Origin: Polynucleobacter sp. MWH-HuK1
GTDB taxonomy: Bacteria; Pseudomonadota; Gammaproteobacteria; Burkholderiales; Burkholderiaceae
Reading direction: 5' to 3'
NCBI RefSeq assembly: GCF_018881815.1
Contig: NZ_JACVPP010000001.1
Coordinates: 741,352-805,351 of the forward strand
DNA length: 64,000 nucleotides
The translations under genes were made by a program, and so were the position numbers. Below the pieces are notes generated by a model. The model ran no database searches and had not been told where the DNA came from. It worked only from the letters and a program-made list of their open reading frames with translations. This document shows, in pieces, positions 1 through 64,000 of the stretch. Position 1 is the stretch's first letter. Every line of letters starts with the position of its first letter.

Positions 1-2532
1 GACCCAACCTTGCTATTTACAAATGCGGGCATGAATCAGTTCAAGGATGTGTTTTTAGGGTTTGATAAACGCCCTTACAACCGTGCCACAACAGCCCAAA
101 AGTGCATCCGAGCAGGCGGAAAGCACAATGACTTGGATAACGTCGGCTATACCGCCCGTCATCACACCTTTTTTGAAATGCTGGGAAATTTTTCGTTTGG
201 GGACTATTTCAAGAAGGATGCCATTCAGTTTGCCTGGGATTTATTGACCCAGACATTTAAGTTGCCGAAAGAAAAGCTCTTGGTAACGGTGTATGCCGAA
301 GATGATGAGGCTTTTGAGATTTGGAATAAACAAATAGGTGTGCCAGCTGATCGAATCATTCGTATTGGCGATAACAAGGGTGCGCGCTATGCATCAGACA
401 ACTTTTGGATGATGGGTGACACGGGTCCATGCGGACCTTGTACTGAAATTTTTTACGATCACGGCGATCACATTGCTGGCGGTCCTCCTGGAAGTCCAGA
501 TGAAGATGGCGATCGTTATATCGAAATTTGGAATAACGTTTTCATGCAGTTCAACCGAGATGAAGCAGGTGTGATGCATCCGCTGCCTAAGCCGAGCGTT
601 GATACTGGTATGGGTCTTGAGCGTATTGCTGCAGTGTTGCAGCATGTTCACTCCAATTATGAAATCGACCTCTTCGTCAATCTACTAAAGGCTTCAAAGG
701 AAGCGGTAGATGCTGCTGGCGGTGAGAATTGCGATGCGGATAGCCCTTCACTCAAGGTAATTGCTGACCACATTCGTGCATGTAGCTTCATCGTGGTGGA
801 TGGTGTGATTCCAGGTAATGCGGGGCGCGGATATGTCTTACGTCGCATTGCGCGTCGTGCGATTCGCCACGGTTATAAGCTGGGCGCACGCAAACCATTC
901 TTCTATCAGCTAGTCCCTGCGCTTGTTAAAGAAATGGGTGATGCCTATCCAGAGCTACGTGCTTCACAAGATAAAATGAGTGAAGTTATCAAGCAAGAAG
1001 AAGAGCGCTTCTTTCAAACCATCGCGAACGGCATGGAAATTTTAGATGGCGCTTTAGCTGGCGGTGCAAAAGTAGTTGATGGTGAAACTGCTTTCCGCCT
1101 GCATGACACTTTTGGCTTCCCGTTGGATTTAACGGCTGACGTTTGTCGTGAGCGTGGAGTTACGGTAGACGCTGACGGCTTTGAAGTGGCAATGCAAAAG
1201 CAACGCGATCAAGCGAGAGCTGCTGGCAAGTTCAAGGTAGCCCAAGGCTTGGATTACAAGGGTGTACCTACCCAGTTTCATGGCTATGACACTCTAAAGC
1301 ATGAGGGCGCTAAAGTAACTGCCCTTTATGTAGATGGTTCAGCAGTACCATCCGTGAAAGCGGGTGATGCAGCGGTTATTGTTTTGGATAACACTCCTTT
1401 TTATGCTGAATCTGGTGGTCAGGTTGGCGATAAGGGTGAGCTTCGCAATGAAAACATTCGTTTTGTAGTCGAAGATACCTTCAAGATTCAAGCGGACGTA
1501 TTTGGTCATCAAGGCGAAGTGCTTGAAGGTGAACTCAATGTTGGCGACTCAATTAATGCTTTAGTTGATACTAAGCAAAGAACGGATACGATGCGCAACC
1601 ATAGCGCAACGCATATCTTACATAAAGCATTGCGTGAAGTGCTGGGTGATCATGTGCAACAAAAAGGTTCTTTGGTAGACGCTACTAAGACTCGTTTTGA
1701 CTTTACGCACAACGCACCTATTACCGCAGAACAGATTCGTCGCATCGAAGATATTGTTAACCAGGAGATTTTGGAAAATACAGCTACTTCAGGCAAGGTG
1801 ATGTCATTGGACGATGCGCAAAGGACAGGCGCCATGATGCTTTTTGGTGAGAAGTATGGTGATGAAGTACGCGTGCTCGAGATCGGTAGCTCTAAAGAGC
1901 TCTGTGGCGGCACGCACGTATCCCGTACTGGCGACATTGGCAGTTTAAAGATTGTTTCTGAAGGCGGCGTTGCTGCTGGTATTCGTCGTGTTGAAGCGGT
2001 GACTGGTAATAACGCATTGCAATTCTTGCAAGGCTTGGAAGACAAGATTAATGAAGCTGCAGCAATTTTGAAAACCCATCCTGGTGATTTGGTGAATCGA
2101 GTTGCGCAACTTCAAGAAAGTCTGCGTCAAGCTGAGCGTGACTTAGAAAAAGTGAATTCCAAATTGGCGGCAAGTCAAGGCGATGAATTGGCTGGTCAAG
2201 CAATTGATGTCAATGGCATCAAGGTATTGGCTGCTCGTTTGGATGGCGCTGATGCAGGCGTGCTCCGTGAAACGATGGATGCCCTTAAAGCTAAACTCAA
2301 AACTGCCGCCATTGTGTTGGCATCCGTTCAGGGTGATAAAGTCAGCTTGATCGCTGGCGTCACAGCGGATTCGATTGGCAAAGTGAAAGCGGGCGACCTC
2401 GTGAACTTTGTGGCCCAGCAAGTGGGTGGAAAAGGTGGCGGCAAACCGGAGATGGCAATGGCTGGTGGTACAGATCCAAGTAAGTTAGGTGCTGCTTTGG
2501 CAGGGGTTAAAGACTGGGTGGCAAGCAAATGA
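1..2532 (+). CDS. alaS: Alanine--tRNA ligase (5' end truncated by window start)
   Basis: Frame open from base 1 ([20 protein letters not shown]...), followed by class II AlaRS, editing ([16 protein letters not shown]) and C-terminal DHHA1-like sequence. Confidence 0.97.
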
Positions 2533-2774
2533 GTGATGCTATGAATATAGCTTTTAATGCTGAGGTTGATGCGGTTGGCATGAACTGCCCATTGCCGATC
2601 TTGCGTACAAAAAAAGCCTTGGCAACGATGCAGTCAGGTGAGGTCTTAAAGATTAAGGCGACCGATGCTGGCGCGGCTCACGACTTTCCGGCATTTGCTA
2701 AGCAAACTGGTAACGAGTTGCTAGCAAGCACTACCGAAGGTGATGTCTTGGTGTTTTTTATGAAGCGTAGATAG
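2529..2774 (+). CDS. TusA/SirA-family sulfur carrier protein
   Basis: 81 aa with [19 protein letters not shown] (CPxP motif); ATGA overlap with alaS. Confidence 0.9.
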
Positions 2775-2793
2775 CGGGTCTCAATCAAAATAA

Positions 2794-2822
2794 AAAAGGC
2801 AGAGATCTCTCTGCCTTTTTTA
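2794..2822. terminator. Bidirectional intrinsic terminator between tusA-like gene and galU
   Basis: aaaaaaggcagagatctctctgcctttttta: perfect stem with A/T tracts, between convergent genes. Confidence 0.85.
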
Positions 2823-2839
2823 TTTCAGCCAAAAGCAAA

Positions 2840-3739
2840 TTAAGTTAATGAGCGGCTCTTGAGATATGCAGCAAAGTCGGCAGAGACTTCGGGATGGCGC
2901 AGGGCAAACTCGACAGAAGCCTTGAGGTAGCCCAGCTTGCTGCCACAGTCATAGCGAACGCCATCATACTCATATGCAAATACGGCCTCTTCCTTGAGTA
3001 AAGAGGCAATGGCATCAGTCAATTGAATCTCGCCACCTGCACCAGGCTTGAGATTGCGAATGTGAGTGAAAATATCCGATGAGAGAACATAACGTCCTAC
3101 CACTGCCAAATTAGACGGAGCATCCTTTGGTTGAGGCTTTTCTACAATACCGTTGAGACGATAAATGCCTTTGGCGACCTCGGCGCCAGAAACGATTCCA
3201 TAAGAGCTGCTCTTGGCAGGATCAATCTTTTCAACTGCAACTACAGATCCATTTTGCTCTTCAAAGACTTTTAGCATTTGCTTGAGAACTGGAGGCTGGC
3301 CATCCAATAAGTCGTCAGCCAAGATGATTGCAAATGGTTCATCGCGCACCAATTTCTCTGCACACAAAACCGCATGACCTAACCCAAGCGCTTCAGGTTG
3401 GCGTACATATACGCAATCTACATGGCTTGGCTTAACACTGCGAACGATTTCAAGAAGAGCCTGTTTATTTTTTGCCTCTAACTCGGCTTCGAGCTCATAG
3501 GCTTTATCAAAGTGATCTTCAATGGCGCGTTTGCTACGACCGGTAACAAAAATCATTTCAGTAATACCGGCAGCGATTGCTTCCTCAACGGCATATTGAA
3601 TGAGCGGCTTATCAACCACATTTAGCATTTCTTTTGGGCTAGCTTTCGTTGCTGGCAAAAAGCGTGTACCTAAGCCCGCAACAGGAAAGACTGCTTTCGT
3701 AACTGCTTTAGTGCTTAATGGCATATGATTTCCAATCAC
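2840..3739 (-). CDS. galU: UTP--glucose-1-phosphate uridylyltransferase
   Basis: [40 protein letters not shown] signature; full-length. Confidence 0.95.
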
Positions 3740-3765
3740 TTTACGCTTTGTTATTTAGCTGCTAT

Positions 3766-6666
3766 TTATTTCAGACGCTCTAATTGTGCAACAAGCTTCT
3801 CATGGTTTTGCTCAAAACCAGCAAGACGTTGTTTTTCTTGGGCAACCACTTCGGCTGGGGCGCGAGCCACAAAGCTTTCGTTGGTTAGCTTGCCCTTCGC
3901 TTTGTTGATTTCATTTGCTAGACGCTCGATCTCTTTGCCAAGGCGAATACGTTCGGCGGCAATATCTACTTCAATCTTGAGTAGGAGTTTGATGTCGCCT
4001 ACCAAGGCGATTGGCGCTCCAGGCGCATCTTTTTCTAGCGCAGATTCATCGCTGTAGATTTTGACCTCAGTGAGCTTGGCAAGTGCCATGAGATAAGGTG
4101 CAGCCTTAGTCAAAAACGCTTCTGGACCATAAATCCAGAGTGGTACTTTTTGACCCGGAGGAACTTGCATCTCGCCACGTAGATTTCTGCAGGCATCCAC
4201 AATCGCTTTAATTTGCGCAACCCACGCTTCGCTTTGCTCGTCGATCTTTTCTGGCTGAGCAACAGGATAGGGCTGGAGTGCAATCGTTTGTTTGGTTTGC
4301 TTGGCCAATTCCTTGCCGGACTTCGGACCAACGGTTTGCCAAAGGGTTTCGGTAATGAATGGAATCAATGGATGCGCCATGCGCAAGATTGTTTCTAGAA
4401 CGCGCAACAGGGTGCGACGGGTAGCACGCTGCTGTGCAGGAGTGCCTGTTTGAAGTTGTACTTTAGCAAGCTCCAAATACCAATCGCAGTACTCATCCCA
4501 AACAAATTGGTAAATACTGCTTGCAATATTGTCAAAGCGATAGTTCTCAAAACCTTTAGCTACGTCAGCTTCAGTTCTTTGGAGTTGTGAGACGATCCAT
4601 TTGTCAGCAGGCGAAAAGTCTAAATAGCCGTCAGGACCGCATTGGTTATCGCAAGGGGCTAGACCATTGGCCTCATCGCTGCTTGAGCAGTTCATTAGAA
4701 CAAAGCGGGTAGCATTCCAAAGCTTGTTACAGAAATTGCGATATCCTTCGCAACGCTTTTGATCAAAGTTAATATTGCGACCAAGTGAAGCTAAGGAAGC
4801 AAACGTAAAGCGTAAGGCATCTGTACCAAATGCTGGAATGCCATCTGGAAACTCTTTTTTGGTCTTCTTGCTAATACTCTCAGCTTGCTTTGGGTTCATG
4901 AGACCAGTTGTTCTCTTGCCCACTAGCTCTTCAATCTGAATGCCGTCAATCAAATCGATTGGATCCAAAGTGTTACCTTTAGACTTGCTCATCTTCTGAC
5001 CTTCGGCATCGCGCACTAGTCCATGGACATAGACGGTATGGAATGGCACTTTTCCAGTGAAGTGGCAGGTCATCATGACCATGCGCGCTACCCAGAAGAA
5101 GATGATGTCAAAGCCGGTAACTAGTACAGATGAAGGTAGGAAGTGATTTAAGGCGGGCGTTTCATCTGGCCAGCCTAAAGAGCTAAATGGCACCAGGGCC
5201 GAGCTAAACCAGGTGTCCAGAACATCGGGGTCGCGATTCAATTGGCCTTTATAGCCTGCTGCCGCTGCTTTGGCCCTCGCCTCCTCCTCCGAGCGCGCTA
5301 CAAATATTTGTCCATCATCACCATACCAAGCGGGGATTTGATGGCCCCACCAGAGTTGGCGGGAGATACACCAGTCTTGAATATTTTCTAACCATTGGGT
5401 ATAGGTATTGATCCAATTTTCTGGGACGAGTTTGATGTCACCCTTGGTGACGGCATCTAATGCTGCGCCAGCAATGGATGAGCCGGGTTGATATTTGTTG
5501 TCTGGACTTGGTTTAGACATTGCCACAAACCACTGGTCAGTCAACATCGGCTCAATGATGGTTTGGGTACGATCACCACGTGGCACCATCAACTTATGCG
5601 GCTGAACTTTTTCTAGTAAGCCAGCAGACTCTAAATCTGCAACTACTTGTTTACGTGCCGCAAAACGTTCCATGCCTTGATAAGCAGCAGGAGCATTCTC
5701 ATTAATCTTGGCATCCAAAGTCAGGATGTTGATCATCGGTAGTTGATGGCGTTGGCCTACGGCATAGTCATTAAAGTCATGCGCAGGAGTTACCTTTACA
5801 ACGCCTGTACCAAAGTTTAAATCAACATAGTCATCTGCAATGATCGGAATTTCACGATCACACAAAGGTAAATTCACAGACTTGCCAATGAGGTGTTTAT
5901 AACGTTCGTCTTCTGGGTTCACCATCACGGCAACGTCACCCAGCAGGGTTTCAGGGCGGGTAGTCGCAACTGTGAGGTGACCTGAGCCATCAGTCAGCGG
6001 ATAGCGAATGTGCCACATCGAGCCATCTTCTTCTTCGCTCACTACTTCTAGGTCAGAAACTGCAGTGCCTAAAACGGGATCCCAGTTCACTAAACGTTTG
6101 CCACGATAGATCAAACCTTGTTCGTGTAAGCGCACAAATACTTCCACTACTGCTTTGGACATCTTGCTGTCCATTGTGAAATATTCTTTACCCCAATCAA
6201 TTGATGCGCCTAAGCGACGAATTTGTCTAGTAATCGTGTTGCCAGAAGTTTCTTTCCACTCCCACACTTTTTCTAAAAACTTTTCACGACCTAAATCATG
6301 ACGAGATACCTTTTGCGCATCAAGTTGGCGTTCAACAACAATTTGAGTGGCAATACCTGCATGATCAGTGCCTGGTACCCATAAGGTGTTTTTGCCAGAC
6401 ATGCGTGCATGACGTACCAAGCCATCCATGATGGTTTGGTTAAAAGCGTGGCCCATGTGCAGGGTGCCGGTAACGTTTGGCGGGGGTAGCTGTATGGAAA
6501 AATCACCTTTGCCCTCTTCCATGGTGGCATCGGCAATCCCGCGACGCTCCCACTCTGGACCCCAGTAGGACTCTATTGGAGCAGGTTCATAAGATTTAGC
6601 GAGCTCGTCTGCAGAGCTGGCCGCTGGTGAATTAGGGGTATTTGAGGCATTTGGCATAAGAGGCAA
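3766..6666 (-). CDS. valS: Valine--tRNA ligase
   Basis: 966 aa; [15 protein letters not shown] (HIGH region) and KMSKSKGN motifs. Confidence 0.97.
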
Positions 6667-6681
6667 ATTATAATTGGGCTG

Positions 6682-9048
6682 ATGTACTCAGACTTGCTCG
6701 CGAACCTCAATCCAGAACAGCGCGAGGCAGTGACCCTCCCGCCCGTAAATGAAAATGGCCAAGCCCAATCAGCCTTGATTTTGGCTGGGGCAGGGAGTGG
6801 CAAGACCCGCGTCCTCACCACCCGTATAGCGTGGTTGATTCAGACCGGCCAGGTATCCCCTATTGGCGTCCTAGCGGTGACCTTTACCAATAAGGCTGCC
6901 AAAGAGATGATGTTGCGCTTAAGCGCAATGCTGCCGATTAACACCCGTGGTATGTGGATTGGCACTTTTCACGGATTGTGTAACCGATTATTGAGGGCGC
7001 ACCATAAAGAAGCGGGTTTGCCATCTACTTTTCAGATTCTGGATACCCAGGATCAACTCTCTGCGATTAAGCGTCTTTTAAAGGGCTTAAAAGTCGATGA
7101 TGAGAAATATCCTGCCAAACAACTGCAATACTTTATTGCGCATGCCAAAGAGCGGGGCCAGCGGGCAAAAGATTTATCCATTGGCGATGACTTTCAGGCT
7201 AAGATGGCGCAACTCTATGGCGCATACGATGAGCAGTGTCAACGTGAAGGCGTAGTTGATTTTGCTGAGCTCTTATTGCGCAGTTATGAATTGCTCAAAT
7301 ACAGCGAGGCAATTCGTACGCACTACCAAGAGCGCTTCCGTCATATTTTGATTGATGAGTTTCAGGATACAAATGCCTTGCAATACGCATGGCTCAAATT
7401 ATTGTCAGGTCATGATGCAAGTCGTATCAATGTGAGTGGCATGGGCAGTAGTTCAGTTTTTGCTGTCGGCGATGATGACCAAAGTATTTATGCGTTCCGT
7501 GGCGCGGATGTAGAAAACATGCGCCTCTACGAAAAGCAATATCACCCGCTCATGGTGAAACTAGAGCAGAACTATCGTTCACACGGCCATATTCTGGATG
7601 CAGCAAATCATCTGATCGCTAATAACTCAGAGCGTCTTGGTAAAAACCTGCGCACCGATGCTGGTCATGGCGAGCCGGTCCGAATTTATGAGGCTCCTAG
7701 CGATCATGCTGAGGCTGCTTGGCTGGTGGATGAGATTAAAGCTTTGGTAAATAGTGGTATTAAGCGCACTGAAGTTGCATTGCTCTATAGGAGCAATGCA
7801 CAGTCCCGAATTATTGAGCATGCTTTATTTTCTGCAGGCATTCCTTATCGCGTGTACGGTGGTTTACGCTTCTTCGAGCGTGCTGAAATCAAACATGCGC
7901 TAGCGTATTTGCGCTTACTTGAGAATCCGAATGACGATACTTCCTTTTCTCGAGTGGTTAATTTCCCAACTCGCGGAATTGGCGCAAGATCTATTGAGAC
8001 CCTACAAGATGCTGCCAGAGCGCAGCAATGTTCTTTGTATCTGGCTGCCTCCACACTAGAAGGTAAGGCGGGCGCAGCCCTTAGTGGGTTTGTGCGACTA
8101 GTGGATCATATGCGTGAGGCAACTCGTCACAACACCCTGCCAGAAACGGTTGAGTTTGTTATTCAGCATAGCGGCTTGATCCAGCACTATCTTTCTGAGC
8201 GCGAAGGACAAGATCGCGTAGAGAACTTGCAAGAATTGATTAATGCAGCAACTGCATTCATTGCCGAAGAGGGTTATGGTCAAGATGCTGCAGCAGCTAT
8301 GTTGCCAGGTGAGAATGCCCCCGGTGTTGTAGAAGTCTCTCCGCTGGCTGCATTTCTATCACACGCTTCCTTAGAGGCTGGCGATAACCAAGCCCAGGCT
8401 GGCCAAGATGCTGTGCAGCTAATGACAGTTCACTCAGCGAAGGGTTTAGAGTTCACCTCTGTCTTTATTACCGGTCTTGAGGAAGGCTTATTCCCGCATG
8501 AGAACAGTGTGAGCGAGCAGAATGGTCTTGAGGAAGAGCGTCGCTTGATGTATGTGGCGATTACTCGCGCTAAAGAGCGGCTGTATTTATCGCATACCCA
8601 ATCACGTATGCTGCATGGTCAGGTGCGCTACAACATGCCTTCCCGCTTCTTGGAAGAATTGCCATCTGATTCATTGAAATGGCTTACGCCTAAAGCAAGA
8701 GATGCGCGTTGGGGCGGCGGTAATTCAAGATCTGGCTCTACCTGGCAAGACGGTTATACCCGTCAACGTGAATACGAATCAAATGATTTCTTTGATTCAG
8801 GCTCTGAGCGTCAAAAGCCTGCCAAGCGAGTTGGCTCTGCTTCTATGGAAGTGAAAAGACTGGCTTCACCTCCACGCGGAAATTATCCATTCACTATCGG
8901 ACAAAATGTTTTCCACACCAAATTTGGTGAGGGGCGCGTGACTGGTCTAGAAGGTGTTGATGCAGATGCAAGAGCGCAAGTGAATTTCAAGCGTCACGGC
9001 ATTAAATGGCTGCAGTTGAGTATTGCGAAGCTTGCTGCGATTGACTGA
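6682..9048 (+). CDS. uvrD: UvrD/Rep-type DNA helicase II
   Basis: [18 protein letters not shown] Walker [18 protein letters not shown]-terminal helicase motifs. Confidence 0.93.
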
Positions 9049-9057
9049 AGAATTTAG

Positions 9058-9837
9058 TTAGACAGGCATCACAACTTCATTGTCCGTGAAGCAAGCTTTC
9101 CAGGTCGCATAAAAAGAGCAGTGCATCACAGTGAGTCCTGCCATAGAGATGGGTGCAATGATGTACGAGGCTGCTTGTCCTAGATTCATGGCATCAAAGA
9201 TCATGCCAATTGTTAAAGGAATGGCAATCAGAATGGCGCTCCAAATCGATAAGTACAAAAAGAATGCGGCTTTATTAGCCCAGCACGCTAGGGCGCTTGA
9301 AAATAGAGCTTGAGGCACCGACATATCTTCCCATGCAACCAACACTGGTGAAAACCACATCAACATCGCCACCGGCACATACAACATAGCACCAAAGAAC
9401 AGTACTAAATACACCTGGCGTAGAGCTTCTGGAGTGATGGGCTTGTCACTCGTCATTAGAGGTAGAAGTAATTCAAAGTCAACTAAGAGACTTAAGATAA
9501 AGCTCAGCAACACAATCATGGCGGCATATACCAAACCTAATTGCAAAATTCTTTTACGAATCATCTGACCAGACTGTAGAGCCGCTATGTAGACCGAAGG
9601 TTTGATGCGCTCTTTTAGAATGGCTTGACGACAAGCCGTCATAAACCCTGCTGATAAGGTTGGAGTTAGGAGTAACACCGCAAAAACACCAATGACTGGG
9701 ATGATGACTGCCAGCTGTGCAGCAAATACATACATAAAGACGAGCATCAAGAATCCCAAAGGATTCTGTTTGAAGAGCCAAATACCCTGTCTAATCCAGG
9801 TATAGCCTTCTTTTGGGGCTACGTAATTGAGTTTCAT
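9058..9837 (-). CDS. Multi-pass membrane protein (BPSS1780-like), hypothetical
   Basis: 259 aa with several hydrophobic segments; ATGA overlap with thrB. Confidence 0.7.
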   Translation of the reverse strand: MKLNYVAPKEGYTWIRQGIWLFKQNPLGFLMLVFMYVFAAQLAVIIPVIGVFAVLLLTPTLSAGFMTACRQAILKERIKPSVYIAALQSGQMIRKRILQLGLVYAAMIVLLSFILSLLVDFELLLPLMTSDKPITPEALRQVYLVLFFGAMLYVPVAMLMWFSPVLVAWEDMSVPQALFSSALACWANKAAFFLYLSIWSAILIAIPLTIGMIFDAMNLGQAASYIIAPISMAGLTVMHCSFYATWKACFTDNEVVMPV

Positions 9838-10808
9838 AGTGAGCGACGACTTAAGAGAATACGTTCGAAGTGTGTGGGATCATGGGGTGTCAGCATTTGT
9901 GCATCACGGGGTAAATAAAAATCCCACAATCTAGAAACCCAGAAGCGCAAAGCCGCTGCACGCAACATTAAAGGCCAGCTCGCCAGTTCTTCTTTGGTGA
10001 GTGGGCGAACCGATTGGTAGGCCTTCATAAATGAATCTAAGCGTGCGGGATCTAGATCTTGTTTGTTATCAGCAAGACACCAATCGTTAGCGGTTACGGC
10101 AATATCGAACAACCATTTATCAGTGCCTGCAAAGTAAAAGTCAAAGAAGCCGCCTAATTGATCTTGAGATACATCCGCCCCCTTTGGATCAAATAAAACA
10201 TTGTCACGAAACAAATCACAATGACTAGCGCCTTGCGGCAAACTATCATACGTGCCTGATGAAAAGAATTCTTCTTGAGTTTTAAGCTCATGAGTAATGA
10301 GTTCTTTTTGCGAAGTATTTAAGTGCGGCAATAGTGAAGGAATCGTTTTTTGCCACCAATCAAGGCTGCGAAGATTCTCCTGGTACTTTGAAAAATCTTT
10401 TCCAGCCAAATGCATCTTTGCTAGCATCTCGCCAACTAGTGCGCAGTGATTGGATTCGGGTTGCAATCTAGAAAGGCCTGGAAGCTTGGTAACAATGGCT
10501 GCAGGCTTACCTTTAAGGGTGAAAAGAATATCGCCCTGTTTATTTTCAATTGGCTTAGGAACTGGAACGCCTTTGTTTGCAAGGTGGTGCATCAGCTCCA
10601 AGTAGAAAGGGAGCTGCTGAGCCGTCAACCTTTCAAAGATGGTTAAAACATATTCCTGCTTCTTACTATCCTTGGTGGTGTCTAAGAAAAAATTTGAGTT
10701 TTCAATACCACCATGAATACCGCGTATCTCACTAGCCTGACCAATATTAAAGTCTTGATCAATCCATTGAGCAATGTCCTCAAGCTCGATCGGAGTAAAT
10801 ACGGCCAT
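9834..10808 (-). CDS. thrB: Homoserine kinase, ThrB type II (APH fold)
   Basis: MAVFTPIELEDIAQWI..., GIENSNFF, SHCDLFRDNVLFD (APH catalytic loop). Confidence 0.9.
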   Translation of the reverse strand: MAVFTPIELEDIAQWIDQDFNIGQASEIRGIHGGIENSNFFLDTTKDSKKQEYVLTIFERLTAQQLPFYLELMHHLANKGVPVPKPIENKQGDILFTLKGKPAAIVTKLPGLSRLQPESNHCALVGEMLAKMHLAGKDFSKYQENLRSLDWWQKTIPSLLPHLNTSQKELITHELKTQEEFFSSGTYDSLPQGASHCDLFRDNVLFDPKGADVSQDQLGGFFDFYFAGTDKWLFDIAVTANDWCLADNKQDLDPARLDSFMKAYQSVRPLTKEELASWPLMLRAAALRFWVSRLWDFYLPRDAQMLTPHDPTHFERILLSRRSL

Positions 10809-10840
10809 AAACGAAATTAACTAAATGAGAGAAATGATTT

Positions 10841-11248
10841 TTATCTGAGGGGGATGCTGATGCTTGGAACGCTAATTAAATCGGTTTCTTTTGGCGGTCC
10901 TGGCATTACTGATGTAGGTGGCGCCATTTCATAGCTGGTATAAGGCGTTTTGACATCTACCTGTGTTGGAGCGTTTACATCTTTGTATTCGGTAACAGTG
11001 GTTCCGTTTTTATCTTTGTACTGAAAATTGGGTTTGCGTTGCTCTGGAGCATTCATGGCACCAGTTGCGCTCACTGTAGGTGCCAGCGGTTGATTATTAA
11101 TGCGATTCAATTCCGATTGGCTTAGTGCCTGGCTGTTATTCTGGGCTTGAGCAGAAGTGCTGCTCAAAAATCCAAAAACCACTAAAAAGCTAGTTAAAGC
11201 TAGGATTTGACTCATGGAGTGAGTAATTAAGTTCGTTAAATAATGCAT
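10841..11248 (-). CDS. DUF2782-like secreted/periplasmic protein
   Basis: Signal peptide followed by KNGTTVTEYKD; located beside thrB/polA. Confidence 0.6.
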   Translation of the reverse strand: MHYLTNLITHSMSQILALTSFLVVFGFLSSTSAQAQNNSQALSQSELNRINNQPLAPTVSATGAMNAPEQRKPNFQYKDKNGTTVTEYKDVNAPTQVDVKTPYTSYEMAPPTSVMPGPPKETDLISVPSISIPLR

Positions 11249-11316
11249 TTTTTCACCTTTTTAAGCCTACTCTCGGGCGGTTCCTTAACCAGACCTGTAG
11301 GCAATTCACAACTAGA

Positions 11317-14157
11317 TTGTACGATTGCGGTATGACTAAACATAGACTCTTGTTGGTGGACGGCTCAAGCTACCTCTATCGCGCCTTCCACGCCATGCCA
11401 GACCTCAGAAATGGGGCTGGAGAGCCCACCGGAGCCATCTACGGCATGGTTAATATGATGCGCAGGGCACGTTCTGAGCTTAAGGCTGACCATATTGCCT
11501 GTGTTTTTGATGCAAAAGGCAAAACTTTTCGTGATGAAATGTACTCTGAGTACAAGGCCCATCGCTCGCCAATGCCGGAAGACTTGATCAAGCAGATTGA
11601 GCCTATTCATGCCATTGTGAAGGCCTTGGGTTGGCCCGTTCTTATGGTGAGCGGTGTCGAGGCGGATGACGTCATTGGCACTTTGGCTTGCCAAGCCACT
11701 CAAGCTGGATGGGAAACCATTATTTCCACCGGCGATAAAGATTTAGCGCAATTGGTAAATCCTTCAGTCACTCTGATCAATACGATGACGAATGAGAAGT
11801 TAGATATTGATGGTGTAAAAGAAAAGTTTGGCGTGCCCCCCGAATTGATTGTTGATTATTTATCAATCATCGGCGATGCCGTTGATAACGTGCCTGGCGT
11901 TCCAAAAGCAGGGCCGAAGACGGCAAATAAATGGCTAGCAGAATTTGGAAACCTCGATAACTTAATGGCTAATGCCGATCAAGTTAAAGGTGTTGTTGGT
12001 GAAAATTTACGCGCTTCACTCGATTGGTTGCCGCAAGCTCGTCAACTTATTACGGTAAAAACAGATTGCGATTTATCCCCACACTTGCCTGGGCTAGACG
12101 ATTTGCATGCTAAGTCTGAAGATGCGACTTTGCTACGTGAATTATTTGAGCGTTATGCGTTTAAGACCTGGCTGCGTGATGTAGAGAAGCAGCTAACAAG
12201 AGCAGAGGATAAGGGTGAGATACCTTCTTTTGATTTGGCGGGAAGCCCAATTACCCCTTCTGAAAATACTGCGAGTGAAGAAAAAAAGACTCGCGTGATT
12301 GCAAGTACACCAACCAAAGATTTGTCACAAGAAACTCGCGACTGCCAAGACGCGATAGAGCGAAGCTATGAGTGTGTTGTCGATGAGGCTGGATTAGAGA
12401 AGTGGTTAAAAAAGATTGAGTCTTCTAGATTGACTGCGGTAGATACAGAAACTACTAGTCTCGATGCGCTTGCAGCAGAGCTTGTGGGTATTTCTTTATC
12501 GGTGCAGCCGGGCGAGGCTTGTTACATTCCTGTTGCACATCGCAACGGTGAGGTGCAACTCGATCGTGATTTGGTATTAGCGCGTATGAAAACTTGGCTA
12601 GAAAGTCCAGCGCATTTGAAGGTGGGGCAAAACTTAAAGTACGACGCTCACATCTTTGCTAATTACGGCATCACTTTAAATGGCGTTGCTTTCGACACCT
12701 TATTGGAGTCATATGTTCTCGAGTCACATCTGCCACACAATATGGATAGCTTGGCAGAGCGTCATCTAGGGATGAAAACCATTCGCTATGAAGAGGTTTG
12801 TGGCAAAGGCGTTCATCAGATTGGCTTTGACCAGGTAGATCTGAAGATTGCAACCGATTACGCGGCTGAAGATGCCGACATTACATTGCGCCTCCATCTA
12901 GAGCTCTGGCCCCAAATTCAGGAGAGCGAAGGTTTACTCTACATTTATGAGAAAGTAGAAATGCCTGCCATGCGTGTGCTCGGGGTCATGGAGCGCAATG
13001 GCATTCGGATTGATTCAGCATTGCTCGCGAAACAGGGCCAGCAGGTCGGCAAGCGCCTTTTAGAGCTCGAAGGAGAAATCCACAAGCTTGCAGGCCAACC
13101 TTTTAATATTCAGTCACCGAAGCAAATTGCTGAAATTCTGTTTGGACAGCTTGAGTTGCCGGTGATTAAAAAGACCCCATCTGGCGCACCATCTACCGAT
13201 GAAGAGGTCTTGCAAAAGCTTGCAGAGGATTACCCGCTGCCGGCGCGCATATTGGACTATCGCAGTTTGGCAAAGTTGATGTCGACCTACATTGAGAAAC
13301 TGCCACGCATGGCCGATCCCAAGACGGGTCGTGTGCATACGAATTTTTCTCAGGCTACCGCTGTTACCGGTAGATTAGCCTCAAGCGATCCAAACTTACA
13401 AAATATTCCCGTGCGTACTGAAGAGGGCAGGCGTATACGCGAGGCATTTATTCCGGCGGAAGGTTGCAAGTTATTGTCAGCCGATTACTCTCAAATTGAG
13501 CTTCGCATCATGGCACATATTGCTGAGGATGAAAATCTCTTGGCCGCTTTTAGGGATGGTAAGGATGTTCACCAGGCGACTGCTGCAGAAATCTTTGGCG
13601 TTCCTTTGGATGATGTGAATTCTGAGCAACGCCGCTACGCCAAAGTGATTAACTTTGGTTTGATCTATGGCATGAGTGCATTTGGCTTGGCGGGTAACTT
13701 GGGTATCGAGCGATCAGCCGCGCAAAACTATATTGCCAAATACTTCGATCGCTATCCAGGGGTTGCTCAATATATGGAGCGCACTCGTCTCGAAGCTAGA
13801 GAGAATGGTTATGTTGAAACTGTTTTTGGGCGTCGCCTTTGGTTGCCTGAGATTAAGGGCTCCAATGGACCTCGTCGCCAGGGAGCCGAACGTGCGGCTA
13901 TTAATGCACCAATGCAAGGTACTGCTGCAGACCTCATCAAATTAGCCATGATTGCTGTAGAAGATTGGCTTGAAAAAGAGCGGTTAAAAACGAAAATGCT
14001 GCTTCAGGTACACGATGAGTTGGTATTTGACGTGCCTTTGGATGAGATTGACCTGCTACAGGCCAAGTTGCCGGATTTAATGTGCCATGTGGCTCAACTG
14101 AGGGTGCCTTTAGTAGTTAGCATCGGGATTGGCGATAATTGGGAAGAAGCGCATTAA
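11317..14157 (+). CDS. polA: DNA polymerase I (start may be 11332)
   Basis: 5'-3' exonuclease domain, 3'-5' exonuclease, and DYSQIELRIMAH / QVHDELVFD polymerase motifs. Confidence 0.97.
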   Translation: MYDCGMTKHRLLLVDGSSYLYRAFHAMPDLRNGAGEPTGAIYGMVNMMRRARSELKADHIACVFDAKGKTFRDEMYSEYKAHRSPMPEDLIKQIEPIHAIVKALGWPVLMVSGVEADDVIGTLACQATQAGWETIISTGDKDLAQLVNPSVTLINTMTNEKLDIDGVKEKFGVPPELIVDYLSIIGDAVDNVPGVPKAGPKTANKWLAEFGNLDNLMANADQVKGVVGENLRASLDWLPQARQLITVKTDCDLSPHLPGLDDLHAKSEDATLLRELFERYAFKTWLRDVEKQLTRAEDKGEIPSFDLAGSPITPSENTASEEKKTRVIASTPTKDLSQETRDCQDAIERSYECVVDEAGLEKWLKKIESSRLTAVDTETTSLDALAAELVGISLSVQPGEACYIPVAHRNGEVQLDRDLVLARMKTWLESPAHLKVGQNLKYDAHIFANYGITLNGVAFDTLLESYVLESHLPHNMDSLAERHLGMKTIRYEEVCGKGVHQIGFDQVDLKIATDYAAEDADITLRLHLELWPQIQESEGLLYIYEKVEMPAMRVLGVMERNGIRIDSALLAKQGQQVGKRLLELEGEIHKLAGQPFNIQSPKQIAEILFGQLELPVIKKTPSGAPSTDEEVLQKLAEDYPLPARILDYRSLAKLMSTYIEKLPRMADPKTGRVHTNFSQATAVTGRLASSDPNLQNIPVRTEEGRRIREAFIPAEGCKLLSADYSQIELRIMAHIAEDENLLAAFRDGKDVHQATAAEIFGVPLDDVNSEQRRYAKVINFGLIYGMSAFGLAGNLGIERSAAQNYIAKYFDRYPGVAQYMERTRLEARENGYVETVFGRRLWLPEIKGSNGPRRQGAERAAINAPMQGTAADLIKLAMIAVEDWLEKERLKTKMLLQVHDELVFDVPLDEIDLLQAKLPDLMCHVAQLRVPLVVSIGIGDNWEEAH

Positions 14158-14204
14158 GAATCGCATCAAGAATAGTGATAAACATGCAAGTGAGGAGACA
14201 AAAA

Positions 14205-15080
14205 ATGAGTAAAGAAATTCAAAATAGTCGACGCAATTTTATGAAGACATCAGCCATTGGCGCAACCGCTCTTGGCGTAGGATTTGTAGCGGCATCTGAG
14301 CCGGTTATGGCTGCAGCCATTGAAACGGATTTCAAGGGCCTCAAAGTCGGCGAGCAGATGATTCCGGTGGGAAGCTTTCAGATGCCGGCCTATGTATCTC
14401 GTCCTGAAAAAGCAAAAGGTGCCTTACCTATTGTGATCGTAGTGAGTGAGATTTTTGGTGTTCATGAATATATTGCTGATGTCACAAGACGTTTTGCAAA
14501 AATGGGCTACCTTGCGATTGCCCCAGAATTTTTTACCCGTGCCGGAGATCCTAATACCTACGGAACAGTAGCGGAAATTCAGCAGAATATTGTTGCTAAA
14601 ACGCCTGACTCTCAGGTTTTGAATGACTTGCAGGCTGCCTTGGTTTGGGCAGGCAAAAATGGCGGTGATCTGAAAAAAGTTGGTGTGACTGGTTTCTGCT
14701 GGGGTGGCCGTATCACCTGGTTATCCGCAACTTTGCCGCAAGTTCGTGCTGGTGTAGCCTGGTATGGTCGCGTGATTGGTGAGAAGACTGAAAATAGCCC
14801 ACGTCATCCTGTCGATATTGCTGCTGATTTAAAGGCGCCAGTGCTTGGTTTATATGGCGCCGCAGATACCGGTATTTCTTTGGAGAGTGTTGAGCAAATG
14901 CGCGCCGCATTGGCACAAGCAGCCCCCAAAAATCCTGCTGCCAAAGTATCGATGATTGAAGTGTATCCAGATGCTCCGCACGCCTTCCATGCAGACTATC
15001 GCGCTACTTACCGTGAAGGCCCTGCAAAAGATGGCTGGGAAAAGTGCCTGGCTTGGTTTAAGAAAAACGGAGTAGCTTAA
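14205..15080 (+). CDS. Dienelactone hydrolase family protein with Tat-like signal
   Basis: SRRNFMKTSAIGATALGVGF leader; GFCWGG nucleophile motif; ATG at 14205 chosen over the upstream ORF start. Confidence 0.88.
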   Translation: MSKEIQNSRRNFMKTSAIGATALGVGFVAASEPVMAAAIETDFKGLKVGEQMIPVGSFQMPAYVSRPEKAKGALPIVIVVSEIFGVHEYIADVTRRFAKMGYLAIAPEFFTRAGDPNTYGTVAEIQQNIVAKTPDSQVLNDLQAALVWAGKNGGDLKKVGVTGFCWGGRITWLSATLPQVRAGVAWYGRVIGEKTENSPRHPVDIAADLKAPVLGLYGAADTGISLESVEQMRAALAQAAPKNPAAKVSMIEVYPDAPHAFHADYRATYREGPAKDGWEKCLAWFKKNGVA

Positions 15081-15085
15081 TTAGC

Positions 15086-15859
15086 ATGTCAGTTTTACAA
15101 ACCATTCTTCTGGTGACTGCATTAGCAGGTACTGCAAGCGCCCTGGTTGCTGCAAGCTGCTCGTTGGCTGTGCTCGCAAAGATGGTCAACAACATGGTGA
15201 GTTTGTCAGTAGGAATTTTGCTGGCAACTGCATTGCTTCATTCCTTACCAGAGGCATTTAGCATGGAAGGCGTAAACCCTCAGCTCTTGTTTGCTACCTT
15301 GCTTGCAGGATTGTTGGGCTTCTTCTTGCTTGAAAAAATTGCATTATTGCGTCATGACCATCACCACGAAGGTGATGGTCACCATCACCACCATGGGCAT
15401 GATGCAGAAAATGCAGGACGTAGTGGCTGGATGATATTGGTTGGCGATGGTATTCACAATTTTGTCGATGGTATCTTGATTGCAGCGGCTTTTATGGCGG
15501 ATTATCAAGTAGGAATCTTTACTGCTATTGCGATCATTGCCCATGAGATTCCTCAGGAGATCGGCGATTTCATTGTGTTGCTCAATGCGGGATTCTCACG
15601 CGCACGAGCCCTGCTCTACAACTTCATCTGTGGCTTAGCAGCGGTTTTTGGTGGGGTTTTGGCATATTTCTTTTTGGAGCGAGCGCATGCAGCAATGCCG
15701 TATTTGCTCGTCATTGCATCTAGCAGCTTTATTTATATTGCAGTGAGTGATCTGATTCCGCAAATGCACCGTCGCCCACATTGGGTTGAGTCATTGCGCC
15801 AAACAATTTTGATTGCTTGCGGCGTAGGGTTTGTTGTCCTGCTCTCTCTGCTGCATTAA
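15086..15859 (+). CDS. ZIP-family metal transporter
   Basis: His-rich loop HDHHHEGDGHHHHHGHD; HNFVDGILIA and HEIPQEIGDF motifs. Confidence 0.92.
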   Translation: MSVLQTILLVTALAGTASALVAASCSLAVLAKMVNNMVSLSVGILLATALLHSLPEAFSMEGVNPQLLFATLLAGLLGFFLLEKIALLRHDHHHEGDGHHHHHGHDAENAGRSGWMILVGDGIHNFVDGILIAAAFMADYQVGIFTAIAIIAHEIPQEIGDFIVLLNAGFSRARALLYNFICGLAAVFGGVLAYFFLERAHAAMPYLLVIASSSFIYIAVSDLIPQMHRRPHWVESLRQTILIACGVGFVVLLSLLH

Positions 15860-15872
15860 TACAAAAATACAT

Positions 15873-16703
15873 TTAGAGCTCAACCGGCCTTTTGGGGTCA
15901 GCACACCATTCACTCCAGCTGCCCGCGTAAAGACGTGAACCTTTAAATCCAGCCAGTTCCATAGCCAGAAGATTATGGCAAGCAGTCACTCCGGATCCAC
16001 ACTGGTGAATGATTTCAGATGCTTTTGTTGTACCAAGACTTTCTGAAAATTCTTTAAACAATTGCTCCGGGGTTTTAAAAGCAGTGGCATTGAGATTATT
16101 TTTAAAGAAGCGATTCATTGCTCCCGGTATATGCCCACCTACGGGATCTAGTGTTTCGTTTTGACCATGGAAGCGATCTTCAGATCTCGCATCAATAATT
16201 TTATTTTTCTTTGTTTCTAGATTGGCTTCAACCTCATCGACTAAAACCAATCCTGCATAAGGCATTGGTGCAATGGCTTGATTACAGGGGGTTGGTGCTC
16301 TGGGTATGGATCCCATAGGACCATTCCAGGCATCTAAGCCACCATCTAAAACGCGAACATTGGCATGACCGGTTGATTTAAGCATCCACCATAGGCGGCT
16401 TGCGTATACGGAGCCTTGTTTGTCATAGGCAACCACTAATGTGTTTGGGCTGATGCCTAGTCGGGCTTTTGTTTTGGCCCAAGCTTCTGGGCTTGGAAGG
16501 GGGTGACGACCGTTGGCGCCAGTTTTATCGCCTGATAAATCTTTATCTAAATCGATATAAATCGCGCCCGGGATATGACTTTCTCCGTAAGATTTTCTGC
16601 CAATCAAAGGATCGACTAAATCAAAACGGCAATCACAGAGCAAGACGTTCTCGCCACTGTTAATGATTTCTTCTAACTGGTTAGCTGAGATCAGAGGAGT
16701 CAT
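15873..16703 (-). CDS. Thiosulfate/3-mercaptopyruvate sulfurtransferase
   Basis: Two rhodanese domains; HQCGSGVTACHNLLAM active-site loop. Confidence 0.88.
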   Translation of the reverse strand: MTPLISANQLEEIINSGENVLLCDCRFDLVDPLIGRKSYGESHIPGAIYIDLDKDLSGDKTGANGRHPLPSPEAWAKTKARLGISPNTLVVAYDKQGSVYASRLWWMLKSTGHANVRVLDGGLDAWNGPMGSIPRAPTPCNQAIAPMPYAGLVLVDEVEANLETKKNKIIDARSEDRFHGQNETLDPVGGHIPGAMNRFFKNNLNATAFKTPEQLFKEFSESLGTTKASEIIHQCGSGVTACHNLLAMELAGFKGSRLYAGSWSEWCADPKRPVEL

Positions 16704-16760
16704 GATGCTTCCTATCTTTAGTGACGAGAGAATTAGATAAAGCCGTAATACCTTATTTGA

Positions 16761-17876
16761 TTATGCGCCCTTGAAATTCATGACGCGGCGATACCATTCA
16801 TGAAAATGTTGCATACCATCTTCCATTGGACTTTGATATGGGCCCACCTCATTAATGCCGCGAGCTAAAAGAGCGGCGCGTCCTTGATCCATGCGCTCTG
16901 CGATTTCATCATCCTCGATGCATGTTTCCATGTAGGCGGCACGTTCCGCTTCAACAAACTCGCGCTCGAAAAGAGCAATTTCTTCGGGATAGTAAAACTC
17001 GACAATGTTGCGAGTTTTGCCTGGACCCATTGGATGTAATGTTGACACGCAGAGGACTCCTGGATACCACTCCACCATCACATTGGGATAGTAGGTAAGC
17101 CAGATAGCGCCATGGCGCGGGGTTTTACCGTCAAATTGACGCAGCACCGCTTCGTGCCAATTGCGATAGGTTGGTGAGCCTGGGTTCTGTAGATCTTTGT
17201 GAATACCAACTGTTTGTACGCTATGCCAATCGCCAAATTCCCAACGTAGATCTTCGCAAGAAACAAACTTGCCTAAGCCTGGATGAAATGGCACGACGTG
17301 ATAGTCCTCGAGATACACTTCAATGAATGTTTTCCAGTTGTAATTGCACTCATGCACTTCTACATGATCCAAAATATAACCATCAAATTTGAGATCGTCA
17401 GCTACACCAAGTTTTGTAAGATCAGTGCGAACATTGCGTGGACCTTCAAACAATAAACCTTGCCAATTTTGTAAAGGAGATTTACCAAGATTCAGACAAG
17501 GCTTATCTTCAAAGTGTGGGGCGCCCAATAGATTGCCACCCAAATCATAGGTCCAGCGATGTAATGGACACACAATATTGTCTGCTTTGCCGCGACCATT
17601 GAGCATGAGTGCCTGGCGATGACGGCAAACATTGGAAAGTAGTTCAACACCAGATTCATTGCGAACGAGGATGCGACCTTCGTTTTCTGCGCTTAAGGTT
17701 TGATAGGAGCCAACTTCAGGCACCATGAGTTCGTGGCCAACATAGCCAGGACCCCGCTTAAAAAGCAGTTCAATTTCCCGCTGATACAAGTCAGCGTCAA
17801 AATATGCCGAAACCGGCAGTTGTAAATTGGACGGCGCAAGCTGCTGCGCGGTAGCCAGATTAGTCATTCTCCCCAC
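16761..17876 (-). CDS. Rieske-type aromatic ring-hydroxylating dioxygenase alpha-subunit-like protein
   Basis: CRHRQALML...CPLHRWTYDLGG Rieske motif; DYHVVPFHPGL catalytic domain. Confidence 0.88.
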   Translation of the reverse strand: MGRMTNLATAQQLAPSNLQLPVSAYFDADLYQREIELLFKRGPGYVGHELMVPEVGSYQTLSAENEGRILVRNESGVELLSNVCRHRQALMLNGRGKADNIVCPLHRWTYDLGGNLLGAPHFEDKPCLNLGKSPLQNWQGLLFEGPRNVRTDLTKLGVADDLKFDGYILDHVEVHECNYNWKTFIEVYLEDYHVVPFHPGLGKFVSCEDLRWEFGDWHSVQTVGIHKDLQNPGSPTYRNWHEAVLRQFDGKTPRHGAIWLTYYPNVMVEWYPGVLCVSTLHPMGPGKTRNIVEFYYPEEIALFEREFVEAERAAYMETCIEDDEIAERMDQGRAALLARGINEVGPYQSPMEDGMQHFHEWYRRVMNFKGA

Positions 17877-18029
17877 CCCCGAAAACGTCAGCCGAAGCTA
17901 AGCGGAATAACCAATCCAACCATCGACGGATCGATATTGGAAAGGAAGGGATGGATTATACCCATCCAAAGGGCTTCTCGCTTTAATATGTAGGGCTATC
18001 CATGTGGGAAATACTAGGGAAATAAGCTT

Positions 18030-18263
18030 ATGGCAACCAAGAAGTCAGAGAGTTCAAAATCCGGTCTAGAGATTCAAATTGACCCAGATTTGCGCTATGA
18101 ACAAGCTGTTAAGGAGTTGGAAAAGCTCATTTCTGACATGGAATCTGGAAAATTTTCACTAGAAGAAACTTTGCTGGCATATCAACGTGGTGCAGCTTTG
18201 TTAAAACACTGTCAGGGCATGTTGGCTCAAGTTGAGCAGCAGGTTCGCGTGTTTGAGGCTTGA
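18030..18263 (+). CDS. xseB: Exodeoxyribonuclease VII small subunit
   Basis: YEQAVKELEKLISDMESGKFSLEETLLAYQRGAALLKHCQ; upstream of ispA. Confidence 0.93.
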   Translation: MATKKSESSKSGLEIQIDPDLRYEQAVKELEKLISDMESGKFSLEETLLAYQRGAALLKHCQGMLAQVEQQVRVFEA

Positions 18264-19165
18264 TGAATACTGCTTTTCAATTTCAACAGTGGGTTAGTTC
18301 GCAATCTAAGCGAACAGAGTTCGCCTTAGACCACTTGCTTGATTCTGCTCAAACCATCCCTCATCGTTTGCATGAGGCGATGCGCTATGCAGCACAGGGT
18401 GGTGGCAAACGTATACGACCACTACTGGTTTATGCGGCGGGTCAACTGGCCGATCAGTCAGATGTAGCGCAGGCCGAGTCTTTGGATGCGGCTGCTGTTG
18501 CGATTGAATGTATTCATGCTTACTCATTGGTGCATGATGATTTGCCTTGTATGGATGACGATGATTTACGTCGTGGTCGTCCAACAGTTCACAAAGCTTT
18601 TGATGAGGCAACCGCTCTATTGGTTGGAGATGCATTACAAACCCGTGCTTTTGAAATTCTTGCCAATGCAAACTGCGATGCGCAGGTGCGCTTAAAAATG
18701 ATTGCTGCTTTAGCGTCTGCCTCGGGATCGCGCGGTATGGCTGGTGGCCAAGCAATTGATTTGGAGAGCGTTGGTAAAAAGTTAGATCTTCCAGGTTTAA
18801 AGCAAATGCATGCCATGAAGACGGGTGCTTTGTTGTCCTGTGCAGTGGAATTGGGGGGTATTTGTGCGCACCTAAGCCCCGCACAAATGGCTCATCTCGC
18901 AAGTTATGCAAAAGCCCTTGGATTGGCATTTCAGATTGTGGATGATGTGTTGGATGTCACTGCGGATAGTCAGACATTGGGCAAAACCGCTGGCAAAGAC
19001 GCAGCCGCTAATAAGCCCACCTATGTGACCTTGATGGGTTTAGACTATGCGCAGAAGCAGGCTAAAGAGCTACAAGAGGTAGCGATCACCAGCTTAGATA
19101 GTTTTGGCGCATCAGCGCAGGCATTAAAAGATTTGGCTCTCTTGGTTGTCAATCGCGGTAAATAA
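18260..19165 (+). CDS. ispA: Polyprenyl (farnesyl diphosphate) synthase
   Basis: [35 protein letters not shown] motifs. Confidence 0.93.
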
Positions 19166-19209
19166 GAGAGCGACAAAAGAAATACATTGGTACGGATTAT
19201 TTAGATTCA

Positions 19210-21111
19210 ATGACTTTACATTCCATTAACTCACCTGACGATCTCAAAAAACTCTCACGCGAAGAGCTTCCTGCCTTGGCGGATGAGTTGCGCGAGTTTG
19301 TATTGGATTCTGTTTCTAAAACCGGCGGGCATCTATCCTCTAATTTGGGTACGGTAGAGTTGTCGATTGCCTTGCATTACGTCTTCGATACGCCTGAAGA
19401 TCGTATTGTTTGGGATGTAGGTCATCAAAGTTATCCGCACAAAATCTTGACGGGTCGTCGTGAGCGTATGAATACCTTACGTCAGTACAAGGGGCTTTCT
19501 GGATTTCCACACCGCGCTGAAAGTGAGTTTGATGCATTTGGTACTGGGCACTCATCCACCAGCATCTCTGCAGCGATGGGTATGGCTCGTGCATTTCAAA
19601 CTAAAGGCGAGCGACATGTTGCTGTAGCTGTCATTGGCGATAGCGCGATGACCGGTGGCATGGCTTTCGAAGCGATGAACAATGCTGGTGTGTATGACGA
19701 TTTACCGCTTGTGGTGATTTTGAACGACAACGATATGTCGATCTCCCCAGCAGTGGGTGCACTCAATCGTCATCTAGCAAGACTACTGAGTGGCAATATT
19801 TACTCGGCAACTAAAAAAGGTATTGATAGCGTTTTATCTATTGCACCACCTCTACGTGAGTTCGCTAAACGCCTTGAGGATCATGCCAAAGGCATGGTGT
19901 CTCCATCCACTATTTTTCAAGAGTTTGGATTCAATTATTTTGGTCCTATTGACGGCCATGATTTAGATGCCTTGATTCCAATGCTGCAAAACGTTCGTCG
20001 TTTGGCGCTTGAAGGGCGAGGCCCACAGTTTTTGCATGTAGTGACTAAAAAAGGTCAGGGTTATGAGTTGGCTGAGGCGGATCCAGTGCTGTATCACGGT
20101 CCAAGTAAATTCAATCCAGAGGAGGGTGTCAAGAAGTCTGCTGCCAGCAAGAAAACCTTTACTCAAATATTTGGTGAGTGGTTATGCGATATGGCGCACG
20201 CTGATCCATTATTGGTTGGCATTACTCCAGCGATGCGCGAAGGTTCTGGCTTAGTTGAATTTGAAAAGAATTTTCCCAAGCGTTACTACGACGTCGGTAT
20301 TGCTGAGCAACATGCTGTGACCTTTGCGGCTGGTATGGCTTGTGAAGGTATGAAGCCAGTGGTGGCAATATATTCCACTTTCCTGCAGCGTGCCTACGAT
20401 CAACTTATTCATGATGTCGCATTGCAAGATTTGCCAGTACTGTTTGCATTAGATCGTGCAGGCTTAGTGGGTGCTGATGGCGCCACTCATGCTGGTGCAT
20501 ACGATATCCCATTCTTGCGTTGCATTCCTAATATGTTGGTTTTGACTCCAGCTGATGAAGCGGAGTGCCGTGATTTATTAACTACTGCATTCCATCAGCC
20601 GCATCCAAGTGCAGTTCGCTACCCACGTGGCGCAGGTATTGGCACAGCACCTTCAAAAGAATTGCGCACTTTGCCATTAGGTAAGGGTGAGGTTTGTCGT
20701 AAATCTACTGCACCTTCTGGTCAACGTGTAGCGATTTTGGCGTTTGGTACCTTGCTTTATTCTGCTCTAGAAGTAGCTGAGGGCATTAATGCCACCGTTG
20801 CCAATATGCGTTTTGTGAAACCACTGGATGTAGATTTGATTCAATCCTTGGCAGCCGATCACGACTATTTTGTGACTGTTGAAGATGGTGCAATTGCTGG
20901 TGGTGCTGGTAGTGCTTGTTTGGAGGCACTATCCAAACTCGGAATCAATAAGCCCCTCCTGCAATTAGGTCTTCCTGATGAATTTATTGAGCATGGCGAC
21001 TATAGCCTGCTAATGACCAGGTGTGGCTTGGATGTGGAGGGCATTGCCAACTCCATCAAACAACGTTTTCCAGCGGTATTGAGCCAAAATTCTGTGCTTT
21101 CAGGCAAATAA
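19210..21111 (+). CDS. dxs: 1-deoxy-D-xylulose-5-phosphate synthase
   Basis: [23 protein letters not shown]; full-length; xseB-ispA-dxs order. Confidence 0.97.
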
Positions 21112-21118
21112 GCCTGTT

Positions 21119-21964
21119 TTGCCTGAAAATAGAGCTATGAATGACATGAACCCTGCTTTTTTAAAGCCTAGCGCAATGCCTGATGTGCAATCCACTTTGG
21201 ATGAGCGCGCTTTGCCAATTGAGCAGGTAGGAATTCGTGGCGTGCGTCATCCGCTGACGATACGTAGCAAGACCGGCAACTTTCCATCTGTTGGTACTTT
21301 TGAGATGGATGTTGCTTTGCCTGCGCATGTGAAGGGCACGCACATGTCGCGCTTCATGGCTTTATTACAAAAGCAAGATATCGCAGTTGATAGCACTTCA
21401 GTGGTAGCAATGGTTCGTGAAATGCTGCCATTGCTAGATGCCAAAGAAGGACATGTGCAATTTACATATACTCACTTTGTAAAAAAAGCAGCGCCAGTAT
21501 CTGGCGTGGAAAGCTTAATGGATTACGAAGTGACCTGGATGGCCACTGCTAAACAAAATGACAATGGCAGTGCTGATGTGAAATTAGGCTTGCGTGCGCA
21601 AGTTCCAGTCATGAGTTTGTGTCCTTGTTCAAAAGAGATCTCTGATTTTGGTGCTCATAATCAGCGTTCGCATGTAACGATGTCTGTCGTGCTCGACACT
21701 GAAACAAAAATGACGGTAGAGGATTTGGTCACCGCTGCAGAGAGCGAAGCATCTAGCGAATTGTGGGGTTTACTCAAGCGCCCTGACGAGAAGTGGGTAA
21801 CAGAGCGCTCTTACAGTAATCCCAAATTCGTAGAAGATTTAGTACGTGATGTGGCTGGCAACCTTAAGGCGGATCAGCGTATCCAGTCTTTTGTAGTAGA
21901 GGCTGAGAACTTTGAGTCTATTCACAATCACAGTGCATTTGCCCGCATCAGTCATAAGAAATAA
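21119..21964 (+). CDS. folE2: GTP cyclohydrolase FolE2
   Basis: [22 protein letters not shown] motif; COG1469-type sequence. Confidence 0.92.
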
Positions 21965-21988
21965 GCTGTAACTCTATAAGTCAGTCTC

Positions 21989-23062
21989 TTAGACCAAGTT
22001 ATTGCTTTGCAAATCCCAGCGGGGTTTGATATCAAAGGCCCCAGATGTTGTGGAGCCATTATTTTTGGCTAGCATTCTTAGCGCTCCAGCAAAAGCAATC
22101 ATCACACCGTTATCAGTACATAGTTCTAGTGGTGGGTAGTGCACTTCAAAACCATTACGCGCAGCTTTTTCATTTAATGCGCTACGCAGCTGCAAATTGG
22201 CACCGACTCCACCAGCAAGTACTAGATGTTTACAACCAGTTTGCTTGAGCGCTTTTTCAGACTTATTCACCAACACTGCAACAATCGCATCGACAAAAGA
22301 TCTGGCGAGGTCCGCATGAAACTGCGTTACTTCAGATGTATCGGTAATCTTTTTATCCTCAAACTTCTTAACTTGATTGAGAACGGCAGTTTTTAATCCT
22401 GAAAAAGAAAAATCCAAATCACCTGAATGCAACATCGGCTTTGGTAAGTCAAAAATACCGGAGCGTCCTTGTTCGGCTAGTTTAGAAATTGCAGCACCAC
22501 CGGGGTAATCGAGTCCGAGTAATTTCGCGGTCTTATCAAAAGCTTCGCCTGCTGCGTCATCTAAGGTTTCGCCCAGAAGTTCATACTGCCCAATGCCGGA
22601 GACTTTCATGAGCTGGGTATGGCCGCCCGATACCAGAAGGGCAATAAATGGAAATTGAGGGGCTGTTTGACCCAAAAGCGGTGAAAGTAGATGTCCCTCC
22701 AGGTGATGGACCCCAATTGAGGGCAAATTAAGGCCTTGAGCAAGGGATTTGGCAAAAGCACTGCCCACCAGAAGGGCGCCTGCCAGTCCCGGGCCTTGGG
22801 TGAAGGCGACGGCATCAATATCGGTCAATTTGAGCCCAGATTGGGCTAAAGATTGGTCTAAAAGGGGTAAAACACGGCGAATGTGGTCGCGGGAGGCTAA
22901 TTCTGGGACTACGCCCCCATAGTCCCGGTGCATGGCGATCTGGGAGTGCAAACCCTGGCCCAGTATGCCCTCGAAGGCCGGTTTACCCTTTTCCCAAGGG
23001 GCGGTGTTGTATAAAGCCACCCCAGTCTCGTCACAAGAAGTTTCTATTCCTAAAACAATCAT
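21989..23062 (-). CDS. tsaD: tRNA threonylcarbamoyladenosine modification protein TsaD
   Basis: [28 protein letters not shown] metal-binding motif. Confidence 0.97.
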
Positions 23063-23139
23063 TTTTTCGCTTGGTCGTGCTAGAATCGCAATTCAGTTAA
23101 TTTTTCGATATTTTTCGAGCATATACGAGTTAAACAAGT

Positions 23140-23352
23140 ATGACTACAGTCCGCCTCCGCGAAAACGAACCATTTGAAGTGGCATTGCGCCGTTTCAAGC
23201 GCACCATTGAAAAGAATGGCCTTTTGACAGACTTGCGTGCACGCGAGTTCTACGAGAAGCCAACGGCTGAGCGTAAGCGTAAGAAGGCTGCAGCTGCTAA
23301 GCGCCATTACAAGCGCATTCGCAGCCAAATGTTGCCTAAGAAGCTTTACTAA
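23140..23352 (+). CDS. rpsU: 30S ribosomal protein S21
   Basis: [46 protein letters not shown]. Confidence 0.98.
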
Positions 23353-23388
23353 TAGAATTTAAAAGCTCTCTTCACCGAGAAGCTTTGA

Positions 23389-23420
23389 AACCCGCTGACG
23401 GTGAAACGCAGCGGGTTTTT
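23389..23420 (+). terminator. Intrinsic terminator downstream of rpsU
   Basis: aacccgct...agcgggttttt hairpin with T tract. Confidence 0.75.
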
Positions 23421-23473
23421 GCTTTTTGAATCGCCAAACAAAGCTAGATATATTCAACACTAGGAATCAAGCC

Positions 23474-23920
23474 ATGAGTCTAAAAGATCAAATTACTGAA
23501 GATATGAAAATTGCTATGCGCGCAAAAGAAAGTGAGCGCTTAGGAACTATTCGTCTCTTGTTGGCAGCGATTAAGCAACGTGAAGTTGATGAGCGCATCG
23601 TGGTCGATGATGCTGGCGTCATTGCAACTGTTGAGAAAATGATTAAGCAACGTAAAGACTCCATCTCTCAATTTGAAAAAGCTGGGCGCGATGATTTGGT
23701 TGCGGTCGAAGCTGCCGAGATGGTGATCTTGCAGACGTACTTGCCAGCGCAGCTATCTGATGCTGAAGTGGAAGCTGCTGTAGCGGCTGCCGTTGCTTCT
23801 ACTGGCGCTGCTGGCCCGCAGGATATGGGTAAGGTGATTGGCCTTCTTAAAGGCCAGCTCGCAGGCAAAGCAGATATGGGTAAAGTTTCTGGTTTGGTAA
23901 AAGCAGCACTCGCCAAGTAA
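23474..23920 (+). CDS. GatB/YqeY domain protein
   Basis: MSLKDQITEDMKIAMRAKESERLGTIRLLLAAIKQREVDER; lies between rpsU and dnaG. Confidence 0.92.
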   Translation: MSLKDQITEDMKIAMRAKESERLGTIRLLLAAIKQREVDERIVVDDAGVIATVEKMIKQRKDSISQFEKAGRDDLVAVEAAEMVILQTYLPAQLSDAEVEAAVAAAVASTGAAGPQDMGKVIGLLKGQLAGKADMGKVSGLVKAALAK

Positions 23921-23956
23921 GTATCCAAATAAGCGAAACAGTTTCATACTCGCCTT

Positions 23957-25924
23957 ATGGCACTCATCCCACAATCCTTTATTGCCGATCTATTAAATCG
24001 GGTAGACATCGTTGATGTGGTTGGGCAGCACGTAAAGTTAAAAAAAGCGGGTGCAAACTTTCAGGGTTTGTGCCCCTTTCATTCCGAGAAATCTCCTTCG
24101 TTTTCAGTATCGCCCACCAAACAGTTTTATCACTGCTTTGGTTGTGGTGCGCACGGATCTGCCATTAGCTTTTTAATGGAGTATTCCGGTCTAGGTTACG
24201 TTGATGCAATTGAAGACTTGGCGCGCTCTGCTGGTTTAGATGTGCCGCGTGAAGAGCGCACGGCAAATGATGTTGCGCGTCAGCAGCAGGCTATGGCACT
24301 GAGCGAAGTAATGAGTACTGCGGCAGATTGGTATCGCCAGCAACTCAAGGGTAACACCCGAGCAGTTGAATATCTCAAAGGTCGTGGACTTACTGGTGAG
24401 ATTGCTAAACGCTACGCCTTAGGCTATGCGCCTGATGGCTGGCAGGGTCTAGAGGCAGTTTTTGGAACTTATTCCAATGATGAGGTTGCCAAGACATTGT
24501 TAGAGGGTGGTTTACTGATTCAGGGTGAGCAATCCGAAGGTGCAAATGTAAAGCGTTATGACCGTTTCCGTGATCGCATCATGTTCCCAATTCGCAATCC
24601 AAAAGGCCAAACGATTGGCTTTGGTGGGCGCATTTTGGATCAGGGCGAGCCCAAGTATTTAAATTCTCCAGAGACGCCATTGTTCTCAAAAGGTAATACG
24701 CTCTATGGTTTGTTTGAAGCGAGACAGGCGATTCGCTCGCAAGAATATGTCTTGGTGTGTGAAGGTTATATGGATGTAGTGGCATTGGCGCAATTGGGAT
24801 TTTCAAATGCAGTTGCCACTTTAGGTACTGCATGTACTGCTAATCACGTGCGCATGCTATTGCGTCAAACGGATAAAGTGGTGTTCTCATTTGATGGCGA
24901 CTCTGCTGGACAACGCGCTGCGCGGCGCGCACTGGAAGCATGCTTGCCTTTAATGTCAGACGATAAAGAAATTCGTTTCTTATTTTTACCGACTGAGCAT
25001 GATCCAGATAGCTATGTACGGGCTTATGGCGCACCGGCATTTGAAAAAGTGATTAAAGAGGCTATGTCCATCTCTAGCTTCTTCTTCAAAGTTGTCAGCG
25101 AAGATCATGAGTTAACTACCCCGGAGGGTAGGGCTCATACCCATCATGCCGCTAAACCTCTTTTGCTTTCAATGCCGCCGATTGCACTGCGCACACAAAT
25201 CTTGCGTGAGTTAGCCATTCGCACGAATACCACCCCGGCTGAGCTTGAAGCATTTTGTGGTTTGACAGTAGCGCCTGCACCTGTGCGTCAAACTACTTAT
25301 CAACCGATGCAAGCCAGAACTGCGGGCACTCAAGGCAATCAAAATAATCAGAATACGTTTTCAGGTAACGGCAATCGTCAAGGCGCACCTTGGCAAGCAT
25401 CCAAAGGATCTGCAAAACGCGTTGCGAGTCAAAATATTGAACCGCCTAAAGCGCCAACCGATTTGGCGGAGCAGATGTTGCGAGTCATCATTCAGTTTCC
25501 ACATTTAGGAAAGGCGCTAGATGAGAATAAGCGAGCGCTTGCATTAAAAGCTGCAGAACAAAGATCTGAAAAAGCGCATGCCTTGATGAAAGATCTTTTG
25601 GCTCAGTGTGACTTGGTTGAGTTGATCCCTGGTGAAGGGAATAAACCAGCTACCGCAGGTGCCGGAGCTTTTGCGATGTTCCAAGATCAACTCTCTCGTA
25701 GTGAGTTGGCGCCCCTGTATGAAGTTCTCAGAAATCGAGTGATGGGTTCTGATTTGGAGCTCGATGGCGCTGCTGCAGATCTAGATGGGGCATTCAAAAA
25801 ACTGGAATTAACCCACCTCAAGCAAGAAATGACAGAAATTGCCCAAAAGATCGCCGGAAGTACTGCCACTGAGCAGGACCGGGCTCGATATCGGGAATTG
25901 GGCGAAAAGCTGAAATTCTCCTAA
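23957..25924 (+). CDS. dnaG: DNA primase
   Basis: CPFHSEKSPSFSVSPTKQFYHCFGCGAHG zinc motif; TOPRIM EGYMDVVAL. Confidence 0.97.
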   Translation: MALIPQSFIADLLNRVDIVDVVGQHVKLKKAGANFQGLCPFHSEKSPSFSVSPTKQFYHCFGCGAHGSAISFLMEYSGLGYVDAIEDLARSAGLDVPREERTANDVARQQQAMALSEVMSTAADWYRQQLKGNTRAVEYLKGRGLTGEIAKRYALGYAPDGWQGLEAVFGTYSNDEVAKTLLEGGLLIQGEQSEGANVKRYDRFRDRIMFPIRNPKGQTIGFGGRILDQGEPKYLNSPETPLFSKGNTLYGLFEARQAIRSQEYVLVCEGYMDVVALAQLGFSNAVATLGTACTANHVRMLLRQTDKVVFSFDGDSAGQRAARRALEACLPLMSDDKEIRFLFLPTEHDPDSYVRAYGAPAFEKVIKEAMSISSFFFKVVSEDHELTTPEGRAHTHHAAKPLLLSMPPIALRTQILRELAIRTNTTPAELEAFCGLTVAPAPVRQTTYQPMQARTAGTQGNQNNQNTFSGNGNRQGAPWQASKGSAKRVASQNIEPPKAPTDLAEQMLRVIIQFPHLGKALDENKRALALKAAEQRSEKAHALMKDLLAQCDLVELIPGEGNKPATAGAGAFAMFQDQLSRSELAPLYEVLRNRVMGSDLELDGAAADLDGAFKKLELTHLKQEMTEIAQKIAGSTATEQDRARYRELGEKLKFS

Positions 25925-26156
25925 GAATTTCTGAAAGACCCCTAGAAATCCCCTGAAATTACCCCATATTTTTAAGTAAGAAGGGGGTCAAAAAGTCTCA
26001 ATCGACTATAATCCTCTGTTCCCAAGAAAAAACCGATTTAATTCAGCCACTTGCGCTTTATTTTGATGAAATTTGGGGTAAGTGGGTAAGTGAGTAACGC
26101 GGGGCTGTTTTTCATCAGTCGATATCAACAACAGTAATGTGAGTAAGTGCTAATAA

Positions 26157-28616
26157 ATGCCGAATACCAAGACCAAAAAACCAGCTCCAAAAGCGAAAAC
26201 GCCAGCTAAGCCAGTAAAGCCTGCAGCTAAAGCAAAGTCGTCAGCTAAGCCAGCTCCAAAAGCGAAAACGACAGCTAAGCCAGTAAAGCCTGCAGCTAAG
26301 CCAGCTCCAAAAGCGAAATCTTCTGCCAAACCTGTAGCTAAAGCAAAGGTGTCAGCTAAACCTGTTAAGGCTCTTGCAAAAGCACCTGTTAAGCCAGTAA
26401 AAGTTACGGCTAAGCCAGCTGCAAAAGCTCCTGCGAAATCTGCTAAAGCAGAAGTCAAAGTTGAGTCAGTCAAAAAAGGTAAAGCAGTAGCTGCACCTAA
26501 GGTTGAGTCGGTTAAAGAAACTAAAGCAGCTAAAGAAACAAAAGAAGTTAAGGGTAAAAAAGCTAAGGCTGCAGAGCCAGAGGCTCCTGTAGCAGTTGAG
26601 GAAGAAAAGAAGCGCGGTCGCAAGGCGAAGGCTGATGCGCCTGCTGAAGCTGCTGAACCGGTATTAACCGATCGTCAAAAAGCGCGTGAGCGTAAGGCGA
26701 AAGAGAAGGCGCTTTTAAAAGAATTTGCAGCGCAACAGTTGGGAACTGAAGAACAACAAGAGTTACGCCGTGCTCGCTTGAAGACGTTGATTAAGATGGG
26801 TATGTCCAAGGGTTACTTAACCCATGGTGAGATGAATGACGTGATGTCTGACGAGTTGTCCGATGCCGATGCATTGGAAACTTTGATTAGCTTGCTTAAT
26901 GACATTGGCATTACTGTTTACGAGCAAGCACCTGATGCAGAAACATTAATCCTTTCTGACAATACAGCTGCTGCAGCTTCCGAAGAAGAGGCTGAAGAAG
27001 AGGCTGAAGCAGCTTTATCTACTGTTGATTCAGAATTTGGACGCACTACTGACCCAGTACGTATGTATATGCGTGAAATGGGTACGGTTGACTTGTTGAC
27101 TCGCGAAGGCGAGATCGTCATTGCGAAGAAGATCGAAGCTGGCCTCAAAGACATGGTGATGGCTTTGGCTGCTTGCCCTGTAACGATTGCCGAGATTCTG
27201 AGTAACGTTGATAAGATCGCTAGTGGCGAGATGGAAATAGACCAGTTTGTGGATGGTTTGGTTGATCCAAATGCAGAAGATATTAAGCTCGGACCTGAAG
27301 AGCCGGAGATTGACCCAGATGCTGAAGAGGGCGAAGAGGGTGATGAAGATGATGCTGGTGGCAGTGGCGGTGGTGCTGCAACAGCAAACGCTAAGCAATT
27401 AGAAGAGTTAAAGCAAATCTCCTTAGAGAAGTTTGCAATCGTTCGCACACAAGCTGACAAGATGCGCCGTGCGTTTGATAAAGACGGATATAACTGCCCT
27501 GCATACGTAAAAGCACAAGATGCCATTCGTGCTGAATTGCTTGGTTTCCGCTTAACAGCGAAGAGTGTTGAGAAGTTATGTGACACCATGCGTTCACAAG
27601 TAGACCAAGTATGGAAGCTTGAGCGTGGCATTGTGAGCTTGTTGGTAGACAAAGTGGGCGTTAATCGTGGTGAAGTATTAAAAGACTTCCCTAAGATGTC
27701 AATGAACCTCGCTTGGACTGACAAGTTGCTCAAAGAGAACAAGCCATATAGCGCACTCTTGCAACGTAATGTTCCAGCTATTCAAGAGTTGCAACAGAAG
27801 TTGATTGATATTCAGAAGAATGTCGTTATTCCACTTCCAGAATTAAAAGAAGTTAACAAGCAAATGATCGCTGGCGAGAAGCGTGCCCGTGAAGCTAAAC
27901 GTGAGATGACTGTGGCCAACTTACGTTTGGTTATCTCAATCGCTAAGAAATACACCAACCGCGGTTTGCAGTTCTTGGATTTGATCCAAGAAGGCAATAT
28001 CGGCCTGATGAAGGCGGTAGATAAGTTTGAATACCGTCGTGGTTATAAGTTCTCTACCTATGCAACTTGGTGGATTCGTCAGGCGATCACTCGTTCCATC
28101 GCTGACCAGGCACGTACGATCCGTATCCCTGTTCATATGATCGAGACGATCAACAAGATGAACCGTATCAGCCGTCAGATCTTGCAAGAAACTGGTCATG
28201 AGCCTGATGCTGCAACCTTGGCACTGAAGATGGAGATCCCAGAAGACAAGATTCGCAAGATCATGAAGATTGCTAAAGAACCTATCTCCATGGAGACGCC
28301 AATCGGTGACGATGAAGATTCTCATTTAGGCGACTTTATTGAAGACGGAAATACATTGGCGCCAGCAGAAGCAGCTTTGCATGACTCTATGCGCGATGTA
28401 GTGAAAGACGTTCTCGATTCATTGACGCCGCGCGAAGCAAAAGTATTGCGTATGCGCTTTGGTGTTGAGATGAGTACAGATCACACTCTCGAAGAAGTAG
28501 GAAAGCAGTTTGACGTTACTCGTGAGCGTATTCGTCAGATTGAAGCTAAGGCTTTGCGTAAGATGCGCCACCCAAGCCGTAGCGACAAGCTCAAAACCTT
28601 CTTAGAAGAAGACTGA
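26157..28616 (+). CDS. rpoD: RNA polymerase sigma factor RpoD with Lys/Ala/Pro-rich N-terminal extension
   Basis: Sigma70 regions 1.1-4 ([59 protein letters not shown]); about 170 aa K/A/P-rich leader. Confidence 0.97.
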
Positions 28617-28626
28617 TAAGACTAAC

Positions 28627-28665
28627 GGGCCCATAGCTCAGTTGGTTAGAGCAGAGGACTCATAA
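28627..28665 (+). pseudogene. 5' half of host tRNA(CAU) gene, cut at the anticodon loop (left junction 'A' of island)
   Basis: gggcccatagctcagttggttagagcagaggactcataa is identical to the first 37 nt of the intact copies plus AA; sequence then diverges (gagagataacc...) with no 3' half. Confidence 0.88.
28659..28665. other. Putative att crossover core CTCATAA (junction A)
   Basis: Same 7-mer found at 38233-38239 and 55552-55558, each flanked by arm-like repeats; equals the tRNA anticodon loop. Confidence 0.65.
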
Positions 28666-28741
28666 GAGAGATAACCTCGTTGTATTTTGCTAAGAACCTA
28701 ATAAACATAAGGGTCTTAGCGTGGTAAGGGTGGATAAGTTT

Positions 28742-28764
28742 GCTTACACACCGCTTACACACCG
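28742..28764. repeat. Tandem 11-bp repeat CTTACACACCG x2, candidate integrase arm-type sites
   Basis: gcttacacaccgcttacacaccg, starting 78 bp after the CTCATAA core; repeated at 55636-55658, 79 bp after that core. Confidence 0.7.
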
Positions 28765-28824
28765 AGGCAAGTTGTAAAGCAGTAGTTTTAGCCCAGTTTT
28801 ATCGGGTTAAAAAGAGTAGTTTTA

Positions 28825-29112
28825 GGGCCCATAGCTCAGTTGGTTAGAGCAGAGGACTCATAGCGAAAGTTGTGCCTTATGCGTGGAAACTGCATAAGGG
28901 ATGGTGTCAAATTCGGAGAAAGCTAAAGGTAGAAATATCCAAGCTAACGCCGAGCCAAGCTTCAGTATGAAAGTGCTGTTGAAGGTGTAGAGACTAGACG
29001 GCACCCACCTAAGTCGAGTAATCGATATGGTGAAGGCATAGTCCAGGGAGTTAGGAAACTAACACAAACCGGAATCCTTTGGTCCCAGGTTCAAGTCCTG
29101 GTGGGCCCACCA
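28825..29112 (+). tRNA. tRNA-Ile2(CAU)-like gene, copy 1, interrupted by group I intron (exons 28825-28861 and 29073-29112)
   Basis: Spliced 77 nt: GGGCCCA/TGGGCCC acceptor, GAGGA-CTCATAA-TCCTT anticodon arm, encoded CCA. Ile2 rather than Met is inferred from C4-G69/C5-G68 and the Azoarcus precedent. Confidence 0.88.
28862..29072 (+). ncRNA. Azoarcus-type group I intron (211 nt) after the anticodon, copy 1
   Basis: P1 CAU/GUG with U-G at the splice site; gggatggtgtcaaattcgg, gtgtagagactagacggcacccacctaag, gaaggcatagtccaggga core, ends in G. Matches my recall of the Azoarcus tRNA-Ile(CAU) intron. Confidence 0.93.
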
Positions 29113-29119
29113 GAAAAGC

Positions 29120-29150
29120 AAACCCTCATCAGAAATGGTGGGGGTTTTGT
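29120..29150 (+). terminator. Terminator of tRNA copy 1
   Basis: aaaccctcatcagaaatggtgggggtttt hairpin plus T-rich tail; near-identical after copy 2 and the 32.86 kb relic. Confidence 0.8.
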
Positions 29151-29156
29151 CTTTTG

Positions 29157-29177
29157 AGCGTTACTTTAAGTAACGGT
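29157..29177. repeat. 21-bp island palindrome, copy 1
   Basis: agcgttactttaagtaacggt (one mismatch to consensus AGCGTTACTTWAAGTAACGCT). Confidence 0.85.
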
Positions 29178-29185
29178 AAAGTTGC

Positions 29186-29827
29186 TTAGATTTTGTTAGT
29201 CAATATCAAGTCAGCAAATGCCTTACCGCCAGAAGAAATATGGTCTCTCATCGCATCTGCTGCTTTATCTGCCTCCCCTTTCAAAATCCACTCAGCAACT
29301 GCTTTATGTTCAAGCTGCGATTTTTTGAGGCGCCCAGGTTTTTCAAACAAATGCCCGCGATATCCAGAGATCTGTAATCTCGCTGCTTTCGTTTGTTCAA
29401 CAATATAAGGGTTGCCACTGGCTCTATAAATTACCTCGTGGAATTGCACGTTTGCTAACTGGTAATTGTTGATATCTTGTGCGTTGGCAAATTTCTCAGT
29501 TTGCTTAATGGCTTCTTTAATTTCTTTTGAGTACTTGGTATTAATGCGTTGCGCAGCGAGCCTGGCTAGGACGCCCTCTAGCTCGCCCAGCCCTTCCATC
29601 ATGGCAATTAATTCATGGGCGGTAAGTTTTTTGACATAAATTCCTGTTCTAGGAATGATGTCAATTAATCCCTGGGCACTTAAGAGTAGTAGCGCCTCTC
29701 TTACGGGAGTTCTCGAAGTCTTAAATTTTGTAGCTAAGGCACGCTCATCTAAGGCTGTGCCTGGTGCTAATTTTCCTTCACGAAACTCATTTTCGATTCG
29801 CTTACGTATGCTTTGCTGGGTGTTCAT
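29186..29827 (-). CDS. GntR-family (FCD/FadR subfamily) transcriptional regulator
   Basis: N-terminal wHTH (LDERALATKFKTSRTPVREALLLLSAQGLI) and FCD-like C-terminal domain. Confidence 0.9.
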   Translation of the reverse strand: MNTQQSIRKRIENEFREGKLAPGTALDERALATKFKTSRTPVREALLLLSAQGLIDIIPRTGIYVKKLTAHELIAMMEGLGELEGVLARLAAQRINTKYSKEIKEAIKQTEKFANAQDINNYQLANVQFHEVIYRASGNPYIVEQTKAARLQISGYRGHLFEKPGRLKKSQLEHKAVAEWILKGEADKAADAMRDHISSGGKAFADLILTNKI

Positions 29828-29858
29828 GGATTCTAGGGTTTCTACTGGTTGTGATGTA

Positions 29859-29872
29859 GTTGATATATCAAC
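29859..29872. promoter_or_regulatory. Candidate GntR operator, 14-bp palindrome gttgatatatcaac
   Basis: Perfect palindrome between divergent GntR and ECH genes; half site gttgatat repeated just downstream. Confidence 0.5.
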
Positions 29873-29885
29873 AATATCCGTTGAT

Positions 29886-30668
29886 ATGCAAAATATACAC
29901 CCTAAAGAATCTTATGCACCATGCCTTAGTATCAATGGCTCATTGGCTACGATTACCTTAAATAGAGCTGCCTCGGCTAATAAGCTCACCCCTGAAGATT
30001 TAGGGGTTTTGCGTAGTCATATTCAGGCTGTCAACACGAATGCTGAAGTGTTGGTATTGGTGCTGCGGGCCGAAGGTAAGTATTTCTGTAGCGGATTTGA
30101 TATTGCAGAGGTGATTAAGAGTAGCCAAATAAAGGGAGTGAGTTTTGGTGAAATGGTAGACGTGCTTGAAGCGTGTAGAGCCGTAACGATCGCTGTAGTC
30201 CAAGGCGGTGTTTATGGCGGCGCTACCGATATGGCTCTAGCTTGCGATTTTCGATTGGGTAGTGAGGCGACTGAGATGTTTATGCCAGCAGCTCGCCTAG
30301 GATTGCATTTCTATCAAAGCGGATTAGAGCGCTATGTAACCCGACTTGGGATTGATACGACTAAAAGATTATTTCTAACAAGTGAAAAGTTAGACGCAAA
30401 ACAAATGCTGGATATTGGGTTTTTAACCTCACTATATTCAGATCAAAAGAGCTTAGATGAAGGGCTCCATAAATTGACCATATCACTAGTTGACAAGGCG
30501 CCAATCGCTCTGTTGGGAATGAAAAATTCAATTAATGCGATTGCTAGAAATAGGGCAGATGCTAAAGCTATTGATGCTCTAGTTCAGCAATCTGTTCAAT
30601 CTGGCGATATTCAAGAAGGGGCTTTGGCATGGCAACAAAAAAGATCACCAAAGTTCACAGGTAAATAA
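29886..30668 (+). CDS. Enoyl-CoA hydratase/isomerase family protein
   Basis: Crotonase fold: LRAEGKYFCSGFDIAEV, YGGATDMALACDFRLGSE; ATG at 29886 preferred over the ORF-track start. Confidence 0.85.
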   Translation: MQNIHPKESYAPCLSINGSLATITLNRAASANKLTPEDLGVLRSHIQAVNTNAEVLVLVLRAEGKYFCSGFDIAEVIKSSQIKGVSFGEMVDVLEACRAVTIAVVQGGVYGGATDMALACDFRLGSEATEMFMPAARLGLHFYQSGLERYVTRLGIDTTKRLFLTSEKLDAKQMLDIGFLTSLYSDQKSLDEGLHKLTISLVDKAPIALLGMKNSINAIARNRADAKAIDALVQQSVQSGDIQEGALAWQQKRSPKFTGK

Positions 30669-30684
30669 AAATTAGGAGGAGACA

Positions 30685-31650
30685 ATGAAAAAATTGCTTA
30701 TAACAATAGCTTTCATTATTAGCAGCGCACAGCTAGTCTTTGCGCAGGAGTATCCGCAAAAACCCATTACTTTAGTTGTGGGCTTTCCTCCTGGGGGTGG
30801 GGCGGATGCCGTAGCTCGTATAGTGAGCGATAAGCTTTCAAGGGTTTTAGAGCAGCCCATCATCATTAATAACATGCCTGGAGCTGGAACTACCATTGCA
30901 TCCGCTTATGTGGCTAAAGCTGCGCCAGATGGTTACACATTGCTTTTGGCAGGCCCGGGACTATATGGTGCTGACCAGTATCTCTATAAAAGCGCAAAAT
31001 ATGATGGCGTTAAAAACTTTACAGCAATTACCCGTTGGTCTTTGGCGCCTATGATGCTCGCTGCTAATAAAGATGTTCCGGTAAAAAATACTCAAGAATT
31101 AATTGCCTATGCCAAGAAAAATCCTGACAAGGTGACGTATTCATCATCTGGGGTGGGGGTAGTGACCCACCTAGCAGCCCTGGAGTTTGAAAAGGCAACC
31201 AATACAAAACTCATGCATATCCCCTACAAGGGAGGCGCACCTTCGTTGCAAGCACTTGCAGCGGGCGATGTGCAGATTAGCTTTGGCACACCGCCCTCAG
31301 TAATGCCTTTAGCGCAGTCTGGTAGATTAAAAATACTATCAGTGACTACGCAACAGCGCTCACCACTTTTTGCAGATATTCCATCGATGAAGGATGCTGG
31401 GGTCAAAGATTTGGATTTCACATTCTGGTTTGGCTTGTACGGTCCAGCTGGATTACCTACTGATGTATCAAAGAAGTTGTTCGATGCGAGTTTAGTTGCA
31501 TTAAATGACCCTGAGGTTAAGGCAAGGCTTGAGAAATCCGGTAACAATGCGGCCCCATCAAAATCACAGAACGACTTTTTGATGTTATCGATTGGTGAGG
31601 GCAGAAAGAGCAAAGATTTATTAGAGCAGACGGGGGCTAAAGTCGAATGA
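30685..31650 (+). CDS. TctC/Bug-family periplasmic binding protein
   Basis: Signal peptide; YPQKPITLVVGFPPGGGADAVARIV; HIPYKGGAPSLQAL. Confidence 0.92.
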   Translation: MKKLLITIAFIISSAQLVFAQEYPQKPITLVVGFPPGGGADAVARIVSDKLSRVLEQPIIINNMPGAGTTIASAYVAKAAPDGYTLLLAGPGLYGADQYLYKSAKYDGVKNFTAITRWSLAPMMLAANKDVPVKNTQELIAYAKKNPDKVTYSSSGVGVVTHLAALEFEKATNTKLMHIPYKGGAPSLQALAAGDVQISFGTPPSVMPLAQSGRLKILSVTTQQRSPLFADIPSMKDAGVKDLDFTFWFGLYGPAGLPTDVSKKLFDASLVALNDPEVKARLEKSGNNAAPSKSQNDFLMLSIGEGRKSKDLLEQTGAKVE

Positions 31651-32813
31651 GTAATTCAAATGTGGCAAAACTTGGTCCTTTAAGTGGAATCACTGTAGTT
31701 GATTTAACTAGGGTATTGGCGGGACCTTATTGCACATTGCTAATGGCAGATCTTGGCGCTCGCGTCATTAAGGTGGAGCAGCCTAATATTGGCGATGACT
31801 CGCGTCAAATAGGACCATTCATAGATGGTGAGTCTGCCTATTTCATGTCGATTAATCGCAATAAAGAATCCATCGCATTAGATTTAAAAGCTGAGGCTGA
31901 TAAGAAGATATTTGAATCTCTATTGGAGACTGCTGACGTATTGGTAGAAAACTTTCGTCCAGGCACTATGGAGAAGTTGGGCTATAGCTGGGAGGTATTG
32001 CATCAACGTTACCCCAAATTGGTCTTTACTTCAGTCTCAGGCTTTGGGCAAACTGGCCCATATAGCAAAAGGCCTGCATATGATATGGTGGTACAAGCCA
32101 TGGGCGGCATTATGAGTTTGACAGGACAACCTGGCGGTCCTCCAACCCGAGTGGGTGTTTCAATTGGAGATCTTGGAGCTGGTTTATATGCCATGATTGG
32201 TACACAGGCTGCACTATTACAAAGAGAGCGAACGGGCATGGGTGAGCAAGTTGACGTGGCTATGCTCGATTGCCAAGTCGCATTGCTTGAAAACTCCATT
32301 GCTCGTTATGAAGTAGATAAGCGTATTCCTGAGCCCATTGGTTCACGTCATCCTTCAATTACCCCCTTTGATGTTTTTAAGGCAAAAGATGGCTGGATGG
32401 TGGTGGCAGCAGGCAATGACATGTTGTTTCAACGCTTGTGCAATATTTTGAATCTACCTAACTTAAAAACAGATGAGAGATTTTCTACAAACCCATTGCG
32501 ATGCGAGCATCATGATCAGTTAAAAGTAGAACTTGAAAAACGCCTCCAAGAGGAAGCTTGTAAGCACTGGATTGACTTATTAATGGAAAATAATATTCCA
32601 ACGGGTGAATATAATAATTTGGCCCAAGTTTTGGAAAGTCCCCAAATACACGAGCGTGAGATGTTATTGGATGTTTTTTCTGCAAATGGCAGTAAGTTAA
32701 CAGTGGCGGGTAACCCTATTCATATTGGGTCATTTGTTTCTAAGGTAGATAGAAATCCCCCGGCATTGGATCAAGATAGACATGAAATAATGAAGGAATT
32801 GAATTTGGACTGA
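31647..32813 (+). CDS. CaiB/BaiF family CoA-transferase
   Basis: LSGITVVDLTRVLAGPYCTLLMADLGARVIKVEQP; RPAYDMVVQAMGG. Confidence 0.93.
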   Translation: MSNSNVAKLGPLSGITVVDLTRVLAGPYCTLLMADLGARVIKVEQPNIGDDSRQIGPFIDGESAYFMSINRNKESIALDLKAEADKKIFESLLETADVLVENFRPGTMEKLGYSWEVLHQRYPKLVFTSVSGFGQTGPYSKRPAYDMVVQAMGGIMSLTGQPGGPPTRVGVSIGDLGAGLYAMIGTQAALLQRERTGMGEQVDVAMLDCQVALLENSIARYEVDKRIPEPIGSRHPSITPFDVFKAKDGWMVVAAGNDMLFQRLCNILNLPNLKTDERFSTNPLRCEHHDQLKVELEKRLQEEACKHWIDLLMENNIPTGEYNNLAQVLESPQIHEREMLLDVFSANGSKLTVAGNPIHIGSFVSKVDRNPPALDQDRHEIMKELNLD

Positions 32814-32860
32814 TGTGCATTTGGATGGGTGAGCCTCAATTGGGTATCCTAGAGACATAC

Positions 32861-32882
32861 TCAAGTCCTAGTGGGCCCACCA
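32861..32882 (+). pseudogene. Relic 3' end of the same tRNA(CAU) (T-arm/acceptor/CCA)
   Basis: tcaagtcctagtgggcccacca matches the intact 3' end at 21/22 positions; followed by the same terminator and palindrome. Confidence 0.85.
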
Positions 32883-32926
32883 GAATAACAAACCCTCATC
32901 AGCAATGGTGGGGTTTTTGTCTTTTA

Positions 32927-32947
32927 AGCGTTACTTAAAGTAGCGGC
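32927..32947. repeat. 21-bp island palindrome, copy 2 (degenerate)
   Basis: agcgttacttaaagtagcggc. Confidence 0.75.
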
Positions 32948-33200
32948 ATTCATCAAATAAGTCCTTGATTTTTGCCTCCTGATACCTTAGTGCTAACTGA
33001 AGTAAAGTTGCCGTCCTGTTAACTTTCAACTTATCCATGAGGTTCGCTCTATGCGCTTCTAGGGCCTTAACGGAAATGCCGAAGTCTGAGCCAATCACTT
33101 TATTAATTCTGTCGGCACAAATATGATTTAAAACATCGATCTCTCTGCGGATTAAAAGTTGATTGTGTTGATTGATCTGATTGAGGATGGTGGTTCCCAT
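32931..33200 (-). pseudogene. Truncated LuxR/FixJ-type response regulator (HTH only)
   Basis: VKALEAHRANLMDKLKVNRTATLLQLALRYQEA resembles the C-terminus of the FixJ-like protein at 39870-40514; no receiver domain. Confidence 0.6.
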
Positions 33201-33215
33201 GTTCTATTTTTAAAA

Positions 33216-34001
33216 TTAATTCTCAGATCCATTTCGTTGCTCAAATTGTCTAATGGCATTAAGCAGATAAGGGGCAAACCGTTCAGCATACTCTGCACCA
33301 CTCCATTCTGTAGCTACGCCAGAGACATGTAATGCGCCCAATGCTCGACCATCCGCGCTAAGAACGGCTGCGCCTAATGCAACTTCGTCAAATATGAATT
33401 CATTATAGACAAGCCCATACCCTCTTTTGCGGGTTAATTTGATTTCACTTTGAATTTTTGAAGGGGAGGTCATAGTGAAAGTTGTCCATGGCTTAATAAT
33501 TGCTGTAGACATATAGCTTGCCCACTCATCTTCATCAAAGTGTGACAGCACAGCTCTTCCACCTGCGGTGCAAAATAATGGTACACGTCGACCAATTAAA
33601 GATGCATGGTATTGATTGTTATTTGTTTGATGGCGCATAACATGAACTAAATGATTGTCGTCAAGTAGTGATAGGCTGATTTTTTCGCCGGTAGTACGCG
33701 ATAGATCCAACATAATCGGATTGAGCGACTCGACTAAAGTATTGCTGCGTAAAAAATGAAATGTTAAGTCCAGCACCTGTTTGCCAAGCTTGTAGCGTCT
33801 TGTAGTCTGGTTTTGTTCTATATACCCCTCAGCACAAAGCGTAAATAGGTATCTCTGTGCAGTGCTTTTATCAAAATCACTATGCTCTACAACCTCTTTG
33901 AGGCTGAGCTCTTCCCCGCCCGCTTTAAAGCAATTGAGGACTGTAAAAACCTTGCCTACTGAGCCGACGTAAAGCGCATTGTGTTTTATTGTATTTTTCA
34001 T
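33216..34001 (-). CDS. IclR-family transcriptional regulator
   Basis: SVGKVFTVLNCFKAGGEELSLKEVVEHSDFDKSTAQRYLFTL HTH and IclR effector domain; start chosen at internal Met (ORF track extends to 34049). Confidence 0.88.
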   Translation of the reverse strand: MKNTIKHNALYVGSVGKVFTVLNCFKAGGEELSLKEVVEHSDFDKSTAQRYLFTLCAEGYIEQNQTTRRYKLGKQVLDLTFHFLRSNTLVESLNPIMLDLSRTTGEKISLSLLDDNHLVHVMRHQTNNNQYHASLIGRRVPLFCTAGGRAVLSHFDEDEWASYMSTAIIKPWTTFTMTSPSKIQSEIKLTRKRGYGLVYNEFIFDEVALGAAVLSADGRALGALHVSGVATEWSGAEYAERFAPYLLNAIRQFEQRNGSEN

Positions 34002-34032
34002 TTTTTCCGTATAAAATATTTCTATATAATAT

Positions 34033-34055
34033 AAAGTATTGTATTTCAATACTTT
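34033..34055. promoter_or_regulatory. Candidate IclR operator aaagtattg-tattt-caatacttt
   Basis: Perfect 9-bp inverted repeat with 5-bp spacer between divergent iclR-like and M20 genes. Confidence 0.5.
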
Positions 34056-35241
34056 TAGTTTAGAAAAGGGTTTTTCTTTGAGTACTCAATTACCAGCAAG
34101 TCAGTGGCTTAAAAATCAACATGACAATATGTTGAAGTTGCTTGAAGAAATCGTAAATATCGATTCGAACAGCTACGATAAGCAGGGCGTTTCACGTGTA
34201 TTTCGTTGCCTAGAAGTGTTTTTTAATCATCACGGGTTGGTGACTAAATCACATTGTTTAAAGGATGTTGAGGTTGCGATTACGGTTGAGGTAGAGCCAA
34301 AGAGCAAAATATCTGGTTCAGTTCTACTCATGGGGCACTGTGACACGGTATTCCCGTTGGGTGAAGCAGCTCGTCGCCCATTCAAAATCCAAGATAACCG
34401 TGCCTATGGTCCTGGAGTAGCTGATATGAAGGCGGGAATTGTGATGAATGCATTCATATTGGTAGCAATCGCTCAAAGCAAAGAGCCCTTTCCCGAGGTT
34501 GCGGGACTTTTTACTTGTGACGAAGAAATTGGATCTCCCTTGAGTAAAGAGATTATTGCGAGGGTTGCGAGGGATAAGCAATTTGTATTTAATTCCGAGC
34601 CTGGGCGCCCAAATGGTAATGTTGTGACGGGCAGAAAAGGCGGCGTATTCATTGAGATGGATATTCAGGGTAAAGCGGCTCATTCTGGCGCAAATTTTGC
34701 AGATGGAATTAGCGCCATTTCTGAATTGGCCCACAAAGTAATCGAACTCGATAAGTTAACCGATATCGATGCGGGCGTCACGGTTAACGTAGGTCTGGTT
34801 TCTGGGGGAATGTCGGTAAACACATCAGCCCCATCATCTAAAGCCTCAATCGATCTCAGAATCCGTGATCTAGAGCAGCGTGAATCAATGGTGAACAAAA
34901 TTCGCTGTATCTGCAATAAATCATTTATTTCGGGAGCGTTAGCAAAAATGGATGTCATCGGTGAATTTCAGCCATTTATACCCACTCTACAATCAAAAAA
35001 GCTATTTGAGTTGTATCAATCAACGCTTGCAGATATGGGATACACAACAGGCGAGGAGTTTAGTGGTGGCTGTGCAGATTCTGGCGTCACCTCGAATATT
35101 GGCGCCATTACTCTTTGCGCGACTGGGCCTGTAGGTGGCAAATTTCATACTGTAGAAGAATATTGTGAAATCGATACTATCGTACCGAGAGCGCAGGGAT
35201 TAATAGGCACGATCCAAAATCTTGGAAATCAAGATTGGTAA
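34039..35241 (+). CDS. M20-family metallopeptidase (glutamate carboxypeptidase-like); start may be TTG near 34078
   Basis: LLMGHCDTVFP, GPGVADMKAG, TCDEEIGS motifs. Confidence 0.88.
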   Translation: MYFNTFSLEKGFSLSTQLPASQWLKNQHDNMLKLLEEIVNIDSNSYDKQGVSRVFRCLEVFFNHHGLVTKSHCLKDVEVAITVEVEPKSKISGSVLLMGHCDTVFPLGEAARRPFKIQDNRAYGPGVADMKAGIVMNAFILVAIAQSKEPFPEVAGLFTCDEEIGSPLSKEIIARVARDKQFVFNSEPGRPNGNVVTGRKGGVFIEMDIQGKAAHSGANFADGISAISELAHKVIELDKLTDIDAGVTVNVGLVSGGMSVNTSAPSSKASIDLRIRDLEQRESMVNKIRCICNKSFISGALAKMDVIGEFQPFIPTLQSKKLFELYQSTLADMGYTTGEEFSGGCADSGVTSNIGAITLCATGPVGGKFHTVEEYCEIDTIVPRAQGLIGTIQNLGNQDW

Positions 35242-35275
35242 CGTGTGACAAAAATACATTACTTAAGGGTATCCA

Positions 35276-36280
35276 ATGAAAAACTCATTAATTAAATCAC
35301 GCAGATCTTTTATTTTGGCAGGTCTGGCAATAACTTTAATTCCATGGATGGACTTAGCGCATGCTGCAGGTTACCCATCCGGCCCAATTACTATGATGGT
35401 TCCGTACCCTGCTGGTGGAGCAAGTGATGTCAGTGCCCGTATTTTGAGTAATCCAATTGGTAAAGAGTTAGGCGCAACGGTCATTGTCGAAAATCTAGGG
35501 GGTGCAACAGGCACCATAGCTGCATCAAAAGTTCTTAATGCTAAAGCAGATGGAAGCATTATTTTTCAAGGTACGCAAAATGAGTTAATCATTCCGCCTC
35601 TAACTAATCGAGCAGTAACTTATCAGCCCGATGCATTTGAGCTTACTCAGCCTTCAACAATTACGCAGCTTGTGTTATTAGTACGCAATGATTTACCAGC
35701 AAAAACAATTCAAGATTTTTTTAAGCTCGCAAGAAAAAGTACGTCAACACCATTGACGTATGGAACGGTAGGAGTCGGTTCACTTTACCATCTCATGACT
35801 GAATATATGGGGAAAATTATGAAAATACCGTTTTCACATATTCCTTATAAAGGCGCTACACCAGTGGTGCAAGACCTCTCCGGTGGACAGATTGACTTTG
35901 CAATTATGCCCTTTCAGTCATCCATGCTGGATATGATTAAGTCAGGTCGTTATAGAGCATTAGCAGTTTTTACTAAGAATAGGCCACCTTTGTTGGCGCA
36001 AATACCTAGCATCACAGAAATTCCAGAGTTAGCAAAATTTGAATATGTTAGTTCAGCTGGCTATTATGTTAAAAAAGGCACACCCCTTGAAATTAAGGCC
36101 GCCCTAAATCAGGCAATAGGTAAGGCGCTACAAGATCCAGCTGTGATATCAAAACTTGAGGCAGACGGACGTAATATTCCAAAGCGTATGAGCCTTGCAG
36201 AGGCAGCCGCTGTATATGAGACTGAAATTGCGAAATATAGAGAAATGATTCGTATAACTGGTTATGTACAAAGCGACTAA
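35276..36280 (+). CDS. TctC/Bug-family periplasmic binding protein
   Basis: YPSGPITMMVPYPAGGASDVSARI; HIPYKGATPVVQDL. Confidence 0.92.
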   Translation: MKNSLIKSRRSFILAGLAITLIPWMDLAHAAGYPSGPITMMVPYPAGGASDVSARILSNPIGKELGATVIVENLGGATGTIAASKVLNAKADGSIIFQGTQNELIIPPLTNRAVTYQPDAFELTQPSTITQLVLLVRNDLPAKTIQDFFKLARKSTSTPLTYGTVGVGSLYHLMTEYMGKIMKIPFSHIPYKGATPVVQDLSGGQIDFAIMPFQSSMLDMIKSGRYRALAVFTKNRPPLLAQIPSITEIPELAKFEYVSSAGYYVKKGTPLEIKAALNQAIGKALQDPAVISKLEADGRNIPKRMSLAEAAAVYETEIAKYREMIRITGYVQSD

Positions 36281-36513
36281 TGCTCTTTCATTGAGTCATA
36301 AAAATTCATATCTGTGGTGCAAGGGGTGTGTAAGACGACCCTGTGTATCCTGATAATGCAATTAGTTGCTATGGTCAGACTGAGTGAGTTTTCAAATTTA
36401 CGCATCAAAGACTGGTGGTAAGTCATAGCAATTACTAAAAAGCGATAAGCAAACCTTAAAGACATAGCATTTGAAGGTATAGTATTGTAAGTAACAAAAA
36501 GTAATTAAATCAT

Positions 36514-36695
36514 TCTCGGGAGAGATTGCTTTTACAGCAACGCCGAAGGAGCAACCGCCCCGGAAACTCTCAGGCAAAAGAACCGAAATGATTTTTAAAC
36601 TCTGAAGAGATATTGGGTATTCGTCACCCGATAACACCGAAGGAGCAAGCAAATATTGAATATTTGCGAATCTCTCAGGTCCAGAACAGAGGGGG
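36514..36695 (+). promoter_or_regulatory. Tandem glycine riboswitch (two gcvT-type aptamers)
   Basis: cgggagagattg...cgccgaaggagcaaccgccccggaaactctcaggcaaa then ctgaagagat...caccgaaggagcaagc...gaatctctcaggtcc: both glycine aptamer cores, short linker. Confidence 0.92.
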
Positions 36696-36746
36696 CCCCT
36701 TGAGCATTTGCAATGGGTAACCCTTGACGTTTTTTGGACTTTAAAA

Positions 36747-38006
36747 ATGAAATCATTTGTAATTATTGGTGGCGGCATCACTGGTGTGACTACTGCTTAT
36801 GTTTTGGCTAAGCGTGGCTATGATGTCACTCTCATTGAGCGTCATCGTTATGCTGGAATGGAAACATCCTTTGCCAATGGTGGTCAGCTTTCCGCATCAA
36901 ATGCAGAGGTCTGGAATCATTGGTCAACAATCATGAAGGGCATGAAGTGGGTATTTAAAAAGGATGCTCCTTTATTGATTAACTTAAAGCCTGACTGGCA
37001 TAAGCTTTCATGGTTTGCAGAGTTCATTGCATCCATTCCGAATTACAAGAGTAATACCGTTAAAACTGCGCATATGGCAATTGAAGCCAGAAAGCATCTA
37101 TTTGCTTGGGCAAAGCAAGAGGGTATTGATTTTGATTTAAAGCGTGAAGGTATCTTGCATATCTATCGTGATCAGGCGGGCTTTGAGCATGCAGGCAAAG
37201 TCTCTAAGATGCTTGCTGAAGGCGGGCTAGGGCGTACTGCCGTTACACCTCAAGAAATGAAAGAAATCGAACCTACTCTAGCCGGTAAATATTATGGTGG
37301 TTATTACACTGAGAGTGATTCGACTGGAGATATTCATAAATTTACTTTTGGCTTATCTGAAGCTGCAGCTAATTTGGGTGTTAAAACCATTTATGAGCAT
37401 GAAGTTCTTTCCGTTCAGTCTGATGGAAATCGTGTGAACTTAACGCTAAGCAAAGATGGGCAAGCTAGCCAGCTCGTTTTTGATAATGTCGTAGTTTGTG
37501 CTGGTGTTGGTAGTCGTGACCTTGCTTCTCAGTTGGGTGATCGCGTTAATGTCTACCCAGTTAAAGGCTATTCAATTACTGTCAATTTGAACGACAAAGC
37601 GAGCCAAGAGGGCGCTCCTAATGTCAGCCTTTTAGATGATGAAACCAAGCTAGTTACCAGTCGTCTTGGTGTAGATCGATTCCGCGTTGCTGGTACGGCA
37701 GAGTTCAATGGCATCAATCGTGATATCCGTTCTGATCGTATCAAGCCCTTGGTGGATTGGGTTAATCAGTGCTTCCCAGAAGTCAGTACACGCTCGGTTG
37801 TTCCATGGGCAGGCTTACGTCCGATGATGCCAACTATGATGCCAAAAGTTGGTAGGGGTAGTAAGCCTAATGTGTATTACAACACCGGCCATGGCCATTT
37901 GGGTTGGACCTTGTCTGCGTGTACCGCTGAAATGATCGGTGATGTTATTCAGTACGGAGAGCAAACCCTAAAGACTGGGACTGAGCCAAGCTTAAAGTTT
38001 TCTTAA
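36747..38006 (+). CDS. D-amino acid dehydrogenase (DadA-like FAD oxidoreductase)
   Basis: MKSFVIIGGGITGVTTAYVLAKRGYDVTLIERHRYAGMETSFANGGQLSAS; C-terminal GHGHLGWTLS; directly downstream of the riboswitch. Confidence 0.88.
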   Translation: MKSFVIIGGGITGVTTAYVLAKRGYDVTLIERHRYAGMETSFANGGQLSASNAEVWNHWSTIMKGMKWVFKKDAPLLINLKPDWHKLSWFAEFIASIPNYKSNTVKTAHMAIEARKHLFAWAKQEGIDFDLKREGILHIYRDQAGFEHAGKVSKMLAEGGLGRTAVTPQEMKEIEPTLAGKYYGGYYTESDSTGDIHKFTFGLSEAAANLGVKTIYEHEVLSVQSDGNRVNLTLSKDGQASQLVFDNVVVCAGVGSRDLASQLGDRVNVYPVKGYSITVNLNDKASQEGAPNVSLLDDETKLVTSRLGVDRFRVAGTAEFNGINRDIRSDRIKPLVDWVNQCFPEVSTRSVVPWAGLRPMMPTMMPKVGRGSKPNVYYNTGHGHLGWTLSACTAEMIGDVIQYGEQTLKTGTEPSLKFS

Positions 38007-38018
38007 TTGAGTCTAATA

Positions 38019-38039
38019 AGCGTTACTTAAAGTAACGCT
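38019..38039. repeat. 21-bp island palindrome, copy 3 (extended 31-nt perfect palindrome 38014-38044)
   Basis: taataagcgttacttaaagtaacgcttatta. Confidence 0.9.
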
Positions 38040-38099
38040 TATTAATCCCTCAAAAAGTACTTTGGAACAACGAAGTGTGAAATGGTTATTCCAAATATC

Positions 38100-38120
38100 C
38101 TTTGGTTTCGAAAACCAAAG
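38100..38120. repeat. Conserved inverted repeat in element right end
   Basis: ctttggtttcgaaaaccaaag (9-bp stem); near-identical at 55420-55440. Confidence 0.75.
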
Positions 38121-38232
38121 ACCGATAGACCACTTCTTTTAAATCTACGAATATGCTTACACATTTGCTCACACACCGACACTGACCACCCGCAGACCCT
38201 CTGTTTATAAGGGTCTAACTTGGGCTTCTGCT

Positions 38233-38239
38233 CTCATAA
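38233..38239. other. Putative element-element junction core CTCATAA (junction B)
   Basis: gggcttctgctCTCATAA, 18 bp identical with junction C; arm-like repeats (cttacacatttgctcacacaccg) at 38156-38178. Confidence 0.65.
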
Positions 38240-38393
38240 CCAGAGAACCTAAAGTTATCCTAAAACTCACAGTAAGGTTAGGTTATTAGGGAATTGATTG
38301 GTTTTTGTATTTCTGGGATGGTTGGAATAGAGATAAGCCCAAGTCGCCAGCTATTTTCAAATGTACACCCGCTTACACAGTCGGGTATTTTTG

Positions 38394-38414
38394 AGCGTTA
38401 CTTAAAGTGACGGT
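38394..38414. repeat. 21-bp island palindrome, copy 4
   Basis: agcgttacttaaagtgacggt. Confidence 0.8.
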
Positions 38415-38550
38415 TGGGCCCCAAATGCACATATCTCAATTAAGTTTTTAAATTAATTGTCTCTGCAGGAGAATGACTATAAGGGTTTGGTGGTTTCTTG
38501 TATCAAATGCTAGCTTCATTACTCAATTTTTTTGCCGTTTTTCTGGGCTG

Positions 38551-39792
38551 TCAATTACCGGAGGGGCGAGCTAGCCACTCCTTACCTTTTAACATTGCAT
38601 TCCAATAAAGCCAGGGCAGTATATTTTTCTTAAGAATCCATGCGAGTTTGGTAGCCTTTAGTGGATTTATTAGCCATGGAAAAGTGGGAATTATTTTTCC
38701 GCCAAAACCAAATTCAGCTAAAACAATTTTTCCACGCTCTACCGTGAGCGGACATGAGCCATAACCATCATAATTTAATGGCATCGGTTTATTGACTCTA
38801 ACAGCAAGTAAATTTTCCGCTACAACCACAATTTGTTTTCTCGCTGCAGCGACAGTTTTAGAGTTAGGCGAGGAGCAGCAATCTCCTAGCGCAAATATAT
38901 TGCAATACTTCAGGTGTTGCAAGGTTGATTGATTGACATCAACCCAACCTCCAGCGTTTGAAATTGGACTATTTTTTAAGCATTCTTGAGGGCTTTGTGG
39001 CGGCACAACATGCAACATATCAAAAGATTTTTCAATTTGAGAAATTTTTCCTTCCCCATCTTTAACTTCAAAATTCGCGGTTTTCTTTTCCCCGTTGATG
39101 GAAATAAGGTTGCAATTAAAGTTTAGTGTGGCATTGTATCTTTTGACATAGTCCATTAATGCAGGAACAAAATCAGCAACTGCAAAAAGCGTACTGCCAG
39201 CATTATTTAATTCAATCTTTATGTTTTTTAGCCTGCCCTGTTTCTCCCACTCAAAGCAAGATAGATACATAGCTTTTTGTGGAGCGCCTGGACATTTGAA
39301 TGGTAGTGGCGGCTGAGTAAAAAGTGCTACTCCAGACTTTAGGTTCCTTACTAACTCCCAAGTGTATGGCGCATATTCATAGCTATAGTTTGAGGTGACC
39401 CCATTTTTCCCAATGGTTTCTTTCAGGCCAGGTATTGCGTCCCAGTCTGTTTTTATCCCCGTAGCCACAGCCAAAAATTCATATGCAACCGTCTTACCTT
39501 GTTTGAGTATCAGATTGTTTGCTTCTGGATTGAAGTTAATAATTGCATCTTGTAACCACGTGACACCATGTGGGATGACAGTTTTTGTGAGACGCTTGCT
39601 GGATTTCACATTAAATGCTCCGCCGCCCACTAGTGTCCATGAGGGTTGATAGAAATGGTGATCAGAAGGCTCGATAATTGCAATTTTTAGTGATTCATCA
39701 CGTGATCTTAGGCTAGCTGCCAGTCCTATTCCTGCAGCACCTCCACCAGCGATGACTACATCAAAATGATTTTCTCTGACTGTGTTTGACAT
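38551..39792 (-). CDS. Sulfide:quinone oxidoreductase-like FAD/NAD(P) oxidoreductase
   Basis: FDVVIAGGGAAGIGLAASL; YQPSWTLVGGG; FKCPGAPQKAMYLS. Confidence 0.82.
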   Translation of the reverse strand: MSNTVRENHFDVVIAGGGAAGIGLAASLRSRDESLKIAIIEPSDHHFYQPSWTLVGGGAFNVKSSKRLTKTVIPHGVTWLQDAIINFNPEANNLILKQGKTVAYEFLAVATGIKTDWDAIPGLKETIGKNGVTSNYSYEYAPYTWELVRNLKSGVALFTQPPLPFKCPGAPQKAMYLSCFEWEKQGRLKNIKIELNNAGSTLFAVADFVPALMDYVKRYNATLNFNCNLISINGEKKTANFEVKDGEGKISQIEKSFDMLHVVPPQSPQECLKNSPISNAGGWVDVNQSTLQHLKYCNIFALGDCCSSPNSKTVAAARKQIVVVAENLLAVRVNKPMPLNYDGYGSCPLTVERGKIVLAEFGFGGKIIPTFPWLINPLKATKLAWILKKNILPWLYWNAMLKGKEWLARPSGN

Positions 39793-39869
39793 TTATTTTT
39801 CCGGGACTGGGGATTCTATTGGATTAAGAGCAAGTGTTTGATTGTGTTGGGTTGTGCTAAGTAATGTCT

Positions 39870-40514
39870 TTATTGCTGATTGATCGCAGTGACTTCTGCT
39901 TGTTCAATTCTAAATAGAAGTAGTAGCAAGGTGGTAGGGCGATTTACTTGAAGCTTATCCATTAGATTTGCTCGGTGCGCCTCCACCGTCTTCACCTCAA
40001 TGCCCATTACTTTAGCAATTTCTTTATTTAACTTTCCCGAAATGATGTGTTTCACTACATCTTTTTCTCGTCGGGTTAAAGTCTCAAGCTTTTCTCTGAT
40101 ACGAGTAATTTCCAATAACTCTTTTTTCATACTATGTGATTTCACTAGCATCCTATCAATGAGCTCAAGAAGCGCATATTTTTTAATGGGCTTTTGAATG
40201 AAGTCAATGGCCCCATGCTGAAATGCTTTTGACACCATTGGAATATCTGCATAACCAGTCATAAAAGAAACAGGAAAGTCAAACCCAAGGCTCAATAGTT
40301 TTTCCTGTAAATCTAATCCTGACATTCCTTTCATTCTCACATCTATAAGTGCGCATGAAGGTGTTGATTGATCTGTAATTTCTAAGAATTTTAAAAAATA
40401 CTCTGCACTGTGGTGGCAAAGAACTGTATAACCATTGCTTTCTAATAGCCATTTTAGGGAGTCTAGAATCGCCAGATCATCATCTACGACATACACTACA
40501 TCATTCGTATCCAA
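39870..40514 (-). CDS. FixJ-family two-component response regulator
   Basis: Receiver domain (VYVVDDDLAILDSLKWLLES, VSFMTGYADIPMVSKAFQHGAIDFIQKP) plus LuxR HTH. Confidence 0.9.
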   Translation of the reverse strand: MDTNDVVYVVDDDLAILDSLKWLLESNGYTVLCHHSAEYFLKFLEITDQSTPSCALIDVRMKGMSGLDLQEKLLSLGFDFPVSFMTGYADIPMVSKAFQHGAIDFIQKPIKKYALLELIDRMLVKSHSMKKELLEITRIREKLETLTRREKDVVKHIISGKLNKEIAKVMGIEVKTVEAHRANLMDKLQVNRPTTLLLLLFRIEQAEVTAINQQ

Positions 40515-40761
40515 GATTGATTTCCGTTTAAGTTTTGGTAATGGGTCTGGAAGAGGCTGATTCTAGATCCCCCAAGCCCCTTTGGTGATGCATGATTCCT
40601 TGGATTAGTAAGTATTTGGCGTACCCATGGGTTGCGATTCTTGACCAGCTACTCAGATTTTGAAAAACACAGCTCCTATTCGACATAGCAAAATTCTCTT
40701 TTGGTTAAAGGGGGCGGTGTTTGAATGACATATCAAAGAGTGCATTTAGTAATTGCATTAA

Positions 40762-40778
40762 TTAGACGATCGGTCTAA
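40762..40778. promoter_or_regulatory. Candidate TetR operator site 1: TTAGAC-GATCG-GTCTAA
   Basis: Same 6-5-6 inverted repeat at 46727 and 47412. Confidence 0.75.
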
Positions 40779-40812
40779 TATACCAAAAGTATCGGCTTTA
40801 TTAAAAAATTTA

Positions 40813-41655
40813 ATGAAAGCTGGCTGTATAAAAGGGGATGAAATGTCGCAAACTATGGCGCCAATTACTGTTGAAGAGATAGTCGCAGAAATTCATGACG
40901 AATGCCGATTGGCAATACCCGTGGATTATGCCGGCGTACCCATGGGTATTGTTGCTGCATTGTTAAGGCGTTCCCCGCGTAAATTGGACTTATTGGGAGT
41001 TCCCACCGCTGGGCTGTTGCACGACATTCTTATAGGATCAGGTTTGGTGCGAAGTCTAGAAACGAGTGCGGTCACTCTCGGTGAGGCTGGCGGTGCGCCA
41101 TGCTTTATGAGAGCGATTGCCAATACATCAATTCAAATGAAGGATAGTACCTGCCCAGCAATACATGCGGGATTGACGGCAGCGCAAAAAGGGTCTCCAT
41201 TTATGACCATGCGTGGACTGATTGGTACCGATGTGTTGCTACAGCGGTCAGACTGGAAGGTGATGCAAAACCCATTTGCATCAAATACTGACCCGGTGGT
41301 TATAGTCCCCGCGCTACATCCTGATGTTTCAGTTTTTCATGCCCCGATGGCTGACCGCGAAGGAAATGTATGGATAGGTCGCCGTCGAGAATTAGCTGCC
41401 ATGGCATATGCAAGTAAGAAAACCTATGTAACAGTGGAGCGGATTGTCGATTCTCGCTTTCTGGATGATGAGTTAACGGCTGCTGGTGTGTTACCTGCTT
41501 TATATGTAGACGGTATAGCCAAAGTTGAAAAAGGTGCATGGCCATATGGCCTTTGGGGGGAATATAGTCCGGATACCGTGGCGCTTCAGCGCTACGCCCA
41601 ACATGCGAAAACGGAAGAAGGCTTTAAACAATGGATTTCGGAGGTATACGCATGA
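40813..41655 (+). CDS. CoA-transferase subunit A, glutaconate CoA-transferase-like
   Basis: 280 aa; followed with ATGA overlap by the subunit B homolog. Confidence 0.82.
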   Translation: MKAGCIKGDEMSQTMAPITVEEIVAEIHDECRLAIPVDYAGVPMGIVAALLRRSPRKLDLLGVPTAGLLHDILIGSGLVRSLETSAVTLGEAGGAPCFMRAIANTSIQMKDSTCPAIHAGLTAAQKGSPFMTMRGLIGTDVLLQRSDWKVMQNPFASNTDPVVIVPALHPDVSVFHAPMADREGNVWIGRRRELAAMAYASKKTYVTVERIVDSRFLDDELTAAGVLPALYVDGIAKVEKGAWPYGLWGEYSPDTVALQRYAQHAKTEEGFKQWISEVYA

Positions 41656-42410
41656 GCAAGGCAACCTTGAGAGAGTGCCTAATTGTTACGATTGCATCAC
41701 TCCTGGAAGGCGCTCGTCATGTGGCGGTTGGCGCATCATCCCCAATCCCCGCGGCAGCGGCAATGCTATTGAGGGCGCAAAAAAAGTTAAAAAATGAACC
41801 CGCGGTGCGATTATCGATTTTAGGATCGGTAAAACATAATCTTTTCACAAATGGGTCGGCAGAGCTTTTTGATTGCGCCGGTCAAGGTCGCATAGATGCA
41901 TTTTTCCTTGGTGGTGGACAGATAGATGGTCAAGGCAATATCAATCTAGTTGGAGTAGGAGAGTATCCAGAGATGCGTATACGCTGGCCAGGGTCATTTG
42001 GCTCAGCATATCTGTATTTTACGGTTCCTAAGGTAATTCTTTTTAGAGAAGAGCATTCGCCACGTGTGTTTGTGGAGAAGGTTGACTTCATCAGTGCGCC
42101 AGGCACAAGTGCTCCCGAGGTCTACCGCAAAGGGGGGCCTTATGCTTTGCTAACTGGAATGGCATTATTTATGTTTGATCCTAAGTGTGCGCGTTTTCGT
42201 CTTGTGTACACGCACCCAGGGCACACTCTTGAAGATGTCAAGACGGCTACAGGTTTTAGTTTTGATATTGACCCCCAGTTAACCACAACGCCTTTGCCTG
42301 ATGAAGATACTCTCATGCTATTACGCGGGCGAGTGCTTAATGAGCTTAAAGAGACTTATCCAGATTTTGCGCAACAACTTACTGAGGAGATAGCCGCAAA
42401 TGCAGAGTAA
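41652..42410 (+). CDS. CoA-transferase subunit B, glutaconate CoA-transferase-like
   Basis: GGGQIDGQGNINLVGVG; VDFISAPG; start at 41652 overlapping the subunit A stop. Confidence 0.82.
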   Translation: MSKATLRECLIVTIASLLEGARHVAVGASSPIPAAAAMLLRAQKKLKNEPAVRLSILGSVKHNLFTNGSAELFDCAGQGRIDAFFLGGGQIDGQGNINLVGVGEYPEMRIRWPGSFGSAYLYFTVPKVILFREEHSPRVFVEKVDFISAPGTSAPEVYRKGGPYALLTGMALFMFDPKCARFRLVYTHPGHTLEDVKTATGFSFDIDPQLTTTPLPDEDTLMLLRGRVLNELKETYPDFAQQLTEEIAANAE

Positions 42411-43590
42411 AAACGCAACATTAGGTTCACTTTCAGGCATACGCGTTATTGATGCCAGCAGAGTATTGGGTGGCCCTTTCTGCGGACAGATTTTGGCTGA
42501 TCATGGTGCGGATGTCATCAAGGTTGAGCCTCCAATGGGTGATGAAACCCGTGGATGGGGCCCTCCATTCGTTGGCGATGCGGCAAGTTATTTTATTGGA
42601 GTCAATCGGAATAAACGAGATATCTCTATCGATATCACTCAGTCTCTTGGGCAGGAGTTGCTCTTGCAGATGCTTGAGGATGCGGACATCTTCATAGAAA
42701 ACTTCAAGATTGGAACCTTGGAGAAGTGGGGTTTGGGTGCTGAAGAATTAAGGAGTAGATTTCCTCGCTTAATACATTGCCGTATATCTGGCTTCGGTGC
42801 TGATGGCCCATACGGTGGTCAGCCAGGTTATGACGCCGCTGTACAAGCTATGACAGGTTTGATGAGCGTAAATGGTGAGCCCCAAGGGGAGCCATTGCGT
42901 ATGGGCGTACCCATCATTGACATGGTCACAGGTATGAATGGCGTGATTGGCATCCTGCTTGCATTGCAAGAGCGCAACAAAAGTGGTCAAGGGCAATTTG
43001 TTGAAGCTACACTCTACGACTCTGGAATATCAATGTTGCATCCCCATTTGCCTAACTATTATTTAAATGGCAAGGCACCTCAGCGTAGCGGTAATAGGCA
43101 TCCTAATATTTGTCCATACGACGCATTTAAAACGAGTACTGTTCCATTATTCCTGGCAGTTGGAAATAATCGTCAATTTGTTACTTTATGTAAGGTATTG
43201 GGACGTCCAGATCTTGGAACTGATGAGCGCTATTTAACTAATGCATTGCGCAATAAAAATCGCGATGAATTGCGCAAAGATTTAGTGGCACTGCTTTCAA
43301 TTCGAGACGGTTTGCAAGTTTCTCAAGAATTAGTTGCGGCGGGCGTTCCTTGTGGTCCAGTGCGTACTATTGATCAGGTTGTTGATGATCCGCATACACA
43401 TCACCGAGGTATGATTGTTGACTTAGATGGTTATCGTGGAACAGGAAGCCCCGTAAAGCTTTCACGAACTCCGGCAACCTATCGCATGCGTCCACCATCA
43501 TTTGCGCAACATACTGATGAAGTCCTGGAAGAGCGGGGCATTGATCCTGGTATTTATGCCAGCGTTCTCCCAAGGAAACCTCTACTCTAA
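42400..43590 (+). CDS. CaiB/BaiF family CoA-transferase
   Basis: LSGIRVIDASRVLGGPFCGQILADHGADVIKVEPP; overlaps the upstream gene. Confidence 0.93.
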   Translation: MQSKNATLGSLSGIRVIDASRVLGGPFCGQILADHGADVIKVEPPMGDETRGWGPPFVGDAASYFIGVNRNKRDISIDITQSLGQELLLQMLEDADIFIENFKIGTLEKWGLGAEELRSRFPRLIHCRISGFGADGPYGGQPGYDAAVQAMTGLMSVNGEPQGEPLRMGVPIIDMVTGMNGVIGILLALQERNKSGQGQFVEATLYDSGISMLHPHLPNYYLNGKAPQRSGNRHPNICPYDAFKTSTVPLFLAVGNNRQFVTLCKVLGRPDLGTDERYLTNALRNKNRDELRKDLVALLSIRDGLQVSQELVAAGVPCGPVRTIDQVVDDPHTHHRGMIVDLDGYRGTGSPVKLSRTPATYRMRPPSFAQHTDEVLEERGIDPGIYASVLPRKPLL

Positions 43591-43650
43591 ATGTTAAGCT
43601 ACATTAGCAGTGCTCTAAAGTGAGTTAATATTCTAGCACTCGAGAATGTA

Positions 43651-45012
43651 TTAACCATATGTTCGTGTAGGCTCGCGCATTAGTACGAATTCTTCAGCTG
43701 AAGTTGGATGAAGTGCCATGGTCTTATCAAAGTCTTGCTTCGTGGCGCCTGCGGTAATAGCAATAGCCAGACTTTGTATTATTTCCGGCGCATCTGCGCC
43801 CGACATGTGAGCGCCAAGTACACGATTGGATTTGCGATCTACCACCAGCTTCATATAAGTCCGCTCTTCACTTTTAGTGAAGGACTTTTTCATAGGTCTA
43901 AACTGACTCGTGAAGATGTCAGTTGGTCCAATTTTTTGCGCTTGTGACTCTGTTAGACCAATACTTGCGAGTGGGGGCGAGCAAAACACGGCGCTTGAAA
44001 CATTTGTATGGTTGACTTGGCTAGGGTTGTTTCCAAACTCCGTATCCGCAAAGGCACGACCTTCAGCAATAGCTACTGGAGTGAGATTTACTCGGTTCGT
44101 GACATCGCCAATCGCCCAAATATTCTCAATATTGGTATGGCTATAAGCATCCACAGAAATTGCGCCGTACTCATCAGTTTTTAAGCCAACAGATTCAAGG
44201 TTAAGATTCCAGATATTGGGAGAGCGACCAGTTGCATTTAGTACATTTTGGGCATGCAGTGTAGAGCTATTTGTAAGATTTAAGCTAAAACCATTTACTG
44301 TTCTTTCAAGAGATCTCATGGAGGAGTTAGGATAAAGCTTAACTCCATGAGCCTCTAAATTTTGAATTGCATTGTGGCGTAGATCCTCATCAAAACCACG
44401 TAGCGGTAGATCGCCACGATAGACCATGGAAATCTGGATCCCAAGTCCTGAAAGTATGGAGGCAAACTCTACGGCAATATAACCAGCACCAAGTATCAGT
44501 AGCGATGAAGGTAGCTCTCCTAGCTGAAGAACATCATCTGATGTCCATGCTTGCTCCAAGCCTGGAATAGCTGTAGTTGAGGGCGATCCACCGGTAGCAA
44601 TTAAAATTCTCTCGGTTTGATATTGCCGGCCATCCACTTCCACAGTATTTTGATCCACAAGCTTTGCGTGACCTGAAATCAGTTGAACCTCGGACTTTTC
44701 AAGCATTTCACGATAAATTTTCTCCAGACGTGAGAGTTCGCTATCTTTTGATTGCGTCCACCGAGCCACATCAAAGATTGACGGCACTTCAGTCCAGCCA
44801 AATGCGCTCGCTTCATCAAACAAGCTTCGCATGTCCGATGCGTACATTAATAATTTCTTGGGAATACATCCGCGTAATACACATGTTCCACCAATACGGT
44901 TGCTTTCGATGAGTAGTACTTTGGCTCCGTAGGAGGCAGCTCGGCGGGATGCCGCTATACCTCCAGAACCCGCGCCGATTGTGATGAGGTCATACTTTTT
45001 AATTTTCTTCAT
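43651..45012 (-). CDS. Glutathione reductase-like pyridine nucleotide disulfide oxidoreductase
   Basis: GAGSGGIAASRRAASYGAKVLLIESNRIGGTCVLRGCIPKKLL; ALHPTSAEEFV C-terminus. Confidence 0.9.
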   Translation of the reverse strand: MKKIKKYDLITIGAGSGGIAASRRAASYGAKVLLIESNRIGGTCVLRGCIPKKLLMYASDMRSLFDEASAFGWTEVPSIFDVARWTQSKDSELSRLEKIYREMLEKSEVQLISGHAKLVDQNTVEVDGRQYQTERILIATGGSPSTTAIPGLEQAWTSDDVLQLGELPSSLLILGAGYIAVEFASILSGLGIQISMVYRGDLPLRGFDEDLRHNAIQNLEAHGVKLYPNSSMRSLERTVNGFSLNLTNSSTLHAQNVLNATGRSPNIWNLNLESVGLKTDEYGAISVDAYSHTNIENIWAIGDVTNRVNLTPVAIAEGRAFADTEFGNNPSQVNHTNVSSAVFCSPPLASIGLTESQAQKIGPTDIFTSQFRPMKKSFTKSEERTYMKLVVDRKSNRVLGAHMSGADAPEIIQSLAIAITAGATKQDFDKTMALHPTSAEEFVLMREPTRTYG

Positions 45013-45653
45013 ATTTTGGTGGGTATAGTGACATCGGGAAGCTTAAGTGCTCGCTGCACGGCGGGGCGTTTTATTATTTCTTCGAACCACTTATGTAAGT
45101 GTGGATACTCACTCCATGCGATGCCTAGTTTCTCTGACAAACGAAGCCAGGGAAATATTGCCATGTCAGCGATGGTGTATTGAGAGCCACTAAAGTAACT
45201 ATGATTACTTAAGTGCGAATTCATTACTGAGTGTAGACGTTTAACTTCAGTTTCAAATCGCTCAAGCGGGTAGGTATTATCAAGATTCGTTCTGCCTCTG
45301 AAGTGATTGCATTGGCCCATAATTGGGCCTACAGCGCTCATCTGAAACATCAACCATTGTAGGGATTGATATCGCTCTATGACTGCTTGCGAAAGAAATT
45401 TTTGGTATTTATTGGCTAGGTAAATAAGAATCGCACCAGATTCAGAAATAATCACCCTCTTACCTTCATCTGATCCGTGGTTGTCGACTAAAACCGGAAT
45501 TTTCTTATTAACATTAATCAGCGAGATTTTCATCTCAATGCTGCTTTTATTATTGATATCAACGGGAATAATGTTGAATTCTGCATTACATTCTTCCAAC
45601 ATGATGTGGACTTTGTGTCCATTGGGCGTACCCCAAGTGTATAGCTCTAACAT
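45009..45653 (-). CDS. Glutathione S-transferase family protein
   Basis: MLELYTWGTPNGHKVHIMLEEC; ISESGAILIYLANKY. Confidence 0.88.
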   Translation of the reverse strand: MLELYTWGTPNGHKVHIMLEECNAEFNIIPVDINNKSSIEMKISLINVNKKIPVLVDNHGSDEGKRVIISESGAILIYLANKYQKFLSQAVIERYQSLQWLMFQMSAVGPIMGQCNHFRGRTNLDNTYPLERFETEVKRLHSVMNSHLSNHSYFSGSQYTIADMAIFPWLRLSEKLGIAWSEYPHLHKWFEEIIKRPAVQRALKLPDVTIPTKI

Positions 45654-45702
45654 TTTTTACTGAATTATTGATGTATAAAGCGCCCACAAGGGCGCTTCAT
45701 TG

Positions 45703-46683
45703 TTATTGTCCAAAATTAAGCTTTGCAGATTTTGTTGCAGACGTATACATCTGGAGGTCTTTTGATACTCTTTCACTCATTTTTTCTGGAGTGCTCGGAG
45801 TAACTTCGATATCAAAGCCTTCAATCTTTGCCTTAACATCTGGCATGGCAAGAATTTTATTCAGGGTTGAGTTGGCTTTCTTGACAATTTCTGTGGGTGT
45901 ACCTGCCGGAAAAGTAAACCCATACCAAACGCCAATGTCGAAATCCCCGGGTATTCCTGCGTCGTTCAGGCTTGGCACATCGGGCAATGCATTGGAACGC
46001 TTACGCGTCGTAACCATCAATGGACGGATTTTGCCTGAGTTGATAAAGGACTTGCTTGCTGTGGTCGTATCAATTATGTATTCCACATCTTTGCCAAGTA
46101 TTGCATTGAGGGCGGGAGTGCTGCCTTTATAGGGTATGTGTACTCCATCGAGCTTAGTGACGCTTTTGATCATCTCCGCGGAAAAATAGGTGCCAAAGCA
46201 GCAAGATGCATAACTAAAATTACTATTTTTCTCTCGTGACGCATTTTCGAGTTCTTTAAAGGTCTTATATTTTGAGTCTGCATTGACAGACAGCAAGTAT
46301 GGAGATTGCCCAATTAGACCGATGAATGCGAAGTCAGTCACAGGGTCCATTGGAAAATCTTTTTTAGCAACTTTGTTTAGTGCGAAGCTACTAGTTGTCA
46401 GGCCAATCGTGTACCCATCTTTATCTGAGCGGGCAACTTGCTGCAAGGCAATTACCATGTCGCCTCCAGGTTTGTTTTGTACGATCACGTTAGTGCCCCA
46501 AGCTTCACTTAGCTTTTGGCCGATTAAGCGAGCGAGAATGTCTGATGCTCCGCCCGGAGCGAATGGAACAATGATGTTGATTGGCTTATCGTTTTTTGGG
46601 TATTCTTGACCTACAGCGGTGCTGGCAGCGAGAATGCCCACTGTGGCGGTTAGAACGGAAAGGAACGCTTTTCTCAAATACAT
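45703..46683 (-). CDS. TctC/Bug-family periplasmic binding protein
   Basis: NDKPINIIVPFAPGGASDILARLIGQKLSEAWG; HIPYKGSTPALNAI. Confidence 0.92.
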   Translation of the reverse strand: MYLRKAFLSVLTATVGILAASTAVGQEYPKNDKPINIIVPFAPGGASDILARLIGQKLSEAWGTNVIVQNKPGGDMVIALQQVARSDKDGYTIGLTTSSFALNKVAKKDFPMDPVTDFAFIGLIGQSPYLLSVNADSKYKTFKELENASREKNSNFSYASCCFGTYFSAEMIKSVTKLDGVHIPYKGSTPALNAILGKDVEYIIDTTTASKSFINSGKIRPLMVTTRKRSNALPDVPSLNDAGIPGDFDIGVWYGFTFPAGTPTEIVKKANSTLNKILAMPDVKAKIEGFDIEVTPSTPEKMSERVSKDLQMYTSATKSAKLNFGQ

Positions 46684-46726
46684 TTCTATCTCCTTAATAG
46701 TTAATTTTATTTGATTGTTGCATTTT

Positions 46727-46743
46727 CTAGACGACCAGTCTAA
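46727..46743. promoter_or_regulatory. Candidate TetR operator site 2: CTAGAC-GACCA-GTCTAA
   Basis: Between divergent Bug-family and tetR-like genes. Confidence 0.8.
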
Positions 46744-46755
46744 TATACATTAAAA

Positions 46756-47394
46756 ATGGCACATGTAAACATCTCGCAAACCCGCAGGGGCAGACCCCCC
46801 AAGATTCGTAACGATGCGATCGATACGAGGGAATTGATTTTGCGCACGGGACTTGAAGTCCTCACGGAAAAGGGTTTTTCAGCTGTGGGAATTGATGAGA
46901 TATTAAAAAAAGTTGACGTTCCAAAAGGTTCGTTCTACCACTACTTTGAAAGCAAGGAAGCATTTGGATTGGAGTTAATTAGCCTTTATGGAGAATTTTT
47001 TGCGCGTAAGCTTGAGCGAAATTTTGAAAATAAGGCGCTCTCGCCGCTCGGTCGCATTAAAGCCTTCATACGTGATGCAAAAGAAGGTATGGCTCGTTTT
47101 AATTTCAGTCGTGGATGTTTAATAGGAAATCTTGGTCAAGAGATGGGCTCATTGCCTGAAAGCTTTAGGTCAAAATTAATTGGGACTTTCAACAATTGGC
47201 AGGACCATCTAGCTGGTTGCTTGTTAGAGGCTCAGGCAATTGGTGAGCTGTCTAAAAAGGCTGATGTAAAACAACTTTCAGCTTTTTTCTGGATTGGCTG
47301 GGAGGGGGCCGTGCTGAGGGCGAAGTTGGAGCATAGTGAAATGGCACTTGATACTTTTACCCAATACTTTTTTGAGGTGTTGGCAGCGAGTTAA
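46756..47394 (+). CDS. TetR-family transcriptional regulator
   Basis: RELILRTGLEVLTEKGFSAVGIDEILKKVDVPKGSFYHYFESKEAFGLELI. Confidence 0.93.
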   Translation: MAHVNISQTRRGRPPKIRNDAIDTRELILRTGLEVLTEKGFSAVGIDEILKKVDVPKGSFYHYFESKEAFGLELISLYGEFFARKLERNFENKALSPLGRIKAFIRDAKEGMARFNFSRGCLIGNLGQEMGSLPESFRSKLIGTFNNWQDHLAGCLLEAQAIGELSKKADVKQLSAFFWIGWEGAVLRAKLEHSEMALDTFTQYFFEVLAAS

Positions 47395-47411
47395 TATTTT
47401 TTTGTCTTGAA

Positions 47412-47428
47412 CTAGACAGTCGGTCTAA
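47412..47428. promoter_or_regulatory. Candidate TetR operator site 3: CTAGAC-AGTCG-GTCTAA
   Basis: Immediately upstream of the AcuI-like gene. Confidence 0.8.
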
Positions 47429-47446
47429 ATTTAAAAGGAGAATGAA

Positions 47447-48430
47447 TTGTTTAAAGCGCTTGTGGTTGAAAAAGATGACTCAGGTTACAGAACAAGTCTG
47501 CAGTCTATTGATGAAGCTCAGTTACCGGAAGGGGATGTAACTATTCAGGTTTCATGGAGCACATTGAACTATAAAGATGGTTTAGCCATTACTGGAAAAG
47601 GCCCTGTAGTTCGTAAATTCCCTCTAACGCCAGGCATAGATATGGCGGGAACCGTTATTGAAAGCTCTCATTCACGCTGGAAAGAGGGCGACAAGGTTCT
47701 ATTGAATGGATGGGGAGTAGGCGAAAGCCACAGTGGATGCTTGGCACAGAAAGCTCGCGTAAAAGGTGATTGGCTGGTGCCGCTACCAGATAAATTTTCG
47801 GAACGTCAGGCAATGTCAATCGGAACTGCTGGTTATACGGCAATGCTCTGCGTGATGGCGCTAGAGAAGCATGGGATAAAACCAACCGATGGCGAAATTT
47901 TAGTTACTGGCGCAAATGGTGGGGTTGGTAGCATTGCGATTATATTGCTTAAGAAAATGGGATATACAGTCATCGCATCGACAGGTCGATTGGAAGAGGA
48001 GGCTCACCTAAAGTCTCTGGGAGCCGCGGGAATTATTGATCGAAAAGAGCTCTCGGAGCCAGGGAGACCTTTAGGAAAAGAGCGCTGGGCCGGGGTAGTT
48101 GATTCTGTGGGAAGCACTACGCTTGCAAATGCATGCAGCACTACAAAGTATGCTGGTGCCATTGCAGCTTGTGGCCTTGCTGGAGGGGCGGATTTGCCAG
48201 TAACTGTCATGCCATTCATTTTGCGCGGTATCACCCTCTATGGAATTGATAGCGTGATGGCTCCTTTAGAGCGCAGAATCGAAGCTTGGGGACGGCTCGC
48301 CGAATTGCTTGATATTTCAAAATTAGAGTCCAACACAACAGAGGTCGGCTTGGAAGAAGCAATTGCAGTAGGCCCTCAATTGCTAGAAGGCAAGGTGCGC
48401 GGTCGCGTAGTTGTAGATGTGAATCGTTAA
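47447..48430 (+). CDS. AcuI/YhdH-family acrylyl-CoA reductase-like quinone oxidoreductase (TTG start)
   Basis: MFKALVVEKDDSGY...NYKDGLAITGKGPVVRKFPLTPGIDMAGTV; VTGANGGVGSIAI. Confidence 0.9.
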   Translation: MFKALVVEKDDSGYRTSLQSIDEAQLPEGDVTIQVSWSTLNYKDGLAITGKGPVVRKFPLTPGIDMAGTVIESSHSRWKEGDKVLLNGWGVGESHSGCLAQKARVKGDWLVPLPDKFSERQAMSIGTAGYTAMLCVMALEKHGIKPTDGEILVTGANGGVGSIAIILLKKMGYTVIASTGRLEEEAHLKSLGAAGIIDRKELSEPGRPLGKERWAGVVDSVGSTTLANACSTTKYAGAIAACGLAGGADLPVTVMPFILRGITLYGIDSVMAPLERRIEAWGRLAELLDISKLESNTTEVGLEEAIAVGPQLLEGKVRGRVVVDVNR

Positions 48431-48476
48431 TCCTCAAATTTAATTTACTTAATCATCATATTTATAAGGAAATACT

Positions 48477-49055
48477 ATGAGCCAACAATCAACTCCTGCA
48501 GTTAGCCGTTTTCCAGTTCCTGAATTAAAAGATATGCCGGAGGACATTAGAGAGCGCATTATTGCTGTTCAAGAGAAAGCTGGATTTGTTCCAAATGTAT
48601 TTCTTGTGTTGGCATACCGTCCTGATGAATTCCGTGCATTTTTCGCTTATCACGATGCATTAATGGAAAGAAAAGGCAATCTAACTATCGCCGAAAAAGA
48701 AATGATAGTAGTTGCCACTAGTAATGTGAATCAGTGCCAATACTGCGTCATTGCTCATGGCGCAATTCTTCGTATTCGAGGCAAAAACCCTCTTATTGCC
48801 GATCAAGTTGCCACAAATTATCGCAAGGCAGATATCACCCCCCGTCAAAAAGCAATGCTGGACTTTGCGATGAAAGTTTCAGCCACTGCGCATCTCGTTG
48901 GGGATGCGGATTTTGAAGTTTTAAAAGGACACGGGTTTGACGAAGATGATATCTGGGATATCGCGGGCATTTCTTCATTCTTTGGTCTGTCTAATCGAAT
49001 GGCTAATTTCACTTCGATGCGTCCAAATAATGAGTTTTATTCAATGGGGCGATGA
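48477..49055 (+). CDS. AhpD-like/peroxidase-related carboxymuconolactone decarboxylase-fold protein
   Basis: NVNQCQYCVIAHGAILR (CxxC-H) motif. Confidence 0.85.
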   Translation: MSQQSTPAVSRFPVPELKDMPEDIRERIIAVQEKAGFVPNVFLVLAYRPDEFRAFFAYHDALMERKGNLTIAEKEMIVVATSNVNQCQYCVIAHGAILRIRGKNPLIADQVATNYRKADITPRQKAMLDFAMKVSATAHLVGDADFEVLKGHGFDEDDIWDIAGISSFFGLSNRMANFTSMRPNNEFYSMGR

Positions 49056-49162
49056 TTAAAATCTAACCATGTCTATGTTGATGGCAATCCTAAGGCTAGC
49101 AGGAAAATGTTGATACACATACTTTGTAGTGCATTTTGAGTTGAGCTCGATTAAGGCTCAGT

Positions 49163-49615
49163 ATGAATGAACCATTTCAAGATAAATATGCCGATGAGTA
49201 TAGTCATTGCTATGGTTGTGGTAAAAATAATCCAGCTGGCCATAAGCTTAAAAGTTATTGGAATGGGGTGGATACGATTGCAAAATTTACCGTTGAACGG
49301 AAATATAGTGGAGGCGTTCCCGATCATGTATATGGCGGAATGATCGCATCTCTTTTTGATTGCCATGGTACCGCATCCGCTGCAGCATTTTCCAATCGAC
49401 TCATAAAGGAAGGGGTGGGTGAAAGTAAGGAGTTAATAAGATTTGTAACTGGATCCTTGGCTGTAAAGTTTTTGCGCCCAACTCCAATAGGTGTTGAACT
49501 CACTATAAATGGTAGTCTCAAAAGTATTGTTGGGCGAAAAATAGAGGTTGTTATGACCTTGTTTGCAAATAGTATTGAGTGCGCAAGCGCTGAAATGTTA
49601 GCAATACAAATATAA
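49163..49615 (+). CDS. PaaI-family hotdog thioesterase
   Basis: HCYGCGKNNPAGHKL...YGGMIASLFDCHGTASA. Confidence 0.82.
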   Translation: MNEPFQDKYADEYSHCYGCGKNNPAGHKLKSYWNGVDTIAKFTVERKYSGGVPDHVYGGMIASLFDCHGTASAAAFSNRLIKEGVGESKELIRFVTGSLAVKFLRPTPIGVELTINGSLKSIVGRKIEVVMTLFANSIECASAEMLAIQI

Positions 49616-49654
49616 ATATAAAAGCCTTGGCTAGTAATCCTTTGGGGAGATGTT

Positions 49655-50449
49655 TTGATGGGCGAAAAAGAGTATGTTTTTCGACGTGATTGGGATGGAA
49701 TTGCAATTCTCACCATGAATCGACCGGAGTCTCGAAATGCTTTGTCATTGGGGATGATTTCTGCACTTCAATGTCAGTTTGAATTAATTGCGCAAGATAA
49801 ATCAATCAAGGTGGTTATTCTTTCTGGTTCCGGAACTGCATTTTGTGCCGGCCATGATCTAAAGGAAATGAAGTGCCAAAATTTTGATTTAAGTTATTCA
49901 GAAAAGCTGTTTGCTAATTGCACGGTATTGATGCAAAAAATGTTACGACTTCCTCAGCCCGTAATTGCTCAAGTTCATGGTTACGCTACAGCAGCAGGCG
50001 TACAACTTGTTGCTAGCGCTGATTTAGCAGTTGCTACGACCAATTCACAATTTGCAACCCCTGGTGTCAATATTGGTCTATTTTGTTCAACACCAATGGT
50101 TGCGGTTTCCAGAAATATATCTAATAAGCACGCCATGCAGATGTTACTTTTAGGTGATCTGATAGATGCAAATACGGCCTATCGGTTTGGCCTTATTAAT
50201 GAAGTTGTTGAGCCAGACGAATTGGAAGATTACACCTTATCAATGGCAAAAAAAATTGCAGAAAAATCCTACCCCATAATTTCCTTAGGTAAAGAGGCTT
50301 TTTATCGCCAGTCAGAGTTATCAATAGATGATGCCTATTCTTATGCGAGTGATGTTATGAAAAAAAATCTTGAAATGCATGACGCTCGCGAAGGGATTAG
50401 TGCATTTATTGAAAAACGGCCGCCTATATGGAAAAGTAGTAGTAATTAA
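49655..50449 (+). CDS. Enoyl-CoA hydratase/isomerase family protein
   Basis: AILTMNRPESRNALS; GSGTAFCAGHDLKEM. Confidence 0.9.
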   Translation: MMGEKEYVFRRDWDGIAILTMNRPESRNALSLGMISALQCQFELIAQDKSIKVVILSGSGTAFCAGHDLKEMKCQNFDLSYSEKLFANCTVLMQKMLRLPQPVIAQVHGYATAAGVQLVASADLAVATTNSQFATPGVNIGLFCSTPMVAVSRNISNKHAMQMLLLGDLIDANTAYRFGLINEVVEPDELEDYTLSMAKKIAEKSYPIISLGKEAFYRQSELSIDDAYSYASDVMKKNLEMHDAREGISAFIEKRPPIWKSSSN

Positions 50450-50462
50450 AATTAAATTTTAG

Positions 50463-51659
50463 TTGTTTGAACGGTTAAAGGCTGCTAATGACATGACGCT
50501 TACTGAAGAATTTGATCAATCTCTTTTGCCTGGCGAGCTGATTCTATTGGAATCTGCAAAGCTGTTCGGTGCGACCAATATTTCACCGAATGCAAAGCAG
50601 TGGGAGTACACGCGAAAATTTCCTATCGATGAGTTGCGTCAAGCAATTCAAAGGGGATTTGGATCTATTGAGTTGCCACAAATTTTTGGGGGCCCAGGAT
50701 TTTCATTTGGCACAAAAATGCGCATTGCCGAAGAATTGAGTAAATTTGACTTAGCATTCACTTTCGCTTTAATACAGCATCACAATGCATTGGTTCGGGT
50801 GGCCGAACTGTCACCCTCAGATCATTCCAGGGAGCTTATCGCCAGCATGCTAACGGGAGATCTTATTGGTTGCACTGCAATGAGTGAGCCGGAGGCTGGT
50901 AGCGATTTTTCTTCATTAAAAACCGTCGCTAAGAAGGTTGCTGGCGGTTGGATTCTTAATGGTAAAAAAGGATGGATTACAAATGCCACAGACGCTAATG
51001 TTTGTCTAACCTATGCTCAAACTGACACGTCTTTGGGCTCAAAAGGTATTGCCTGTTTTGTAGTTCTTGGCGACAAAGAAGGATTTATTCGCCAAGCGGG
51101 ATATGAATTGCATGGCGCTCATGCGGCAGGAGTAGGGGGTTATGGTTTAGTCGATTATTTTGTGCCAGATGCATTAGTGCTATATGCACCAGGACTAGCA
51201 TTCAAAACAGCTTTACAAGGTGTAAATAGGGCTCGAATTCACGTCACCGCCATGAATGCGGGGATGCTTGAATCATCATTATCAATCGCAACTCAATACG
51301 GAGAAAATAGGCGGGCATTTGGAAAATCTATTTTGGAATTTCAAGGATTGGCTTGGTCTTTAGCAAATGTTGCGACAAGTTTAGAGGCAATGAGATCTTT
51401 GGCCTATCGAGGTGCGCGGCAAATTATGCGTGGAGAGGATGCGCTTGACTCAGCGGCGATTGCCAAAAAATTTGGCAATGAGCAAACGCTTAGTGGCGTT
51501 GCTGCGTGTATGCAGGCCATGGGAGCAAATGGATTAAGGGCTGAATATCCATTGGCGCGACATTTAGCCGCAGCGAAACTATTAAGTTATACCGATGGAA
51601 CTGTGGAGATGATGAATGAAAGAATAAGTGGCGCTGTTAAAAAAAGATATGTACTTTAA
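50463..51659 (+). CDS. Acyl-CoA dehydrogenase (start may be 50493)
   Basis: GCTAMSEPEAGSDFSSLKTVAKK; YTDGTVEMMNERI. Confidence 0.9.
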   Translation: MFERLKAANDMTLTEEFDQSLLPGELILLESAKLFGATNISPNAKQWEYTRKFPIDELRQAIQRGFGSIELPQIFGGPGFSFGTKMRIAEELSKFDLAFTFALIQHHNALVRVAELSPSDHSRELIASMLTGDLIGCTAMSEPEAGSDFSSLKTVAKKVAGGWILNGKKGWITNATDANVCLTYAQTDTSLGSKGIACFVVLGDKEGFIRQAGYELHGAHAAGVGGYGLVDYFVPDALVLYAPGLAFKTALQGVNRARIHVTAMNAGMLESSLSIATQYGENRRAFGKSILEFQGLAWSLANVATSLEAMRSLAYRGARQIMRGEDALDSAAIAKKFGNEQTLSGVAACMQAMGANGLRAEYPLARHLAAAKLLSYTDGTVEMMNERISGAVKKRYVL

Positions 51660-51694
51660 TTTTGCTTAACGATGTGTTGGTGGGAGAGAGAAAA

Positions 51695-52663
51695 ATGACT
51701 TACAAATACTTGCTTATTTTTGTGGTTGCTATTACAAATTTATTTTTGCCTAAATTGGCGCTTGCAAACGATTATCCTAATCGCCCTGTGAAATTAATCA
51801 TTCCGTTCCCTCCAGGGGGTTCAGTGGATTATGTAGCGAGAATAATAGGTCAAAAATTTTCAGAACAAATGGGTCAATCAGTTGTGTTAGAAAATAAGGG
51901 TGGCGCTAGTGGATCAATTGGTGCCGCAGAAGTTGCTAAGGCAAAGCCTGATGGATATACCCTGCTAATGGTGTTTGATTCACAAGCAGTAAATCAGTAT
52001 TTATATAAGCTGCCCTATGACACATTTACATCTTTTGACTATATAACTGAGATGGTGTCTGCTCCGATGTTGTTAGCAACGGCCAAATCAGCCCCATTTA
52101 ATACGACACCAGAACTCATAGCTTATGCAAAATCTCGCCCAAATGGTGTTACGTATGGGTCGTCGGGTACGGGTGGCTCTAATCATTTAAATGCATTAGG
52201 GGTCGCTGATAAAGCCGGAATTAATGCTTTGCATGTGCCCTATAAAGGTGGTGGCCCAATGTTGACTGCGGCAATGGCTGGTGAGGTGGATTATGTAGTT
52301 ACAACAATGCCTGTAATCATGAGTCAAATAAAAGATGGGGGAAAACTAAAGGCGTTGGCAGTAAGTAGTAAGACTAGAGTATCTCAATTTCCAAACTTGC
52401 CGACAATTGGTGAATCGTTACCTGGATATGAGGCGAGCTCTTGGATAGGTTTAGTGGGACCTGCGGGCTTGCCAAAAGATGTGCAAAATAAAGTCTTTAC
52501 TGCCATGAAAAATACTTTAGAGTCCCCTGAGATCAAAAGCCGTTTAACCGCAGATGGATTCCAAGTAATTGCTAGTACTCCAGCAGCATTTTTATCTAAA
52601 GTGCGATCTGAGTCTGAGACGATTGGTAAGCTAATTATCTCAAAGCAAATTAAGGTTGAGTAA
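51695..52663 (+). CDS. TctC/Bug-family periplasmic binding protein
   Basis: YPNRPVKLIIPFPPGGSVDYVARIIGQKFSEQMGQSVVLENKGG; HVPYKGGGPMLTA. Confidence 0.92.
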   Translation: MTYKYLLIFVVAITNLFLPKLALANDYPNRPVKLIIPFPPGGSVDYVARIIGQKFSEQMGQSVVLENKGGASGSIGAAEVAKAKPDGYTLLMVFDSQAVNQYLYKLPYDTFTSFDYITEMVSAPMLLATAKSAPFNTTPELIAYAKSRPNGVTYGSSGTGGSNHLNALGVADKAGINALHVPYKGGGPMLTAAMAGEVDYVVTTMPVIMSQIKDGGKLKALAVSSKTRVSQFPNLPTIGESLPGYEASSWIGLVGPAGLPKDVQNKVFTAMKNTLESPEIKSRLTADGFQVIASTPAAFLSKVRSESETIGKLIISKQIKVE

Positions 52664-54269
52664 TATGGGTTTTCCAGTCCTCCCGGAGTGGATTCAGTCC
52701 ATACCAGATGCATTGCAATTCTTTGCAAAGGAATTGCCAAATAAGCCCGCTATTATTTGGTATGGACATAAAATTACCTATTCGGAGCTTGATCGCCTAA
52801 GTGATCAATGTGCGAAAGTACTAAGAAGTTATGGGGCAAAAAAGGGTGAGCCTATTGCTCTATTCATGCAAAATTGTCCACAATACGTAATAGCTCACTT
52901 GGCAATACAAAAAATTGGAGCAGTTGTTAGTCCTTGTAGCCCACTATTTAAATCTATTGAGTTAGCGTATCAGTTGAATGATTTAGGTGCCCACTTAATA
53001 ATTGCTGCAGATAATTTATATCCACTTGTAAAAGAAGTTTTGCCGCAAACTCAGATTCGACAAGTGTTCCTTGTGCATTATCAGGATTTAATTCCTAGAA
53101 ATCCAACTTATTGGGTGCCAGAGGATGTTAGGTGCGACAGAAATATGCCGCCTGAGGCAGTTGATCTGATGGCCGCCGTTAATTTAGAGTCGGCGGGTGA
53201 GATTGATAAGAATTTAGATCCACAAGCTTTGGCTTTATTGGTTTATACATCAGGGACGACTGGGCGACCCAAGGGGGCAATGCTGACTTTAGCTAATATT
53301 TTCTTTAAGAGTTATGAAACTGCAAAGTTCGGAGAAATGGTTTCAGAAGATATTTTTTTGGCAATACCCCCCCTCTATCATATTTCAGGGATGCTATTTG
53401 GAATAAATATTCCAATACTGCTGGGTAGTACAGTTGTATTGCATTTTCGATTCGATGCCAAATCAACTGCTCAATCAATTCAAGCGCATAAGGTGACTTA
53501 CTGGAAAGGGGTTGCTCCAATGCTAGCCGCAATTATTTGCTTGGATACTGTGGAGCAGTATGACTTTTCATCGCTACGAATGACAACTGCATCTAGCTTT
53601 GGAATACCAATGTCTGAAGACCTATCAAGGAAATGGAAATCTATTACAGGTGGGTGCCCATCAAGTGAATCTGGTTATGGTTTATCCGAGACGCACACCA
53701 TGGATTCGATGATGCCCCCAGGAGATATTCGTTTTGGTACCAACGGAAAAATACTTCCAGGCGTTTCTTGTCGTATTGTGAACCTTCAAGACGGCAAAGA
53801 TATGCCGTTGGATGAAGAAGGTGAGATTGTGTTGAAAAGTCCGGGTAATTTTTTGGGGTACTGGCATGAGGATGATAAGACAGCCGAAACCCTGAAGAAT
53901 GGTTGGGTTTACACGGGTGATATAGGCAAGCTAACTTCTGATGGCTACTTAATTCTTTTGGGAAGAATAAAAGAATTGATCAAGGTATCTGGATATAGCG
54001 TATTTCCTGCTGACGTCGAGTCAATTCTCTTAAAGCATCCAAAAGTTGATCAGGTAGCTGTAGTTGGGATTCCTGATGCGAATAAAGGTGAAGTCATAAA
54101 AGCGGTTTTTGTTCTTAAACCAGAGTTTATTAACCAAATTAGTGTAGATGAAATCACCGCTTGGAGTCGTGAGAATATGTCTTCATACAAAGTTCCCAAA
54201 CTTATTGAGTTCCGTGATTCATTACCAAAGAACAATACAGGGAAAGTAATGCGTAGATTGTTGAAGTAA
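52656..54269 (+). CDS. Acyl-CoA synthetase / AMP-dependent CoA ligase
   Basis: LLVYTSGTTGRPKGAMLT; GWVYTGDIGKLTSDGYLILLGRIKELIKVSGYSVFPADVE. Confidence 0.93.
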   Translation: MSNMGFPVLPEWIQSIPDALQFFAKELPNKPAIIWYGHKITYSELDRLSDQCAKVLRSYGAKKGEPIALFMQNCPQYVIAHLAIQKIGAVVSPCSPLFKSIELAYQLNDLGAHLIIAADNLYPLVKEVLPQTQIRQVFLVHYQDLIPRNPTYWVPEDVRCDRNMPPEAVDLMAAVNLESAGEIDKNLDPQALALLVYTSGTTGRPKGAMLTLANIFFKSYETAKFGEMVSEDIFLAIPPLYHISGMLFGINIPILLGSTVVLHFRFDAKSTAQSIQAHKVTYWKGVAPMLAAIICLDTVEQYDFSSLRMTTASSFGIPMSEDLSRKWKSITGGCPSSESGYGLSETHTMDSMMPPGDIRFGTNGKILPGVSCRIVNLQDGKDMPLDEEGEIVLKSPGNFLGYWHEDDKTAETLKNGWVYTGDIGKLTSDGYLILLGRIKELIKVSGYSVFPADVESILLKHPKVDQVAVVGIPDANKGEVIKAVFVLKPEFINQISVDEITAWSRENMSSYKVPKLIEFRDSLPKNNTGKVMRRLLK

Positions 54270-54295
54270 AGAACATTTTTACTGAGAGGCTTTTT

Positions 54296-55276
54296 ATGGA
54301 TAGCAAAACTATATTCAAAATTTTTATAGTTTCAGTAGTCCTATGGGCAAATAATTTACTTGCGCAAACAAGTGAATACCCAACTAAACCAATAAAGCTT
54401 TTAGTGGGATTCTCTGCTGGTGGCGCTACTGATGTATCTGCCCGCCTATTTGCAAAGCGTATGAGCGAAATACTTGGTCAACCAGTTACAGTCGAAAATA
54501 AACTCGGGGCGGCAGGGACTATTGCCGCAGAACAAGTTGCTAAAAGTCCAGCAGATGGGTATACGCTTTTATATACAAGTAGCTCTATTCATGGTATCAG
54601 CCCAAATGTATATCCAAATTTATCGTGGGATCCAATTAAAGATTTTTCTCCAATTGCATTGGTTGCCAAATATCCTCAAGCATTGTTAATAAGCAATGAA
54701 GTGCCAGCAAATAATTTACGAGAATTAGTGGTGCTGATTAATAAGTCGCCTGGTAAATATTCTTATGGTTCAGCAGGAAATGGGGGAACTCAACATTTGG
54801 CAGGTGCTTTGCTAAATGCTCAAGCAAAGATGGATATGACTCACATACCATATAAAGGTATGTCAGCTGCTTATCCAGATTTAATTTCAGGTCGTATTCA
54901 GGTAATGTTTGATAATGCACCTTCAGCAATTCCTTTTATTACCAGTGGAAAGGTAAAGGGGGTTGCAGTATCCTCGCTTAACCGGGTTAAATCTTTACCA
55001 AATATACCCACCATTGCCGAATCTGGTTACCCAGGCTTTGAAGTTGTTGCATGGACGGGGTTTGTTGCCCCCGCAAATACCCCTGTATCCATAATTAATA
55101 AATTAAATGCTGCAATACTTAAAGCTTCTCAATCGCCGGAGGTAAAAGATTGGTTAGAAGATAATGGAAGTCCAACTAACCTAGTGGGGAATCCTGCTGA
55201 TTTCGGTTTATTTTTAAAGAAGGAATTAGCATTTTGGAAGCAGGCAGTTGAAATTTCCGGGGCTAGGGCAGACTAG
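54296..55276 (+). CDS. TctC/Bug-family periplasmic binding protein
   Basis: YPTKPIKLLVGFSAGGATDVSARLFAKRMSEILGQPVTVENKLGAAG; HIPYKGMSAAYPDL. Confidence 0.92.
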   Translation: MDSKTIFKIFIVSVVLWANNLLAQTSEYPTKPIKLLVGFSAGGATDVSARLFAKRMSEILGQPVTVENKLGAAGTIAAEQVAKSPADGYTLLYTSSSIHGISPNVYPNLSWDPIKDFSPIALVAKYPQALLISNEVPANNLRELVVLINKSPGKYSYGSAGNGGTQHLAGALLNAQAKMDMTHIPYKGMSAAYPDLISGRIQVMFDNAPSAIPFITSGKVKGVAVSSLNRVKSLPNIPTIAESGYPGFEVVAWTGFVAPANTPVSIINKLNAAILKASQSPEVKDWLEDNGSPTNLVGNPADFGLFLKKELAFWKQAVEISGARAD

Positions 55277-55335
55277 TGTTGAACCATTTTAATGATCCAT
55301 AAAAGTTTGTGTGTGGGCTGGATTACGAGGTTCTG

Positions 55336-55356
55336 AGCGTTACTTAAAGTAACGCT
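55336..55356. repeat. 21-bp island palindrome, copy 5 (perfect)
   Basis: agcgttacttaaagtaacgct. Confidence 0.9.
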
Positions 55357-55419
55357 ACTCAACATCCGCTAAAGCCGCTTTGGAGCAACGAAGTACTAAA
55401 TGGTTGCTGTAAAAACCCT

Positions 55420-55440
55420 CTGGTTTCGAAAACCAAAGAG
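55420..55440. repeat. Conserved inverted repeat in element right end (second copy)
   Basis: ctctggtttcgaaaaccaaag; compare 38100-38120. Confidence 0.75.
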
Positions 55441-55551
55441 TGAGAGACTATTTCTTAAAAGATGAGTTATTTCACTACACAAAACGCTACACACCGATAA
55501 TCAGGCGCTGTAACCTCTTGAAATTCTAGTGGTTTTCTTTGGGCTTCTGCT

Positions 55552-55558
55552 CTCATAA
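55552..55558. other. Putative element-element junction core CTCATAA (junction C)
   Basis: gggcttctgctCTCATAAgaaagaagccc; arms at 55475-55496 and 55636-55658. Confidence 0.65.
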
Positions 55559-55635
55559 GAAAGAAGCCCTAGGGGTCTTGTGACAAAGACCTCAATAGAT
55601 TCAAGAGGTTAGTGGTCGATTAGGTAGTCAAAATT

Positions 55636-55658
55636 GCTTACACACCGCTTACACACCG
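55636..55658. repeat. Tandem 11-bp repeat CTTACACACCG x2, candidate arm-type sites (second copy)
   Basis: gcttacacaccgcttacacaccg, starting 79 bp after the core. Confidence 0.7.
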
Positions 55659-55750
55659 GAGCAAAAACCGAGGTGTGTAGTAAATGCGGTTTTAGTGTGG
55701 TTTTGAAGTGGTAAGCACCAGCAGTAAGGTGTGTAGTAAAAACAGTTTTA

Positions 55751-56039
55751 GGGCCCATAGCTCAGTTGGTTAGAGCAGAGGACTCATAGCGAAAGTTGTG
55801 CCTTATGCGTGGAAACTGCATAAGGGATGGTGTCAAATTCGGAGAAAGCTAAATGCAGCCAAAAGCTGCACAAGCTAACGCCGAGCGAAGCTTAGTAGAA
55901 ATACTTTGAACGTGTAGAGACTAGACGGCACCCATCTAAGTCGAGCAATCGATATGATGAAGGCATAGTCCAGGGAGTAGCGAAAGCTACACAAACCGGA
56001 ATCCTTTGGTCCCAGGTTCAAGTCCTGGTGGGCCCACCA
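55751..56039 (+). tRNA. tRNA-Ile2(CAU)-like gene, copy 2, interrupted by group I intron (exons 55751-55787 and 56000-56039)
   Basis: Exons identical to copy 1; spliced 77 nt with encoded CCA. Confidence 0.88.
55788..55999 (+). ncRNA. Azoarcus-type group I intron (212 nt), copy 2
   Basis: Same conserved core as copy 1, with compensatory stem changes and a different peripheral hairpin. Confidence 0.93.
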
Positions 56040-56046
56040 GAAAAGC

Positions 56047-56077
56047 AAACCCTCATCAGTAATGGTGAGGGTTTTGC
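56047..56077 (+). terminator. Terminator of tRNA copy 2
   Basis: aaaccctcatcagtaatggtgagggttttgcc hairpin. Confidence 0.8.
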
Positions 56078-56113
56078 CTTTTTAAATATGCTGATATGCA
56101 TTATCTTAATTAA

Positions 56114-57271
56114 ATGAGTAAAAATAATTCCACGGTTCATCATTACGTGCCTCAGTGGTATCAGCATCTTTTTATTCCGCAATCAACTCAAGATAAAAGG
56201 TATCACCGATTAGATCTTAATCCTGAAAAAATCTGGATAGATAAAAAGAGATTCTTTACTCACAACTCTATTAAGTTATTAGGCCCAGTAAGTTGTTTTC
56301 AAGAAGATAATTTGTATACGTTATTTTTTGGAAAAGATGCTGATGATATTCTTGAGAGAAATTTTTTCGGCGATATAGATCGTAGGGGAAGTAAGGCTGT
56401 CCAATTTTTTAACAACTGGGAAATGGCGTCAGGGTCAGGTCAGATGCTTCAGGATTTAGTCCGATATTTAGATGCTCAAAAGATGCGGACGCCTAAGGGA
56501 CTTGATTTCCTAAAAAAGACTGTTGGCGTTGAATTAAAACGAGACCTTTTATTCTGGATGGCTAGGTTATGGCAAATTAACTGCACGATATGGATGGAGG
56601 GTATATGGGAAATATTGGATTGCAGAGATTCTCCAACACATTTTATAGTTTCTGATAACCCTCTTACAACATATAACAAGAGTCTATTTCCGCTATCTTC
56701 TCAATGCCAATATCCATTTGATGCTCCGATTGGGATGTTAGGAACGCATACAATTTTTCCGTTGGGGCCAACTAAGTTACTTGTTATTACAAATTTGGGA
56801 TATGTGAGAAACCCAGATGTTAATCGCCTAAAAGAAAGAGAAAATCCTAGGCAATTCGCACAGACTCTATTTGATTTAAGAAAAATACAAACAGGTCGGG
56901 CGTTAAAAGAAGAGGATGTAATAGCAATTAATTACATACTGAAATCAAGATCCCGAAAATATATTGCCTCAAGTGAGAAAGAATGGCTCTTTCCAGAAAA
57001 ATATATGCCATCAAGGATGTGGGATAAGTTGGGTGATAAGTTTTTCTTGATGCCAGATCCAAGAAAGGTAAGTTTTTCTACTGATACTGTTGTTGGCTAT
57101 AAGGATGGTTCAGCTTGGGGAATGGATGAATATGGAAGAAGAAGTACTCAAAATGGTAAGGCGGCAGAAGCTTTGCGCCGTATTGAATTCAGAACTTTTG
57201 AGAAACATAAAGCTTTATGGGATAGTTGCTTTGGAAAGCTCGATATTCATGAGCTGAGAAAATACTGGTAA
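56114..57271 (+). CDS. DUF4238-like protein of unknown function
   Basis: N-terminal VHHYVPQWYQHLFIP; FIVSDNPLTTYN; family assignment from motif recall only. Confidence 0.7.
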   Translation: MSKNNSTVHHYVPQWYQHLFIPQSTQDKRYHRLDLNPEKIWIDKKRFFTHNSIKLLGPVSCFQEDNLYTLFFGKDADDILERNFFGDIDRRGSKAVQFFNNWEMASGSGQMLQDLVRYLDAQKMRTPKGLDFLKKTVGVELKRDLLFWMARLWQINCTIWMEGIWEILDCRDSPTHFIVSDNPLTTYNKSLFPLSSQCQYPFDAPIGMLGTHTIFPLGPTKLLVITNLGYVRNPDVNRLKERENPRQFAQTLFDLRKIQTGRALKEEDVIAINYILKSRSRKYIASSEKEWLFPEKYMPSRMWDKLGDKFFLMPDPRKVSFSTDTVVGYKDGSAWGMDEYGRRSTQNGKAAEALRRIEFRTFEKHKALWDSCFGKLDIHELRKYW

Positions 57272-57273
57272 CA

Positions 57274-57294
57274 AGCGTTACTTAAAGTAACGCT
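57274..57294. repeat. 21-bp island palindrome, copy 6 (perfect)
   Basis: agcgttacttaaagtaacgct, starting 3 bp after the DUF4238-like stop. Confidence 0.9.
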
Positions 57295-57522
57295 CGCCCA
57301 TTCATCCCCAAAAACCACTCCAATAATCCCCACTCTTAGCCACAAGTTCTTTTAGCTAAATTGCCCCCAGTAATTCATCCAATTAGGTTGTCCTAACCTG
57401 GCTCCGCGAGCCATTAACAAACTCGATTTGAATTGATTGTTTATCCGAAAAGTAGGTCAAAACGCCTATCGTACGTATATGAGTTATCGATATTGATAGC
57501 TCCATATTTACGGGAGAAGCAA

Positions 57523-57765
57523 ATGAATCAAAGCAATCTTGCAGTTAATCAAGTGATCTCTTTTGACACTTTAAAAACGTCAGCATATGCCAGCGCCAAG
57601 ATCAATCTTGGCGATGAATTGGATATGGACGATTTGGGTGCGTTATTTGCGGTGAATGACTATTTTCAGCAAAGACTGGGGCATTCAGTGTTTTCTAGCA
57701 TTGAAATGGCAGCAATTGGCGATGCACTAGAAAAGCACGGGATTATGTATCTGGAGGCGCAATGA
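57523..57765 (+). CDS. Small hypothetical protein upstream of the integrase
   Basis: 80 aa (MNQSNLAVNQ...), cgggagaag RBS; start chosen within the 57433-57765 ORF. Confidence 0.6.
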   Translation: MNQSNLAVNQVISFDTLKTSAYASAKINLGDELDMDDLGALFAVNDYFQQRLGHSVFSSIEMAAIGDALEKHGIMYLEAQ

Positions 57766-57781
57766 GCTTGGGTAACTATCA

Positions 57782-57802
57782 AGCGTTACTTCAAGTAACG
57801 CT
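57782..57802. repeat. 21-bp island palindrome, copy 7
   Basis: agcgttacttcaagtaacgct (arms perfect). Confidence 0.9.
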
Positions 57803-57933
57803 GAAATTGCCAAGAGGGCCCCATCAAATGCCAAGAGATGCCATGAGATTGCCATTGCTCTTTGGATATCTTGATCTGGCGATTTGCCTGATACCGGTTG
57901 TCCTAAGCCCCCAACAGAAACTAAAGTTACTAT

Positions 57934-59286
57934 ATGCCGCAAATCGTTGAAACTACCCATGAGCTGCTACCTAGAGAGCTGGTGATCTATCGCCGTGAGC
58001 GCAGTGGCATCTGGCAATGTCGCTATAAGGTTGCTGGAGTTTGGCAAAGAGCTTCTACTAAGGAGCGAAAGATCGAGCTGGCTAAAGATAAGGCTAAAGA
58101 AATCTTCTTTGAAGCACAGATTCGTAATCGCTCTAATTTGCCTGTTGTTACTCGTCGCTTTAAAGATATTGCCAAGCTAGCTATTGAGCGTATGGAGCAA
58201 GAGTTATCTGCTGGCAAAGGCAAAGTCATCTATAGAGACTACGTTCGGGTGATCAAGGATTACATCATTCCCTCGCTAGGTAATCGCATGATTACTAATA
58301 TTGACTATGAAGCACTAGAGCAGTTTGATCGAGATCGGATTGAGCTGATGGGTAAAGAGCCTACGTCTAGTACCTTACATACGCAAAATGCTGCGATGAA
58401 CAGGGTATTTGATGAAGCGGTGATTCGGGGATTCTTAACCGAAGCCAATCGTCCCAAGCTTGTAGCCAGTAACGGCAAGAAGAGTGACCGCAGACCTGCA
58501 TTTGAATTGCATGAACTAAAAGCCTTATTAGCTAATCTAGAGCCTTGGATTGATGCTGCTCGTAATCAAGCAAGTCGTGAACGTAGATTAATTATGCGCG
58601 ACTATATTGAGATGCTAATCGATACTGGCGCAAGACCTGGTATTGAGCTACTGGATATTAAGTGGAAGCAAATTCGCTTCATGATGAGCCCAGTATCGAC
58701 ATTAACAGATCAAATCGACGAGCATGGTAATCGCATAGAAGTGCATAACCTAAACCGTAGTTGTGAGCTTACTGTTACTGGAAAAACAGGCACCAGGCAA
58801 ATTATTGGTAGGCAGCCCACAGTAAAGGTGCTGGAGCGTATAGCCCAGAGAAACTATGGGGTTGATAGCTCTTTAACTGAGCCCCTTAAGGATTTAATTG
58901 TTCCTACCAATGAAGATTATGTATTTAGGACTAAGGATCAAAAGGAGGATGTCAGTGAATCCTTTCAGAAGATGTTTATGTGTTTCTTAGATGATCACAA
59001 CTTGTTAAAGGATCCAAAGACAGATCAAAAGCGAGTGTTTTATAGCTTACGTCATACGTATGCTACTTTAGCGTTAACCCATGACCGAGTACCTATTCAT
59101 ACCCTAGCCAAGCAAATGGGTACCAGTGTTGTAATGATTGAGCGCCACTATAGTCACTTAAAGGTTATCCAAGCAGCAGAACAGCTCCGTGGTGCGGAAA
59201 CTAGGCGGTTAATTGAGGCTGACGCTAAAGTTAGTGCGAGCTATCAAAGTAAGAAGCGGGCTGAACGAGAGCTACGTGCGGCATAG
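57934..59286 (+). CDS. Tyrosine recombinase/integrase
   Basis: 450 aa; TGARPGIELLDIKW (Arg box I), YSLRHTYATLAL (HxxR-type box II), MIERHYSHL (catalytic Tyr). Confidence 0.93.
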   Translation: MPQIVETTHELLPRELVIYRRERSGIWQCRYKVAGVWQRASTKERKIELAKDKAKEIFFEAQIRNRSNLPVVTRRFKDIAKLAIERMEQELSAGKGKVIYRDYVRVIKDYIIPSLGNRMITNIDYEALEQFDRDRIELMGKEPTSSTLHTQNAAMNRVFDEAVIRGFLTEANRPKLVASNGKKSDRRPAFELHELKALLANLEPWIDAARNQASRERRLIMRDYIEMLIDTGARPGIELLDIKWKQIRFMMSPVSTLTDQIDEHGNRIEVHNLNRSCELTVTGKTGTRQIIGRQPTVKVLERIAQRNYGVDSSLTEPLKDLIVPTNEDYVFRTKDQKEDVSESFQKMFMCFLDDHNLLKDPKTDQKRVFYSLRHTYATLALTHDRVPIHTLAKQMGTSVVMIERHYSHLKVIQAAEQLRGAETRRLIEADAKVSASYQSKKRAERELRAA

Positions 59287-59296
59287 GTCAGATGCA

Positions 59297-59317
59297 AGCG
59301 TTACTTTAAGTAACGCT
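59297..59317. repeat. 21-bp island palindrome, copy 8
   Basis: agcgttactttaagtaacgct, just after the integrase stop. Confidence 0.9.
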
Positions 59318-59714
59318 TACGATCGAGAACTCTCGCGACCAACGGATTAAAAGACTTAAGAATTGTGCTGAACAGTAATCAAAACATTAGCTTAAACCTG
59401 CTTAGAAAGTGATGTGATATCGGCGGTTGGTCTAGCGGGTTTGGTTGGCGTAAGGTGGAGATCAATTGGTTTCGACAGCGTCTTGTTGGAGTGTCGCGTT
59501 TCCGGACGCTTATGTTGTCGGGTTAACCGACACTTGGAATGGGAGCTATCGGCCACTAAGAGACCTTCTGAAGTTGTTGAGCCGCCTCTTCCACCAAGTC
59601 ATTGGGTATTCAGGGGGTTGTGGCATTACAGCAGCTATGTGAGTGATTAATCCATTTGACTTGTATGGAAAAGCTCTAAATGCAAAATACGAAGAAATAT
59701 GCTGTAATTAGCTA

Positions 59715-60050
59715 ATGAGAAAAATCCTGATAATTCTGGCCCTGCTAGCTTTATCGATACAAACATCCTATGCTACGGTTTCTGCTTACTGCCAAGAAGA
59801 GCAGGCAGCAGCTTCTCATGTTTCACATCACGAGCATGAGAAGCCAGTCAGCATTGCCTCTGCTAGCGATTCTGCAAGCTACGATTCTGATTGTGGGGTC
59901 TGTCATTTGGCGCATTCTCCAGCATTGCATTCCACTTTTAGCATTTCAGTTACCTCTACCATCTTTCATTATGAAGATGCACGAGTAGAGTTTTTAGTCG
60001 ATATTTCTCCTCACCGCCCCGAAAAACCCAATTGGCTCGCTCTCGCCTAA
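59715..60050 (+). CDS. CzcI-like small periplasmic protein
   Basis: Signal peptide, SHHEHEKPVS and CGVCHLAHSPALH motifs; first gene of the czc-like cluster. Confidence 0.65.
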   Translation: MRKILIILALLALSIQTSYATVSAYCQEEQAAASHVSHHEHEKPVSIASASDSASYDSDCGVCHLAHSPALHSTFSISVTSTIFHYEDARVEFLVDISPHRPEKPNWLALA

Positions 60051-60120
60051 GTTAGCGAGAGCCTTAACCTAATTCTTCTCCTCTCGCTAACTCTGTTTTG
60101 AACAAACAAATGGAGTTTTT

Positions 60121-61404
60121 ATGTTGCGAGAGTATTCGGGCGTAGTTCGTCGCTGCGTCATTCAATTTACTGGATTGGTATTTATATTGGGATCGCCAAT
60201 AGCGCTGGCTAATGCCGAGCTCAAAGGTGGATCGACCTTAAAGTCCTTCTATGAATCTTCATGGGAGCGCCAACCTGACTACAAGTCCTATCAGTATCGA
60301 GTAGAGGCCGCGCTTGCTAAGCAAAAAATTGCTAGCAGCCTTTTGGTAAGCCCAGCTTCGGTTGAAGTGTCGCAAAAGACCGATAGAACTAACAGCAATC
60401 AAGGCGCTAGTGAAACCATACTGGGTTTAGATATCCCCCTGTGGTTATGGAATGAGCGGTCAAGCTCAATTAATTTAGCGGATGCTGAATATAAAAAGCT
60501 TTTGTCTCAATACTATCTATCCCAATTGAGAATTGCAGCTGAAGTAAGGGATGCCTATTGGAATTACCAGAAATCAAAAATTGAGTCTGATTTAGCGCTA
60601 CGCAGAAATGAGAATGCAAAGAGCTTAGCTCTTGATGTTGAAAAGAGATTTAAGGCTGGAGACTTATCTCGCGCTGATCTTCATCAGGCCAATGGTGCCC
60701 TCGCATCATCAGAAGCTTTTTTGGTCGAAGCGCAGGCCAACGTAATTAATGCTGAGCAAAGGGTGCGTACTTTATTAGGAAGTGAGTATCTCAAGAAAAT
60801 TCAATTCGGTGACATTGCTAAAAATATTGAACCGCTACCTAAGGTTCCTGAAAACCTGTCAGGACTAGATTCTAGTTTGCCAATCGTTGCAGCCCTTGTA
60901 GATCAGTTAGAGGTTGCTAAAAAAGCAGTTGACCTAGCAAAGTCTCAAACTCGGGCTTCCCCACAATTGCAAATATGGACTACTAAGGGCCGTGAAGTCT
61001 ATGGCGTTCCGTATCAGCAATCAGTTGCTGTTGGGTTAAGAATTCCTTTTGGCTCTGATGCTCGCAATACCAATAGATTGGCCAGTGCTACTGCTGAGAT
61101 GGTCGATTCAGAGGTTCGATTGTCCTATGAGCGAGAGTCTGCATTAAGTAATGTGGAGTCAAATGTGGCTTTAGTGAAGTCGGCAAAAATGAAGCTTGGC
61201 GCTGCAGATAAGAGGTCTAACTTAGCCAATGAAACACGTCAATTTTTTGACAAATCATTTCGCTTTGGTGAAACCGATTTGCCCACAAGACTACGTATTG
61301 AGCTAGAAGCAGTGGATGCAAATAGGCAGGCTGCAATTGCAAAAATCAATTACGCAGTTTCAGTTTCAAATTTACGACAGGCCCTTGGCCTGTTACCAGA
61401 GTAA
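60121..61404 (+). CDS. TolC/CzcC-family outer membrane efflux protein
   Basis: Signal peptide, coiled-coil OEP-type sequence, upstream of RND adaptor and pump. Confidence 0.85.
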   Translation: MLREYSGVVRRCVIQFTGLVFILGSPIALANAELKGGSTLKSFYESSWERQPDYKSYQYRVEAALAKQKIASSLLVSPASVEVSQKTDRTNSNQGASETILGLDIPLWLWNERSSSINLADAEYKKLLSQYYLSQLRIAAEVRDAYWNYQKSKIESDLALRRNENAKSLALDVEKRFKAGDLSRADLHQANGALASSEAFLVEAQANVINAEQRVRTLLGSEYLKKIQFGDIAKNIEPLPKVPENLSGLDSSLPIVAALVDQLEVAKKAVDLAKSQTRASPQLQIWTTKGREVYGVPYQQSVAVGLRIPFGSDARNTNRLASATAEMVDSEVRLSYERESALSNVESNVALVKSAKMKLGAADKRSNLANETRQFFDKSFRFGETDLPTRLRIELEAVDANRQAAIAKINYAVSVSNLRQALGLLPE

Positions 61405-61417
61405 GGTCACTTTAACT

Positions 61418-61990
61418 ATGAATTTATTGAACAAATATAGTCAGTGGGCGTCAAAACTATTAATTGCGCTATTTCTGACGATCGCATCGGCAACTTATGC
61501 AGGTCCTGGTCATGGGGAGGAAAAACCCACCACTGCACAAACTCAATCACTACCTCGCTTTTATGCTGAATCTGATCTCTATGAGGCGGTAGGAGTGATT
61601 AACGGCAAGGAAATCACGCTCTACCTAGATCGCTACTCCTCCAATGAATTGGTCAAAGGAGCCAAGGTTGAAATTGAGCTTGAGGGCTCTAAAATTAGTT
61701 CAGAGCCTCATGGCGATGGAGAGTATCTCTTTCGCCTAAAAAATAAAATTAAAGATCAGCCTACTGCGATCACCATCACGATTAATGATGATGATGTTAC
61801 CGACATACTAGCAGCCACTATAGATCTAAGTTCCTTTGAGCGCTCCTCATTGATCACTTGGAAATCAGCAATAAAGATCTTGCTTTATTTCAGCCTCTTG
61901 ATGGCAATTGCCTATTTGTCTTATCGCAAGAAAGAGGTGTTGATGACGAATACAAAAAAACTAATCAAACAAATTAAGGAGCGGGTATGA
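61418..61990 (+). CDS. Membrane-anchored protein of the czc-like operon, unknown function
   Basis: Signal peptide, AGPGHGEE, C-terminal TM segment; ATG at 61418 in frame inside the longer ORF. Confidence 0.75.
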   Translation: MNLLNKYSQWASKLLIALFLTIASATYAGPGHGEEKPTTAQTQSLPRFYAESDLYEAVGVINGKEITLYLDRYSSNELVKGAKVEIELEGSKISSEPHGDGEYLFRLKNKIKDQPTAITITINDDDVTDILAATIDLSSFERSSLITWKSAIKILLYFSLLMAIAYLSYRKKEVLMTNTKKLIKQIKERV

Positions 61991-63027
61991 ATCGCAAACA
62001 GAGAGATTTTGTATTTCGCCCCATTGTCCTCATTAGTTTATCTGTGGCGCTATTTGCTTTTAAGGTTTATGCTGGGCCGGGTCATGGCGAGTCGGAAGTA
62101 TCCCAAGTTCAAGGTGACGCCCCTAAAAGACAGTCGGACGGCAGTCTTTTTATTCCCAAGCCTGCGCAACGCCAGTTACACGTGATGACAGCTCCTGGCC
62201 AGTTCGGCGAATATGCCAAAACCTATGATTTAGCTGGAAAAGTCATTATGGATCCTAACTTTGGCGGTAAGGTGCAAGCGATTGTTGCTGGCCGTATTAC
62301 GCCGGGACCAGCTGGTTTTCCATTGCCCGGACAGAAGGTTAGTAAAGGCGATGTCTTGGCGTATGTAACGCCAGAGGCTGGCCCAGGAAAATCAAGATCA
62401 CTTGCGGAAAGTCGACTAAAGCGTTTGCGAGATCTGAGCGATACGGTCCCTCGTAAGACTATTGAAGAGGCAGAAGCCGCTGTTGCTAATGAAGAATTAA
62501 GAGCCCCAGTCAGCGGAATTATTTCTACTACGGGTGTCGTATCTGGCCAAGTAGTGCAAGCAAGAGATCTAATCTTTGAGGTCGTTAATCCATCCAAGCT
62601 ATTAATAGAAGCGCTTGCCTACGATTCAAGTCTGAGTAAGAACATTGCTGATGGCAAGGTGGATGCCAATGGCAAAGTGATTGAGCTCAAGTATCTTGGT
62701 GGTGGACAGACCCTCAGAGAGCAAGCCTTACCTCTAACTTTTTCTGCTAAATCGGACGATCTCCAATTTTTACCCATAGGTCAGCCCATTCGAGTATTTG
62801 TAAATACCGATAGCAAGATCACTGGAGTAAAGGCGCCTTCAAAATCATTAGTCAAAAGCAGCTCGAACCAAACAATTGTCTGGATTAAAAAGTCCCCAGA
62901 AATATTTGAGCCAAGAACAGTTGTATATGAGCCTTTAGATGGTCAGAGCATTGTTATTACTAGTGGTATTAAAGATGGTGAACGAGTCATTACTGATGGG
63001 GCATCCCTCATCAATCAAATTCGTTAA
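61987..63027 (+). CDS. CzcB-like RND efflux periplasmic adaptor
   Basis: AGPGHGESE leader, HlyD/biotinyl-lipoyl-like ELRAPVSGIISTTGVVSGQVV. Confidence 0.88.
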   Translation: MNRKQRDFVFRPIVLISLSVALFAFKVYAGPGHGESEVSQVQGDAPKRQSDGSLFIPKPAQRQLHVMTAPGQFGEYAKTYDLAGKVIMDPNFGGKVQAIVAGRITPGPAGFPLPGQKVSKGDVLAYVTPEAGPGKSRSLAESRLKRLRDLSDTVPRKTIEEAEAAVANEELRAPVSGIISTTGVVSGQVVQARDLIFEVVNPSKLLIEALAYDSSLSKNIADGKVDANGKVIELKYLGGGQTLREQALPLTFSAKSDDLQFLPIGQPIRVFVNTDSKITGVKAPSKSLVKSSSNQTIVWIKKSPEIFEPRTVVYEPLDGQSIVITSGIKDGERVITDGASLINQIR

Positions 63028-63037
63028 GGATTAAGAC

Positions 63038-64000
63038 ATGTTTACTTGGTTATTAGATTTCAGCTTAAAAAATCGCATGATAGTGATTTTGCTCGGTGCT
63101 ATATCTATGTTCTATGGTGCCTACACCTTAAGCAAGATGCCTGTGGATGTCTTTCCCGATCTGAATAAGCCTACTGTCACCATCATGACCGAGGCTGGCG
63201 GAATGGCTTCAGAAGAAGTTGAACAACTCATTACATTCCCACTCGAAACGGCTATGAATGGTTTACCGGGAGTAGAGGCTATTCGCTCAGTATCTAGCGC
63301 CGGCCTCTCTTTCATATACGTTACTTTTGACTGGACTGTAGACATCTATCGCGCCAGACAAATGGTTTCAGAAAGACTGTCATCTATGGAGGGAGCAATT
63401 CCGGATGGCATTGTTTCGCGCATGGGGCCCATTAGTTCGATCATGGGTGAGATTATGCAAATTGCCATTCCGATTGATGAATCTAAGATTTCATCCATGC
63501 AGGTTCGCGAGTATGCTGATTGGGTTTTGCGACCCAGATTGATGGCTATCCCCGGGGTAGCGCAAGTCATTCCTATAGGTGGGCAAGTCAGGCAGTTTCA
63601 AGTGCAACCCAATACTCGCCGTATGGCGGAGCTAGGCCTTAGCATATTGCAGATTGAAGATGCATTGCGGGGCTACTCTGCAAATACGTCTGGTGGATTT
63701 CTTGAGTCCAATAATCGTGAGTATCTTATTCGTCATATAGGGCGAACCTCTAGCCTTGAAGATTTAAAGAACATTGCCGTATCGAACCGCAATGGACAAA
63801 CAATACTTTTAAGACAAGTTGCAGATATTACTTTTGCACCAGCAGTTAAGCGAGGCGATGCCGGTTATGAAGGTGGGCCAGCAGTCATTCTAGGTGTACA
63901 AAAACAACCTTCAGCAGATACGGTAGCGCTAACAAAAAAGATTGAATCGGCTATTGCAGAATTAAAGCAGGGCTTGCCAACTGGCATGGAAGCTCCAAAA
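63038..64000 (+). CDS. CzcA/CusA-family heavy-metal RND efflux pump (3' truncated by window end)
   Basis: Own translation from ATG 63038: MFTWLLDFSLKNRMIVILLGAISMFYGAYTLSKMPVDVFPDLNKPTVTIMTEAGGMASEEVEQLITFPLE..., open to the window end (absent from the ORF track). Confidence 0.92.
   Translation, partial: MFTWLLDFSLKNRMIVILLGAISMFYGAYTLSKMPVDVFPDLNKPTVTIMTEAGGMASEEVEQLITFPLETAMNGLPGVEAIRSVSSAGLSFIYVTFDWTVDIYRARQMVSERLSSMEGAIPDGIVSRMGPISSIMGEIMQIAIPIDESKISSMQVREYADWVLRPRLMAIPGVAQVIPIGGQVRQFQVQPNTRRMAELGLSILQIEDALRGYSANTSGGFLESNNREYLIRHIGRTSSLEDLKNIAVSNRNGQTILLRQVADITFAPAVKRGDAGYEGGPAVILGVQKQPSADTVALTKKIESAIAELKQGLPTGMEAPK

Follow-up and report, generated by a model that had tools for sequence, protein, structure and literature searches.

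The tRNA-Ile2(CAU) locus behind rpoD

The window, the whole stretch of DNA that was analysed, comprised 64,000 nt of Polynucleobacter sp. MWH-HuK1 (GCF_018881815.1, NZ_JACVPP010000001.1, positions 741,352-805,351, forward strand). In it, the tRNA-Ile2(CAU) gene behind rpoD was interrupted in the anticodon loop by two tandem islands.

26157..28616, + strand: rpoD (sigma-70), the conserved gene 5' of the native tRNA-Ile2(CAU)
28627..28665, + strand: 5' half of the native tRNA-Ile2(CAU), cut at the left junction (attL); the matching 3' half lies at C1:830064
28659..28665, + strand: 7-bp core CTCATAA in the anticodon loop at attL, from sequence
28666..55558, + strand: element 1, 26,893 bp including one copy of the core, delimited by its ends and core repeats
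55552..55558, + strand: core CTCATAA at the right end of element 1 and left end of element 2, from sequence
55559..64000, + strand: element 2, approximately 33 kb, running past the window end up to the tRNA 3' half at C1:830064

The cut 5' half started after a gap of 10 bp from the rpoD stop codon. In relatives, the C-terminal peptide of RpoD ended 7-13 bp before the tRNA, or 123 or ~770 bp before it in some lineages. Joining the outer flanks, i.e. the 5' half at 28627-28665 and the 3' half at C1:830064, gave the exact native tRNA-Ile2, which bears out the claim of an earlier, sequence-only reading that the host tRNA is cut in its anticodon loop. The CTCATAA 7-mer occurred 11 times in the window against 9.9 expected by chance, which is no enrichment, so only positioned cores were counted as evidence. 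The direct core repeats at the ends of element 1, with flanks that rebuild the tRNA, point to an integrative element. In a classical tRNA-restoring element, attL is an intact tRNA made of the host 5' half and the element 3' half. The attL in the window consisted of the cut half followed by an element arm, although some relatives do appear classical.

Element 1 carried catabolic genes (Pfam), and element 2 carried integrase and efflux genes. The following features relate to integration:

28740..28764, + strand: repeats TTACACACCG, probable integrase arm sites of element 1, from sequence
57934..59286, + strand: tyrosine integrase of element 2, 450 aa (PHROGs phrog_1 integrase, E 4e-35)

The TTACACACCG motif was also present in relatives and in a Nevskiaceae element. 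The integrase of element 2 was homologous to that of the element in genome G053 (E 5e-183), and the R, K, HxxR and Y motifs were present in the alignment. It was detected by PHROGs and homology, with no match in Pfam or PDB sequence searches. A 188-aa recombinase of element 2 (L004:6556-7122) had been considered as the integrase and was dropped for the 450-aa protein near the left end. Element 1 (28666-55558) contained no integrase, so that the tyrosine integrase expected of an integrative element was found in element 2 only, which corrects the sequence-only reading on this point. Element 1 occupied the attL of element 2 rather than that element's intron-bearing tRNA. Its removal in silico left 231 bp from the cut half to the replacement gene described below; since this agrees with the 231-233 bp in relatives, element 1 was inserted into the attL of element 2.

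Intron-split replacement genes

Each element carried a complete, intron-bearing tRNA-Ile2(CAU) gene just inside its left end.

28825..29112, + strand: replacement tRNA-Ile2(CAU) of element 1, complete and intron-bearing, from sequence; the spliced exons fold as a tRNA
28862..29072, + strand: group I intron (Azoarcus type) of element 1, 211 nt, between tRNA positions 36 and 37 (CTCAT/AA), from RF00028 and covariation
55751..56039, + strand: replacement tRNA-Ile2(CAU) of element 2, complete and intron-bearing, from sequence and spliced exons
55788..55999, + strand: group I intron of element 2, 212 nt, from Rfam

The genes started 159 bp (element 1) and 192 bp (element 2) past the cores at 28659-28665 and 55552-55558, matching the earlier estimate of about 160-190 bp. 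Both introns split the tRNA at CTCAT/AA and matched Rfam RF00028 above the gathering score of 50 (28849-29065, 57.4 bits, E 6e-12; 55775-55992, 51.7 bits, E 3e-10). Together with the intron ends, these matches agree with the proposal that a group I intron interrupts the core at the DNA level. The exon CAU faced an invariant GUG, with a U-G at the splice site and a terminal G, as in group I introns. The intron core and the exon-guide pairing were invariant, and 23 of the 52 predicted pairs showed compensatory change. The two introns were clearly distinct from each other (similarity ratio 0.91). ARAGORN found no tRNA in the window because the introns break its model; spliced sequences were tested as tRNA in place of the window DNA. 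In silico removal of the intron from either copy yielded a normal tRNA with anticodon CAT.

The genome contained only two uninterrupted CAT tRNAs, the elongator and the initiator Met tRNA. Therefore, no intronless tRNA-Ile2 was found in the MWH-HuK1 genome, and the replacement proposal passed this genome-wide check. All four group I introns in the genome lay within tRNA-Ile2 copies.

Survey of 186 Polynucleobacter genomes

We surveyed 186 congeneric genomes, counting replacements by hand when they lay at most 300 bp from a cut half. These genomes are related and the counts are not independent events. Among the 70 replacements adjoining a cut half, 54 carried intron 1, six carried intron 2, nine were intronless and one was a heterologous tRNA; an intron was thus present in 60/70, and ~13% were without one. 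These were two unlike group I introns, located at 36/37 in one case and at 33/34 in the other; each interrupted the core. In contrast, the gene was intronless in all 70 genomes with an uncut gene only. The association of intron and cut half gave a Fisher p of ~1e-26, a statistic that ignores relatedness. The same left-end family occurred with both intron-bearing and intronless replacements. In place of an intron, the G053 element had a divergent tRNA with an altered anticodon stem, which is, by its sequence, another route to changed half-sites.

The distance from the cut half to the replacement was 190-250 bp. In G032 and G034, there was no cut half, and the native spot was fused directly to the replacement. 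Two Polynucleobacter genomes had an intron-bearing gene in the place behind rpoD with no cut half beside it, an arrangement named beforehand as speaking against the proposal. G034 had a tRNA 3' remnant 560 bp downstream of its intron-bearing gene, which suggests that an island was formerly present and has since been lost. The assumption that every uncut gene is a virgin site was rejected, G002 being among those with a tRNA 3' remnant downstream.

Later insertions

Tandem insertions at att junctions numbered 24, versus two insertion events into intron-bearing tRNAs; approximately 50 right junctions led into intronless 3' halves. In one of the two events, in Polynucleobacter sp. AP-Kaivos-20-H2 (G104), the right end was joined to CTCATAA, directly followed by the intron. 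The other was an older, decayed insertion into an intron-bearing gene, common to G044, G045 and G108. In G123, a second element had disrupted a replacement that carried no intron. Extra 3' halves were initially considered as re-hits on intronless replacements. This was dropped, as some genomes are classical, with an intact tRNA at attL and a different terminator flank, and the re-hit counts leave out the extra 3' halves of such genomes. Because intron-bearing genes were targeted at least two times, the claim that the integrase cannot recut the intron copy is not supported in that form, and any protection by the intron is, to judge from these cases, partial at best.

Occurrence in other taxa

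A search for islands ending in an intron-bearing tRNA(CAU), suggested by the sequence-only reading, showed that the layout recurs in Gulbenkiania mobilis, Dechloromonas, three Azoarcus-family genomes and a Nevskiaceae MAG, in which a homologous integrase directly followed the tRNA. In one Azoarcus-family genome (G370), an island with an Azoarcus-type intron-bearing tRNA was flanked by the cut native half on one side and the matching 3' half on the other. Azoarcus, Azonexus, Limnobacter and others had an intron-bearing tRNA-Ile2 behind rpoD without a visible cut half; for Azoarcus (L109), neither cut half nor island was seen within the 15 kb read. Two Azoarcus congeners (G601, G656) had a different, intronless tRNA-Ile2. 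The same type of intron was also present in tRNA genes on phage contigs, where two such genes adjoined tilS-like genes; protection of an att site was not evident there.

Discussion

We propose that a tyrosine recombinase integrates the islands at the CTCATAA of the tRNA-Ile2(CAU) anticodon loop. The insertion destroys the gene of an essential tRNA. The complete copy approximately 200 bp inside the left end would compensate for the loss and is probably transcribed by read-through from the rpoD operon. In most copies, a putatively self-splicing group I intron lies inside the core. The DNA of such a copy is missing part of the crossover core as well as the right half-site; its RNA, if spliced in the cell, would be a normal tRNA. 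The replacement would then be a poor attachment site, with which the element's own or a sibling integrase would rarely recombine, and later islands would therefore stack at the att junctions. We regard tRNA replacement with partial intron-based immunity of the att site as the probable explanation. The sequences themselves show that the islands integrated at this site and brought a replacement, that the intron core is intact, that no other tRNA-Ile2 exists and that later insertions are biased; that cells splice the copy, that it is transcribed from rpoD and that protection is its selected function are inferred. The proposed att-site protection thus keeps the tie between intron and replacement, the second intron and the placement of later islands mostly elsewhere on its side, and has against it the re-hits, the nine replacements that manage without an intron and the copies behind rpoD without a cut half.

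Group I introns of tRNA genes are usually located in the anticodon loop, and their position would therefore break a core in this loop anyway. The elements may have taken from Burkholderiales a tRNA-Ile2 in which an Azoarcus-type intron was already present, the intron being neutral cargo and the core broken only as a consequence of where such introns reside. The intron-bearing genes behind rpoD of Azoarcus, Azonexus, Limnobacter and others, and the occasional targeting of intron-bearing genes, are consistent with this. We nevertheless consider it unlikely, as replacements are likewise associated with a second intron that differs from the first and sits elsewhere in the loop, intronless forms arise in the same left-end family yet remain a minority, the uncut native genes of 70 congeneric genomes have no intron, and later insertions avoided the intron-bearing genes. 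Any role of the intron in regulation or another process, e.g. a controlled tRNA supply with an incidental effect on integration, seems very improbable: the intron makes no difference to the mature tRNA, and we saw no partner for regulation, although the phage tRNA genes, two beside tilS-like genes and with no evident att protection, would fit such a role.

A variant of the favoured explanation, overlapping with it in confidence and differing in the beneficiary, is that the intron guards the element from itself and not from siblings. Without an intron, a copy lying ~200 bp away from attL would give the element a third, internal att site; if this site recombined with attL or attR, the left arm would be lost and the element stranded. 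The short spacing (only 190-250 bp), the integrase of element 2 itself and the fused replacements of G032 and G034, which have lost the cut half as such a deletion would yield, point in this direction. However, the same fusions would be expected from homologous recombination of the two 5' halves, which are identical, whether or not an intron is present, and the data do not separate self-protection from exclusion of siblings. Taken by itself, we find this variant somewhat doubtful.

Reinhold-Hurek and Shub reportedly described a group I intron in the Azoarcus pre-tRNA-Ile(CAU) in 1992. It resembles the Polynucleobacter introns in type, tRNA, position (36/37) and place behind rpoD (L109), but differs in that no cut half or island was visible within 15 kb; we found no link of its role to integration. 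Anticodon-loop integration sites of tyrosine integrases are said to have been described by Williams in 2002, and the sites studied here are alike in their 7-bp anticodon-loop core with the stem as inverted half-sites. Whereas classical elements restore the tRNA by a 3' half in attP, most Polynucleobacter islands bring a whole intron-split gene.

For archaeal tRNA introns, a role in shielding the gene from integration has been proposed (Randau and Soll 2008, as cited in PMC3293823), and in one case, the tRNA-Thr of Caldiarchaeum, an intron in attP restores the host gene (PMC3293823). There, too, a mobile element supplies an intron in a tRNA att region, with a proposed block on further invasion. 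The use that had been called new was thus, as a concept, already proposed for archaea; the Polynucleobacter islands would be its bacterial group I counterpart. The archaeal introns are protein-spliced and the case is single, whereas in Polynucleobacter a bacterial ribozyme of a predicted self-splicing type lies within a full additional copy of the gene, dozens of genomes have this arrangement, and later insertions could be counted. Tycheposons of Prochlorococcus and Methylophilaceae (PMC10872708) are, by their description, similar in that they are islands of aquatic bacteria with streamlined genomes, carry metabolic genes, use a tyrosine recombinase, target tRNA genes and have a tRNA at one border, but PMC10872708 describes no intron-bearing replacement and does not mention introns. 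In the open-access literature, we found no earlier report tying group I introns to Polynucleobacter or to tRNA-targeted islands.

More broadly, bacterial tRNA group I introns may be selectable as att shields, with tRNA-Ile2 islands repeatedly armed with ribozymes and the Azoarcus ribozyme a leftover of an island; we put this forward tentatively, in view of the different, intronless gene of the congeners G601 and G656 and of the G370 island. The intron would let a mobile element repair a broken essential gene without remaking its own target, which offers a natural, testable reason for the persistence of self-splicing introns in bacterial tRNA genes. The idea developed for archaeal introns gains many replicate cases and a measurable outcome, with intronless, divergent and classical repairs as natural controls at the same site, and the textbook Azoarcus ribozyme would be connected to mobile DNA. 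The finding also shows the role of islands in shaping the gene content of abundant freshwater bacteria.

Tandem islands in the tRNA-Ile2 gene

The window (C1:741352–805351, in a host genome of 2.17 Mb) contained the features below, in window coordinates unless the contig, C1, is named.

28616: rpoD stop
28627: start of the native tRNA-Ile2(CAU) gene, downstream of rpoD, cut in its anticodon loop after CTCATAA
28666–55558: element 1
28825–29112: complete, intron-bearing tRNA-Ile2 of element 1
55559 to ~88.7 kb: element 2
55751–56039: complete, intron-bearing tRNA-Ile2 of element 2
57934–59286: tyrosine integrase of element 2 (450 aa)
C1:830064: native tRNA-Ile2 3' half, after an element right end

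The two tandem islands separated the 5' half from the 3' half of tRNA-Ile2, and joining both flanks rebuilt an intact gene sequence. Element 1 had an identical 7-bp core at each end and carried transporters, a CoA-ligase, a dehydrogenase and similar catabolic genes. No integrase was found in its gene content. Its ends were typical despite this; it resembles an island moved by a neighbour's integrase and may have been mobilised in trans. A glycine riboswitch (36507–36595, 66.8 bits) lay upstream of a FAD-dependent oxidoreductase gene in element 1. Element 2 also contained an integrase N-terminal remnant joined to an unrelated C-terminus (locus L004:3477–4100) and a 188-aa tyrosine recombinase comprising the catalytic domain only (L004:6556–7122), with relatives at three other genome sites (L015, L016, L017). 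A perfect inverted repeat, CGTTACTT(A/T)AAGTAACG, was present just inside both island ends (29159–29175 and 55338–55354), in loci L002, L007 and L010, in many relatives and 3' of some uncut tRNA-Ile2 genes; it is possibly a regulator or excisionase site.

When element 1 was removed in silico, the distance from the start of the cut half to the start of the element 2 replacement was 231 bp. Since this restores the spacing of single-island relatives (231–233 bp), element 1 probably went into the left junction (attL) of element 2. The intron-bearing tRNA of element 2 was not its entry site.

Intron-bearing replacement genes

Group I introns of 211 and 212 nt, both scored above threshold by Rfam, split the window replacements between positions 36/37 (CTCAT|AA), and their removal yielded a tRNA with the anticodon CAT. 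The host genome contained two further intron-bearing tRNA-Ile2 genes (L007, L010). Only two of its other 37 tRNAs had CAT, and by sequence these were elongator and initiator Met, so tRNA-Ile2 is encoded solely by intron-bearing genes. AUA codons require tRNA-Ile2. When 27 introns from several families were aligned, the core and the pairing of exon CAU with guide GUG were invariant and compensatory changes occurred at 23 of 52 pairs, which supports a working ribozyme.

Replacements across Polynucleobacter

The sequence 3' of each tRNA-Ile2 5' half was read in 186 congeneric genomes, with about 60 loci fetched, and a tally by hand was made of the replacements lying no more than 300 bp from a cut half. 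They comprised 54 with an Azoarcus-type intron, six with a second group I intron, nine intronless and one divergent tRNA; 70 genomes had an uncut intronless gene alone. Introns and replacements were strongly associated (p ~1e-26), a value to be read with caution given that both the genomes and the elements are related. The second intron (Rfam 35.6 bits, E 2e-7, below threshold) was located between positions 33/34 and breaks the same core at another point. Each intron type occurred with several different left-end sequences. The divergent tRNA, in G053, had an altered anticodon stem. It was the repair in a 5.7-kb island (L036, L158), as an intronless tRNA(CAT) with an integrase immediately after it.

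Other islands repaired the gene differently. Judged from the flanks, some were classical, with the attP 3' half restoring the gene at attL and arm sites after the terminator. Islands with the left end AAAGTTGG had an intact gene about 5.5 kb further along, which suggests that they carry a 5' half at the right end. Both kinds of repair serve as natural controls.

An intron-bearing gene at rpoD in relatives without an island would speak against the proposed role. G032 and G034 had an intron-bearing gene immediately downstream of rpoD and no cut half; G034 retained a tRNA 3' remnant 560 bp downstream of it.

Occurrence beyond the genus

The intron type was rare outside Polynucleobacter (399 genomes of the order). 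The proposed survey of other genomes recovered the layout of a cut half followed, after about 190–250 bp, by an intron-bearing tRNA in Gulbenkiania mobilis, Dechloromonas, G370, G583, G671 and a Nevskiaceae MAG. The MAG shared the arm repeats too, and a homologous integrase adjoined its tRNA. G370 combined a cut native-type gene, its 3' half 2.9 kb downstream, with an Azoarcus-type replacement.

Locus L109, which we take to be Azoarcus from its ribozyme sequence, had the intron gene downstream of rpoD and no cut half, and two congeners (G601, G656) had an ordinary intronless gene. The ribozyme-bearing tRNA-Ile2 of L109 and L163 (Azoarcus, G568) differed in its exons from that intronless gene, a sign that the gene may have been replaced, perhaps through an island. 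An island formerly present there would be one plausible source, although Azoarcus-type tRNAs that lack the intron also occur in the family. Azoarcus-type introns also lay within phage tRNA(CAU) genes on viral contigs (L116–L125, notably L122 and L125), two of which had a tilS-like gene directly beside the intron-bearing tRNA(CAU).

Targets of later islands

Right-end junctions were taken as a record of the targets of later or earlier islands. About 50 right ends abutted an intronless tRNA 3' half (68 genomes, hand count), and 24 across the genus abutted another island's left arm, that is, insertion at an att junction. Right ends running into an intron were limited to G104 and one decayed junction common to G044, G045 and G108, and the absolute claim that an intron-bearing replacement cannot be recut is not supported. 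In G104 the final core base was A in place of G, the change that replacement by the incoming core would produce. An RT-like reading frame with a YMDD motif ended directly before the old junction in G044 and G108 (L082 ~3200–3510, L084).

In G123, by contrast, an island had inserted into another island's replacement, which was intronless; G043 showed similar nesting. Re-hits numbered 2 of 26 on the intron-bearing side versus 2 of 2 on the intronless side (p 0.016; small numbers, G043 assumed to be intronless), which is support for intron protection and not proof. With the intron in place, six of the seven core bases persist together with the left half-site, but the right half-site is lost, which fits recombination being reduced, not abolished.

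In archaea, introns have been proposed as tRNA att-site shields, and for a case in Caldiarchaeum the authors suggest that element-borne introns block further invasion (PMC3293823). No report of bacterial group I introns in this role was found in the open-access literature. The shield idea is already known; the present case involves bacterial group I introns and far more replicates. These islands are best read as having a partial immunity based on the intron.
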